DNA from: Bacteroidales bacterium Phil12
GTDB lineage: Bacteria; Bacteroidota; Bacteroidia; Bacteroidales; P3
NCBI GenBank assembly: GCA_002633275.1
Contig: NWBO01000101.1
Span: forward strand, 1 to 48,245
Direction: 5' to 3'
DNA length: 48,245 bases
The number at the start of each line of letters is the position of its first letter. Position 1 is the first letter of the stretch. This document shows positions 1 to 48,245 of this stretch, in pieces. Position numbers and translations under genes: made by a program. The notes beneath the pieces are model-generated. The model made no database searches, was not told the DNA's origin, and saw nothing but the letters and a program-made list of their open reading frames with translations.

Positions 1-18
1 TCTCACATGGTTAAACAT

Positions 19-3000
19 TTATTGCTTTATTAATTTCAAATAATAAACCTTATTTTCTTTATCCTTTACCACAACAAGATAAGAACCCTTTTGTAAGTTG
101 GCGATATTGATAACATTCGTCGAATTGTTTTTAAGCAATTCCTTGCCTGTCATATCCAATACTGAGATATTATCAATTTGCTCATTATTCAAGCCTACAA
201 TGGTTACTTTGTTTGTTGCAGGATTTGGTTGTAGATATACTTCTTCGGATTGTTGTTCTGATATCGATTGTTTTTGTGATTTGTGAGTCATCATTCTCAA
301 AATATCATCTGCCATTATACAAAATTCTGCAAGACATAATTCACAATTTTTACACATCAAAACATAGAAACATATTTCCTCCCCATTCTGTGCCATTTGA
401 TGCAATTTAATTGCATCAAATACTGCAAAACCATGTATCAAATCATTATTGTTGTCATAATCATAGGTAATCACTCCCTGTGGTTCTGTCCATACAGCAA
501 ATACACTTGATAATGTCGGTACACGTAATACAAAATCCAAATCCACCACTAAACCATCAGAACTTGAACTATTCAACGTTTCCGGATATACGTAACATCT
601 GTCTTGTTTGATATTTTCTTTATGATTCAACTTTACAGCAAATTCTCTTATACACCTCCTATAACCATCTATAATAGTAAAATTAGCACAATCCAAAGAC
701 GGATCTACCTTAAATGTTATTATGAATGTTTCACAACCGTGAGGTGGAATTGTGGTATTACCTTGTATATTAATTATATTCACTTCCTGTTGAGAAAGCA
801 ACTGACTTACATTCAAAACATCGTCGGTGTTGTTGCATATTATGATTTCTGTTTCATAAGTAATCCTGCAATGTACTATTTTATAATCTGTTCTTACTAC
901 TTGAACGGTTATTCCATCGCAATCGCAAATCTCAGGTTGAATTATCTGCAAATCATCGGATTTAACATAACAATTGAAATCTCCATAATAAGCCTGCATA
1001 TTATATACTCCCTCTACCGGCAGATGGAGCGTCGGATTTTGTTCCGTGCCTGCTTGAATTGTATGGTTATCTAAATTCCATAACCATTGATTGAATGGTA
1101 TCGGTGATAATCCGAATGTTTCCATTGTATCCGGCATACATTTTTCATAACAGCCGCTTAATAATGCTTCCAAATTAGGTGCAGGGGTTATCAGTATATC
1201 TTCCGAGGCGGAAGTACAACCGGTTGCCAAATCTTTTACGAATGCTTTAACAAGTCCGGCTTGATAGTAATAGGCATTATTACCGTGTGTCCCATTACTC
1301 CAATATACTTCCGACGGTGTTCCGACTAGTTTTACAGGTGGATTATGAATACATCCTTTCTCAGGGTCTATGAATAAAGATGGGCTTGACGGATTCGGAT
1401 AAATGGTGAATATACCGCTGATACTATCCGAACAATTCTTTTCGGTATATACAGTAACTTCAACATTATATGTCCCCGTTGGTAAAGAACCTATATTATA
1501 GACATTATCCGTTACTGAAAATTTTTCATCTATTACCTGTCCGTTTGATGTTATCTTCCAATCATAACGATAACCATTCTCCCCAAAACATACTATAAAT
1601 CCATCACCCTCACAATATGATTGTGAAAATGCTATAAACTCAGCCACAGGTTTATTATGGAAATAAACATTGGCGCTCGATTCACTGATACATCCCGCCG
1701 TATCTTGTATTTTTACCAAATAATCACCCGTATAATATGCCAAATACTCCATTGTATCGCCATTATCATTTATTGCCTCCTTCGTAGGATTCCACAAAAT
1801 TGGTTGTATCGGATGTAAAATATCATTTTTTTTATCAAGTTTAATCACATTTGTCCCACCCGGGCAGATAGGGGCGGAAGCAGATAATTTACCCAACTCT
1901 ACGCCATCTTTTATTTTACAGAAAACAGAGTCAAGCCTGTATTGGCAACCGTTTTTATCGACTGCAACTATACATGCCCAATACTCATCTTGACTATCAT
2001 TATATCCGTATGTATATTCAATAGGATTATCTTCCATAATTGAACCATTGCCAAAATCCCAGTAACAATAATCATAATCCCCCGATATATTTGCCGTAAA
2101 TGTATATGGAGTTTCACCGCAAAGAGATTTACCATTATAATTAGGGAAAGTTATTGCCCCGAAAATATTCGTCGTAGGAGGATAAACGGTTATTTCTTTA
2201 ACAAAGGTTTTTTGTGTGTCATTAAAAGCAACAGAATACGTTCCATAACCATAAGTAGATATAGAAATTGTGGTAGTTGTTATAGGATTAACGGAATGAA
2301 CAGTCCCTCCGTCTTTTTGCCAACGAAGATATGGTGATGAATAAGGGTTATATATTGGATTCTTATAATTTCCGGATTTTATGTTATCTATATAAACCGC
2401 ATTCGTTTTGCAATCATAATACAAATCAAAGTCTCCATCGTAATAGTTGAGAGGTGGCATGTTTGTATCAAAAAAATGAGAAAATGTATCATTTATCGGT
2501 GGTATAATACTATTAACAGCCTCACCCGGTATGATGCCAACATCCGTTAATTCTTCAAGGTAGTCCAATGAATTTGTTGTCGCTCCCCCACAATCCTTGA
2601 TATCCAATGCCATAGTTTGAATATAAGGTGCTAATCCATTGATTTGATATTTCAATTTTACAATCTTATGTCCTGTCGTTGTAAATGTATGCTGTATTGT
2701 CTTGGTATGTGTTGCTTGTTGAACGCCGTCGATTATCCATGTGTAATGGGCATTGGCGGTATCTATTCTATTTGTAGAGAATGTTATAGGTGTGTTCTTG
2801 CATTTATTCCCTGAAACTGTTATCTTGGAATCGGTTACTCCGCTAACCGTAACAAAATCATCGACAGGATACTCATAATAGTTACAAGTAATCCTTCTAA
2901 GTTTTATCTGAAAGTCAGGATAGGTTCCGTCCTTTGAACGATTGATAACAAAAACTGCATTATTGGAGGTAAAATCTGTTAAAATCGTTGCCCTGCCCAC

Positions 3001-4818
3001 CGGTACTGACCAGCGATAAAATACTCCGTTTTGTTTTGGTATTTGCAAACGTATTGTATCGCCACTCTTCTTACCTGTAATCTGCGTTGGCAAAAAAGGT
3101 GTTAAATCGTCCAACTCAACAGCGTGGATTTCAAAGGTCGTAACATCCGACATACAATGATTGCTTTTATCCTCAAACCTCGCCTTTACATCGCCTACCA
3201 AACCACCAAACTTGACCACAAAGGTTGATTCACTTGTCAGTTCATGTGGATAAGCATTTAGTACATCGCATGACCAATGTACCCAATAATTAGGATTAGC
3301 ATTGATAACCGTAAGACTGTCCCCGTCTTTTGGACAGACACTGTGATTTCCCGTTATCTGTGGAACAGGCAACGTGTAGGCTTCCAAATATTTTACTGCC
3401 GTATTGCAATAATCGGGATTGGTTACCTCCAACTTATATCTTCCCGAATCTGTAAATGTGTAACTGAATGTACTGCCCGTAGATGTTGCCAAAACATCTT
3501 TGTTTTTGTACAGTGTCCATTGATTGTTTGCTGAGCTCTGATTGTTTGCGTTAGTTGTAAATGATGTTGTTCCTCCAACACATATTGACTCTTTTCCGTC
3601 AATATTCAATACAGGCTTGACCGTTATTGTTTTTGTTTGGACTGTCAGTTCTCCACAATCCAAAAACGGACAATAAACTTTGCAGGTCAATGTATATGTC
3701 CCTACTTGCGAAAATTTTATTATCTTCTGATTAATATTCTGTGCATTCTCCATAGGAATATTAGGAGTAATCGACCAAGTATAGTTCGTGCTACCCCAAA
3801 GTGGTAACTCAAAGACAACTGACTCGTCTTTACAAACTTCTTCCTTACCTGCTATTATCACATTGCTCGATATTATAGGTATTTTCACAGGTGTAAGTTT
3901 CGGACAAACACCTTCGCATTCGCTACCGTCTAAACTAATTATTCCGTAACCACTCTCCGGCGCACTCCACTGAACTTTTACTTGCGAAGAATCCGTGTTG
4001 CCAATGATTGTGCCGTTTTCAACAACCCAGTTGTATTGTGAGCAATCGATGTTTTCTGCTTCGTATGTTACAATACTACCTTCGCATGCCGTACCATGAC
4101 ATGATAGCTGCAAGGCCTTTTCAGGTATAACTTCTATAACAAAACTTTCTTCTACTTCACAACCGCAATATGACATTACCTTATGTCTTACAATCGTTTT
4201 ATCCTCTATATCTTCTATCTTGAAATTTTTAGTACTCGCAGCCATTCCACTACTGGTAGTCCAATAGTACCCTGTTACATTCGTGTTACTCGAATATTGA
4301 CTGTTATCTATAAATTCCACTGTCTCTCCTCGACAAACTGAAATTATTTTTGTCCCATCCGTTTGTTCGTCATAGCCTTGTAGAACTATTGTATTAAGTA
4401 TCGGTGTCTCCACTATGTAAATATATTTTATATCTGTACATTTTACACCGCTCGAAGATATCGCCGTTACTTCCAAGGATACCTGTTTGGCTGTCGCATC
4501 GTCCCATGTAACAACAATGGATTTACCATCTGTCGATACTGTGTAGTTTTCACTGCCATTAACTACCCATTCATACGAAAGCATAGCTCCTGCATTACTG
4601 CCTATATAAGTAACCGTCTCCCCTCTACACACAAGTGTCGTTTGCTCATCTCCGAAATTATCCGTTATCGGAAACTCTCCTTTCTCCGTATATGCTGTGA
4701 GCAAACATTCCGGTTCTCCGTCATCTGTGATAATTTTTACTTTGCACTGAGATTGTGCTACTACGATATTGGTTGATAACAAGAGTATCATTCCAATGAA
4801 AGAAATTAAATGTTTCAT
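19..4818 (-). CDS. Giant secreted PKD-repeat protein with T9SS type A sorting domain
   Basis: This 1599-residue protein is predicted to be exported and anchored at the cell surface by the type IX secretion system. A signal peptide is visible at residues 1-21 (hydrophobic core, then VVAQ). The body is a string of about ten immunoglobulin/PKD-like modules of roughly 90 residues, each opening with a Cys-containing strand such as 'VCRGETV' or 'ICVGGTT' and followed by a Trp-containing strand such as 'YEWVVNG'. The last ~75 residues ('YLQPNPATNKVTIVGL' to 'YLKLIKQ') are a typical type A sorting domain. There is no catalytic domain that I recognise; an adhesin or structural surface role is inference. 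It is monocistronic, with its own promoter at 4885-4915. The stop lies only 18 bases from the left edge of the window. Confidence 0.9.
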   Translation of the reverse strand: MKHLISFIGMILLLSTNIVVAQSQCKVKIITDDGEPECLLTAYTEKGEFPITDNFGDEQTTLVCRGETVTYIGSNAGAMLSYEWVVNGSENYTVSTDGKSIVVTWDDATAKQVSLEVTAISSSGVKCTDIKYIYIVETPILNTIVLQGYDEQTDGTKIISVCRGETVEFIDNSQYSSNTNVTGYYWTTSSGMAASTKNFKIEDIEDKTIVRHKVMSYCGCEVEESFVIEVIPEKALQLSCHGTACEGSIVTYEAENIDCSQYNWVVENGTIIGNTDSSQVKVQWSAPESGYGIISLDGSECEGVCPKLTPVKIPIISSNVIIAGKEEVCKDESVVFELPLWGSTNYTWSITPNIPMENAQNINQKIIKFSQVGTYTLTCKVYCPFLDCGELTVQTKTITVKPVLNIDGKESICVGGTTSFTTNANNQSSANNQWTLYKNKDVLATSTGSTFSYTFTDSGRYKLEVTNPDYCNTAVKYLEAYTLPVPQITGNHSVCPKDGDSLTVINANPNYWVHWSCDVLNAYPHELTSESTFVVKFGGLVGDVKARFEDKSNHCMSDVTTFEIHAVELDDLTPFLPTQITGKKSGDTIRLQIPKQNGVFYRWSVPVGRATILTDFTSNNAVFVINRSKDGTYPDFQIKLRRITCNYYEYPVDDFVTVSGVTDSKITVSGNKCKNTPITFSTNRIDTANAHYTWIIDGVQQATHTKTIQHTFTTTGHKIVKLKYQINGLAPYIQTMALDIKDCGGATTNSLDYLEELTDVGIIPGEAVNSIIPPINDTFSHFFDTNMPPLNYYDGDFDLYYDCKTNAVYIDNIKSGNYKNPIYNPYSSPYLRWQKDGGTVHSVNPITTTTISISTYGYGTYSVAFNDTQKTFVKEITVYPPTTNIFGAITFPNYNGKSLCGETPYTFTANISGDYDYCYWDFGNGSIMEDNPIEYTYGYNDSQDEYWACIVAVDKNGCQYRLDSVFCKIKDGVELGKLSASAPICPGGTNVIKLDKKNDILHPIQPILWNPTKEAINDNGDTMEYLAYYTGDYLVKIQDTAGCISESSANVYFHNKPVAEFIAFSQSYCEGDGFIVCFGENGYRYDWKITSNGQVIDEKFSVTDNVYNIGSLPTGTYNVEVTVYTEKNCSDSISGIFTIYPNPSSPSLFIDPEKGCIHNPPVKLVGTPSEVYWSNGTHGNNAYYYQAGLVKAFVKDLATGCTSASEDILITPAPNLEALLSGCYEKCMPDTMETFGLSPIPFNQWLWNLDNHTIQAGTEQNPTLHLPVEGVYNMQAYYGDFNCYVKSDDLQIIQPEICDCDGITVQVVRTDYKIVHCRITYETEIIICNNTDDVLNVSQLLSQQEVNIINIQGNTTIPPHGCETFIITFKVDPSLDCANFTIIDGYRRCIREFAVKLNHKENIKQDRCYVYPETLNSSSSDGLVVDLDFVLRVPTLSSVFAVWTEPQGVITYDYDNNNDLIHGFAVFDAIKLHQMAQNGEEICFYVLMCKNCELCLAEFCIMADDILRMMTHKSQKQSISEQQSEEVYLQPNPATNKVTIVGLNNEQIDNISVLDMTGKELLKNNSTNVINIANLQKGSYLVVVKDKENKVYYLKLIKQ

Positions 4819-4884
4819 AAGTCTTAAAAATTTTATTATTGTTTATGTTTTATTTTTTTAGTTAATCACTACCATTGTCAGCGG

Positions 4885-4915
4885 CAAAGATACTCATATT
4901 TTATTTATACACAAA
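4885..4915 (-). promoter_or_regulatory. Bacteroidota-type promoter for the giant T9SS protein
   Basis: On the minus strand TTTG (4915-4912) is followed after 19 bases by TATCTTTG (4892-4885), matching the Bacteroidota -33 TTTG / -7 TAnnTTTG consensus. It lies about 67 bases upstream of the start codon at 4818. Confidence 0.7.
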
Positions 4916-5036
4916 ATTTTTTCAAAGTTTTTTTTATTTTTTAGCAAATATTTTTTTCTTAATTTATCATAAAACCTATATATATATACTTCCCGTAGCA
5001 ATAAAATATGTTTTGTTTTATTTTTGATATGTTTCT

Positions 5037-5141
5037 AAAAAATTAGTGTCCATAACTATTTTACTGGTTATGGACACTATTTTACTGATGTTTAACACTA
5101 ATTTAATAATGTCTCATATTATTTTAGTGAATGATATTACC
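5037..5141. repeat. 21-bp periodic repeat array, five units
   Basis: Five consecutive 21-base units (starting at 5037, 5058, 5079, 5100 and 5121) share an A/T-TTT tract followed by a core related to ATGTTTAACACT. Units 1 and 2 are inverted relative to each other and form a perfect 13-bp hairpin, TAGTGTCCATAAC (5044-5056) with GTTATGGACACTA (5067-5079). The array lies in the 455-base gap 4819-5273, between the start of the giant T9SS gene and the end of the PepSY-like gene. The rest of that gap holds one promoter, one terminator and AT-rich sequence without other visible features. Confidence 0.8.
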
Positions 5142-5187
5142 AACAAAATAAAGACTTTAATTGAAATTGGAGTTTATTGAAACAAAA

Positions 5188-5219
5188 AAGAGTTGTGAGC
5201 AAAAATACTCACAACCCTT
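5188..5219 (-). terminator. Rho-independent terminator of the PepSY-like gene
   Basis: The arms AAGAGTTGTGAG (5188-5199) and CTCACAACCCTT (5208-5219) pair with one mismatch around an 8-base loop. On the minus strand the hairpin is followed by a T-rich tail (TTTTTTG). It lies about 55 bases past the stop at 5274. Confidence 0.8.
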
Positions 5220-5273
5220 ATACTTAAATTCTTGTGGTCGAAAGACCGAAAAATTATTTCACATTCAAGAAAA

Positions 5274-5726
5274 TTATTCTATAACTTTATTGAAATTTCC
5301 AGTAAGACTGAATTGCAAATTCTTTACATCATCTTTTTTTGCAATTCTAACCTCATAGCATTTAACTTTTTTGATGTCCGTTATATACGCCTTTTGAATT
5401 TTATAACCGGCATAATTGGTTTTAATGTAGTCGGTAATATCCGTTGGAAGGTATTCCATTGGTATTACATAATACATACCGGTTGAAGTTTGGGTAAATT
5501 TAACGATACAATCGTTGTCATTATCGTTTTTGTAGTTCGCAAAATACGTAGTGCTGTCCGCCATTTCCCAACGAACATCTTTCGCAGCTGCGTGATGCTT
5601 TACAAAATCTTTCAAATATCTTTCAGGAACATCTCTTTGGTCAATAGATTTGTAAGGAGACTTTTTTGACGTACCGCAAGAAATCATAACAAGGGCAACT
5701 GCCACTAAAATAAAATATCTTTTCAT
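5274..5726 (-). CDS. PepSY-like lipoprotein
   Basis: This 150-residue protein starts with a lipoprotein signal peptide: the hydrophobic segment ends in 'VMISCGTSKK', giving a lipobox with Cys17. The mature part resembles the small Bacteroidota PepSY-like family, with one or two repeats of the form 'VRWEMADSTTYFANYKN' and 'AYITDIKKVKCYEVRIAKK', in which a peptidase-inhibitor-like beta sheet is expected. Its function is unknown; binding of peptides or a cell-envelope inhibitor role is only suggested by the fold family. It is a single gene with a -7 element at 5825-5832 and its own terminator. Confidence 0.65.
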   Translation of the reverse strand: MKRYFILVAVALVMISCGTSKKSPYKSIDQRDVPERYLKDFVKHHAAAKDVRWEMADSTTYFANYKNDNDNDCIVKFTQTSTGMYYVIPMEYLPTDITDYIKTNYAGYKIQKAYITDIKKVKCYEVRIAKKDDVKNLQFSLTGNFNKVIE

Positions 5727-5824
5727 TGCTTATAATTTTTTTTCGTTTTCTTTTTTCCCATAAATGGATTGCGTTTTCCAACAACCAACCTCAACGTGAT
5801 AATATCATTGATTGGTATCGTTGG

Positions 5825-5832
5825 CAAAAGTA
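5825..5832 (-). promoter_or_regulatory. Promoter -7 element of the PepSY-like gene
   Basis: The minus strand reads TACTTTTG, a full match to TAnnTTTG, about 100 bases upstream of the start codon at 5726. No clear -33 TTTG is visible. Confidence 0.5.
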
Positions 5833-5860
5833 CAACAATAGTTTGAAATAGAAAAATATT

Positions 5861-6649
5861 CTAAATAATATTTTTGAAAATATTTTTCAAATCCAAGATA
5901 CCAAACAATGACAAAGCCGTTAAAACAATAACGCAAATGATAATAATTTTAACGAAGCCATTACCTTTTTTAAGTGCATAATGTGCTGCGATATAAGAAC
6001 CTATCACATTACCAATGGAATGTATCAGCCCATAAACCCAATATTTCGTTTCTATATCCCCTCTTAAAAAAAACACTCCCATTGCAACTATTGTATATAT
6101 AAACATCAATGTGTTTTTTGCCGCCGTTGTCTGCAACAAATCATATCCCAAAACACTACCTACAACCGCTATCAACAAAAATCCCGTACCCGTTTGCACA
6201 AATCCTCCATAAAAACCGGTAATCAAAAACAAAGGAAATGTTATAAGATATGTCTTGGTGTTAAATTCTCTTGGTGCTGTTTGTTTTGCTTTATTATCCA
6301 CAACAAGAAATATAACCATAAGCAGCAAAACTATTGCAAAACAAATATCAAATACTCTCTCATCGATATTGACTGCCACCAAACTACCGACAAAAGTACC
6401 TATGATTATAGGCAATGAATACAAAAAAATATGTTTATAATTGATTATATGCTTTCGATAAAACATTGCACTTGCAAAACCATTTTGAATAAGCACTCCA
6501 ACTCTGTTTATCGCATTTGTTGTCTGTGCAGGAATACCAAGAGCAAGATAAAGGGCAATGGATATTGTAGTTCCACCGGCAGATAATGTGTTAATAAAGC
6601 CTACAATCACCCCTGAAATAATCAATATTGCTATTAAAGTCAAAGTCAT
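5861..6649 (-). CDS. TauE/SafE family sulfite/anion permease
   Basis: This 262-residue integral membrane protein has about eight hydrophobic segments and the two-fold repeat of the TauE/SafE family. The N-terminal hallmark is 'GFINTLSAGGTTISIALYL' and the second-half counterpart is 'GFYGGFVQTGTGFLLIAVVG'. Members export or import sulfite, sulfoacetate or related organosulfur anions across the inner membrane; the substrate cannot be read from this sequence. Its length is normal for the family. No sulfur-metabolism gene is adjacent, so context does not help. It lies alone between the PepSY-like gene and the terminator of the sigma-factor cluster. Confidence 0.85.
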   Translation of the reverse strand: MTLTLIAILIISGVIVGFINTLSAGGTTISIALYLALGIPAQTTNAINRVGVLIQNGFASAMFYRKHIINYKHIFLYSLPIIIGTFVGSLVAVNIDERVFDICFAIVLLLMVIFLVVDNKAKQTAPREFNTKTYLITFPLFLITGFYGGFVQTGTGFLLIAVVGSVLGYDLLQTTAAKNTLMFIYTIVAMGVFFLRGDIETKYWVYGLIHSIGNVIGSYIAAHYALKKGNGFVKIIIICVIVLTALSLFGILDLKNIFKNII

Positions 6650-6728
6650 ATTCTTATTTTTGTTTCAACCAAAGATTGTTTTGATAGATGTTATACGCAA
6701 ATTTTTTATTAAGGTTAGAAATAAAAAA

Positions 6729-6752
6729 TAGCACCACGAGAATGTGGTGCTA
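6729..6752 (-). terminator. Terminator of the sigma-factor cluster
   Basis: A perfect 9-bp stem, TAGCACCAC (6729-6737) with GTGGTGCTA (6744-6752), surrounds the loop GAGAAT. On the minus strand it is followed by TTTTTTATT. It lies about 70 bases downstream of the stop at 6824. Confidence 0.85.
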
Positions 6753-6823
6753 CCCAAAAAATAAATTAATTATGAAACGAAATCAAAAAGATTTGCTATT
6801 TTTTTTAATGTTATGTTTATTTT

Positions 6824-7372
6824 TTATTTTGTTTTCTTGTTTCTGTCAATTTCTTTGCCACCGTCTTTACTTCCGCACGCATTTTCTTTTGAGTTTTTAT
6901 TACAAGGAACTTCTGTCATCATCTTTCTCATAAATACTTTCTCCAAAGCGTGCAGTTTCAATATCTTTTGCAATGGCATAACGGATTTGTATTCATTTAT
7001 ATATCGTTCTTCTATTTCGCTCAACTGCCGACCCGTTGCGCAATGCACATCCAACAATTTCAACAACACTGTATCGGAAAATGTATCGTTCCCGCATTTA
7101 TCGAATTGGCGTGGAGACATACCTGTTAAGTCATAAAAAGTTTTTGCTTCTCTCAAATGGCAATCCAAAATCTCTTTGTCGTATCGTTTATACACCACCC
7201 AAAATTTCTGCATCTGATTTGCATCGAAATTCAACTCCTTTTGCAAAAATTCGTACTTACATTGCATCATTTTATCATGTACCGCGTTCCATTCCGCCTC
7301 ATCTAACTGGGCAAATGTCGGTATTGTCAAACAACACATCAAAAATAATATGAACAATCTCATTATTCTCAT
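6824..7372 (-). CDS. Secreted helical protein of an ECF sigma locus
   Basis: This 182-residue protein has a signal peptide (residues 1-21, ending 'TIPTFAQ') and a largely helical, charged mature part rich in Lys, Glu and Met, e.g. 'KFWVVYKRYDKEILDCHLREA'. Its size, helical character and place after an ECF sigma factor and a single-TM protein recall the periplasmic CpxP/Spy-like or metal-sensor proteins often encoded last in such Bacteroidota operons. I see no clear LTxxQ motif, so this is inference. The tail is very polar, with two Cys ('NKNSKENACGSKDGGKE'). It ends the transcription unit at the terminator 6729-6752. Confidence 0.6.
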   Translation of the reverse strand: MRIMRLFILFLMCCLTIPTFAQLDEAEWNAVHDKMMQCKYEFLQKELNFDANQMQKFWVVYKRYDKEILDCHLREAKTFYDLTGMSPRQFDKCGNDTFSDTVLLKLLDVHCATGRQLSEIEERYINEYKSVMPLQKILKLHALEKVFMRKMMTEVPCNKNSKENACGSKDGGKEIDRNKKTK

Positions 7373-7458
7373 TTTTTATTCCTACTATATTTTAATTTTT
7401 ATAACTTCTCGTTTTATCAGCCTATCACACCAATTTTATAACGTCAGTCTTTATTTTT

Positions 7459-7923
7459 TTATTGTACGAAATAATTATAGACTAATTCGTAATTATCTTC
7501 ATTAAGATAGTTCTGTAAGAAATCCAATTCCTCTTCCGTAAAACGTAGTGTGTTTGCCTGAGATTGTTTAGGTCTTGTGGTTTTATAGCTTGCTTTTACG
7601 ATGTTTTCCTCAGTAACGACAGGTTTTTCTGCTTGGGCTATAATTTCTTCTGTCGATTCAATGGTAAAAGCATCTGCGTTTTTCAAAGTATCTTTCAACA
7701 TTTGTACCTTTTGTTCTGTCAAAGCAATATCTTTTGAACTATCTTGCAATGAATATATGCCCGCACTGACAACAACTGCAATACCGACAAGACAACAAGA
7801 CAAGTTGCGAACCAATCTTATCGCCTGTCTTTTGTGATACTTTCTTATTACCCTATCTTCAATACTATTAAAATAATTGTCGGGTAATGTATCATTTGTT
7901 TTTAATATGTCGTCCTTATCCAT
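7459..7923 (-). CDS. Putative membrane-anchored anti-sigma factor
   Basis: This 154-residue protein has a cytoplasmic N-terminus of about 35 residues containing 'LPDNYFNSIEDRVIRKYHKRQ', one membrane segment at about residues 38-58 ('LSCCLVGIAVVVSAGIYSL'), and a polar exported C-terminus. It follows the ECF sigma gene by 128 bases. In Bacteroidota, a short N-terminal cytosolic helix, one TM and a gene placed just after sigma are usual for anti-sigma factors, though no zinc-binding HxxxCxxC motif is present. Its role is inferred from context and topology. Confidence 0.55.
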   Translation of the reverse strand: MDKDDILKTNDTLPDNYFNSIEDRVIRKYHKRQAIRLVRNLSCCLVGIAVVVSAGIYSLQDSSKDIALTEQKVQMLKDTLKNADAFTIESTEEIIAQAEKPVVTEENIVKASYKTTRPKQSQANTLRFTEEELDFLQNYLNEDNYELVYNYFVQ

Positions 7924-8051
7924 ATTAATTATATATTTAATTTCTTCTCTAATTTTTTTATTTTTATTAAAAAAAACTTCACGGCTCTGCCATATTTGTC
8001 TGTGCGGATAGCACTTTTTCGCCCCCTCAATTTATTTGACAAGAAAAAAGA

Positions 8052-8603
8052 TTAAAAGTTTAATTCGTATGATGCTAAAATTTCTTTTATTTTTTTCTCT
8101 GCTATGTGATACGATGTTTTTAAGGCACTTTCGGTTGTTTGCATTATCTGTTCCATTTCTTTGAACGGAACATTATCGTAATACCTCATCACAAAGACTG
8201 CACGTTGTTTGTCTGGCAATGTGGATATGGCTTTTTCCATAAGTCTTTTGATTGTTTCACTGTCGATATTTGAATTGTGAGCTACCTTTTCTTCTGTAAG
8301 CAATTCCAATCCTACCGAAGCAAGAGATTTTTGTGCTGCTTTGGAATTTAGAAAATTTATTGTCTCGTTATGTGCTATTCTATAAATCCAAGTGGTCAAA
8401 GAACTATCGCCTTTGAACGAAGATATATTACGGAAAACCTTTATATACACTTCTTGCAACAAATCATCGGCATCTTCATGAGAAAAAACCATACGACGTA
8501 TCTGCCAATAGAGACGTTCTTTTGTCGAACAGACAAGTTCTCTAAAACCTTGCTCTTTGGTTTTGCGATTTTTTATTAAACTAAGTATCCGTGTATCGTC
8601 CAT
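8052..8603 (-). CDS. ECF-type RNA polymerase sigma factor
   Basis: This 183-residue sigma-70 family protein directs RNA polymerase to a specific promoter set. Region 2 is visible at about residues 20-90 ('EDADDLLQEVYIKVFRNISSF' and 'TTWIYRIAHNETINFL'), and region 4 at about 125-175 ('LPDKQRAVFVMRYYDNVPFKEMEQIMQTTESALKTSYHIAEKKIKE'-type helix-turn-helix). No region 3 is present, as expected for ECF factors. I place the start at the ATG at 8603; an in-frame TTG three codons upstream (8612) is less likely. It lies 33 bases after anmK and upstream of a putative anti-sigma factor and a secreted protein, so it probably controls an envelope stress or metal response. Confidence 0.88.
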   Translation of the reverse strand: MDDTRILSLIKNRKTKEQGFRELVCSTKERLYWQIRRMVFSHEDADDLLQEVYIKVFRNISSFKGDSSLTTWIYRIAHNETINFLNSKAAQKSLASVGLELLTEEKVAHNSNIDSETIKRLMEKAISTLPDKQRAVFVMRYYDNVPFKEMEQIMQTTESALKTSYHIAEKKIKEILASYELNF

Positions 8604-8636
8604 AATCGGCAAATGTTCTTTCGATTTGCAAATAAT

Positions 8637-9695
8637 TTAATCTACCCACGTTGCAACAAGTCCAGAACAACTGTCTTGCTTTGCACCCGTAACTTCTTTC
8701 AAACAATTTATCTCTTTTCTAATTCTACGTAAGCCCAAAAAAGCAAATATCAAGGCTTCTTTGTATTCTATTATCTCGTTATCGGGTACGATTATCTTGT
8801 AATCGGTCTTTGATTTTATGGCATTTAATATATAATTGTTGTAAGCCCCTCCTCCTGTTATAAAAGTATCTCCTACTATCTGTTCTGCAATTTGAGTTGC
8901 TATATGTTCGCTATATGTTGCTATCTTATCTTCTACGCTTATATCATATTTATCTATTATCGGCAGCACATCGCTTTTAACAAATTCTTTTGCCAATGAA
9001 TGTTTTTTCTTATTTATATAATAAGGTATGGAATTTAATTCATTCAACAAATTCTTGTTTATTGTATTCGCTTTTGCTATTTCTCCATTTTTGTCATAAT
9101 TCAAACCTATCCTTTCGCACAACAGGTTCAAAACGATATTGGACGGACATATATCAAAAGCGATACGTTTATTGTCTTTATCGTATGAAATATTTGAAAA
9201 ACCACCGATATTCAAACAGCAAGGATACTGACCGAACAACAGTTTATCTCCTATCGGCACCAACGGAGCGCCTTGTCCGCCCAAAGCCACATCAAGAGAA
9301 CGAAAATCGCCTATCGTTGTTATGTGCGTCTGCGAGGCAATAGCGTTAATATCTCCTATTTGCAAAGTAAAACCTTTGCTTGGCTGATGAAAGATTGTTT
9401 GTCCGTGAGAAGCGATAAAATCAACGGTTAAATTGTTTTCATCTAAAAATTTTCGAGCCTGCTTTCCGAAAAAATGCCCTAAATACATAGAAAAATGCGC
9501 AAGTTGTTCTCCGCTCATAGTCTCACAGTCTATTATTGCTTGACGTAATTCGGACGTATAGCCAATGGTCGAAGTTTTAATTATGCGATAATCTATCTTA
9601 TTATTCGCATCTTCCGAAATAGAAAACTCCACCGCTGCCATATCCAATCCGTCAAGAGAAGTACCTGACATCATTCCAAGTATTTTATATAACAT
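8637..9695 (-). CDS. anmK: Anhydro-N-acetylmuramic acid kinase
   Basis: AnmK phosphorylates and opens 1,6-anhydro-MurNAc to MurNAc-6-phosphate in cytosolic peptidoglycan recycling. The 352-residue length fits the Bacteroidota form. The N-terminal ATP-binding motif 'GMMSGTSLDGLDMAAVEF' is intact, as are 'DFIASHGQTIFHQP', 'QIGDINAIA', 'GDFRSLDVALGGQGAPLVP' and 'CCLNIGGFSNISY', plus the C-terminal adenosine-site motif 'DTFITGGGAYNNY'. It lies between murF (upstream, separated only by a 21-bp repeat array) and the sigma factor, so wall synthesis, wall recycling and an envelope sigma factor are linked in one direction. Confidence 0.95.
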   Translation of the reverse strand: MLYKILGMMSGTSLDGLDMAAVEFSISEDANNKIDYRIIKTSTIGYTSELRQAIIDCETMSGEQLAHFSMYLGHFFGKQARKFLDENNLTVDFIASHGQTIFHQPSKGFTLQIGDINAIASQTHITTIGDFRSLDVALGGQGAPLVPIGDKLLFGQYPCCLNIGGFSNISYDKDNKRIAFDICPSNIVLNLLCERIGLNYDKNGEIAKANTINKNLLNELNSIPYYINKKKHSLAKEFVKSDVLPIIDKYDISVEDKIATYSEHIATQIAEQIVGDTFITGGGAYNNYILNAIKSKTDYKIIVPDNEIIEYKEALIFAFLGLRRIRKEINCLKEVTGAKQDSCSGLVATWVD

Positions 9696-9700
9696 TTTTC

Positions 9701-9784
9701 GTTTTATTGGTGTTTAATATTAATTTTCTAATTACTCACACTATTTTTTTAATCACTTACACTATTTTTCTCTTATCACATATC
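9701..9784. repeat. 21-bp periodic array filling the murF-anmK spacer, four units
   Basis: Four 21-base units (from 9701, 9722, 9743 and 9764) abut the murF stop codon exactly and end five bases before the anmK ATG. Units 2 and 3 end in CACACT and TACACT and all carry an A/T-TTT tract. The spacer therefore contains nothing except repeat units. Confidence 0.75.
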
Positions 9785-11101
9785 CTATAACGCATCTTGC
9801 AATATCTCCATTTGAGTAGCCCTCGAACCTTTTATAAGAATCAAAGCGTTGGTTGTATTTTGCTTTTGAAGAAATTCTTTGGCTTTTGAAGAAGTTGCAA
9901 ACCAAAGGCAGTTTTCTTTATCAGCAAATCCCTTGTACTCTTCTCCGACAAAAACAGCCTGAGTAAGGTTCATATTTTTTATAATTCTCGATATAGCCTC
10001 GTGTTCGCTTTGACTAACCTTTCCTAATTCCTTCATAGAACCTATAAAAACCCTTTTATCCTTGTAACCACCTATCTTATCAAACGCTTCCAACGCAAAA
10101 CGACAAGAAGACGGGTTGGCATTATAGCAATCCAATATCAAAGTGTTTTTATCGGTCTTTTTGACTTGCGAACGATTGTTGGTAGGAATGTAACTCTCAA
10201 TAGCATGCTTTATTTTAGTAATATCAACTCCGAAAGATAAGCCGACAGTAACCGCTGCCAAGATATTATAACAATTGTATGTGCCGACAAGATGAGAACA
10301 AATCTTTTCGCCACATACTTCGATGCTTGCAAAAGTTTTATCGGCATTAATGATATTGCCTTGTGTAGCGGCAAAGGTTTTCAATGAATATGTAACAGAA
10401 TTTTCAGGCTTATTGCTCAACAGGTTTTCGTCATCGATATTGACAAAAGCCTTGCCATTGTTCTGTTCAATGTATCTAAACAATTCTGTCTTGGTTTTGA
10501 TAACTCCCTCAAACGAACCGAAACCTTCAATGTGGGCAGTACCGATATTTGTCAAGATTGCAATATTAGGATTGGCTATGCGGCATAATTCGTCTATATC
10601 TCCGATATGCGATGCTCCCATTTCGATTATCGCTATTTGGCAATCTTTTTTCAGAGATAACAAGGTCAAAGGCACACCAATCTGATTATTCAAATTACCA
10701 GCCGTTGCACCAACTTTGTATGTAGAAGAAAGGACTTCATACATAAGTTCCTTTGTCGTAGTCTTACCGTTAGTTCCGCTAATACCGATAAAAGGAATAG
10801 TAAAAGTGTCTCTGTAATATCGGGCAAACTTCTGCAAAAAAATCAAAGAGTCTTCAACAAGCAAAGTCTTATCGTTTATGTAGTAGTCTTTGTTGTCGAT
10901 AACCACCAAACTCGCACCGCTTTCCAAAGCAATCTTGGCAAAAATATTTCCATCGGTATGCTCGCCTTTCAATGCCACGAAAATCGTCCCTTGTTTAACT
11001 TTGCGAGAATCTATCGTAACATCATAACTCTGACAAAAGACATTAAAAACTTCCGACAACAATTCGTTGGTTATTTTCCTAACTTGTGCAATATGTTCCA
11101 T
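9785..11101 (-). CDS. murF: UDP-MurNAc-tripeptide--D-Ala-D-Ala ligase
   Basis: MurF adds D-Ala-D-Ala to UDP-MurNAc-tripeptide in the cytoplasm, the last soluble step of peptidoglycan precursor synthesis. The Mur ligase domains are in order: N-terminal UDP-binding part ('DSRKVKQGTIFVALKGEHTDG'), central ATP-binding part with 'GISGTNGKTTTKELM' (P-loop at about 109-116) and 'EMGASHIGDIDELC', and C-terminal domain with 'DCYNANPSS' and 'FIGSMKELGK'. I choose the ATG at 11101 (438 residues), preceded by GGAG at good spacing; a GTG eight codons upstream is also in frame. The gene overlaps the end of the glycosyltransferase by 31 bases, suggesting translational coupling. Confidence 0.95.
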   Translation of the reverse strand: MEHIAQVRKITNELLSEVFNVFCQSYDVTIDSRKVKQGTIFVALKGEHTDGNIFAKIALESGASLVVIDNKDYYINDKTLLVEDSLIFLQKFARYYRDTFTIPFIGISGTNGKTTTKELMYEVLSSTYKVGATAGNLNNQIGVPLTLLSLKKDCQIAIIEMGASHIGDIDELCRIANPNIAILTNIGTAHIEGFGSFEGVIKTKTELFRYIEQNNGKAFVNIDDENLLSNKPENSVTYSLKTFAATQGNIINADKTFASIEVCGEKICSHLVGTYNCYNILAAVTVGLSFGVDITKIKHAIESYIPTNNRSQVKKTDKNTLILDCYNANPSSCRFALEAFDKIGGYKDKRVFIGSMKELGKVSQSEHEAISRIIKNMNLTQAVFVGEEYKGFADKENCLWFATSSKAKEFLQKQNTTNALILIKGSRATQMEILQDAL

Positions 11102-12198
11102 AATTTCTCCGAAGAATTTTCCCACGAGAATGCTTTGTTTCGTTCAATGCCTTTTGCTATCAGGCTTTGGCAAAAATCAGCATCCTCATATATTTTTATC
11201 ATACCGTTTGTTATTTCTTCCACACTATACGGATTGACTTTCAATGCGGCATCGCCAGCCACTTCGTCCAATGCTGTGGTATTCGATGTAAGCACCGGAG
11301 TTTGTGCTGCAAATGCTTCCACGACCGGAATACCAAATCCCTCGAACAACGACGGAAATACCAATCCCAATGACGCACTTGCAATGTATGACACCTCTCT
11401 TGCGTCCAATCGTCCGGTGAAAACAACATCGTCTTTGTACTGCATATCATTGTAAGTATCCTCTATCTCGCCTTGCCACCACTTCTTATTACCCACAACA
11501 ACCAGTTTCACATCACTATTTGTCCTTCTTTTGAACTCATCATAAGCCAAAAACAGATTAACAAAGTTTTTCCTTTTGTGGATAGCACCTACGAAATAAA
11601 AATAATCCTTTCCCAAAGTATATTGGGCTTTCGTCCTTTGATTTATTTCTTTACTCTGTGGCGAGAATATACTGTTGGCTGCATTATAAACGACATCTAT
11701 CTTATTTTCATCAATAGAAAAGTTCTCCGCTATATCTTTTTTGCTATAATTACTTACCGTAATTATTCTCTCACTCTTTTGTGCGTTAAGCGGAAAGTAT
11801 CGCATAAAATACTTTTGGTGCGAATTGTTTCCGATATACTTATCGTTATGAAAGAAATTTATATCGTGGATTGTGCAAACTATCGGAAGATTTTTTACTT
11901 TGGGAATATAATTCTCCGGCGAGAAGAAAACATCTATCTTGTACCATTTAACGTATATCGGCAACAGATAATCGAAATACAATTTCCAAACTAACGGGTG
12001 TCGTGTCGGACAAGGAATAACCACCGGCACTACATTTTTTGCAAAAACGAAACTTTCGTCAAATTTCCTATCAAAAAACAATACAAAAGTATCTTCGGAA
12101 TGATTTTTTGTCATTCTTTGCAAAATCTGTCGGGTAAAATAGCCTATCCCCTCCAACTTTCCTTTCAACAACAACCGTGCATTTACTCCTATTATCAA
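11071..12198 (-). CDS. GT-B glycosyltransferase, family 4-like
   Basis: This 375-residue enzyme probably transfers a sugar from a nucleotide-sugar donor to a glycan or lipid carrier on the cytoplasmic side of the membrane. The N-terminus 'GVNARLLLKGKLEGIGYFTRQIL' is the usual acceptor-domain opening. The donor domain has 'YFYFVGAIHKRKNFVNLF', 'VVGNKKWW', 'FTGRLDAREVSYIASASLGLVFPSLFEGFGIPVVEAFA' (EX7E motif) and 'LDEVAGDAALKVNP'. The start is TTG at 12198: an in-frame stop lies two codons upstream and no in-frame ATG precedes the conserved beginning. It leads the murF-anmK-sigma run. Surface polysaccharide or LPS synthesis is likely, given the divergent flippase gene. Confidence 0.88.
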   Translation of the reverse strand: MIIGVNARLLLKGKLEGIGYFTRQILQRMTKNHSEDTFVLFFDRKFDESFVFAKNVVPVVIPCPTRHPLVWKLYFDYLLPIYVKWYKIDVFFSPENYIPKVKNLPIVCTIHDINFFHNDKYIGNNSHQKYFMRYFPLNAQKSERIITVSNYSKKDIAENFSIDENKIDVVYNAANSIFSPQSKEINQRTKAQYTLGKDYFYFVGAIHKRKNFVNLFLAYDEFKRRTNSDVKLVVVGNKKWWQGEIEDTYNDMQYKDDVVFTGRLDAREVSYIASASLGLVFPSLFEGFGIPVVEAFAAQTPVLTSNTTALDEVAGDAALKVNPYSVEEITNGMIKIYEDADFCQSLIAKGIERNKAFSWENSSEKLWNILHKLGK

Positions 12199-12297
12199 GT
12201 CTTATAAGTTTTTTAAGTTATTTGATTTTGCCCGCAAATATTTTCATTTTTGCATCAAAAGAAAATTTTGCGGTAAGTTCCCTTGATTTTCAAGTCG

Positions 12298-12305
12298 CAA
12301 AGTTA
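12298..12305 (-). promoter_or_regulatory. Promoter -7 element upstream of the glycosyltransferase
   Basis: The minus strand reads TAACTTTG (TAnnTTTG) about 100 bases upstream of the TTG start. No convincing -33 element is visible. Confidence 0.45.
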
Positions 12306-12434
12306 TAAAATTTTTTCTAATTATCATCAGCCCTTGTCGTATTATCATTGAACGTAATAAATTGTATTGCCGCAAAAGGGTTATTTGTAAAAAACAAATC
12401 CATAAAACATAACGAAAAAATAATATCGCAAATT

Positions 12435-12497
12435 AAAAAATCAGTGTTAAACATTAGCGAAATAGTGTTAAACATCAGCTAACGGATGTTTAACACT
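12435..12497. repeat. 21-bp periodic array with perfect 17-bp inverted repeat, three units
   Basis: Units begin at 12435, 12456 and 12477. The second and third are in opposite orientation and give a perfect 17-bp stem, AAATAGTGTTAAACATC (12460-12476) with its complement at 12485-12501, around the 8-base loop AGCTAACG. A weaker unit may precede at 12414. The array lies in the 463-base divergent gap 12199-12661, which otherwise holds the two outward promoters and no other visible feature. Confidence 0.8.
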
Positions 12498-12602
12498 ATT
12501 TTTATGAATACCGATAAGAATTTTTTGAATAATACTCCGCCAAAATTTTCTTCAATATTGCGTTGAAAATCACGTCAATTTAAGATTTCATTCAAAAAGC
12601 CT

Positions 12603-12631
12603 TTTGCTTTGATTTTTATTTTGTACCTTTG
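12603..12631 (+). promoter_or_regulatory. Promoter of the flippase gene
   Basis: TTTG (12603-12606) and TACCTTTG (12624-12631) are separated by 17 bases, close to the Bacteroidota consensus. The start codon follows about 30 bases downstream. Confidence 0.65.
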
Positions 12632-12661
12632 CCAAAGTAATTTTTTAACGACAAAAACACA

Positions 12662-14155
12662 ATGAAGAAATTTTTCGTTACAAATTTAATATTTCTTCTT
12701 ACACTGAACATTCTCATAAAATCTTTTTGGATTTTGGGTATAGACCGAGATGTTCAGAATACTTTGTCGTCGGGAGATTACGGCATATACTACGCTCTTT
12801 TGAACTTTACTTATTTATTCAATATCATTTTAGATTTGGGTATAACGCAATTCAACAATCGCACAATCGCACAAAACCCTATTCTTTTAAGAAAATATTT
12901 TGCCAAAATCTTGCCTTTGAAACTTGTTCTGGCAGGAGTGTATTGTGCCGTGCTGTTTGGCGTTGCATTTATCATAGGTTACGATAGTTTTTCGTTTTTT
13001 TTGCTCAAATGGTTGTGTGTTTTCCAAATTTTAACCTCACTTCTGACTTATCTTAGAAGTAATGTCTCGGCCTTATTGCTATTCAAAACGGATAGTTTCC
13101 TTAGCATCTTGGACAAGAGTCTGACGATAATTTTCTGCTGTTTGATGTTATACACGCCAATACTCAAAAACGGATTCAAAGTCGAATACTTTGTTTATGT
13201 TCAAGTGATAAGTATGTTTGTTTCCGTGCTAACAGCGTTGATTATATGCTTGGTGAAAACAAAATCGCTTGTAAAAAAAGAAACAAACGACGAAAACACA
13301 TTTATAACTCTATCATGGGACACAAAGTTTATGCGTGCCGTTTTGAAATTCGGTTTTCCTTATGCGTTGCTTACACTACTTATGGCGTTTTACAATCGAA
13401 TGGATACAGTAATGATAGAGCGTTTATTGGCGGACGGTGATGTGCAAAGCGGGATATATGCTTCGGGATTTCGATTGGTGGATAGCGTCAATATGGTTGC
13501 ATATTTGTTTTCTGTTATATTACTGCCGTTGTTTGCAAGAATGATAAAGGAAAAACAAGATGTAAGCGAAATTGTCAAGGTTTCATTTCAAATTTTGCTG
13601 CTTATCACTATCGGTTTTGCGGCGGTAAGCGTTACTTATTCGATGCCTTTAATGGAACTATTGTATAATAAACACATAGAAGAATCTTCAAGGGTGTATC
13701 AAGTGTTAAGTTTTTGCTTTATTCCGGTTAGTATGACTTATATTTTCGGAACACTTCTAACGGCAAACGGCTCACTAAAAAAACTGAACATTGTGGCATT
13801 GTGCGGAATGATTATAAACATTGGCGTCAATTTACTGTTAATCCCTAAATTCAAAGCCGTAGGCAGTGCTTATTCCGCACTGACGGCTCAAAGCATAACG
13901 GCAATTCTTCAAATAATCATTGCATTAAAAATGTTTAATATCAAGGTTGGTAAGATATATGTACTGAAAATTTTGTGTTTTATAGCATCTGTTATCGTTT
14001 CCACTATATTGATAGAAAAATTAAGTATTGCGTGGTACATAAGATTGGCATTGTCTTTAATGGCTTATGTGCTTTTGAGTTTCGTTTGTAGAATATTTTC
14101 CGTTAGTGAAATGAAAACATATATAGGAACACTGATAGACAAAAAAAATGATTGA
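12662..14155 (+). CDS. Polysaccharide flippase (Wzx/MOP superfamily)
   Basis: This 497-residue protein has about 12-14 hydrophobic segments and belongs to the MOP superfamily of oligosaccharide flippases. It would move undecaprenyl-linked sugar units from the cytoplasmic to the periplasmic face of the inner membrane. Characteristic features are the N-terminal 'LSSGDYGIYYALLNFTYLFNIILDLGITQFNNR' and the mid-protein 'FGFPYALLTLLMAFYNRMDTVMIERLLADGDVQSGIYASGFRLVD', followed by 'GMIINIGVNLLLIPKFKAVGSAYSALTAQSI'. Its promoter is at 12603-12631. It faces away from a glycosyltransferase gene, which fits a surface-glycan role; a lipid II flippase role cannot be excluded. Confidence 0.85.
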   Translation: MKKFFVTNLIFLLTLNILIKSFWILGIDRDVQNTLSSGDYGIYYALLNFTYLFNIILDLGITQFNNRTIAQNPILLRKYFAKILPLKLVLAGVYCAVLFGVAFIIGYDSFSFFLLKWLCVFQILTSLLTYLRSNVSALLLFKTDSFLSILDKSLTIIFCCLMLYTPILKNGFKVEYFVYVQVISMFVSVLTALIICLVKTKSLVKKETNDENTFITLSWDTKFMRAVLKFGFPYALLTLLMAFYNRMDTVMIERLLADGDVQSGIYASGFRLVDSVNMVAYLFSVILLPLFARMIKEKQDVSEIVKVSFQILLLITIGFAAVSVTYSMPLMELLYNKHIEESSRVYQVLSFCFIPVSMTYIFGTLLTANGSLKKLNIVALCGMIINIGVNLLLIPKFKAVGSAYSALTAQSITAILQIIIALKMFNIKVGKIYVLKILCFIASVIVSTILIEKLSIAWYIRLALSLMAYVLLSFVCRIFSVSEMKTYIGTLIDKKND

Positions 14156-14229
14156 ACGAAGTTTTTCTCTTTACGATAAATATAACATTGAATAATAAAA
14201 TATATTAAATACGGTATCGTTAAAATCCT

Positions 14230-15195
14230 ATGACTTCTAAGCAAAAATATATAGAATATTGCAATAGCAACGCAGTTACATTGTTTATGCAGCCGTGGTA
14301 CTTGGATATTGTTTATAATGGCAATTGGAATGTGATGATTTATGAAAACGATGCACATTTGCCACTTGCCTTTATACCTTACTATATATATAGGCAAAAT
14401 TTCTTCAAATCCATTCGACCGATGAATTTCATTCCTTATCAAGGAGTGGTGATTAACAAAGCGTATTACGACGAACATATTATTTCTTCAAACTCTTTGC
14501 ACCGCTTATATAGTTTTGAAAACTCCATATCTGAGTGTTTTGCTTCGCAGATAGATAAAATTAAACCGAGTGCTTGTTTTCTTAATTTTTCGCCGGAGTT
14601 CTTTTGTGCCACACCATTTGTTCAGCATGGTTTTTCGGCAAATGTAAAATATACATATCGTTTGGATTTGACAAAAGAATATTTCAATGGATTTTCTTCT
14701 GCAATGCGAAAAAAACTACGTAAAGCCGAAAAAGAATTATACGTTACAAACGATGATTTTGACTTAAAAGAGATTTTCCAAATCTTATGTTCCACATACA
14801 ACAAACAACACGAGAAAATTTCTTACACTTTTGACAGATTTCAACACTTGGTTACTTCGGCTATAAACAGAAAACAAGGAAAAATGTTTGTATGTAAGGA
14901 CAACGAAAACAATATCGCTGCCGCTTTGTTCATTGTTTGGGACGAAAGCACCGCATACTCTCTTATTGGTGGGAGTAACTACGAAAATAATCACCGAGAT
15001 GCCGGCGCTCTTCTCCAATACCAAAGCATCAATTACTCACAACAAATCGGCTTAAAGACTTACGACTTTGAAGGCTCTATGCTTAAAGGTGTGGAAAGTT
15101 TCTTTCAACATTTCGGAGCGACAAGAATGCCTTACATATCCTTAAATAAATATTATTCAAAAGTATATCAACATTTAAGAAACTTAAAACACTGA
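14230..15195 (+). CDS. FemAB-like GNAT acyltransferase
   Basis: This 321-residue protein resembles the FemAB/GNAT (Acetyltransf_6) group found in Bacteroidota. A basic patch 'FSSAMRKKLRKAEKEL' precedes the GNAT-like region 'MFVCKDNENNIAAALFIVWDESTAYSLIGGSNYENNHRDAGALLQYQSINYSQQIGLKTYDFEGSM', in which the last half is the hallmark of the group. Such enzymes transfer amino-acyl or acyl groups, and some modify cell-wall or surface-glycan precursors. The substrate here is unknown. It starts 74 bases after the flippase and 37 bases before rlmH, and likely shares their transcript. Confidence 0.75.
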   Translation: MTSKQKYIEYCNSNAVTLFMQPWYLDIVYNGNWNVMIYENDAHLPLAFIPYYIYRQNFFKSIRPMNFIPYQGVVINKAYYDEHIISSNSLHRLYSFENSISECFASQIDKIKPSACFLNFSPEFFCATPFVQHGFSANVKYTYRLDLTKEYFNGFSSAMRKKLRKAEKELYVTNDDFDLKEIFQILCSTYNKQHEKISYTFDRFQHLVTSAINRKQGKMFVCKDNENNIAAALFIVWDESTAYSLIGGSNYENNHRDAGALLQYQSINYSQQIGLKTYDFEGSMLKGVESFFQHFGATRMPYISLNKYYSKVYQHLRNLKH

Positions 15196-15232
15196 TTTTT
15201 CTTCTTAAATCACTCTAAACAACAAACGAAAT

Positions 15233-15727
15233 ATGAATATCAAATTAATAGTTATCGGTAAGACTGTTAAAGGCTTTATTGACGAAGGGGTCAATGAGTA
15301 TTTTTCGAGGCTTAAACATTATATAAATTTTTCCATCGAGGTTATAAATGATGTAAAAAACGCAAAGAGTTTAAGCAGCACTCAACTAAAAGAATTGGAG
15401 GGCGAGAGTTTATTAAACTTTTTTGAAAAAAATCAACTGACGGCAAAAAATTCTTCACTTGTCATTCTTTTGGACGAACATGGCAAAGAGATGAAAAGTA
15501 CCGTCTTTGCAGAATATTTACAGAAACAAATGAATTTGGGATTAAAGAATTTGGTGTTTGTTGTAGGTGGGGCTTTCGGTTTTAGCGATAATATTAAGGA
15601 TAAATTCAAAGACAAAATTTCCATTTCTCAAATGACTTTTTCGCATCAAATGATCAGATTGCTTTTTACTGAACAATTGTACAGAGCATTCACTATTATA
15701 AAGAATGAGCCGTATCACAATGAGTAA
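15233..15727 (+). CDS. rlmH: 23S rRNA pseudouridine-1915 N3-methyltransferase
   Basis: RlmH is a SPOUT-fold methylase that methylates pseudouridine 1915 in helix 69 of 23S rRNA on assembled 70S ribosomes. The 164-residue sequence is slightly longer than the usual 155-160. The SPOUT knot region is visible as 'LVILLDEHGKEMKSTVFAEYL', 'LVFVVGGAFGFSDNIKDKF' and the C-terminal 'ISISQMTFSHQMIRLLFTEQLYRAFTIIKNEPYHNE', which contains the conserved SAM-binding and catalytic tail. It follows the acyltransferase by 37 bases. Confidence 0.95.
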   Translation: MNIKLIVIGKTVKGFIDEGVNEYFSRLKHYINFSIEVINDVKNAKSLSSTQLKELEGESLLNFFEKNQLTAKNSSLVILLDEHGKEMKSTVFAEYLQKQMNLGLKNLVFVVGGAFGFSDNIKDKFKDKISISQMTFSHQMIRLLFTEQLYRAFTIIKNEPYHNE

Positions 15728-15785
15728 AATCCATTTATTTTTTCAAAATTTAAGGCTTTTACTGTAATATTATCATAAATTTTAC

Positions 15786-15793
15786 TAAATTTG
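15786..15793 (+). promoter_or_regulatory. Promoter -7 element of ruvB
   Basis: TAAATTTG matches TAnnTTTG 28 bases upstream of the ruvB ATG. The -33 region is not convincing. Confidence 0.5.
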
Positions 15794-15821
15794 CACGTTG
15801 AATTAAAAACAATGTGTTTGT

Positions 15822-16859
15822 ATGAATAAGAATCTTGATCCGAGCATCGGACATCTTTCTTCACAAGAAAGAGATTACGAGAAGGCTTTACGTCCTCTCG
15901 GTTTTGATGATTTCGCAGGTCAGGAACAGATAAAAGAAAACCTAAACGTATTCGTACAAGCAGCCAAGAACAGAGGCGAGGCATTGGATCACGTGCTTTT
16001 GCATGGTCCTCCGGGATTGGGGAAAACCACTCTTTCATACATCATTGCAAATGAATTAGGCGTAAATGTCAAAATGACTTCGGGACCTGTGCTGGATAAA
16101 CCGGGAGAACTTGCAGGAATACTGACGAATTTAGAGACTAATGATGTGTTGTTTATTGATGAAATACATCGCTTAACGCCAATCGTAGAAGAATATTTGT
16201 ATTCTGCAATGGAAGACTACAAGATAGATATTTTAATAGAGAGCGGCCCGAATGCCAAGAGTGTTGAGATAGGTCTAAACCCATTTACTTTGATTGGTGC
16301 AACGACAAGAAGCGGTTTATTGACCGCTCCTTTGCGCAGCAGGTTCGGAATAACGTGCAGATTGCAGTATTATAACCATCAGACACTTTGCGGAATAGTC
16401 AAACGTTCATGCAGAATATTGCAAACACCGATAGACAACGATGCTGCATTGGAGATTGCAGGACGTTCAAGAGGAACTCCACGTATTGCCAACCTATTAC
16501 TTAGACGTGTAAGGGATTTTGCCCAAATAAAAGGAGATGGTATCATAACCCTTCAAATTGCAAAAATGGCGTTAAAGGCTTTGAACGTAGATGCCAACGG
16601 CTTGGACGAAATGGATAATAGGATTTTGAGCATTATCATAGATAAATTCAAAGGAGGTCCTGTTGGACTTGGAACTATTGCCACTGCTGTTGGAGAAGAT
16701 GCCGGAACAATAGAAGAAGTATATGAACCGTTTTTGATTCAAGAAGGGTTTATTATGAGAACCTCGAGAGGCAGGGAAGTAACTCCTTTTGCGTATAAAC
16801 ATTTGGGTAAAGATTTTTCTTCAAAGAAAGATAATCAAGGAGAACTATTTAAGGACTAA
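15822..16859 (+). CDS. ruvB: Holliday junction DNA helicase RuvB
   Basis: RuvB is the hexameric AAA+ motor that drives branch migration of Holliday junctions with RuvA. The 345-residue length is normal. Visible are the N-terminal '[19 protein letters not shown]', Walker A 'GPPGLGKT' (62-69), Walker B 'LFIDEIH' (110-116), sensor 1 'LIGATTRSG', the arginine-finger region 'TAPLRSRFG', sensor 2 '[21 protein letters not shown]', and the C-terminal winged helix with '[33 protein letters not shown]' in register. It is a single gene with its own -7 element; ruvA and ruvC are not in this window. Confidence 0.97.
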
Positions 16860-17037
16860 ATATTATTGGTTATTGAAATTTTTAATTGATAAAATAAACG
16901 TATTTAGCAATCATTAAAACGACAAATATATTAATACGACGAAATATAAATATGAATTAAAACAAAAAAAGCATAGAAATCAACTTACCTTTCAAACTTT
17001 AATTCATTATTAACAACGAGAATAAATATACTATAAT

Positions 17038-20000
17038 ATGAAAAGAGCATTTGTTTTGGGATTATTGCTGACAATAGTGGGACTGTTAGGCGTTCGTTCG
17101 CAAACTCAGACAGTACTACTTGATGCTGAAAAGCACAATCAGATTACATACATGTGTGATGGTGAATTTTACGACAACAGCAAGAATGGTAATTACGCAA
17201 CAAACTTTGACTATTGGACTACTATATGCCCTGCACAAGCAAGCAGCCGTATCAAATTAGAATTTGATATGTTTGAAGTACATCCTTCGGATACATTGAT
17301 TGTTTATTATGGCAAATCTATTACCGATGAGCGTGCGTTAAACCAAGATAACGAAAAAGATTATTTCCAAAACAATGATTTGGAAGGCAAGTCTATATCG
17401 GCTCCTATTACAGATACATCCGGCTGTTTGACGATACGTTTCAGAAGTAATAAGTTTGAAGTTGCCAAAGGTTGGAAAGCGAGAACGTCTTGCGAGGCTG
17501 TTTGTCAAGATGTGTATGTTGCGTTAGCACCAACTTTCACTAAATATGACGTGAATGGAAAACAAAGTACTCGTCCTGTAAGAGACGGTATTGATTTTGA
17601 CACATTAGAGGTCAAAGACCCAAACTTCGGATTTGATATTACAAAAACAGATGAGCAAGGCAACGTTTCTTATTACAGGATTGACACTGTAAAATTCAAA
17701 GCAATCGATATTTGTGAAGGCGACAGTGTTGTTTTAACTGCTGCTCCCGACTTCCGCTATAACGACCAAGCCTATCACCAAACTCCTCAAAACTGTATCT
17801 ATATTTGGGGCTTTGGAGATAGCGACACAGGTTACGATACAGTTTATTACAACCCTACAATAGGTCATAAATGGACAAAAGTCAGCGGTTATGATTTAAG
17901 ACTGTATATTACCGATACTTCTCACGGAGGTTGTGTAGGTAAAAACTCTTTAAGTGGTAGAGTACGTATTGCCCAAAACCCTATAAAAATGGAAAACAAC
18001 ATCGCTGATATGTGTTCGGGCGATAAACAACCTATCAATGTTGATTACTCCGGTACTTCAACAATTGTTTTGGATTCATTTCATGTAAATCAAGCAGAAA
18101 GAGAATATTTTGACACTCGTAAATTCATTCCTGACGGAGGTTCTGCTACTGGCGGCAATGCTTCTTACGAATCATCTATTACATTTTCTTCTTTTTCTGC
18201 CGGTGCTTCAATATCACAAGGCAAAGAAATAGCCGATGTTTGTATCAATATGGAACACTCCTCCATTGGCGATATTGGTATAGAATTGCGTTGTCCTGAC
18301 AACAAATCCGTTACCCTTAAATACAATGACAAATATAAATCGGGAAAGAAAAGATATTTTATGGGTGTTCCTCTCGGATCCGTTTCAAACGCTTTTATGG
18401 ATCCTACTACTGCCGACAATACAAATATCTTGGATACTAATAAAAACAAGGCCGGTGAGTGCTGGCAATATTGTTGGTCAAATACATATTTAGCAAATGC
18501 ACAAGGTGTTTTGAGTGGCAGAATACCTAATATCGTTCGTAACTATACTGTTCCTATTACGGGTGTTCCTTTGGTAAATAACATAATAGACTCAACTCAC
18601 TTTTGGGGTACGAAAGATACAATAACAGTTACTACATCCGTTCCGGCTGATACTATACATATTTACGAGAACTCCGTAATCAAATCAAAAGGTAAAGATA
18701 CTATTTTTGCAACAGACGGGGACTTTACGGCTTACAATACAAACGGTCAAAGCATAACAATCCAAAATGGCGATACCTACGCTTCCACTTCAACCGGTAG
18801 AGAATTTATATACACCGAATCAATTCAAACAAATGTATATGAACAAGGAGTTCAAATGATACAATATATGCCTATCGTAGATAATGGCGGAGTTTATCCT
18901 CCTAATTATGGCGATACGGTGGAATACCACACCTTTGAACTCACGACTTATTCGGGCGGTACAGCCACGACATTGGGCTACGGTTCAACATTCCAAATTG
19001 ATGTGGTTGGAGGTAATATTTCTGCAACTATTGACGGATTTAGTTCCATTGTTGATTCCATAAAATTAGTACGAAGCGATAGAAAAGAGTTTCGTCCTTT
19101 CAAAAATGATACTTATTACGCTCATTACAACGATTATGTTCGCACTGTTTCTTATTCATACGATTGGGATTCCATTGCTTCAAACGGTGATACCTCACAG
19201 TTTTTGCAAACGCCAAAGCAAGGTGTTACAGGAAACACTGCTTTCAACTGGTCTTCTACTACACAAACGCAAGCATATACCGATGCAACCACTGTTGATT
19301 TGAGCGGATTTGACAAACTTATAGGTTGTCCTTTGAACGGAACATGGACAATCAGAATAACGGATAATATGAAAGACGATAACGGTTGGATTTGTGGTTG
19401 GTGGATAGATATTGACCTATCGCCTGCAACAGATTGGACTTATTCAGTACCTATCGACACCGTTATTTGGGGCGGTCCGTTTATCACACAATCAAAAGCT
19501 ACAAGCGCAGTAGTTGCACCTCCTGTCGCACAATCAGGTGTATTTACATATAATGTACAAGTCATAGACGATTTCGGTTGTTCTTGGCCTGCGAAGACAC
19601 AAGTCTCTGTTGTGGAAACTCCTATCGTTAAATTAGGTCCGGACAAACAAATTTGCGAAGGCGAACAAGTTACATTGAATGCAGGTAATCCCGGCGCAGC
19701 ACGTTACGATTGGGAGCCTACCGGTGAGACAACTCAAACAATAACATTCACTCCGCAAGACAATGAGTTCGGAACAAAAACTTTCGTAGCAATGGTAACA
19801 AACAACAATGGAAAACTATATTGCTATGGTAAAGACACGATAAAAGTTAATGTTCATCCTGCTGCCGCCGCTTCATTCTCTTCGGTAAAATTCCCAATGG
19901 AGGGTTGCGAACCTTACACCGTTGAATTGTTATCTGCTTCCTCCGAAGCAAAGACTTACGAATGGACTGTCGGAGACCTTAAATCCAATGAGGAGAACCC

Positions 20001-20718
20001 AACCTTTACACTACCTGCCGGAACTTATGATTTGAACCTTAAAGTAAAGAGCCAATATGGTTGTAGCGATGAACTTCATATTGACAATGCGATAAGCGTG
20101 TTCCCATCTCTAACTGCCGATTTTGCTTGGAAGCCGGAAAATCCATATTCTTCCGATCCAAGTGCTTATATGGTCAATTTAACAGAGCCTCGTGTGGATA
20201 GCGTCAATCAATTTGTTTGGACGTTCCAAACAAATAAAAACAATACATTGGACGTTGAAAATGTTGTTGGTTTTGAACCTTATTACACTTGGGTTGCGCA
20301 AGAGAACGAAAACGTTGCCGGCGAATACACCATAACCCTTGACGCATATTCTTACAACACTGCACCGAGCGGAAAAACGTATGAGTGCCACGACACCATT
20401 TCTAAGGTTATCACTATCATTAACGACAATATCATCTTCCCTACCGTTATTACTCCTAACGGAGACGGCATCAACGATATATTTGAAATTCATAACCTAA
20501 TTACCGGTCAGGCTTATCCTGATAATGAATTGGCAATCTACAACCGTTACGGCAAGAGGATATACTTTGTTCAAGATTTGCGTTCTGCCGATCAGTTTTG
20601 GGATCCTGCCAAAACCAAATCACCTACGGGTACTTATTTCTACCACTTCGTTGCAAAAGGACCTATAAAGAACGTAGAGTTTAACGGCACTGTTGAAGTT
20701 TTGGACAGCAACTATTAA
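17038..20718 (+). CDS. Secreted multidomain surface protein with gliding-type C-terminal domain
   Basis: This 1226-residue protein has a signal peptide (residues 1-21), a CUB-like domain at about 30-150 ('CDGEFYDNSKNGNYATNFDYWT', 'SDTLIVYYG'), and a split proprotein-convertase P-like domain. The P-domain first half is near residue 398 ('ADVCINMEHSSIGDIGIELRCP') and its last strand near 767 ('NGTWTIRITDNMKDDNGWICGWWIDI'). PKD-like modules follow ('CEGEQVTLNAG', 'TYEWTVGD'). The last ~85 residues ('FPTVITPNGDGINDIFEIHN' onward) are a gliding-motility type (T9SS type B) sorting domain. No protease domain is seen, so binding or adhesion at the cell surface is inferred. Confidence 0.88.
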   Translation: MKRAFVLGLLLTIVGLLGVRSQTQTVLLDAEKHNQITYMCDGEFYDNSKNGNYATNFDYWTTICPAQASSRIKLEFDMFEVHPSDTLIVYYGKSITDERALNQDNEKDYFQNNDLEGKSISAPITDTSGCLTIRFRSNKFEVAKGWKARTSCEAVCQDVYVALAPTFTKYDVNGKQSTRPVRDGIDFDTLEVKDPNFGFDITKTDEQGNVSYYRIDTVKFKAIDICEGDSVVLTAAPDFRYNDQAYHQTPQNCIYIWGFGDSDTGYDTVYYNPTIGHKWTKVSGYDLRLYITDTSHGGCVGKNSLSGRVRIAQNPIKMENNIADMCSGDKQPINVDYSGTSTIVLDSFHVNQAEREYFDTRKFIPDGGSATGGNASYESSITFSSFSAGASISQGKEIADVCINMEHSSIGDIGIELRCPDNKSVTLKYNDKYKSGKKRYFMGVPLGSVSNAFMDPTTADNTNILDTNKNKAGECWQYCWSNTYLANAQGVLSGRIPNIVRNYTVPITGVPLVNNIIDSTHFWGTKDTITVTTSVPADTIHIYENSVIKSKGKDTIFATDGDFTAYNTNGQSITIQNGDTYASTSTGREFIYTESIQTNVYEQGVQMIQYMPIVDNGGVYPPNYGDTVEYHTFELTTYSGGTATTLGYGSTFQIDVVGGNISATIDGFSSIVDSIKLVRSDRKEFRPFKNDTYYAHYNDYVRTVSYSYDWDSIASNGDTSQFLQTPKQGVTGNTAFNWSSTTQTQAYTDATTVDLSGFDKLIGCPLNGTWTIRITDNMKDDNGWICGWWIDIDLSPATDWTYSVPIDTVIWGGPFITQSKATSAVVAPPVAQSGVFTYNVQVIDDFGCSWPAKTQVSVVETPIVKLGPDKQICEGEQVTLNAGNPGAARYDWEPTGETTQTITFTPQDNEFGTKTFVAMVTNNNGKLYCYGKDTIKVNVHPAAAASFSSVKFPMEGCEPYTVELLSASSEAKTYEWTVGDLKSNEENPTFTLPAGTYDLNLKVKSQYGCSDELHIDNAISVFPSLTADFAWKPENPYSSDPSAYMVNLTEPRVDSVNQFVWTFQTNKNNTLDVENVVGFEPYYTWVAQENENVAGEYTITLDAYSYNTAPSGKTYECHDTISKVITIINDNIIFPTVITPNGDGINDIFEIHNLITGQAYPDNELAIYNRYGKRIYFVQDLRSADQFWDPAKTKSPTGTYFYHFVAKGPIKNVEFNGTVEVLDSNY

Positions 20719-20779
20719 ACCTTTGTCGATATCAGAAAAAAGATTGGCAAGGTAATTGAAAAATATTTTGATACATCAA

Positions 20780-20816
20780 AACAAATCCGATAGATAAGTA
20801 TCGGATTTGTTTTTTT
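20780..20816 (+). terminator. Rho-independent terminator after the 1226-residue surface protein
   Basis: A perfect 13-bp stem, AACAAATCCGATA (20780-20792) with TATCGGATTTGTT (20799-20811), surrounds the loop GATAAG and runs into a T tract. It lies about 60 bases after the stop. Confidence 0.9.
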
Positions 20817-20845
20817 ATGCAATCACGAAAGCAATGCCCTTATAA

Positions 20846-20971
20846 AATTTCATGTAATATGACATCAAAAAATCAGTATCTCACATTAATAAATTAGTTT
20901 CATTGATTAATAAATTAATCTCTCACACTATTTTTCTGGTTTCACTAATCATTTTTTCGATATGATTGCAC
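20846..20971. repeat. 21-bp periodic array, five to six units
   Basis: Units begin at 20867, 20888, 20909, 20930 and 20951, with a weaker one at 20846. They keep the 21-base period and the A/T-TTT tract, but the cores diverge (CTCACATT, CATTGATT, TCACACT). The array lies between the terminator of the surface protein and the metK promoter, in the 610-base gap 20719-21328. Confidence 0.75.
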
Positions 20972-21134
20972 CTAAATTTCTTTTTTTGTCTACGAGAAAT
21001 AATCAGTGCAAAAAATTATCGTAATTCATTATTAAACATTTGATATATAGGTCTCAAATACTTTATTTCAATCAAAAACACAATAACTAATATTAAAGAA
21101 AAAGCATATTTATTAAAGATTTTTATATAAAATA

Positions 21135-21164
21135 TTGCCATATTGAAATAATGTTGTACTTTTG
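21135..21164 (+). promoter_or_regulatory. metK promoter
   Basis: TTG (21135-21137) and TACTTTTG (21157-21164) are 19 bases apart, a near-ideal Bacteroidota promoter. Confidence 0.75.
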
Positions 21165-21328
21165 CAACACGAATTGTGGACAGATTTGAATTGATTGCAA
21201 CCACTATAAAAGAATGCTAAAACAAGTTATCTTTGCTTTAAGATTCGTTTATTTGAAGTAAAATTTTCAATTCTTATTCATTTCCACTGGATTTTATAAT
21301 TAATAACTATTAAAAAACAGTAAAAGAA
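21165..21328 (+). other. Long metK 5' leader
   Basis: About 160 bases separate the promoter from the metK ATG, long for this window. I see a weak GTGG/CCAC pairing near the 5' end but no terminator-like hairpin and no SAM riboswitch class that I can recognise. It holds no coding region. Confidence 0.4.
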
Positions 21329-22591
21329 ATGTCAAGATTTATCACATCGGAATCAGTGTCAGAAGGACACCCGGACAAAATTGCCGATCAAATTTCAGAC
21401 GCATTATTAGATGAATTTCTAAGGAATGACCCCGACTCTCGGGTTGCTTGCGAAACATTGGTAACCACAGGTATGGTTATTTTAAGCGGTGAAGTCAAAA
21501 GCGAGAGTTATGTAGATGTTCAAACCGTTGCTCGTAATGTTATAAGAAAAATAGGCTACACAAAAGGAGAATATCAATTCTCTGCCGATTCTTGTGGAGT
21601 GCTTTCGTCAATTCACGAGCAAAGCCCTGATATTAGTCAAGGCGTCGATAGAGAAAAGCCCGAAGAACAAGGGGCTGGCGACCAAGGAATGATGTTTGGT
21701 TATGCAAGTAAAGACACAGAGGATTATATGCCGTTGCCATTGGTGTTGGCTCACCAGATTGTATATGAACTTGCGCAGATAAGAAAAGAGGGAATATTGA
21801 TGCCATATTTGCGTCCCGATTCCAAAGCACAAGTTACGGTGGAATATGATGACAACAACAATCCTATTGCACTCAACACAATAGTTATTTCAACCCAACA
21901 CGACGAAGATGTATCTTTGAAACAGATTGAAAAGGATATGCGACTTATATTACTTCCTCGTATTGCGAGCAAGCAACGTAAGAAAGAGATAAAAGAAATG
22001 TTTGCAAAGGAATTTCGTTTGCTTGTCAATCCTACGGGTAAATTTGTCATAGGAGGACCTCATGGCGATACTGGACTTACGGGCAGAAAAATTATTGTGG
22101 ATACCTACGGAGGCAAAGGTTCTCATGGCGGTGGAGCATTTAGCGGCAAAGACCCAAGTAAAGTAGATAGAAGTGCAGCATATGCTATGCGACACATGGC
22201 AAAGAATATGGTTGCAGCAGGTATTTGCGATGAAGTTTCGGTTCAAGTGGCTTACGCCATAGGTGTTGCAGAACCTGTGGGCTTGTATGTAGATACTTTC
22301 GGTACTAATCACACGAAAATGAGCGAAGGTGAAATTGCTAAAAAATTATTGGAGATATTCGATTTACGACCATACGCAATTATCAACAGATTCGGACTAA
22401 AAAATCCTATTTACTCTCCTACCGCTGCCTACGGTCATTTCGGAAGAACTCCTTACTCCAAAGAAATTGAAGTTATAGAAAACGGCAAAAAGGTTTGCAA
22501 GAAAGTAGATTTCTATCCTTGGGAAAAATTAGACTATGTTGATACTTTGAAAAAGGAATTTAATATCTATCAAACGGAATTTAAGTTGTAA
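21329..22591 (+). CDS. metK: S-adenosylmethionine synthase
   Basis: MetK makes S-adenosylmethionine from ATP and methionine in the cytoplasm and supplies the rRNA methylases seen elsewhere in the window. The 420-residue sequence starts with '[22 protein letters not shown]', has the ATP-site hexapeptide '[11 protein letters not shown]', and the phosphate-binding '[21 protein letters not shown]' and '[27 protein letters not shown]'. These are intact, so the enzyme should be active. It is a single gene with its own promoter, a long leader and a terminator at 22620. Confidence 0.97.
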
Positions 22592-22619
22592 TCAAATTTT
22601 GTTACAGAAAATCACACTT

Positions 22620-22663
22620 AACGGTAATTTCAGAGTGAAAAACAATGAGATTACCGTTTTTTT
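22620..22663 (+). terminator. metK terminator
   Basis: AACGGTAAT (22620-22628) pairs with ATTACCGTT (22650-22658), followed by a T tract to 22663. The loop is large, 21 bases. It directly precedes the next promoter. Confidence 0.75.
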
Positions 22664-22665
22664 CG

Positions 22666-22673
22666 TACCTTTG
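22666..22673 (+). promoter_or_regulatory. Promoter -7 element of the TPR protein gene
   Basis: TACCTTTG lies 32 bases upstream of the ATG and directly after the metK terminator T tract. Confidence 0.6.
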
Positions 22674-22705
22674 CAGAGTTTTAATTCACATATAACGACA
22701 AAGTA

Positions 22706-23614
22706 ATGAAGAAAATATCTTTTTTTATATTAAGTGCTTTTGCTTTTATCAGTCTTAACGCACAAAACTATATGGCAGATTTTACAAAAGCCTTACGTGA
22801 TAATGACACGACGGGACAAAAAGAAATCCTTAACCTTTGGGAGAAAAGCAATGACAGAAGTGCCGATTATTACATAGCCAATTTCAATTATTTTTTCGCC
22901 AAAGCCGATGAAAACTCCTCATCAATGCAACTTAGTACCGAAAAACCGACAAGCGGCAAGTATCTTACAATTTATGACAGCACAACAAATGTAACGGGAT
23001 ATTTAACTCCCGGCGATGTTGATAGAGATTTGTTCAACAAAAGCATTTCATACATCAACGAGGGCATTAAAAAATATCCCGAACGCTTGGATTTGCGTTT
23101 TGGAAAGATTTATGCACTATATAATGCCTTGGAGTGGGACGATTTTACGACTGAAATAATCAAAACTATCGATTATTCTTACATCATCGACAACAAATGG
23201 ATTTATCCGAACGAAAATGCAGACAAAGATTTCTTTTTACAAACCATATACGGATATTTTGAATATTTGTATGAGGCTCTTGATTTTGAGCAAGACAACG
23301 AACAATTCTCTTTGCAAACAAAAAGAATGAGGAATATATCCGAAGCAATTTTGAAATACTATCCCGATAATGTTGAAGCATTGAACTTTTTAGGTGTCAG
23401 TTATTTCTTCGACTCGGATTATACAAAAGCGTTGGAGGTTTTCTTAAAAGCCGAAAAAATCAACCCAAAAGACGCCATTGTTTTGTTTAATATCGCCAAT
23501 ATCTACGCAAAACAAGGCGACAAAACCAAAGCCCGCCAATATTATGAGAATATTATAAACAATTGCGACGAGCAAGCAAAAGAAGAAGCCACTCAACTGT
23601 TAAAGGAATTATAA
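22706..23614 (+). CDS. Secreted tetratricopeptide-repeat protein
   Basis: This 302-residue protein has a signal peptide (residues 1-19, 'SAFAFISLNAQ') and TPR motifs in the last third, such as 'VEALNFLGVSYFFDSDYTKALEVFLKAEKINPKDAIVLFNIANIYAKQGDKTKARQYYENII' in continuous register. The N-terminal two thirds contain less regular helices with 'YYIANFNYFFAKAD' and 'GIKKYPERLDLRFGKIYALY', which may be degenerate TPRs. A periplasmic scaffold role is likely; no partner can be named. It is a single gene between its own promoter and a bidirectional terminator. Confidence 0.75.
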   Translation: MKKISFFILSAFAFISLNAQNYMADFTKALRDNDTTGQKEILNLWEKSNDRSADYYIANFNYFFAKADENSSSMQLSTEKPTSGKYLTIYDSTTNVTGYLTPGDVDRDLFNKSISYINEGIKKYPERLDLRFGKIYALYNALEWDDFTTEIIKTIDYSYIIDNKWIYPNENADKDFFLQTIYGYFEYLYEALDFEQDNEQFSLQTKRMRNISEAILKYYPDNVEALNFLGVSYFFDSDYTKALEVFLKAEKINPKDAIVLFNIANIYAKQGDKTKARQYYENIINNCDEQAKEEATQLLKEL

Positions 23615-23633
23615 TTCCACGTTTCTAAAACCT

Positions 23634-23686
23634 ATTGCGACAAAGGCTTTGTTTGTATAAATTTCAAATAAAGGCTTTGTCGCAAT
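23634..23686. terminator. Bidirectional terminator between convergent genes
   Basis: ATTGCGACAAAG (23634-23645) is the perfect complement of CTTTGTCGCAAT (23675-23686), with a 29-base loop. A T-rich stretch follows on the plus strand and the hairpin lies between the ends of the TPR gene and the transporter gene. Confidence 0.65.
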
Positions 23687-23701
23687 TTATTTTTCACATT
23701 T

Positions 23702-24613
23702 TTATGATTGCACTCTATTCTTCTTTTCTTTCATATATACTTGCCACGAATTAAGAAGATTTTGCCACAAAGAGTATGCTGCCGAAAAAATCACCGACAA
23801 TGGATTGGATATATAGGTATGTGCCATCCAAACTCCCAAACCTGTATTCTTTTGCGAAAGACCTTGCGTAACCGAAATAGGATTGCCAAGTTTTGTTCCT
23901 ATCGCCCTACCTATCGCAAATTGAAATATACACATAACAAACGATGCAACAAACATTGAAACAATATCCATAGTGTTTTCCTTACCTGCATTGACTATCG
24001 TATAGGTTGTATTTGCGAAAATAACAATAAGCGATATAGACCAAAAAATCAATGATGTCCAATTGTATTTTGCTACTTTCAACGCCGTCTTTGGTCTTAA
24101 TCTTTTCAACAAAACCGCAGCAATAAACGGCACTATCAACAGCGGGAACACTTTTTTCATTATCTCCAACACAGAAACGAAATACGAGAAATCGTTTTGC
24201 GACTCAACATACGACAATACCAACGGAGCAAGCAACGAAATAAGCATATTATCCAATATGATATGAACAATGCTTACCTCTTTGTTACCTCCCAAAATTA
24301 TCACTATTGAAGACGACGACGCTGCCGCAGGAGCAATTATACATAACAATACTCCCTTTGCCACAATGGGAGAAAACAACCAGGAGGCTATAAAATAAAA
24401 CACAAACACAAGAATAACATGTGTCAAAAGCATAATAAAATTCACTTTTGTCAGTCTCAATCGTCTAAAATCCAATGCACAATACGCCAAGAAAAACATA
24501 ATGCTTACCGTTATCGGCACAATGGACACAAGAGTGTGCAACCATTGAAAACCGACAATACCCAACAACATCGCTATCGGCAATATCAAACTTTTATTCT
24601 TTTTTAGCCACAT
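23702..24613 (-). CDS. BASS-family transporter (bile acid:sodium symporter-like)
   Basis: This 303-residue membrane protein has about ten hydrophobic segments and resembles the bile acid:Na+ symporter/arsenite permease superfamily. The hallmark is the stretch 'LLCIIAPAAASSSSIVIILGGN' in the first half and 'LSQKNTGLGVWMAHTYI' near the end, which match the two crossover regions binding the sodium ions. The transported compound is unknown. I use the ATG at 24613 rather than an upstream ATG at 24697, because the 28 extra residues are polar and unlike the family N-terminus. It lies 322 bases downstream of the RNase H stop, so it probably has its own promoter, which I cannot place. Confidence 0.8.
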   Translation of the reverse strand: MWLKKNKSLILPIAMLLGIVGFQWLHTLVSIVPITVSIMFFLAYCALDFRRLRLTKVNFIMLLTHVILVFVFYFIASWLFSPIVAKGVLLCIIAPAAASSSSIVIILGGNKEVSIVHIILDNMLISLLAPLVLSYVESQNDFSYFVSVLEIMKKVFPLLIVPFIAAVLLKRLRPKTALKVAKYNWTSLIFWSISLIVIFANTTYTIVNAGKENTMDIVSMFVASFVMCIFQFAIGRAIGTKLGNPISVTQGLSQKNTGLGVWMAHTYISNPLSVIFSAAYSLWQNLLNSWQVYMKEKKNRVQS

Positions 24614-24732
24614 TTTCGTATAAATTCCGTCTTTCCAATCTATTTTCCTAAGTCTTGTTGTACCAAAACATTTTTTCGTATCGCTTCGCCACAACACTCA
24701 AATCAACATTTATTTTTTCAAAATTCACAATC

Positions 24733-24879
24733 AAATTTTGTCAATCACTACCGAAGTTTTTCTTTTGTGATATGAGAAAAATAATGTTTAATACTAATTT
24801 TTTAATGTTTAACACTAATTTGCCAATGTTTAACACTAATTTTCTAATATCTGAAACTATTTTAACGATAAGACTTAAC
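24733..24879. repeat. 21-bp periodic array, five clear and two weak units
   Basis: Clear units start at 24775, 24796, 24817, 24838 and 24859; the second and third share the exact core AATGTTTAACACT, as does the first with one change. Two weaker units may precede (24733 and 24754). It fills much of the 322-base gap 24614-24935. I see nothing else in that gap. Confidence 0.85.
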
Positions 24880-24935
24880 GTTTTTCTCTTATCATTTATT
24901 ACTTTTTTCTTCCCTCTAAAAAATTTTCTTGTTTT

Positions 24936-25658
24936 TTATTTCTTTCTTCCGAAATCGGCAGGTATTTCGCCCCAATGGTCGGTGTTCCATTTAATAATTT
25001 GTGTTGTGTATGTGTTTTCTTGCAACCATCTTTCGGCACGTTGAATGTAATCAAACAAATCAGCCGTCTTGGGCGTTAAAGCAAGTTTTGTTTTACACTT
25101 CTTTTGCATTACCCATTTGATTGCATTAACGCTATCCGTGTATAAAGGTTGTGGCAAATTATGTCGTTTCAAATACGAAAGCCCATGAACAATGCCCAAA
25201 AACTCGCCTATATTGTTCGTTCCGTATGGGTGCTTGTAATAAAAGATTTGTTTTCCGTTCAAAATATAAACCCCACGATATTCCATAATTCCCGGATTAT
25301 CGCTACACGCTGCATCTACGCATAAAGAATCCAATATCGGCAATTGATTTCGTAGTAATTCCTTGCCATTATTTGAAGCCATTACCTTTTGTTGCGACGA
25401 AGTGTAAATACTGCCTTTATTAGTGTTGGAATTTTTCTTTCTCAAATTAGTAAAATGAGAAGGATTTGTCGCCTCGTCGTAATACGATGCTCTATTAAAA
25501 CCACTTTCAAAGGCAGCGACAGCCTGCCGGAAAGTCTCAAAAGATTTGTAGCGTGCATCGGCAAAACCCTCTACACTCGCCTTGCAATCTGCCCAATTAT
25601 CAAACACACCCGTCTTTCTTCCTGACCATACAACATAGTATTTTTGAGTCTTCGCCAT
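24936..25658 (-). CDS. Ribonuclease H with N-terminal viroplasmin domain
   Basis: This 240-residue enzyme cleaves the RNA strand of RNA-DNA hybrids. Residues 5-50 form the viroplasmin/hybrid-binding domain ('YYVVWSGRKTGVFDNWADCK', 'FADARYKSFETFRQAVAAF'). The catalytic domain starts near residue 110, with the acidic residues in 'CVDAACSDNP', 'NNIGEFLGIVHGL', 'LYTDSVNAIKW' and the C-terminal 'KWNTDHWGEIPADFGRK'. All four acidic catalytic positions are present. It is the Bacteroidota equivalent of bacterial RNase HI. The gene stands alone, 91 bases downstream of the start of no other gene on its strand. Confidence 0.9.
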   Translation of the reverse strand: MAKTQKYYVVWSGRKTGVFDNWADCKASVEGFADARYKSFETFRQAVAAFESGFNRASYYDEATNPSHFTNLRKKNSNTNKGSIYTSSQQKVMASNNGKELLRNQLPILDSLCVDAACSDNPGIMEYRGVYILNGKQIFYYKHPYGTNNIGEFLGIVHGLSYLKRHNLPQPLYTDSVNAIKWVMQKKCKTKLALTPKTADLFDYIQRAERWLQENTYTTQIIKWNTDHWGEIPADFGRKK

Positions 25659-25749
25659 TTTGTTTATTCTATGCTTTATACTTTTGTTTCAATATATATT
25701 TGAAATGAATTAAGTATTCAGAACAATCGCTTTTGTCAAACACTTTATA

Positions 25750-28700
25750 TTAACGTATAAGGGTTACGTCGCCTCCCGTCAAAAAAGTTTTACCACCGAG
25801 ACATTTTATCTCTAATTTGTAATAATAAACTCCGCTTGGGCAATCATTGTTATGATATTTGCCGTCCCAACCGTCTTCCATACTCGTAGAATAAAAAACT
25901 TTCTCTCCCCAACGGTCGTAAATAATCCATTCCATCGAACCTATATACTCACCGGTAACTTTCAACACATCGTTTTTGCCGTCATTATTAGGAGAAAAAG
26001 CGTTCGGTATAAAAATATTAGGCTTACCGCAATTGACATATTCAACCTCAACCGAAACGGTATCGCTTTTAGTACAACCCTTGTTGTCAGTAACGGTAAC
26101 TTCGTAGGTTGTTGTCTCGTATATGGCAGCACCTGTTACTGCGTTAAAAGGATTATCCAAGTAAGTTGAAGGAGACCACGAATAATACATATCATCTATC
26201 TCGGTTGAAGACAAAACTATCCTCTCGCCGTCATAAACTTTCGATTTATCGACCCAAGCATCAAAATCTATAAACTTATCTTCAAACGTTACCTCAACAC
26301 TTGCCGAGGCAGGACAGCCGTTAGCATCTTGCAAATTCAAAGTATATTCCCCCGAACAAACATCAGTCAAATCCGAAGTCGTCTGTCCATTGCTCCAAGT
26401 GTAAGTATATGGTAAAACTCCGTTTGATGCTTGCGAAATTATCTTTGCCGAACAACCGTCAAGACAATTATTCTTTGTTGCCGTCAAACTTAGATTTATT
26501 TCGTAATCGTTGGCAACCGAAAAAGTTTTTTTACTTATGCAACCGACGTTATCGGTAACAGTTATTGTATAATCACCGCTACAAAGATTTATAAGGTCTT
26601 CTTCGGTTTTGCCATTACTCCAAACGAATGTGTATGGAGCATCGCCGCCACTTACGTCGATATCTATTTGTCCGTTACAAGACTGCTCACAATGGGAATT
26701 AGTAACCACTGCGTCAATATTAATAAAAATCGTCGAAGAAATCTCAAACTCTATCAATGAAGAGCAACTATCTTCATCGCTATACACCAAAACACTATAC
26801 GTTCCCACACTTAGATTTCCTATTGAGTCAGTATCGGAATTTGTTATCCCATTTCCCGACCATTTGTAATGGATATTGTTTTTATCACTTGACACTATAA
26901 CTTTTGCACTACCGTCATCACTGCTCTGACAACCCACATTATAAGAATGCAATTCGCAGACTATACCTCCAAAATTCAAATAAATGCTGTCTATTCCATA
27001 ACAACCATTTTCCGAATACTTGATATATAAATATTTTTGTCCAAAATTATTAATTTTAACGCTATCGTGTATTACAGGAACCATATCGGTAAAATTTCTG
27101 TCCCAAGATGCGGTAAGAGTTCTATTCAACGTATTTTCTATTTCATATATGTACGGAATAGAACAATAGTTCAGAGTATCGGGTATTTCACTTTCCAATT
27201 CTTCTATATCTACAAATCTATAAAATGTATCCTGGCACGAATTGGCTTTTACTATCAACGTAAATAATGTTGGTGTGGTAACCGTTGCATAAGGATTTAT
27301 AACGCTTGCATCAGAAAGCAAATTGGCAGGCTTCCATTCAAAATAAACCTCTTCATCAGGGTTCAAAGACAAACTATCTATGCCGATATTTACACTCTTA
27401 CCCATGCAAACCGTTATTGTATCCAAATAATGGTGATTATTATCCAAAATCAAGATTTTCCTTTTTATCGTATCAGTTTCCTTACAACCGTTATTCATAT
27501 TTGCAACCAACGTAATGGTGTATTCTCCTGCCTGAGTGTAAGTATGAGTAGGATTTTTTTGACTACTTTTCGCTCCGTCGCCAAAATCCCAAAGGAAAGT
27601 TTCGCCACGAGAATTGTTAGTAAAAGCCACTTCACTTTCTTTACACATAACAGTTGGACAAGTAAAGTCTGCCACCGCAAAATCATTATGTATCGAAAAC
27701 TTCGTTGCTGACATATTACAATTCATAGAATTATTAGTTGAAGAAAAAACATCCTCTGTTGTAGGCATTCCTTGCGAACCGCCACAAGAAGCACATATGG
27801 TAAGATATAAATTACCATATCTGTCAAAACGCGATGTTCCCCCATCAACGTGGTCGTTACCATAAGACATATTAGCATTATACTCTCCGAAAAACGTAGC
27901 ATAGTCCAACTGCGAAGCATCTATCGAAAGAGACATTATATAGAAGTCCATACCGTCCGTTACAGACGAAAAAGCATCAGGTGTAGTCTCCAAATTCTGC
28001 GTTCCAAACGAAGTATAACCAAAAGCATTCTTTTGATATTTGAATGTTCTACCCCACCCTGCACAGTATATTCTATCGCAAATATCAACAGCAAAGCCCG
28101 AAGGCGATATATTTATTATGCCGTCTCCCGAACCAAAGACGGTGGAAAAACATAATGAATCCAATTCCTTAGAAAACTTTGCCACCATTTGCCCTGAATT
28201 AGGTATGGAATAAAGTGCATTATGTATCAAAGTGCTACCTGTCGCTTTTGTTTGTCCGAATATATAAGGGAAATTGTCTTTATCCAATCGTACAAAGAAT
28301 GCCTGATCATAGTATTGCGAACCAAAGAAAGTAGAATAGTCCAAGTAATCCCCATAAGGCGATAACGCACAAACAAAAGCATCACTATTACCTCCGTTAT
28401 ATAAAGTGTTGTAAGCGTTGTTTGATGTCGGAAAATCCTGCGAGGTAGTACCTCCGCAAATATATGCCTTATTGTCAGCGGACAAATCTATCGAGTAAGC
28501 GGCATCGTCTTTCGTTCCACCGATATATGTTGAATAAATCATTTGCGAAAGACTCTTATCCATTTTGAAAACAACAGCATCCTGACTACCCGATAATGAG
28601 GTTTTGTAGGCATTGTTTGTTGTCGGAAAATCATCAGAGAACGTACAACTTGCTATATATACATTGTTATCGTGGTCGATAACGACTTCTCCCCTCGCAC

Positions 28701-29976
28701 AATCACCGAAATTGGCGTACAATGAGTCGTTGCCGTCGTATAAGGTCTTTGCCTTCGATGAATAATAGTCCTTGAAATTAAATCCATCGTTATCGCTTCC
28801 ACCAACAAAGGTAGAAGCCAAAAGGTCTGTGCCGTCAGAACTTAATGTTGAAACAAAAATATCTATACCATACGGAAAAACCAATGTGGATTCGTAATTC
28901 AAACCTTTTCCTCCGTTAAACGTTTTTTGAAAGGCGTTGTACGTAGTTGGAAAATCGCCACTACCGGTTGTTCCGAAGATAATAACATCATCGCTATTAT
29001 TTACAATCATCGAATGAGGCATCTCACAAAACTCTCCTCCCAAATAAGTAGAAAATATAAGGTTTTGACCAAGCGAATCAAACTTGGTAATAACACAATC
29101 CCAATTATCGGAATAACTCGTATCGTAAGAACCTTCAACAATAGGGTACATAACACCATAGACAATGCCTCCGCTAATCATATATCCGTTTTTATCGTAG
29201 CAAGCAGTCATTCCCCAATTGTCGGAGTGCGAACCCGAATAAGTACAAAAGACTAACGAGGGATCGATAATTAAATCTTTTTTTCGGTCGTACTCTCCTA
29301 TAACGTATGATACTAAAAAGCCTTTATCTGTTCTTTGAATTTCAAAATCACTTTCAATTTTGTCTATTCTTTCTCCACTTTTCTGATAAACGAATAACTC
29401 ATTTTCTTCGATAACTCCGTTGTTTGTTTCAATAACAAGGCTATTTGCTTTTTTAGTTACATTAATCACTCCACTGTATAGTGTAACTATTCTTCTAATG
29501 TCCCCATTCGGATGAACGATATACGAATGCTTAGGAAATCCACTCTGTGAAGAAATCTCCCAATCCACATTGTCGTAAATGTTTTTATAGGTAATAACTT
29601 CGTAAGAAGGAACTTTGCTTTTCCATTTGCTTTTATCCTTAGACAGAAAATAATTGGAATAACCTTGACATATATTTTCAGGGGCAATATCACACTTATT
29701 GGCATTGTAAGGTTGTATGGAAAAAATAGTATATCTCTCCCTGCTATTGGTTTTTGTAATATCGCCATGAGGATGATAATAATGATTATTGCTATCGAAA
29801 ACAATAATATTTATTTTGTTATCAAGAGCATAAACTTTGCCTTGTGTAAAAGATGTTTTATACTTAATAGCACTATCCCATTGTCCATTGTTTTTCTCAT
29901 AGCGAAGATTACTTTGACAATATATAGCCAAAGAAAAAGTTATGAGTATAATATAGATTACATATCTTTTCAACAT
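25750..29976 (-). CDS. Giant surface protein with SBBP-like propeller, PKD and SprB-like repeats
   Basis: This 1408-residue protein has a signal peptide (residues 1-20) and a conserved N-terminal domain (about 22-230, 'LRYEKNNGQWDSAIKYKT'). A long beta-propeller region with SBBP-type repeats follows, each with 'STYIGGTKDDAAYSIDLSAD'-like blades and 'DFPTTNNAY' turns (about 240-760). A PKD domain comes next ('FLWDFGDGAKSSQKNPTHTY', about 790). Three SprB-like repeats occupy about 1040-1230, two of them with 'YTFVWSNGKTEEDL' or 'YTYTWSNGQTTSDL'. The gliding-type T9SS domain closes it ('FIPNAFSPNNDGKNDVLKV' onward). It starts 11 bases after the rarA stop, so it seems co-transcribed with rarA. 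An adhesin role is inference. Confidence 0.9.
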   Translation of the reverse strand: MLKRYVIYIILITFSLAIYCQSNLRYEKNNGQWDSAIKYKTSFTQGKVYALDNKINIIVFDSNNHYYHPHGDITKTNSRERYTIFSIQPYNANKCDIAPENICQGYSNYFLSKDKSKWKSKVPSYEVITYKNIYDNVDWEISSQSGFPKHSYIVHPNGDIRRIVTLYSGVINVTKKANSLVIETNNGVIEENELFVYQKSGERIDKIESDFEIQRTDKGFLVSYVIGEYDRKKDLIIDPSLVFCTYSGSHSDNWGMTACYDKNGYMISGGIVYGVMYPIVEGSYDTSYSDNWDCVITKFDSLGQNLIFSTYLGGEFCEMPHSMIVNNSDDVIIFGTTGSGDFPTTYNAFQKTFNGGKGLNYESTLVFPYGIDIFVSTLSSDGTDLLASTFVGGSDNDGFNFKDYYSSKAKTLYDGNDSLYANFGDCARGEVVIDHDNNVYIASCTFSDDFPTTNNAYKTSLSGSQDAVVFKMDKSLSQMIYSTYIGGTKDDAAYSIDLSADNKAYICGGTTSQDFPTSNNAYNTLYNGGNSDAFVCALSPYGDYLDYSTFFGSQYYDQAFFVRLDKDNFPYIFGQTKATGSTLIHNALYSIPNSGQMVAKFSKELDSLCFSTVFGSGDGIINISPSGFAVDICDRIYCAGWGRTFKYQKNAFGYTSFGTQNLETTPDAFSSVTDGMDFYIMSLSIDASQLDYATFFGEYNANMSYGNDHVDGGTSRFDRYGNLYLTICASCGGSQGMPTTEDVFSSTNNSMNCNMSATKFSIHNDFAVADFTCPTVMCKESEVAFTNNSRGETFLWDFGDGAKSSQKNPTHTYTQAGEYTITLVANMNNGCKETDTIKRKILILDNNHHYLDTITVCMGKSVNIGIDSLSLNPDEEVYFEWKPANLLSDASVINPYATVTTPTLFTLIVKANSCQDTFYRFVDIEELESEIPDTLNYCSIPYIYEIENTLNRTLTASWDRNFTDMVPVIHDSVKINNFGQKYLYIKYSENGCYGIDSIYLNFGGIVCELHSYNVGCQSSDDGSAKVIVSSDKNNIHYKWSGNGITNSDTDSIGNLSVGTYSVLVYSDEDSCSSLIEFEISSTIFINIDAVVTNSHCEQSCNGQIDIDVSGGDAPYTFVWSNGKTEEDLINLCSGDYTITVTDNVGCISKKTFSVANDYEINLSLTATKNNCLDGCSAKIISQASNGVLPYTYTWSNGQTTSDLTDVCSGEYTLNLQDANGCPASASVEVTFEDKFIDFDAWVDKSKVYDGERIVLSSTEIDDMYYSWSPSTYLDNPFNAVTGAAIYETTTYEVTVTDNKGCTKSDTVSVEVEYVNCGKPNIFIPNAFSPNNDGKNDVLKVTGEYIGSMEWIIYDRWGEKVFYSTSMEDGWDGKYHNNDCPSGVYYYKLEIKCLGGKTFLTGGDVTLIR

Positions 29977-29987
29977 TATATTTTCAA

Positions 29988-31244
29988 TTAATAATCATAA
30001 ATACCTTGCCATTTCTGTTTCATATCGCTTCGTATCTCGTTTTCCTTTCTATTATTGCCCGGGTCGTAAAATATTTTCCCTTGCAATTGGTCAGGTAAAA
30101 ATTGTTGCTGAACGAAATTGCCTTCATAGTTATGGGCATATTTGTAATTATCTCCATATCCCAATTCTTTCATTAGTTTTGTCGGAGCATTGCGAATATG
30201 CAAAGGCACAGGCAAATCACCACTGCTTTTCACTTCCCCAAGTGCAGAATCTATCGCAATATACGAAGCGTTGGACTTTTTCGACGTTGCCAAATATATT
30301 GCCGTCTGCGAAAGAATTATTCTACATTCGGGATAACCTATCTTATTAACCGCATCAAAACAAGTATTAGCCAAAAGCAACGCATTAGGATTGGCATTAC
30401 CTATATCTTCACTTGCAAGAATAAGCATTCGCCTTGCTATAAACAACGGGTCTTCACCGCTATCTATCATACGAGCCAACCAATAGACAGCCGCATTCGG
30501 GTCGCTACCTCTTATACTTTTGATGAAGGCTGATATTATGTCGTAATGATTTTCGCCTTTCTTGTCGTACATTGATAGATTTTGTTGGATAATTGTTGCA
30601 ACCAAATTATTGGTCAGTTCAAAATCGCCGCTACATTGAGAACATATAACCTCTATTGCATTAAGTAATTTTCTCGCATCACCTCCCGAAATACGCATCA
30701 AGGCTTCTGTTTCTTTTATCTCAATATGCCTTTCTTCCGTGTCTTCAATATATTTTTTGGCTTTATTGATTAAAATCATCAAATCATCTTTTTCCAAATG
30801 CTTTAATACAAACACTTGACACCTGCTAAGCAATGGAGAAATGACTTCAAAAGACGGATTTTCTGTCGTTGCTCCTATAAGAGTGATAATACCTCTTTCA
30901 ACTGCACCAAGTAAAGAATCTTGCTGAGATTTATTAAACCGATGAATTTCGTCTATAAACAAAATGCAGTTACCACCATGCTGTTTTGCCTTATCCAATA
31001 CGTCGCGAACATCTTTAACTCCCGAATTTATCGCACTTAAAGAATAAAAAGGCATCACAAGAGTATTTGCAATAATATTCGCAAGCGTTGTTTTTCCAAC
31101 GCCCGGAGGACCCCATAAAATCATTGAAGGAATATTGCCTCTGTCTATGGCGTTCCTTAATATAGCACCTTTGGAAACCAAATGCTTTTGTCCTATATAA
31201 TCATCTAAACTCTGCGGTCTTAATATCTCGGCTAGCGGTATCAT
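29988..31244 (-). CDS. rarA: Replication-associated recombination protein RarA (MgsA)
   Basis: RarA is an AAA+ clamp-loader-like ATPase that acts at stalled replication forks. The 418-residue length is normal. Visible are the N-terminal 'PLAEILRPQSLDDYIGQKHLV', Walker A 'GPPGVGKT' (45-52), Walker B '[20 protein letters not shown]', sensor 1 'LIGATTENPSFEVISPLLSR' with its arginine finger, and the C-terminal tetramerisation domain 'KSIRGSDPNAAVYWLARMI' and 'ASEDIGNANPNAL'. It lies 37 bases after the RsmI-like gene and 11 bases before the giant surface protein. Confidence 0.96.
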   Translation of the reverse strand: MIPLAEILRPQSLDDYIGQKHLVSKGAILRNAIDRGNIPSMILWGPPGVGKTTLANIIANTLVMPFYSLSAINSGVKDVRDVLDKAKQHGGNCILFIDEIHRFNKSQQDSLLGAVERGIITLIGATTENPSFEVISPLLSRCQVFVLKHLEKDDLMILINKAKKYIEDTEERHIEIKETEALMRISGGDARKLLNAIEVICSQCSGDFELTNNLVATIIQQNLSMYDKKGENHYDIISAFIKSIRGSDPNAAVYWLARMIDSGEDPLFIARRMLILASEDIGNANPNALLLANTCFDAVNKIGYPECRIILSQTAIYLATSKKSNASYIAIDSALGEVKSSGDLPVPLHIRNAPTKLMKELGYGDNYKYAHNYEGNFVQQQFLPDQLQGKIFYDPGNNRKENEIRSDMKQKWQGIYDY

Positions 31245-31281
31245 AATCGGTTTATTTTTTCGTGAGGTCTCAAAAGAAATT

Positions 31282-31983
31282 TTATTTATATATCAAAAAT
31301 ATGGTGTTGCGTTTTCCTATAACAAAATCCTTTCTATTTTTCCACTCTTTTATACTTAATGTTTTGATGCTTTGAGTTTCGCTTGTTATATCTGTTGCAA
31401 TACAAAGCAAGGTTTCATTTTTCAAAACCTTTTTCATACAATCGAATAATTTGTCGTTTCGATATGGGGCTTCAATAAATATTTGCGTTTGATTTTCTCT
31501 ATAAACTCTGTCTTCTATTTGTCTTAAACGTTTTTCTTTTTCAGCATCTTTTATTGGCAAATAGCCCAAGAATGCAAAATTTTGTCCATTGAAACCACTT
31601 GCCATTAAAGACATATAAATAGATGAAGGCCCCACCAATGGCACAACACTAATGTTTTTTCTCTGAGCCAAAAGAACAATCTTGCTGCCCGGATCTGCCA
31701 CACATGGCAAGCCTGCTTCGGACATCAAAAACACATCTTTGGTTTCTATCGACTGCAAATAATTTTGCATCTCCATATCCGTAGTATGTTCGTTGAGTAC
31801 AAAAAATTCCACATCATTGAAATCCTTATTGTAACCAATCTTACGAAGAAATCGCCGCGCCGTGCGAAGTTCCTCAACAATGAAACAACTGCACGAAAAT
31901 ATCTTTTCGACGTTCTTTTGGGGGATTACGTTTTCCCAATCACACTCTGCCAACAAAGTCGGAAATAAATACAAACAGCCCAT
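31282..31983 (-). CDS. RsmI-like tetrapyrrole-methylase family SAM methyltransferase
   Basis: This 233-residue SAM-dependent methylase has the fold of RsmI, the enzyme that makes 2'-O-methyl-C1402 in 16S rRNA. It matches the short Bacteroidota variant. Visible are 'YLFPTLLAECDWENVIP' at the start, 'CFIVEELRTARRFLRK', the SAM-site sequence 'VFLMSEAGLPCVADPGSKIVLLAQ' and 'VVPLVGPSSIYMSLMASGFNGQNFAFLGYLP'. The C-terminal RNA-binding region of full-length RsmI is missing. It could act on rRNA or another substrate. The start codon overlaps the stop of the upstream membrane-protein gene by one base (TAATG), so the two are translationally coupled. Confidence 0.75.
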   Translation of the reverse strand: MGCLYLFPTLLAECDWENVIPQKNVEKIFSCSCFIVEELRTARRFLRKIGYNKDFNDVEFFVLNEHTTDMEMQNYLQSIETKDVFLMSEAGLPCVADPGSKIVLLAQRKNISVVPLVGPSSIYMSLMASGFNGQNFAFLGYLPIKDAEKEKRLRQIEDRVYRENQTQIFIEAPYRNDKLFDCMKKVLKNETLLCIATDITSETQSIKTLSIKEWKNRKDFVIGKRNTIFLIYK

Positions 31984-32489
31984 TATTCTTCAATTTTTAT
32001 TGTATTATACTTACGATGTTGCTTTTCTATATTATGCGTAAAAGCATAATAATAGTAATAAACCAAAAACAGAAGAATTAACATCAAATCTCCTATGGCA
32101 AACATACGATAACCAAGAAAAAATATCGGTGTCAAAAATTGGAACACTTTTGCAATAGTATAAAAGAATAATCCCCATTTATAACCTCTAAAAAGCAGAT
32201 GACAGCCATACAATATCGCCAACCCTGACAAGAAACATATTAAATACATCATTCTATTGGCGGTAACAAAAAACAGAAGGTTTTCTTTATAAAAATAAAG
32301 GCTCTCGGGAAAAGATGTTGAAGTGATAAATTCGGTAAGATATGTTTTATAAAAAAGCATAGCACCGTTAAACAATGTAAAAAATAAACCAACCAATGCC
32401 GACACGACCACCATAAGACGAAAGAAAACACTTGTCTTTATTGACTTGTCGAATATTCGTATTATTGTTCGTTTTAACCTTAAATCCAT
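31983..32489 (-). CDS. Uncharacterised four-TM membrane protein
   Basis: I do not recognise this 168-residue protein. It has a short basic N-terminus ('LRLKRTIIRIFDKSIKT') and four predicted membrane segments, around residues 24-46, 77-97, 102-122 and 126-148, ending in a charged tail ('NIEKQHRKYNTIKIEE'). The ATG is directly preceded by a 21-bp repeat array, so the whole upstream region is repetitive and shows no TAnnTTTG promoter. It overlaps the RsmI-like gene by one base and heads the run to rarA and the giant surface protein. Confidence 0.65.
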   Translation of the reverse strand: MDLRLKRTIIRIFDKSIKTSVFFRLMVVVSALVGLFFTLFNGAMLFYKTYLTEFITSTSFPESLYFYKENLLFFVTANRMMYLICFLSGLAILYGCHLLFRGYKWGLFFYTIAKVFQFLTPIFFLGYRMFAIGDLMLILLFLVYYYYYAFTHNIEKQHRKYNTIKIEE

Positions 32490-32594
32490 ATGAGTGATTA
32501 GTTTTTCAATATGAGTAATTAATAAATTAGTGTTAATGATTAGTTTTCTAATGTGAGTGATTAGTAAATTAGTGTGAGTGATTATTTTTTTGAA
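32490..32594. repeat. 21-bp periodic array abutting a start codon, five units
   Basis: Units start at 32490, 32511, 32532, 32553 and 32574, in the opposite orientation to most arrays, for example the run GTGAGTGATTAG. The array begins on the base next to the ATG of the membrane protein at 32489 and ends at the hairpin 32593-32632. Confidence 0.85.
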
Positions 32595-32632
32595 ATCACT
32601 TCATTTGTTATTGAAAACAAATGAAGTGATTT
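32593..32632. terminator. Hairpin downstream of the hexosaminidase, probable terminator
   Basis: AAATCACTTCATTTGTT (32593-32609) and its perfect complement (32616-32632) form a 17-bp stem around ATTGAA. It lies 27 bases past the hexosaminidase stop. A proper T tail is absent on the minus strand, so the terminator call is moderate. Confidence 0.5.
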
Positions 32633-32658
32633 TGAGGCCACCTTTCGGTTGTTTGAAA

Positions 32659-34998
32659 TTATCTTACCTCAATTTCATCTGCGAAAGTATGGGCAGGATA
32701 ACCTGCTCCCGAATGACCTTCGGGGCAATTGCCGATAGAAACTCCAAGAATTTTCACATAACGAGCCTTTTGCTTACAATTTGCTTTGTAATTGACAACA
32801 CTTGCATTGTCTTTCAATCTCGTTTGTTCCACATTAGAAACTTGTTGCCAAGATTGTTTATCATTGGATACATACATCTTGACTTCCTCTGGTAAGAATA
32901 TCCAACTGCCTTGTTCGTCCATAAAATTAATTCCTATGCTGTTAATCTCCGTAGGTTTTTCCAAATCCAAGACAACATTATAGTCTTTTCCGTAAGTACC
33001 AACCCAAGAATCGTATGACTTCTTGTTGCCACAAACTCCGTCAGTCAAAGGATATTTTCCCGTACTTGAATATTGAGGATTAATATCCGACATCTCGTAT
33101 TTCTTACCTGTTGCTTTGTTGATATGATAATTCGTCTTTAACAGTGGCGAAAATTTCTTGCCGTCCTTATACACAACAGCCTGCAATACAACATCGTTTT
33201 TGATAATAAACGGTTTTGTGTATTTCTTGCTGTTCTCATTAGGGGTTGAACCGTCAAGGGTGTAGTATATTGTGCCGTTTCTAAGTTTTGAAGACAATGA
33301 CAATTCAATTCCATTCTTCTTGCTTTCGCTTTGAACACTTACCGCAAAATGAGACTTTGAATAATTGAATCCGGCGTGTTCATAAATCTTCAACACATTA
33401 TCCAAACGATTTACAAAGTCATCATAATCCCTTACTTCCTTTTTACTCCACGCTCTTTCACTCAAAGCAGCCAAGCGAGGCATATCATTATATTCCAAAA
33501 GTGTGGTATTGTCTATGTATTCAGTCCAAGTACAAGCCTGCATACCCAAGATATGTTTGCTTTCTTCCTGAGTCAAAACATCTGAAACAGGATCAAAAGT
33601 GTAAGTCTTCTTCAAAGGAGTAAAACCTCCGAAACTTACAGGCTCTGATGCAGCAATACCTTGATAAAAATTAAAATAAAGATACGCGCTTGCAGCCATA
33701 ATGGCGTTGTTTCCTCTTTTAGCAGCATTGATTGCACCTTGCTCGCCCTGCCAAGACAATATTGTTGCACTTTGTCTAACACCTTTTTCCAAGATTTCGT
33801 CCCAACCGATTATTTTTCTGCCATGCTTGTTTAGATAATCTTCAATACGAGTTGTGAAATAAGCCTGAATATCATTTTCGTTCTTAAAACCTTTTTCTTT
33901 CATTAAATTCTGACAATAATCACACTCTTTCCAGCGAACCGTCGGGCATTCGTCTCCACCTATATGTATATACTCCGAAGGGAATAGTGCCATAACTTCG
34001 TCCAACACGTCTTCCAAGAATTTGAAAGTCTCTTCCTTTGGACAGAATACATCGTCCAAAACTCCCCAAGTCTTACAAACTTCTATTGGCACATTACGAC
34101 AAGAAAATTCCGGATAAGCAGCCAAAGCCGCTTGTGCATGGCCAGGAAGTTCTATTTCAGGAATAATGGTTATATGTCTTTTCTTGGCGTATGCGACAAT
34201 ATCCTTGATTTGTTCTTGTGTATAGTAACCGCCATAACGAATGGTATCATAAATATGTTCGCTCTCGGGTCTGTCGGAATAATGACCTATCAAAGTACCG
34301 TTCCTATATGCTGCGACAGACTGTAACTTCGGATATTTTTTTATTTCGATTCTCCAACCCTGATCATCTGTCAAATGCCAATGGAATGTATTCAACTTAT
34401 GAAAAGCCAACAAATCTATATATTTTTTAATATAATTGGCATCCCAAAAATGGCGAGCGCAATCCAAATGCTTACCTCTGTATGAGAAACGAGGATAATC
34501 TTCTATTTTGCACGAAGGTATTTGTTTCACATAGCCTACCACAGGAACGAAATCTTCGTTATATTGATTCAAATAAAAGTCCTCGCCAATCAATTGCCAT
34601 AATGTTTGAAGTGCGTAAAAGAATCCTGTTTCTTCGTTAGCCTCAATGGTTATTCTTCTTGAATTAACATCAATTATATATCCCTCACTACCGAGATTTT
34701 TCATAGCGGTGTTGATAAATATAATGCTGCCGTCAAGATTTTGAGCCATTTTGTCATCTTTACGCTGCACATCTTCTCTTTGAGGATAATACGCCTGCAA
34801 ACTTTCATTGAATATCCTTGCAGTTTCGCAATTATCGGGAGCAAAGACTTTGGTTTTCTCTGCCGAAAAAGTAAATCCCTGTGCATTTTTTCTTATATCC
34901 ACTTTTGTAGGTTGCGGAATAATTTCTACGCTTTGTGCTTGCACCGTACAAAATGCTGCAAGCAATAATACCTGTAATAATAATTTTCTTACACTCAT
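32659..34998 (-). CDS. Beta-N-acetylhexosaminidase, GH20, with C-terminal discoidin-like domain
   Basis: This 779-residue exported enzyme removes terminal beta-GlcNAc/GalNAc residues from glycans. It has a signal peptide (1-21), an N-terminal GH20b domain (about 22-165), and the catalytic barrel ('YRGKHLDCARHFWDANYIKKYIDLLAFHKLNTFHWHLTDDQGWRIEI' in continuous register). The catalytic pair is D349-E350 in 'HIGGDECPTVRWKECDYC'. A chitobiase-type C-terminal domain ('GTIYYTLDGSTPNENSKKY', about 590-650) and a F5/8-type discoidin-like domain ('NVVLDLEKPTEINSIGINF', about 700-779) follow. It is typical of Bacteroidota that forage on host or fungal glycans. Its promoter is at 35024-35054. Confidence 0.93.
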   Translation of the reverse strand: MSVRKLLLQVLLLAAFCTVQAQSVEIIPQPTKVDIRKNAQGFTFSAEKTKVFAPDNCETARIFNESLQAYYPQREDVQRKDDKMAQNLDGSIIFINTAMKNLGSEGYIIDVNSRRITIEANEETGFFYALQTLWQLIGEDFYLNQYNEDFVPVVGYVKQIPSCKIEDYPRFSYRGKHLDCARHFWDANYIKKYIDLLAFHKLNTFHWHLTDDQGWRIEIKKYPKLQSVAAYRNGTLIGHYSDRPESEHIYDTIRYGGYYTQEQIKDIVAYAKKRHITIIPEIELPGHAQAALAAYPEFSCRNVPIEVCKTWGVLDDVFCPKEETFKFLEDVLDEVMALFPSEYIHIGGDECPTVRWKECDYCQNLMKEKGFKNENDIQAYFTTRIEDYLNKHGRKIIGWDEILEKGVRQSATILSWQGEQGAINAAKRGNNAIMAASAYLYFNFYQGIAASEPVSFGGFTPLKKTYTFDPVSDVLTQEESKHILGMQACTWTEYIDNTTLLEYNDMPRLAALSERAWSKKEVRDYDDFVNRLDNVLKIYEHAGFNYSKSHFAVSVQSESKKNGIELSLSSKLRNGTIYYTLDGSTPNENSKKYTKPFIIKNDVVLQAVVYKDGKKFSPLLKTNYHINKATGKKYEMSDINPQYSSTGKYPLTDGVCGNKKSYDSWVGTYGKDYNVVLDLEKPTEINSIGINFMDEQGSWIFLPEEVKMYVSNDKQSWQQVSNVEQTRLKDNASVVNYKANCKQKARYVKILGVSIGNCPEGHSGAGYPAHTFADEIEVR

Positions 34999-35023
34999 AA
35001 CGTTGTTTAATTTTAATAAGGCA

Positions 35024-35054
35024 CAAAATTAAATATTTTTTCTCACTCTGCCAA
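35024..35054 (-). promoter_or_regulatory. Promoter of the hexosaminidase gene
   Basis: On the minus strand TTG (35054-35052) and TAATTTTG (35031-35024) are 20 bases apart, with the ATG 26 bases downstream of the -7 element. Confidence 0.65.
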
Positions 35055-35091
35055 TTTTTCCAAGAAATTTAATGCCTTATGTATTTATACT

Positions 35092-36045
35092 TTATTCTTT
35101 TTCTCTTAACAATTCCTTTTCTTTATCAAAAGCATTGACAATCTTAGTTACAAGAGGATTTCTTACAATATCCTTATCATTAAGCATTATAACAGAAAGT
35201 CCTTTTATGTTTTTCAACAAATCAACCGTAGGCATCAATCCTGACGGTTGTTTATATGGTAAATCTACTTGTGTCGGGTCGCCAGTTATTATAAATTTCG
35301 ACCAATTACCCATACGTGTCAAAAACATTTTCAATTGACTCTTTGTGGCGTTCTGTGCTTCGTCCAAAATAACAAATGAATTTTCCAATGTTCTACCTCT
35401 CATAAAAGCCAACGGTGCTATTTCTATCGTATGGTTTTCCATCAAGTAATCTAATTTGTTTTGAGAAAGCATATCCCTTAAAGCATCGTATAAAGGTTGT
35501 AAATATGGGTCTAATTTATCTTTTAATCCTCCGGGCAGAAATCCAAGATTTTCTCCTGCCTCAACAGCAGGGCGAGTTAGAATGATACGTTTCACTCTTT
35601 TTTCTTTAAGATATTTTACAGCCAAAGCCACAGCTGTATAAGTCTTTCCCGAACCCGCCGGACCTATTGCAAAAACCATATCTTTTTTCTCTATCTCCTC
35701 AACCATTTTCTGTTGATTTTTGGTTCTCGCCTTAACACTCTGTCCATTGGCTCCATAAACCAATACTTCGGCATCGGATTCTTTTTCTATCTTTTCATCA
35801 TTGTATGCAGCCATTATTAACTGCCCCGTAATGTTTGGTATTCGTTTGTAAATATCTTTTAATCTCGAAAAGAATAATAAGAATTGTTCGACATCCTTCT
35901 CTTCTCCTTTTACTTTCAAAGTATCACTGCGAACAGCAATTATAAGATTATCAAACAAAGTCTCAATGAAAGAGAGATTTTTTTCATTAACTCCAAAAAA
36001 TTCTCTTTGATCTACATCTTTAAGATTTATGTTTTTTTCTATCAT
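35092..36045 (-). CDS. PhoH-like ATPase
   Basis: This 317-residue P-loop ATPase belongs to the PhoH family (YbeZ type), cytosolic ATPases linked to RNA metabolism and often placed near ybeY. Walker A is 'GPAGSGKT' (128-135); 'VILTRPAVEAGENLGFLPGGLKDKLDPYLQPLYDAL' and Walker B 'SFVILDEAQNATKSQLKMFLTRMG' follow in register, with 'FIITGDPTQVDLP' as the third helicase-like motif. The N-terminus ('FFGVNEKNLSFIETLFDNLIIAVRSDTLKVKGEEKDVEQF') is the KH-like PhoH leader. It starts six bases after the OmpA-family gene, so the two are co-transcribed. Confidence 0.92.
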   Translation of the reverse strand: MIEKNINLKDVDQREFFGVNEKNLSFIETLFDNLIIAVRSDTLKVKGEEKDVEQFLLFFSRLKDIYKRIPNITGQLIMAAYNDEKIEKESDAEVLVYGANGQSVKARTKNQQKMVEEIEKKDMVFAIGPAGSGKTYTAVALAVKYLKEKRVKRIILTRPAVEAGENLGFLPGGLKDKLDPYLQPLYDALRDMLSQNKLDYLMENHTIEIAPLAFMRGRTLENSFVILDEAQNATKSQLKMFLTRMGNWSKFIITGDPTQVDLPYKQPSGLMPTVDLLKNIKGLSVIMLNDKDIVRNPLVTKIVNAFDKEKELLREKE

Positions 36046-36051
36046 TATATT

Positions 36052-37956
36052 TTATTTTGTCTTCAATATCTTAAATTCGGTTCTTCTGTTTTGTTTCCTA
36101 CCTTCCTCTGTTGAATTGTCCGCAACAGGGTTTTGCATTCCGTAACCTTTGGCAATTATTCTGTTTTGAGCAACACCTTTACTAACCAACCATGCTTTAA
36201 CGCTATTGGCTCTGTTTTGAGAAAGAGTTTTGTTGTAATATTCTTTTCCAACGTTGTCGGTATAGCCCGAAATTTCTATAAACATCAGCGGATTGGTGTT
36301 TAACATCATTAAAATAGTGTTTAACTCTGCGTTGCTCTCTTCCATTAATTCAAAAGAATTTGTCGCAAAGAAAATATTTTTCAATATAACACTGCTACCC
36401 TCTTTTATCGCTTTAAGTTCAATATCTTTATCCAAGTAATCTTTGCCCTCACTTGACTGCAATTCTTTGAGTGAAAAATTCTCCGAATAGAATAGATAAC
36501 CATTACAAGTAACGCTCAAAGCATAGTCTTCTCCCTCAACCAAAGCCAAATTGTATGTATTGTTTTCTTTATCGGAGATAGTGGAAGTTACCAATCTGTT
36601 CGTACGCAAATTTTTTACTTGCAAAACACTTTCGTTGCCCCTTTTGTTATCGTCATACAACACTTTACCTCGCATACAAATAACTTTTGTCGGCTGCAAA
36701 CTCTTTTCCAATTCAAAAGCATACAAATCCATTTTGTTCGGTGCATTCTCTCTTGCATAAACAGCATACCTGCCATTGGCAGAAACAATGAGGCAACTTT
36801 CTTCTTTATCGGTATTGATAGGATAACCAATATTTACAGGTTCTTGAAACTTGCCATCAATAATTTTAGAATAAAAAATATCCATACCTCCCATACCTAT
36901 CAAAGAATCCGATGCAAAATAAAGAGTTGAATTGGAGGGGTGAATAAAAGGCGATATTTCGTTCCCTCCGGTATTGATAACCTTTCCACAATTCCTCGCC
37001 TTCGTCCAAGTATTGTCATCTTTAAGATACGAATACCATATATCGCTTTTTCCAAAACCTCCCTCTCTATTGGAAACAAAGAAAAGCGTTCTGCCGTCAG
37101 AGGCTATGCTCGGTTGAGAATCCCATGAAGAAGAATTTACATTGCTACCGAGATTTTCGGGTTCGCCCCACGTATCACCGACTCTCTTGCTACGATAAAT
37201 ATCACACGAACCAAAACCGTCTTTGGTGTTGCACTTGGCAAAATACAAGTATCTGCCGTCAGGAGATATGCTTGCCGCTCCTTCATTAGCATCGGTATTT
37301 AACGGATAAGGCATTTTCTGTTTTTTATTCCATTCAAACGAAGATGAATATACATCTTTCTTGGTTGCAAAATAGAAATCCTCTTTATCGTTTGTCCTTT
37401 GAGTGAAATATAATTGGTTATCCAAAGTAAGAGTAGGCAAATACTGATATTCTTTATCATTGATATTTTCGCCAAGATTATAAGGAGAAAATTCTTTTGG
37501 ATTTTGCATTTGGATTTCTATAAAATCAATACACGCAATATTGTATTTGCAATCCTCTACCTTTGATTTGTATCGTGGTTTTGTGGCATTATCGATATAG
37601 TATTGGAAATTGCGTTTGGCACTTGTGTAATCTTTTACATTTTTTTGCATAATACCCAAACGATAATAAGCATTCAAATCATAGTCTTTATCTATCGCAA
37701 TTCCTTTTATGTAATTCGCAGCGGATTTTTCAAAATCCTTGTTATTATAGTATATCTCCGCCAAAAATATGTATAATGGTGCATAATCGTTATAAGTCTG
37801 TTTTGCTTTTTCCAATATATCCACCGCTTTTTTCTCATCGTTATGCTCTACCAATTTAATTGCTTTTTCTATAACTTTATCAGCCTTTGAATTTTGTGCA
37901 GACAACGAAAATACGATAGCAACGCATACCAATATGAACACCGATACTTTTTTCAT
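36052..37956 (-). CDS. OmpA-family protein with TPR, propeller and carboxypeptidase-regulatory-like domain (PorE-like)
   Basis: This 634-residue protein has a signal peptide (1-20), N-terminal TPR motifs (about 22-130), a PD40/WD40-like propeller (about 170-410; 'ISPDGRYLYFAKCN', 'IASDGRTLFFVSNREGGFGKSDIWYSY'), a carboxypeptidase-regulatory-like segment (about 425-500) and an OmpA domain (about 515-634, 'IEISGYTDNVGKEYYNKTLSQNRANSVKAWL' in register). This order matches PorE, a T9SS component that binds peptidoglycan. PorE is a lipoprotein, however, and I see no lipobox, so a paralogue is possible. Residues LNTILMMLNT derive from a sequence nearly identical to the intergenic 21-bp repeat (36292-36324). 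It heads an operon with the phoH-like gene. Confidence 0.85.
   Translation of the reverse strand: MKKVSVFILVCVAIVFSLSAQNSKADKVIEKAIKLVEHNDEKKAVDILEKAKQTYNDYAPLYIFLAEIYYNNKDFEKSAANYIKGIAIDKDYDLNAYYRLGIMQKNVKDYTSAKRNFQYYIDNATKPRYKSKVEDCKYNIACIDFIEIQMQNPKEFSPYNLGENINDKEYQYLPTLTLDNQLYFTQRTNDKEDFYFATKKDVYSSSFEWNKKQKMPYPLNTDANEGAASISPDGRYLYFAKCNTKDGFGSCDIYRSKRVGDTWGEPENLGSNVNSSSWDSQPSIASDGRTLFFVSNREGGFGKSDIWYSYLKDDNTWTKARNCGKVINTGGNEISPFIHPSNSTLYFASDSLIGMGGMDIFYSKIIDGKFQEPVNIGYPINTDKEESCLIVSANGRYAVYARENAPNKMDLYAFELEKSLQPTKVICMRGKVLYDDNKRGNESVLQVKNLRTNRLVTSTISDKENNTYNLALVEGEDYALSVTCNGYLFYSENFSLKELQSSEGKDYLDKDIELKAIKEGSSVILKNIFFATNSFELMEESNAELNTILMMLNTNPLMFIEISGYTDNVGKEYYNKTLSQNRANSVKAWLVSKGVAQNRIIAKGYGMQNPVADNSTEEGRKQNRRTEFKILKTK
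36292..36324 (-). repeat. 21-bp repeat unit inside the OmpA-domain coding sequence
   Basis: Thirty-three bases inside the gene match the intergenic array at 46661-46693 region at 29 of 33 positions by my alignment. The units are in frame with the codons and encode LNT-ILMMLNT-N. No residue is inserted relative to the family pattern, so the repeat either arose here or converged. Confidence 0.6.
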
Positions 37957-37988
37957 ACCACTTGAAATCCGTTTTGTTTATTTGTTTG

Positions 37989-37996
37989 CAAAGGTA
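37989..37996 (-). promoter_or_regulatory. Promoter -7 element of the OmpA-family gene
   Basis: The minus strand reads TACCTTTG (TAnnTTTG), 32 bases upstream of the start codon at 37956. A -33 element at normal spacing is not clear. Confidence 0.55.
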
Positions 37997-38080
37997 ATAT
38001 ATTTACACAAAAAGAAAAACACTTTGGCAAACATTTTTACAAATATTGCCAAAGTGCCAAAAATATGAAAATAATTAATC

Positions 38081-39277
38081 CTATTTCAATTTAGCAACAG
38101 CCTCTTTTATTCTGCGAATTGCTTCTATAATATTTTCATCACTTGTTGCATAAGACATACGAAAACATTCAGCACTGCCAAAAGCATCACCACCCACAGC
38201 AGCAACATGTCCTTCCTCCAACAAATACATAGCAAAGTCGGTGGAATTGTTTATAACGCGTTTGCCGTCTGTTTTTCCGAAGTAATAAGAACATTTAGGG
38301 AATAAATAAAACGCACCCTTAGGGTCATTAACCTCGAATCCCGGAATTTCCTTGCAAAGTTTAACAATCAAATTCTTTCTTCTCTCAAAGGCTTTTCTCA
38401 TTTCCTCTACACAATCTTGACTTGCGTTGTAAGCCTCTACGGCTGCGATTTGAGAAACGCTGCAAGAACCACTTGTGTATTGACCTTGAAGTTTGTTGCA
38501 AGCCTTAGCAATTTCGATAGGTGCAGCAATATAACCGATTCTCCAACCGGTCATTGCATATGCTTTACTTACTCCATTAACGATTATGCAACGCTCTTTC
38601 ATTCCCTCGCAAGAAGCCAAAGAAGCATGTTCGCCCGTATAATTGATATGTTCATAAATTTCATCACAAATAACATATACGTTCTGATGTTTTCTTAACA
38701 CTTCTGCCAAGCCTTCCATTTCCTTTTGAGTATATACACTACCCGTAGGATTACAAGGTGAGCAAAGGATAAGCATTTTTGTTTTATCCGTTATCGTTGC
38801 TTCCAATTGCTCAGGAGTTATCTTGAAATCTGCTTCGATTTTAGCCTCAACAAATACAGGAGTACCGTCAGCCATTAACACCATTTGCGGATAAGAAACC
38901 CAATAAGGAGCAGGAATAATCACCTCATCGCCATTTGAAACCAAAGCCATAATAGTGTTGCAAACACTTTGTTTTGCTCCGTTTGAAACTATAATTTGGT
39001 CTGTTGTGTATTCCAAATTGTTTTCGTTTTTAAGTTTATTGACAATGGCTTTTCTTAATTCCGGATAACCGGGTACAGGAGAATAGCGAGTGTAGTTATC
39101 ATCAACAGCTTTTTTTGCTGCAACTTTAATATGGTCTGGTGTATTGAAATCAGGCTCACCAACACTCATATTAATGATGTCAATTCCTTGTGCTTTAAGT
39201 TCCGAACTTCTTTGGCTCATTGCCAAGGTTGCAGATGGAGACAGACGTTTAACTCTGTCGGATAAAATAATACTCAT
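38081..39277 (-). CDS. PLP-dependent class I/II aminotransferase (aspartate aminotransferase-like)
   Basis: This 398-residue enzyme transfers amino groups between an amino acid (probably aspartate) and 2-oxoglutarate. It shows 'INMSVGEPDFNTPDHI' and 'YSPVPGYPELRKAI', the PLP-contact 'SNGAKQSVCNTIMAL', 'CSPCNPTGSVY', 'YVICDEIYEHINY' and the PLP-binding Lys238 in 'VNGVSKAYAMTGWRIGYIAAP'. The C-terminal 'FRMSYATSDENIIEAIRRI' carries the substrate-binding Arg. The subgroup 1-gamma pattern (Bacillus/Thermus type) is the best fit. It is a single gene with a promoter element at 39357-39364. Confidence 0.9.
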   Translation of the reverse strand: MSIILSDRVKRLSPSATLAMSQRSSELKAQGIDIINMSVGEPDFNTPDHIKVAAKKAVDDNYTRYSPVPGYPELRKAIVNKLKNENNLEYTTDQIIVSNGAKQSVCNTIMALVSNGDEVIIPAPYWVSYPQMVLMADGTPVFVEAKIEADFKITPEQLEATITDKTKMLILCSPCNPTGSVYTQKEMEGLAEVLRKHQNVYVICDEIYEHINYTGEHASLASCEGMKERCIIVNGVSKAYAMTGWRIGYIAAPIEIAKACNKLQGQYTSGSCSVSQIAAVEAYNASQDCVEEMRKAFERRKNLIVKLCKEIPGFEVNDPKGAFYLFPKCSYYFGKTDGKRVINNSTDFAMYLLEEGHVAAVGGDAFGSAECFRMSYATSDENIIEAIRRIKEAVAKLK

Positions 39278-39356
39278 ATCGTTTTAGTTTTTTATGATTA
39301 ATAATAAATTAACTATTTTGAAGCGTTAGGTATCTTTAACGACTCCAAAACTTCGG

Positions 39357-39364
39357 CAAAATTA
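39357..39364 (-). promoter_or_regulatory. Promoter -7 element of the aminotransferase gene
   Basis: The minus strand reads TAATTTTG, a full match to TAnnTTTG, 80 bases upstream of the start codon at 39277. Confidence 0.5.
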
Positions 39365-39735
39365 CAAATTATTTTCAAAATACATAATTTTCACAATAAA
39401 AATTTTGCATATTCCATTTCACATTTTCCAAATATGATGTGAATTTTTCAATATCACAATTCTTCAAATATGATATTCAAATCCTTACTGTTTTATTATG
39501 CAACAAAAAATTATCTCCTTTTAACCGTCTTTTATCATAAGTTTTTAGATTTGTTATTCGCCTACACACAAAACAAATTATAATTCTCCACTTGTTATCG
39601 TGGCTTTTTACACAAATCTTTTCACTCGCAAACAAATTTGATTTACACCATAAGTTTTGGCAACGAGTAATAAATATTTCGCTATCGTAATAACTTGACT
39701 GCATAAAAGCATTCAATATAACGAAGTTTCAAAAG
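39365..39735. other. AT-rich intergenic stretch without a convincing gene
   Basis: This is the larger part of the 604-base gap 39278-39881. Between about 39391 and 39480 there is a weak 21-base periodicity with repeated AAATATGAT and TTTTTCAATATCAC-type blocks, perhaps a decayed repeat array. The remainder is featureless; a 79-codon open frame (39477-39716, minus) has no signal peptide, motif or start context to support it. Confidence 0.4.
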
Positions 39736-39819
39736 CGAAAAATATAATCACTTTTCGCAAAATTAGTGTTAAACACTAATCGAATAATGTTTAACACTGT
39801 TTCACCAATGTTAAACAAA
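39736..39819. repeat. 21-bp periodic array, three clear and one weak unit
   Basis: Units start at 39757, 39778 and 39799, preceded by a weaker unit at 39736. The first two end in TTAAACACT and TTTAACACT. The array abuts the terminator hairpin of rplS. Confidence 0.8.
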
Positions 39820-39820
39820 A

Positions 39821-39853
39821 AATATCGGCTGTCTTTGACGGACAACCGATATT
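39821..39853 (-). terminator. Terminator of the thrS-rplS translation cluster
   Basis: AATATCGGCTGTC (39821-39833) and GACAACCGATATT (39841-39853) pair with one mismatch around TTTGACG. On the minus strand the stem runs into TTTTTTG, 28 bases past the rplS stop. Confidence 0.85.
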
Positions 39854-39881
39854 CAGTTTTTTGTGCTTTTCTAAGAAAGAA

Positions 39882-40244
39882 TTATTTTTTGATGATAATC
39901 TTTTCTTTGATACGTGCGCTTTTACCGGAAAGAGCTCTTAGGTAATAGATTCTTGCACGACGAACAACACCATGTTTATTAACTACAATGTGGTCAATAA
40001 ATGGACTGTTCATTGGAAATATTCTTTCAACTCCGACACCGTTAGATATTTTTCTTACAGTGAATGTATTGTTTGCCTGATTTTTATGTCCTTTAATCTG
40101 GATAACTATACCTTGGAATTGTTGGATACGCTCTTTGTTTCCTTCACGTATTTTGTAAGCTACAGTAATAGTGTCGCCTGACTTAAACTGAGGAAATTCC
40201 TTTACAGGAGACTGACTTTCTACAAATTTCATTAAATCTTCCAT
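39882..40244 (-). CDS. rplS: 50S ribosomal protein L19
   Basis: L19 sits at the interface of the 50S and 30S subunits. The 120-residue sequence has the family landmarks '[30 protein letters not shown]', '[17 protein letters not shown]' and '[22 protein letters not shown]'. It is 32 bases downstream of rplT and the last gene of the cluster, ending at a terminator. Placing rplS directly after infC-rpmI-rplT differs from the E. coli arrangement, where it is in the trmD operon. Confidence 0.97.
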
Positions 40245-40276
40245 GATTCTTTTCTCTCTCTTTTTAGGTTACACTA

Positions 40277-40624
40277 CTATTTTTTAACTGTTTTAACGAT
40301 TGCAGTGAAAATTTCCGGGTGGTTCATAGCGAAGTCAGCCAAAACTTTACGATTTAATTCAATGTTGTTTTTGTGCAACAATCCCATGAAAACAGAATAA
40401 GATATTTCGTTTTGACGGCAAGCCGCATTGATACGGTTAATCCACAAAGCACGAAATTCTCTTTTCTTTACTTTACGGTCTCTAAACGCATAAGTCTGAC
40501 CTTTTTCCCATTTGTTTTTTGCAACGGTCCAAACGTTTTTACCTCTACCCCAATAACCTTTTGTACGGTTAAGGATTTTTTTTCTACGCTGTCTTGAAGC
40601 AACAGCATTTACACTTCTTGGCAT
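40277..40624 (-). CDS. rplT: 50S ribosomal protein L20
   Basis: L20 binds 23S rRNA early in 50S assembly and, in other bacteria, represses the infC-rpmI-rplT mRNA. The 115-residue sequence shows '[31 protein letters not shown]' and '[43 protein letters not shown]' in register. It lies 108 bases after rpmI; that spacer has no hairpin I can recognise as an L20 operator. Confidence 0.97.
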
Positions 40625-40732
40625 TTTTTAATTTGTTTTGTTTTTCATATCAGCGGCAAAAAATTTTTCTGCACTTAATACTGATACAATGGTTAATACT
40701 TTTGTTTTACCTTTTTGTGCTTTTGGTTGGTA

Positions 40733-40927
40733 CTATCTTCCCAACATTTCGTTCAACACCTTAGCATCAGCACTTGATACTGTTGTGTAAGCACACAATG
40801 CTCTTTTTCTCTTATTTGTTTTCTTTGTCAAAATGTGAGAATGATAAGCATGTCTTCTTTTCAATTTACCTGACGCAGTTACTGTAAATCTTTTCTTTAC
40901 AGATGCTCTGGTTTTTGTTTTTGGCAT
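40733..40927 (-). CDS. rpmI: 50S ribosomal protein L35
   Basis: L35 is a small basic 50S protein. The 64-residue sequence has the family start '[20 protein letters not shown]' and '[22 protein letters not shown]'. It is the usual neighbour of rplT and infC; about 105 bases separate it from infC and 108 bases from rplT. Confidence 0.97.
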
Positions 40928-41031
40928 TTTAATGTCCTCTTTTTTTGTGTTAATAAATCTATTTACCTATATATAAAAACGTTTCAACAACGTTGATATA
41001 TCTTATTTATTGTAAAAAACGCGATTTTATT

Positions 41032-41586
41032 TTATTTTTTCTTAATCGGAGTGATAATCATAAGCATTTTCTTTCCCTCCAAACGAGGCATTTGCTCAGG
41101 CTTTCCGTATTCCAACAATGCTTCGGCAAATTTCAAAAGTTTTTGCTCGCCGTGTTCTTTATAAACTATTGTCCTTCCCTTAAAGAATACATCTACCTTA
41201 ACTTTATTACCTTCCGACAAGAAACGAATCGCATGTTTCAACTTAAATTCAAAATCGTGATCGTCTGTTTGCGGTCCAAGTCTTATCTCTTTAACCAACA
41301 TTTTTGAAGACTTAGCCTTTCGCTCTTTATCTTTCTTTTTTTGTTCGTAAAGAAACTTTTGGTAATTCATAACTTTGCATACGGGCGGATTAACATTTGG
41401 CGAAATCATTACCAAATCCATTCCCTGCTCATTAGCAAAAGCCAACGCTTCTTTAATACTACAAATTTTAGGTTCAAAACCCTCGCCGACAACTCTAACT
41501 ATCGGCTCTTTAATGTACTCGTTTATCAAGTGAGGCATCTCCTTTTTCACCGAACCTCTACCACGAGATTGATTTGTTGTTTCTAT
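41032..41586 (-). CDS. infC: Translation initiation factor IF-3, probable AUA start
   Basis: IF-3 binds the 30S subunit and checks start codons and initiator tRNA. The N-domain ('RVVGEGFEPKICSIKEALAFANEQGMDLVMISP'), the lysine-rich linker ('FLYEQKKKDKERKAKSSKM') and the C-domain ('IRLGPQTDDHDFEFKLKHAIRFL', 'KVKVDVFFKGRTIVYKEHGEQKLL') are intact. There is no good ATG: the nearest in-frame ATG is inside the conserved N-terminus. A GTG at 41550 is possible, but 12 codons further upstream an AUA (41586-41584) stands seven bases after AAGGAGG and one codon-length past an in-frame stop. The extension it adds, 'ETTNQSRGRGS', resembles the basic N-terminal tail of other Bacteroidota IF-3. The protein would have 184 residues. 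Confidence 0.9.
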   Translation of the reverse strand: METTNQSRGRGSVKKEMPHLINEYIKEPIVRVVGEGFEPKICSIKEALAFANEQGMDLVMISPNVNPPVCKVMNYQKFLYEQKKKDKERKAKSSKMLVKEIRLGPQTDDHDFEFKLKHAIRFLSEGNKVKVDVFFKGRTIVYKEHGEQKLLKFAEALLEYGKPEQMPRLEGKKMLMIITPIKKK

Positions 41587-41600
41587 AACTTATCCTCCTT
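41584..41600 (-). promoter_or_regulatory. Strong Shine-Dalgarno site and non-canonical AUA start of infC
   Basis: The minus strand reads AAGGAGG (41600-41594), seven bases, then ATA (41586-41584). A full SD is rare among genes in this window, so its ideal spacing to an AUA, with the stop codon TAA lying between, decides the start. Confidence 0.7.
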
Positions 41601-41625
41601 ATTAATTTAGTTTATAATTATTCTC

Positions 41626-43560
41626 TTATTCCAATTCTTTATTAACTTCGGCTTGTACCAATTTAGCAAAGTCTTCTATTTTCATAGTACCTATATCGCC
41701 TTTCAAATGCTCACGGACAGACACCATACCATCGGCTTCTTCCTTTTCTCCAACGATTAACATATAACGAATTTTCTTGATTTCGGCATCACGAATCTTT
41801 TTACCGGTTTTTTCGTTTCTATTGTCAATACTACCCCTAAGGTCTTCCATATTCAAAGCCTCTTGAACTTTCTTTGCATATTGTTCGTACTTTTCACTTA
41901 TCGGCAATATGATATATTGGTCAGGAGTAAGCCACAATGGAAATTCTCCTGCTGTATGTTCCAACAAAACAGCGACAAATCTCTCCATTGAACCGAATGG
42001 TGCGCGGTGAATCATTACAGGGCGATGTTTTTGATTATCCGCTCCAATGTATTCCAAATTGAAACGCTCAGGAAGGTTATAATCCACCTGTATTGTTCCC
42101 AATTGCCAACTTCTACCTAAGGCATCTTTAACCATAAAGTCTAACTTAGGACCATAAAAAGCAGCTTCGCCTGTTTCTGTAATAGTTTTAAGACCTTTTT
42201 CGGCAGCACTCTCAATAATGGCTCTTTCGGCTTTATCCCAAACTTCATCACTACCTATATATTTCTCTTTATTATTAGGGTCTCTCAACGAAATTTGAGC
42301 CGTAAATTCGTTAAATTTAAGTGTCTTGAATATATAAAGAACTATATCTATAACCTTACAGAACTCTTCTTTTATTTGGTCTTGCGTGCAGAATATGTGA
42401 GCATCGTCTTGCGTAAATGAACGAACACGTGTCAAACCATGTAACTCTCCACTCATCTCATAACGATAAACCGTACCAAATTCAGCGACACGATAAGGCA
42501 AATCCTTGTATGATTTAGGGAACAAACGATAAATTTCGCAGTGATGAGGACAATTCATCGGCTTCAACATATACTCTTCTCCCTCTTGTGGAGTATGTAT
42601 AGGTTGGAATGAATCCTTACCATATTTCTGAAAATGTCCCGATGTCTTATATAAATTAACGTTACCTATATGTGGAGTCATTACTTGAACATATCCATAC
42701 TGTTTTTGAACCTTTGCCAAGAAATTCTCCAATCTTTTTCTCAATTCCGTTCCCTTAGGCAACCACAAAGGCAAACCTTGTCCAACGTTCTGAGAAAAAG
42801 CAAACAGCTCCATTTCCTTACCTAATTTTCTATGATCTCTCTTCTTTGCTTCTTCCAACATAAGAAGATATTCGTCCAATTCTTTTTTCTTAGGGAATGA
42901 TATTGCATACAAACGAGTCAATTGTTTGTTATGCTCATCGCCTCTCCAATATGCACCGGCCAATGATGTTATCTTAAAAGCCTTAATTGGAGAAAAATCC
43001 ATTAAGTGAGGACCACGACACAAATCCGTAAAATCGCCACTTTCATAGAAAGTTATCTTACCGTCTTCTAAATCTTTGATAAGTTCAACTTTATATGTCT
43101 CGTTTCTTTTGCTAAAATAATCCAAAGCGTCTTGTTTTGAAACTTCTTTACGAACAAGTTTTACGCCTTGTTTTACTATTTCAGCCATTTTCTTTTCAAT
43201 CTTCGGAAAATCTTCTTCTCTTAAAACATCTTCGCCGAAATCTATATCATAATAGAAACCTCTTTCTATGGCAGGACCTATACCAAACTTTGCATTCGGA
43301 TATAAAGCCTGAACAGCAGATGCCAACAAATGGGCTGAGGAATGCCAAAATGTATGCTTTCCGTCTTCATCATTCCAAGTGTTTAGTTTCAAATTACAGT
43401 CAGCAGTAAGCGGAGTCAATAAGTCTTTAATTTCCCCGTCAATAGTTGCAGACAACACATTTCTTGCCAAACCTTCGCTTATCGATTTAGCAACGTCCAA
43501 TGCATTAACGCCTTCATTGTACTGTTTTACACTTCCGTCCGGTAAAGTTACATTTATCAT
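41626..43560 (-). CDS. thrS: Threonine--tRNA ligase
   Basis: ThrS charges tRNA-Thr and edits Ser-tRNA. The 644-residue protein has the N-terminal TGS domain (1-60, '[24 protein letters not shown]'), the editing domain with '[35 protein letters not shown]', class II motif 2 '[16 protein letters not shown]', motif 3 '[24 protein letters not shown]' and the C-terminal anticodon-binding domain. It heads the cluster with infC and the ribosomal proteins; infC follows after about 39 bases. The leader is about 70 bases long. Confidence 0.97.
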
Positions 43561-43629
43561 TGTCGTATTCGTATCTTAAAATTCCTTTATAATAACAGGC
43601 TCTTTTTGAGTCTTGTTCAAAACAGTTTG

Positions 43630-43658
43630 CAAAAATACAATTTTTTTCATTACAACAA
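43630..43658 (-). promoter_or_regulatory. thrS promoter
   Basis: On the minus strand TTG (43658-43656) and TATTTTTG (43637-43630) are 18 bases apart, about 70 bases upstream of the ATG. It diverges from the stress-protein promoter. Confidence 0.65.
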
Positions 43659-43729
43659 TAAATATTCTTACTTTTTTTTCAATTTTTTATTTTTTCAATA
43701 TTTTTTACCGTATTTTTTTCAAAAATGAT

Positions 43730-43760
43730 TTTGCAGTTTTCTCTTTTTTTCATACTTTTG
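43730..43760 (+). promoter_or_regulatory. Promoter of the universal stress protein gene
   Basis: TTG (43731-43733) and TACTTTTG (43753-43760) are 19 bases apart, and the ATG at 43797 follows 36 bases later. This argues against an upstream start at 43725, which would overlap the promoter. Confidence 0.75.
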
Positions 43761-43796
43761 CAAAAATTAATTCACAAACCTTTAATAATTTGTCTT

Positions 43797-44621
43797 ATGA
43801 ACAAGGAAATAATCGTAGGTATAGATTTCTCAAACACATCTTTAACAGCTTTGCGTCTTGCTGTCGATATAGCAAATCGTACCAATTCATCTATTCTTAT
43901 GCTTTGGGTTAAGACTGCTGAAAAAGACCCTATGGAAGCAGAAGCAATATTGAAAGACTTATGCAAATCTTTTGCATCAGCCCTTAACGGCAAAGAAATT
44001 CAATACAAAGTTGCCGAAGGTAAAAAAGTCCATTCAACAATAAACAAAATCGTCAAAGAACGAAAGTCCTATTTGCTTGTAATCGGCGCTAACGGTAACA
44101 GTGGTTTCGACGAAAGGTTTGCAGGTGCCAATGCCTTCAAAACTTTGAACGATTGCCCAATACCCGTATTGCTGTTAAGAGAGAATTTCAATTTCTGCAA
44201 ACCTTTGAAAAACATTATTCTTCCTATCGACTCCACGCCCGACACCCGTCAAAAAGTGCCTTGGACAATGGAATTTGCAAGAATGTTCCCTAATTCGTGC
44301 ATAAGAGTTTTAGGATTGCAGTCCTACGCAGGTAAAACCATAAGAGAGGAAGTAGAAAAATATATCACAAGTATAGACACCCTTCTTACTCAGAAAGGAT
44401 TAAATCACACGATAGAGATTAGAGATTCCGACAATTCAACTCTTACCACTTTGGATTATGCGAAAGAAGTCGATGCCGATTTAATCGTAATTATGACCGA
44501 GCAAGAAAAAACATTAAGCAATCTATTCTTCCTTGGTCCGTATGCACAACAGATGATTAATCTATCCCCTTATCCTGTTTTAACCATTGCCCCGAAAGAC
44601 ATCAATGGTGCGAGCAGATAA
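43797..44621 (+). CDS. Universal stress protein, tandem UspA domains
   Basis: This 274-residue cytosolic protein carries two Usp domains, each able to bind ATP. The first starts 'NKEIIVGIDFSNTSLTALRLAVDIANRT' and ends with 'YLLVIGANGNSGFDERFAGANAFKTLNDCPIPVLLLRE'. The second starts 'LKNIILPIDSTPDTRQKVPWTMEFARMF' and has 'DADLIVIMTEQEKTLSNLFFLGPYAQQMINLSPYPVLTIAPK'. The first keeps the G-2x-G-9x-G(S/N)-like ATP motif in part. I take the ATG at 43797, which begins the conserved domain. The SPOR-like gene follows after 18 bases. Confidence 0.9.
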   Translation: MNKEIIVGIDFSNTSLTALRLAVDIANRTNSSILMLWVKTAEKDPMEAEAILKDLCKSFASALNGKEIQYKVAEGKKVHSTINKIVKERKSYLLVIGANGNSGFDERFAGANAFKTLNDCPIPVLLLRENFNFCKPLKNIILPIDSTPDTRQKVPWTMEFARMFPNSCIRVLGLQSYAGKTIREEVEKYITSIDTLLTQKGLNHTIEIRDSDNSTLTTLDYAKEVDADLIVIMTEQEKTLSNLFFLGPYAQQMINLSPYPVLTIAPKDINGASR

Positions 44622-44639
44622 GATAGTGTTTTCCATAGA

Positions 44640-45101
44640 ATGAATAGAGTAATTAAAATATTAATCTCACTGATTATTTTGCTAACGTTAAACACTAATG
44701 GAACGGTTTTCGCACAAGTGGAAGTCATTGCCGACGGCAGGTTGCAGACCATACTTGAAAAGCATGTGCAGTATAACCGAATGGCAAAAACAATCAAAGG
44801 TTTTAGAATAAAAGTTGCAACATTTACCGAAGAAGGGGCAAAGACAAAAGCGTTTTCTTTGAAAAACGATTTAATGGAGATATTTCCCGACCAAAGAACA
44901 TACGTTATCTTTGACGAACCTTATTTTATCGTAAAGATTGGCGACTATCCTTCGCGTTTAGATGCATACGCAACACTTATGCAAATCAAACCTCAGATAA
45001 AAACCGCTCTTATTATTCAAGATTATATCAACACTCCGACAATAAACGAGGACGAACTTTCAATCCCCGAATATTTTGAAGAGGAATTGGAAGATGATTA
45101 A
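44640..45101 (+). CDS. Small exported SPOR-like protein
   Basis: This 153-residue protein has a signal peptide (about 1-25, ending 'TVFAQ') and a region resembling a SPOR domain: 'GFRIKVATFTEEGAKTKAFSLKNDLMEIFPDQRTYVIFDEPYFIVKIGDYPSRLDAYATL' in register. SPOR domains bind denuded peptidoglycan at the septum. The C-terminus is acidic. The hydrophobic core of the signal peptide is encoded by a 21-bp repeat unit (44676-44696). It follows the stress-protein gene by 18 bases and precedes the dipeptidase by 56, so they may form an operon. Confidence 0.75.
   Translation: MNRVIKILISLIILLTLNTNGTVFAQVEVIADGRLQTILEKHVQYNRMAKTIKGFRIKVATFTEEGAKTKAFSLKNDLMEIFPDQRTYVIFDEPYFIVKIGDYPSRLDAYATLMQIKPQIKTALIIQDYINTPTINEDELSIPEYFEEELEDD
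44655..44696 (+). repeat. 21-bp repeat units inside the signal-peptide coding sequence
   Basis: Two consecutive 21-base units (44655-44675 and 44676-44696) fit the intergenic consensus. The second ends in GTTAAACACT and encodes ILLTLNT, in the same frame and orientation as the unit in the OmpA domain. A weaker unit may precede (44634) and overlap the start codon. Confidence 0.6.
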
Positions 45102-45157
45102 TCATATACTTACATCGACAAAATTTTTACAGACAATAAATAAAAAACAATAATATC

Positions 45158-46528
45158 ATGGACATTAAAAGTTATATAGTAGAAAATAAAGACAGATTTT
45201 TGGACGAGTTGTTCTCATTAATCCGTATTCCGTCCATATCTTCTCTAAGCGAACACAAAGAAGATATGGTTAAATGCGCCAATCGTTGGAAAGAATTGAT
45301 TCTTCAAGCAGGTGCGGACAAATGCGAGGTTATGCCTACCGAAGGAAATCCTGTCGTTTATGCCGAACGCATAATAGATGCAAAGTTTCCGACAGTTTTG
45401 GTGTATGGCCACTATGACGTTATGCCTACCGACCCTATCGACGAATGGAAAACAAAACCTTTTGAACCTGTAATCAAAGACGACATTATTTGGGCTCGCG
45501 GTGCAGACGATGACAAAGGACAATCCTTTATGCAAGCAAAAGCCTTTGAGTATTTGAACAAAACCAATCAATTGAAATGTAACGTCAAATTTATGCTTGA
45601 AGGCGAAGAAGAGATTGGTTCTCCAAGTCTTTACGGCTTTTGCGAAAAGAATAAAGAACTTTTGAAAGCGGACGTCATACTTGTTTCCGACACTTCTATG
45701 ATTGGAGCGGACGTTCCGTCCATTACGGCAGGTTTGCGTGGTCTTGGCTATATAGAAGTCAAAGTTACAGGACCTAAGGCCGATTTACATTCGGGTATAT
45801 ACGGCGGAGCGGTTGCCAACCCTATCAATATATTGTGTAGAATTATTTCTCAACTTCAAGACGAGGCTACCAACAAATGCACCGTTACCGATTTTTACAA
45901 AGAAGTTATCAACTTATCCCAAGAAGAAAGAGATTTAATGGCAAAAGCACCGTTCAGTGAGAAAGATTATCTTGAAGTAACAGGTTCTCCTGCTTTGTTC
46001 GGCGAAGAGGGATTTTCTACAATAGAGCGCACGGGAATACGTCCGTCTTTCGATGTGTGCGGAATTTGGGGAGGTTATACGGGAGAAGGTGCAAAGACGA
46101 TTATACCTTCCACTGCTCACGCAAAAATATCTTTTCGTTTGGTTCCCGACCAAGATTTCAACGTAATAACAGAACGTGTTGCCCAATACATCAAACAGAT
46201 TGCTCCGTCTTGTGTCAATGTGGAGGTTACGCCATTGCACGGAGGCTACGCATATGTTTCTCCTTTGGATTTACCTGCATACCAAGCCGCCGAAAAAGCA
46301 TATATGCGTACATACGGCAAACAGCCTATACCTACACGCAGCGGCGGAAGTATTCCAATCGTTGCAGGCTTTGAAAGAATATTGAGAACGAAGTCGATAC
46401 TTATGGGCTTCGGCTTATCGAGTGATGCAATACACTCTCCGAACGAGAATTATCCTCTACGCCAATTCTTCAACGGCATAGAAACAATTTCTTATTTCTA
46501 CGAAGAGTACGCCGAATTAATGAAATAA
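45158..46528 (+). CDS. M20-family dipeptidase
   Basis: This 456-residue metallopeptidase probably cleaves dipeptides in the cytoplasm. Zinc ligands are visible in 'VLVYGHYDVMPTDP' (His and Asp), 'WARGADDDKGQS' (bridging Asp), 'EGEEEIGSPSL' (catalytic Glu and ligand) and the C-terminal 'SSDAIHSPNENY' (His). The inserted dimerisation domain contains 'GLRGLGYIEVKVTGPKADLHSGIYGGAVANP'. The length and motif order match the Bacteroidota M20 dipeptidase (peptidase M20/M25/M40) group. Confidence 0.93.
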   Translation: MDIKSYIVENKDRFLDELFSLIRIPSISSLSEHKEDMVKCANRWKELILQAGADKCEVMPTEGNPVVYAERIIDAKFPTVLVYGHYDVMPTDPIDEWKTKPFEPVIKDDIIWARGADDDKGQSFMQAKAFEYLNKTNQLKCNVKFMLEGEEEIGSPSLYGFCEKNKELLKADVILVSDTSMIGADVPSITAGLRGLGYIEVKVTGPKADLHSGIYGGAVANPINILCRIISQLQDEATNKCTVTDFYKEVINLSQEERDLMAKAPFSEKDYLEVTGSPALFGEEGFSTIERTGIRPSFDVCGIWGGYTGEGAKTIIPSTAHAKISFRLVPDQDFNVITERVAQYIKQIAPSCVNVEVTPLHGGYAYVSPLDLPAYQAAEKAYMRTYGKQPIPTRSGGSIPIVAGFERILRTKSILMGFGLSSDAIHSPNENYPLRQFFNGIETISYFYEEYAELMK

Positions 46529-46551
46529 GGCGTTCATATATCCAAACACCA

Positions 46552-46592
46552 AATAACGGCAATATCTGTATCGGATACTGCCGTTATTGTTT
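46552..46592 (+). terminator. Terminator of the dipeptidase gene
   Basis: AATAACGGCA (46552-46561) and TGCCGTTATT (46579-46588) pair, with an inner palindrome (GTATCGGATAC), followed by GTTTTC. It lies 23 bases past the stop. Confidence 0.85.
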
Positions 46593-46650
46593 TCTTTACT
46601 TACTTGCCATTTTTCAAAATCCGCCTTGCCAAAACACAGCACCCGCAATC

Positions 46651-46734
46651 GTCTCACCGGTGTTTAACACTATTTTATTAATGTTAAACACTAATTTGCT
46701 AATGTCCCACACTAATTCTGTCGTTTCACCATAA
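46651..46734. repeat. 21-bp periodic array, three clear and one weak unit
   Basis: Units start at 46651, 46672, 46693 and 46714. The first three end in TTTAACACT, TTAAACACT and CCCACACT. The array lies between two terminators of convergent genes. Confidence 0.85.
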
Positions 46735-46741
46735 AAGATAA

Positions 46742-46773
46742 GCGAGGGACAAAAATATATTTTTGTCCCTCGC
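46742..46773 (-). terminator. Perfect 32-base palindromic terminator of the LRR protein gene
   Basis: The sequence from 46742 to 46773 is a perfect 32-base palindrome (arms GCGAGGGACAAAAATA and its complement) with no spacer. On the minus strand it is followed by a T-rich run. It lies 28 bases past the stop of the LRR gene. Confidence 0.8.
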
Positions 46774-46800
46774 ATTGTGTCAGTATCTGTAAGTTTAATG

Positions 46801-48245
46801 TTATTTTACAATCAATTTTTCTGTTGCGATGCCGTTTTGCGTTTTAATTGCCACATAATAAACGCCTGAACTAAGGTTTGAAGTTTTGATTTCGTACGTT
46901 TCCATTCCTGCATTCAAATCTTCATTTATAACTACACGTCCGTTGGCATCCATAACCATCAATTTTGCATTGCCATTCAATCCTTGAATATTGATTGTTG
47001 CGTTGCCGTTTATCTCCATAGGATTTGGATAAACTGTTATCGCTATTGTCTGCTGTGCATCGTTCAAACCGCTTTCATCATTCAAAGTTGTGAATGTAGT
47101 ATTAACCCATTCCGAGAATAAATCCTCATCACAAACAGCACGTACTTTAAATGTGTATTCTGTTAAAGGAGTTAAGTCTGTATAAGCCTTTGTTGTTTCT
47201 GAAATAGTTTCCACTTCGCCCTCATCCAATTGAATTTCATAAGACGTTGCTTCACCGTTCCAAGTGACTGTTACTTCGGTTTGAGTTAAATTGCTTATTG
47301 TTACAGTTGGTTTATTACATTCTTTCAGAGTTGTGAAAGTAGTAGTTGTCCATTCAGAAAATATTCCGTCGCCACAAACAGCACGTACTTTAAATGTGTA
47401 TTCCGTTAAAGGAGTTAAGTCTGTGTAAGTCTTAGTTGCCTCCGATACTGTTTCCACTGCGCCGTCATCTAATTGAATTTCGTAAGACATCGCGTCGCCA
47501 ATCCAAGAGATTGTTGCACCTGCTGAGGTTAATTCGCTTGTTGTTATTCCTATTGGAGTAAAACATTCCTCACATATAATATTGGTAAAGTATAACTTCC
47601 AATTGGAATTTTTGTAGTTTTCAAGAGCATCACATTTAACTTTCAATGTTTTATTGGTCGGAGTGTTTTCAAATGAATTATTTGTAATGGTAGGAGGCTC
47701 TTCTGCAAGACAAATCACTTCTGACAAATTACTACAACCACGAAAAGCTCTTTGCCCAATTTCGACAACATTGTCTGCCATCATAACAGCAGTTAAACTA
47801 TTGCAAAAATCAAAAGCATAATCTCCGATTGAAACATTGTCATTTCCTTTAACCGCTGTTTTATAACCGCTATACACAGACAAAGAACTTTCTTCAACAT
47901 TAACAATCTCTACCGATTTTAAATTTACGCAACCAGCAAAAAGACTGTCTTCTATTGAACTAACATTGGTTGGTACTATGACTGATTGCAAATTAATACA
48001 ATTAACGAAAGCAAATTTATCAACCTTTGTAACAGTATTAGGTATTTCTATCGATGTAAATCCGCAAGCAGCAAAAGCCTCCGCTCCAATTGTTGCAATG
48101 TTACTATGTATATTTATAGATGTTAAACTACTGCAACCCGCAAAAGTACCACCACTAATAGAGGTAACATTATCAGGTAGTGTCATAGATGTTAAACTGC
48201 TGCACTCATAAAAAGCATGGTCTCCAATTGTTGTAACGCTCTCGG
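46801..48245 (-). CDS. BspA-like LRR protein with FN3 domains and T9SS type A domain (partial, 5' end outside)
   Basis: The frame stays open to the right edge, so the gene starts beyond it; at least 481 residues are present. Several treponemal/BspA-type LRR_5 repeats come first ('LTSINIHSNIATIGAEAFAACGF', 'IGDYAFDFCNSLTAVMMADNVVEIGQRAFRGCSNL'). Two tandem fibronectin type III domains of about 81 residues follow ('YTFKVRAVCGDGIFSEW' and 'YTFKVRAVCDEDLFSEW'). The last ~75 residues are a type A sorting domain ('VYPNPMEINGNATINIQ', ending 'ATEKLIVK'). It is expected to be attached to the outer surface and to act as an adhesin; the ligand is unknown. Confidence 0.9.
   Translation of the reverse strand, partial: ESVTTIGDHAFYECSSLTSMTLPDNVTSISGGTFAGCSSLTSINIHSNIATIGAEAFAACGFTSIEIPNTVTKVDKFAFVNCINLQSVIVPTNVSSIEDSLFAGCVNLKSVEIVNVEESSLSVYSGYKTAVKGNDNVSIGDYAFDFCNSLTAVMMADNVVEIGQRAFRGCSNLSEVICLAEEPPTITNNSFENTPTNKTLKVKCDALENYKNSNWKLYFTNIICEECFTPIGITTSELTSAGATISWIGDAMSYEIQLDDGAVETVSEATKTYTDLTPLTEYTFKVRAVCGDGIFSEWTTTTFTTLKECNKPTVTISNLTQTEVTVTWNGEATSYEIQLDEGEVETISETTKAYTDLTPLTEYTFKVRAVCDEDLFSEWVNTTFTTLNDESGLNDAQQTIAITVYPNPMEINGNATINIQGLNGNAKLMVMDANGRVVINEDLNAGMETYEIKTSNLSSGVYYVAIKTQNGIATEKLIVK
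47090..47560 (-). repeat. Tandem 243-bp duplication encoding two FN3 domains
   Basis: Two blocks offset by about 243 bases (81 codons) share long near-identical stretches at the DNA level, for example the blocks around 47131 and 47374. The protein copies differ mostly outside the core 'YTDLTPLTEYTFKVRAVC'. This is an in-frame internal duplication. Confidence 0.75.

Follow-up and report, generated by a model that had tools for sequence, protein, structure and literature searches.

Why should short repeats scattered between the genes of one chromosome keep an exact 21-bp period when their letters vary so freely? We addressed this question in the window, by which we mean the whole stretch of DNA analyzed (bases 1–48,245 of contig C101 of the 2.96-Mb draft genome G000), where an earlier note had described eight intergenic arrays of three to seven units with this period. 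A profile of the unit confirmed all eight places, but with a clear unit defined as one scoring at least 6 bits, each array contains only 2–5 of them; beyond these, fainter traces of the lattice extend outward. Eight of the 24 intergenic segments of the window score at a lag of 21, compared with 0–2 segments at each of the other lags from 15 to 29, and 100 dinucleotide shuffles of the window score at lag 21 in 0.14 segments on average and in one at most.

The first array (5041–5124) consists of four dyad units in the orientation -+++ that begin at 5041, 5062, 5083, and 5104, a spacing of 21 bp, and is found at the same place in the sister genome G005. The arrays at 12439–12501 (three units, --+), 24779–24862 (four units, ++++), and 39761–39802 (two units, -+) are also present in G005. 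The array at 32483–32587 (five units, -----) is one exact 21-bp unit shorter in the sister, and the array at 46655–46717 (three units, +++) appears there with different center words. Three units (+++) occupy 9705–9767. A further three (--+) lie at 20871–20933, upstream of a SAM-II riboswitch and metK, and the orthologous intergenic region of the relative G001 contains an array of other words. The riboswitch is the sole Rfam match in the whole window at the gathering threshold, and none of the arrays matches a family there. MetK itself has its best named match, at 71% identity and in a set that may lack very near records, in a yak-rectum Bacteroidales MAG, and the proteins of the window include some with type IX secretion tails. 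The profile also reveals a ninth array at 44659–44700, a weak pair (-+, 11.2 and 9.9 bits) that is shared with the sister and lies inside a predicted 153-aa ORF lacking a Pfam match.

Across the window and 20 further stretches of G000 (447,062 bases in all, about 15% of the 2.96 Mb), the 21-bp profile identifies 216 intergenic units, a count that arises partly by construction because the profile was trained on the same DNA; 20 dinucleotide shuffles of this DNA yield a mean of 9.4 units (maximum 14). Spacing was no input to the profile. Of 136 intergenic neighbor pairs separated by at most 140 bp, 132 lie at exactly 21 bp, three at 42 bp, and one at 38 bp, and the shuffles contain no pair at 21 bp. 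In the first fit, for which the mask differed slightly, there were 221 intergenic units, and 135 of 139 pairs lay at 21 bp. The units of G000 form 82 clusters, 37 of which contain three units. The arrays are real and more extensive than the earlier note reported. Iterons and operator arrays, the repeated protein sites of about 21–22 bp on one helix face, show the same helical phase. These occupy one or a few loci per replicon and have a known binding protein, whereas the arrays described here are dispersed and their binding protein is putative.

Each unit is a 21-bp dyad whose center is the bracketed T of ATGTT[T]AACACT. A single lattice of dyad points, blind to orientation, contains forward and inverted units alike, and neighbors at 21 bp occur in every combination (51 --, 44 ++, 22 -+, and 18 +- in the first fit), so the arrays are no simple tandem duplication. 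The earlier note captured the 21-bp repetition but missed the inverted members; the arrays are dyad lattices and do not consist of direct repeats alone. The core proposed at the same time, ATGTTTAACACT, is present but is only the most frequent of many words: at positions -3 to +3 of 221 units, GTTTAAC occurs 67 times, CACTCAC 20 times, GTTTAAT 17 times, and CATTAAC 12 times. T at -4 and A at both +2 and +4 are 98–99% conserved, and positions -3 to +1 differ among words. Column-wise symmetry of the arms is evident across 204 units, yet the complementarity between them is no higher than expected except at -1/+1, so two half-sites on DNA fit better than a conserved hairpin.

Comparison with G005, which is syntenic with G000 at 95% identity, points to the same few positions. 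Arrays diverge by 8.7% between the sisters (1,155 sites), other intergenic DNA by 7.2%, and coding DNA by 4.8%; since array DNA changes slightly faster than its intergenic surroundings, any constraint is confined to few positions. In 53 units compared between the sisters, there are 0 changes at -4 and +4, and 9–10 at each of the three center positions. These central changes come mostly in blocks. The center differs in 13 units: every one of the three positions has changed in six of them, two positions in three, and a single position in four (TTA versus GAG and CCC versus TTA are examples). Of the differences in arrays, 28 of 101 are neighboring ones, a higher share than the 126 of 675 in the rest of the intergenic DNA. 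Judged from these alignments, whole center words seem to be replaced, which could be explained by exchange between units or by selection for whole words.

The relatives use words of their own. On both strands, exact copies of ATGTTTAACACT number 166 in G000, 165 in G005, and 0–1 in each of the 12 other genus members. TTAAAACGGCGTTTTA, with at most one mismatch, occurs 221 times in G001, 177 times in G004, 45 times in G006, 13 times in G013, and 0–2 times elsewhere, and AAAAACATATGTTTTTT occurs 275 times in G013 and 0 times elsewhere; both patterns are palindromic or nearly so, and one site may therefore have been counted on both strands. TAAAACAAAGAGATAGAA, again with at most one mismatch and on both strands, is found 380 times in G007, twice in G012, and 0 times elsewhere. 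The lattice persists beneath these different words. A profile of G007 places 59 of 64 neighbor pairs at 21 bp, with each of the four orientation combinations represented, and inverted pairs in G001 and G012 lie at 19 and 23 bp (or 15 and 27 bp), distances that sum to 42 and thus describe one 21-bp lattice after recentering. G013 has a looser lattice with a step of 22 bp. The proposal that spacing rather than sequence is conserved hence extends across species. These dialects may not follow descent, insofar as protein comparisons over differing gene sets can tell: G001 shares words with G004, to which it is more distant (67.0% identity, 64 pairs) than to G000 and G005 (73.5%, 26 pairs, and 73.7%, 44 pairs). 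DNA uptake sequences are likewise present in high copy number and differ in dialect between species; the arrays resemble them in both respects but differ in their strict phasing, their mostly intergenic location, and the high variability of their units.

To what extent the step is shared was surveyed with profile-free spacing counts and 20 mononucleotide shuffles per genome in nine genus members, with G002, G008, and G009 left out of the sampling. Eight of the nine exceed all 20 shuffles at 21 and 22 bp combined, strongly in G000, G001, G005, G007, G012, and G013 and weakly in G003 (11 versus a maximum of 5) and G010 (11 versus a maximum of 7). G011 (2.6 kb) shows only an ordinary-looking 42-bp repeat, and G004 and G006 revealed their lattices in the comparison of gene junctions described below. 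Among other genera of the family, G014, G016, G017, G018, G020, and G024 exceed their shuffles, the spacing counts of G015, G021, and G023 do not, and G022 contributed no noncoding DNA. On inspection, the excess in G024 and G014 proved to be at least partly ordinary tandem repeats. As the remaining genera are marginal, we confine the lattice claim to the genus and treat the other genera, together with a Parabacteroides MAG that carries a 22-bp version, as leads only.

A helix-phased comb of dimer sites agrees with a step that stays fixed as the letters change, with a dyad whose arms do not pair, and with the small number of invariant positions. We favor, with a probability of roughly 0.45, a reading of the arrays as combs in which operator-like dyads would serve a putative dimeric DNA-binding protein, the combs being spread and homogenized within lineages. 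Each unit would comprise two similar half-sites flanking a variable center word, with a step of 21 bp (22 bp in some relatives), and each dyad would bind one dimer. Neighboring dimers would pack on one face of the helix, so the two-turn step would be fixed and the letters would be free to change with the protein. Arrays would be born as small inserts near gene ends, exchange between units would keep them alike within a genome, and, at a guess, they might shape the local DNA architecture there or act as insulators. We infer both protein binding and cooperative action.

Arrays come and go at conserved gene junctions. The G000 region 32490–32658 is represented between the same genes by 2, 2, 8, and 25 bp without an array in G001, G012, G007, and G013, respectively; because this tight junction lacks the array in four relatives, the simpler reading at this place is that the lineage of G000 gained it. 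The region 9696–9784, which contains the array at 9705–9767, corresponds to genes that abut with zero gap in G001 and G013, and a third (L019, 15619–15759) to 16 bp in G012. Conversely, G012 has a 230-bp array region where the junction of G000 measures 37 bp. A score-based lattice test of 49 conserved junctions in six genomes assigned arrays to G000 only in eight cases (four distinct regions), to a relative only in three (two of which, L152 and L185, were rejected as dyad arrays by eye), to both in one, and to neither in 37. At none of 37 junctions conserved between G001 and G004 is an array shared, seven scoring in G001 only, some of them not dyad arrays, and two in G004 only; G005 and G001 both score in two of 29 junctions. 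Matches rejected by eye in these comparisons of G001, G004, and G005 were L177 1098, L178 2003, L152, and L181, and L177 7210 proved to be a different, longer element. Since arrays are lineage-specific and absent from many orthologous junctions, the genus does not depend on any particular array at its position.

An element that is short and either mobile or quickly born would fit this restriction to lineages. We therefore weighed a non-autonomous mobile element of the REP/BIME or MITE type, in which a putative transposase or nuclease would bind the comb and insert copies of arrays elsewhere between genes. The high copy number of the arrays and their species-specific words, as in REPs, agree with this possibility, as does a longer element in G001 that has outer inverted repeats and inner 22-bp repeats. 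We nevertheless consider it unlikely. The RAYT family (PF01797) has no match in any of the 14 genus genomes, some of which are incomplete drafts, and is carried by nine of the 25 genomes searched. Of the 24 arrays on the G000 contig, 18 can be mapped, and all 18 stand at the same place in G005, none being confined to one sister. Searches of viral contigs with one exact pattern and of plasmids and phages with one array query returned no match, in sets that may lack near records. The 130 array ends share no motif beyond the lattice and hence are not bounded by terminal inverted repeats. Empty junctions, at which a target site duplication would be visible, are available only from distant relatives. 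The earlier statement that the arrays show no mobile-element ends is borne out in this respect, although some lineages have and others lack an array at the same conserved junction. Among the best pairs listed in a comparison for similarity beyond the lattice, a single one involves an array, and it stems from a duplicated surface-protein gene.

Of the known families, REP/BIME, BrickBuilt/MITE, minisatellites, and CRISPR each differ from the arrays in a tested feature; this comparison draws on PMC4596501, PMC2817692, and PMC5771137. In PMC2817692, REP/BIME sequences, which are associated with RAYT transposases, are described as short, palindromic, mostly extragenic, species-specific, present in more than 100 copies, and clustered in alternating orientation. 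The arrays share these properties, with 166 exact cores and only 10 of 76 arrays in predicted ORFs, but they differ in their strict 21-bp lattice, very variable units, non-covarying arms (204 units, with the exception of -1/+1), and consensus without a GTAG head, and RAYT is absent from the genus genomes searched. The BrickBuilt MITE of Porphyromonas gingivalis, as presented in PMC4596501, is similarly a species-specific, intergenic element of Bacteroidales whose imperfect repeats, at 23 nt, span about two turns; it comprises 19 elements per genome, direct repeats only, and a leader and tail with IS5-like terminal repeats, whereas the arrays comprise hundreds of units, include inverted members, and have no common ends. 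CRISPR loci combine near-identical repeats with unique spacers; the units here are variable and contiguous, with no spacers between them, in agreement with the earlier exclusion of CRISPR. The arrays have no Rfam match, and among the open-access papers listed there is neither a named family nor a description of such lattices, which upholds the view that the family is unrecognized and makes its novelty, judged against that literature, provisional.

An ordinary functionless minisatellite, in which slippage and gene conversion maintain uniformity, could account for the exact 21-bp unit by which the sisters differ, and the central block changes might be conversion tracts. This explanation is improbable. 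The copies of a minisatellite run head to tail and resemble one another more closely inside one array than across different arrays; here, inverted units share the lattice, and units match at 7.65 of 11 core positions within arrays and 7.24 between them. For 15 of the 18 mapped arrays, the region lengths in the two sisters differ by no more than 2 bp; one further region is shorter by exactly 21 bp, two are located at alignment breaks, and relatives keep the step with other words.

We also considered that A/T tracts repeated every two turns simply bend the DNA, leaving the words neutral and a specific protein unnecessary. A wedge model with assumed angles yields a predicted end-to-end to contour ratio of 0.895 for 65 G000 arrays, 0.954 for shuffled sequences, and 0.938 for 263 other intergenic pieces, and so favors the bending suggested in the earlier note. 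Raised predicted curvature may contribute, but as a full explanation it is quite improbable, leaving unaccounted for the dyad symmetry, the discrete word sets, and the absence of changes at -4 and +4.

The arrays are mostly intergenic, as originally described: besides the 10 of 76 arrays of at least two units, 53 of 274 single units (first fit) fall within predicted ORFs. With array-overlapping predicted ORFs shorter than 150 aa removed from the gene list and regions shorter than 90 bp excluded, 63 of 168 intergenic regions of the G000 sample contain an array. Transcription terminators or RNA-level stems at gene ends are a highly improbable explanation, for although arrays lie closer to the upstream stop (median 64 bp) than to the next start (about 128 bp) between tandem genes (40 of 101 regions), occur in 14 of 30 convergent regions, and fold more stably as RNA (mean z of -2.27 for 60 of 65 arrays, both strands, versus -0.80 for 60 other intergenic pieces), they also occupy nine of 37 divergent regions, many have all units in the same direction, and the failure of the arms to covary outside the center led us to reject the hairpin.

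These findings suggest a protein-binding comb or a small mobile element whose geometry outweighs its sequence, in this gut bacterium and its relatives. Both readings may hold, since whatever moves a comb can also be the protein that binds it. We tentatively propose, at somewhat less than even odds, an unnamed class of chromosomal elements, geometry-first dyad combs, in which the two-turn step is kept across the genus, and perhaps in other Bacteroidales such as the Parabacteroides MAG, and the words are rewritten wholesale by lineage, keeping pace with a putative DNA-binding protein. Because the words vary, repeat catalogs keyed to sequence could miss such structures. If mobile, the arrays would be abundant bacterial elements without a known mover. 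If they bind protein, they would provide a natural series of fast-diverging protein–DNA codes on a fixed scaffold, present many times over in each genome, with which the evolution of recognition specificity could be tested directly.

One array lies in a segment shared by a duplicated pair of surface-protein genes. Two paralogous surface-protein genes, whose ends lie at about 4390–5131 of the window and at 3653–4394 of a further stretch (L035), share 94–97% identity that extends across the upstream region, array included, and the similarity ends at the far edge of the array.

Dyad units with a 22-bp length (CGGACAACAGCTGTTGTCCG) are present at about 5142–5340 of L101, a stretch of an uncultured Parabacteroides sp. 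MAG. The word GGACAACAGCTG occurs 25 times in that genome, both strands counted, and 0–2 times in the five other genomes tested. The congeneric relative G001 carries a second element, exemplified at L146 3038 and L145 17852, in which outer inverted ends GCCGCCCC...GGGGCGGC enclose a set of three repeats, each 22 bp long and resembling AAAAAAACTGTTTTTTT.

Two other repeats were observed. One, a dispersed element of about 200–230 bp (L036 2702–2933, L020 9795–10010, and L034 257–460), has inverted ends of the type TAACGTGAGT, which resemble the MITE239 ends given in the BrickBuilt paper (PMC4596501). The other, of about 650 bp, contains a run of about ten G, and its copies (L017 2917–3541, L019 11186–11834, and L027 7706–8355) are 77–80% identical.

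Outside the window, contig C101 also carries a CRISPR array (L021, about 1482–3806), which accounts for the 65/66-bp signal in the profile-free repeat-spacing counts. Its 36-bp repeat includes ATCTACATGAGTAGAAATT and is similar to repeats of the Cas12a type. Within the window, a SAM-II riboswitch (21170–21230, forward strand, 60.8 bits) lies upstream of metK (21329–22591).
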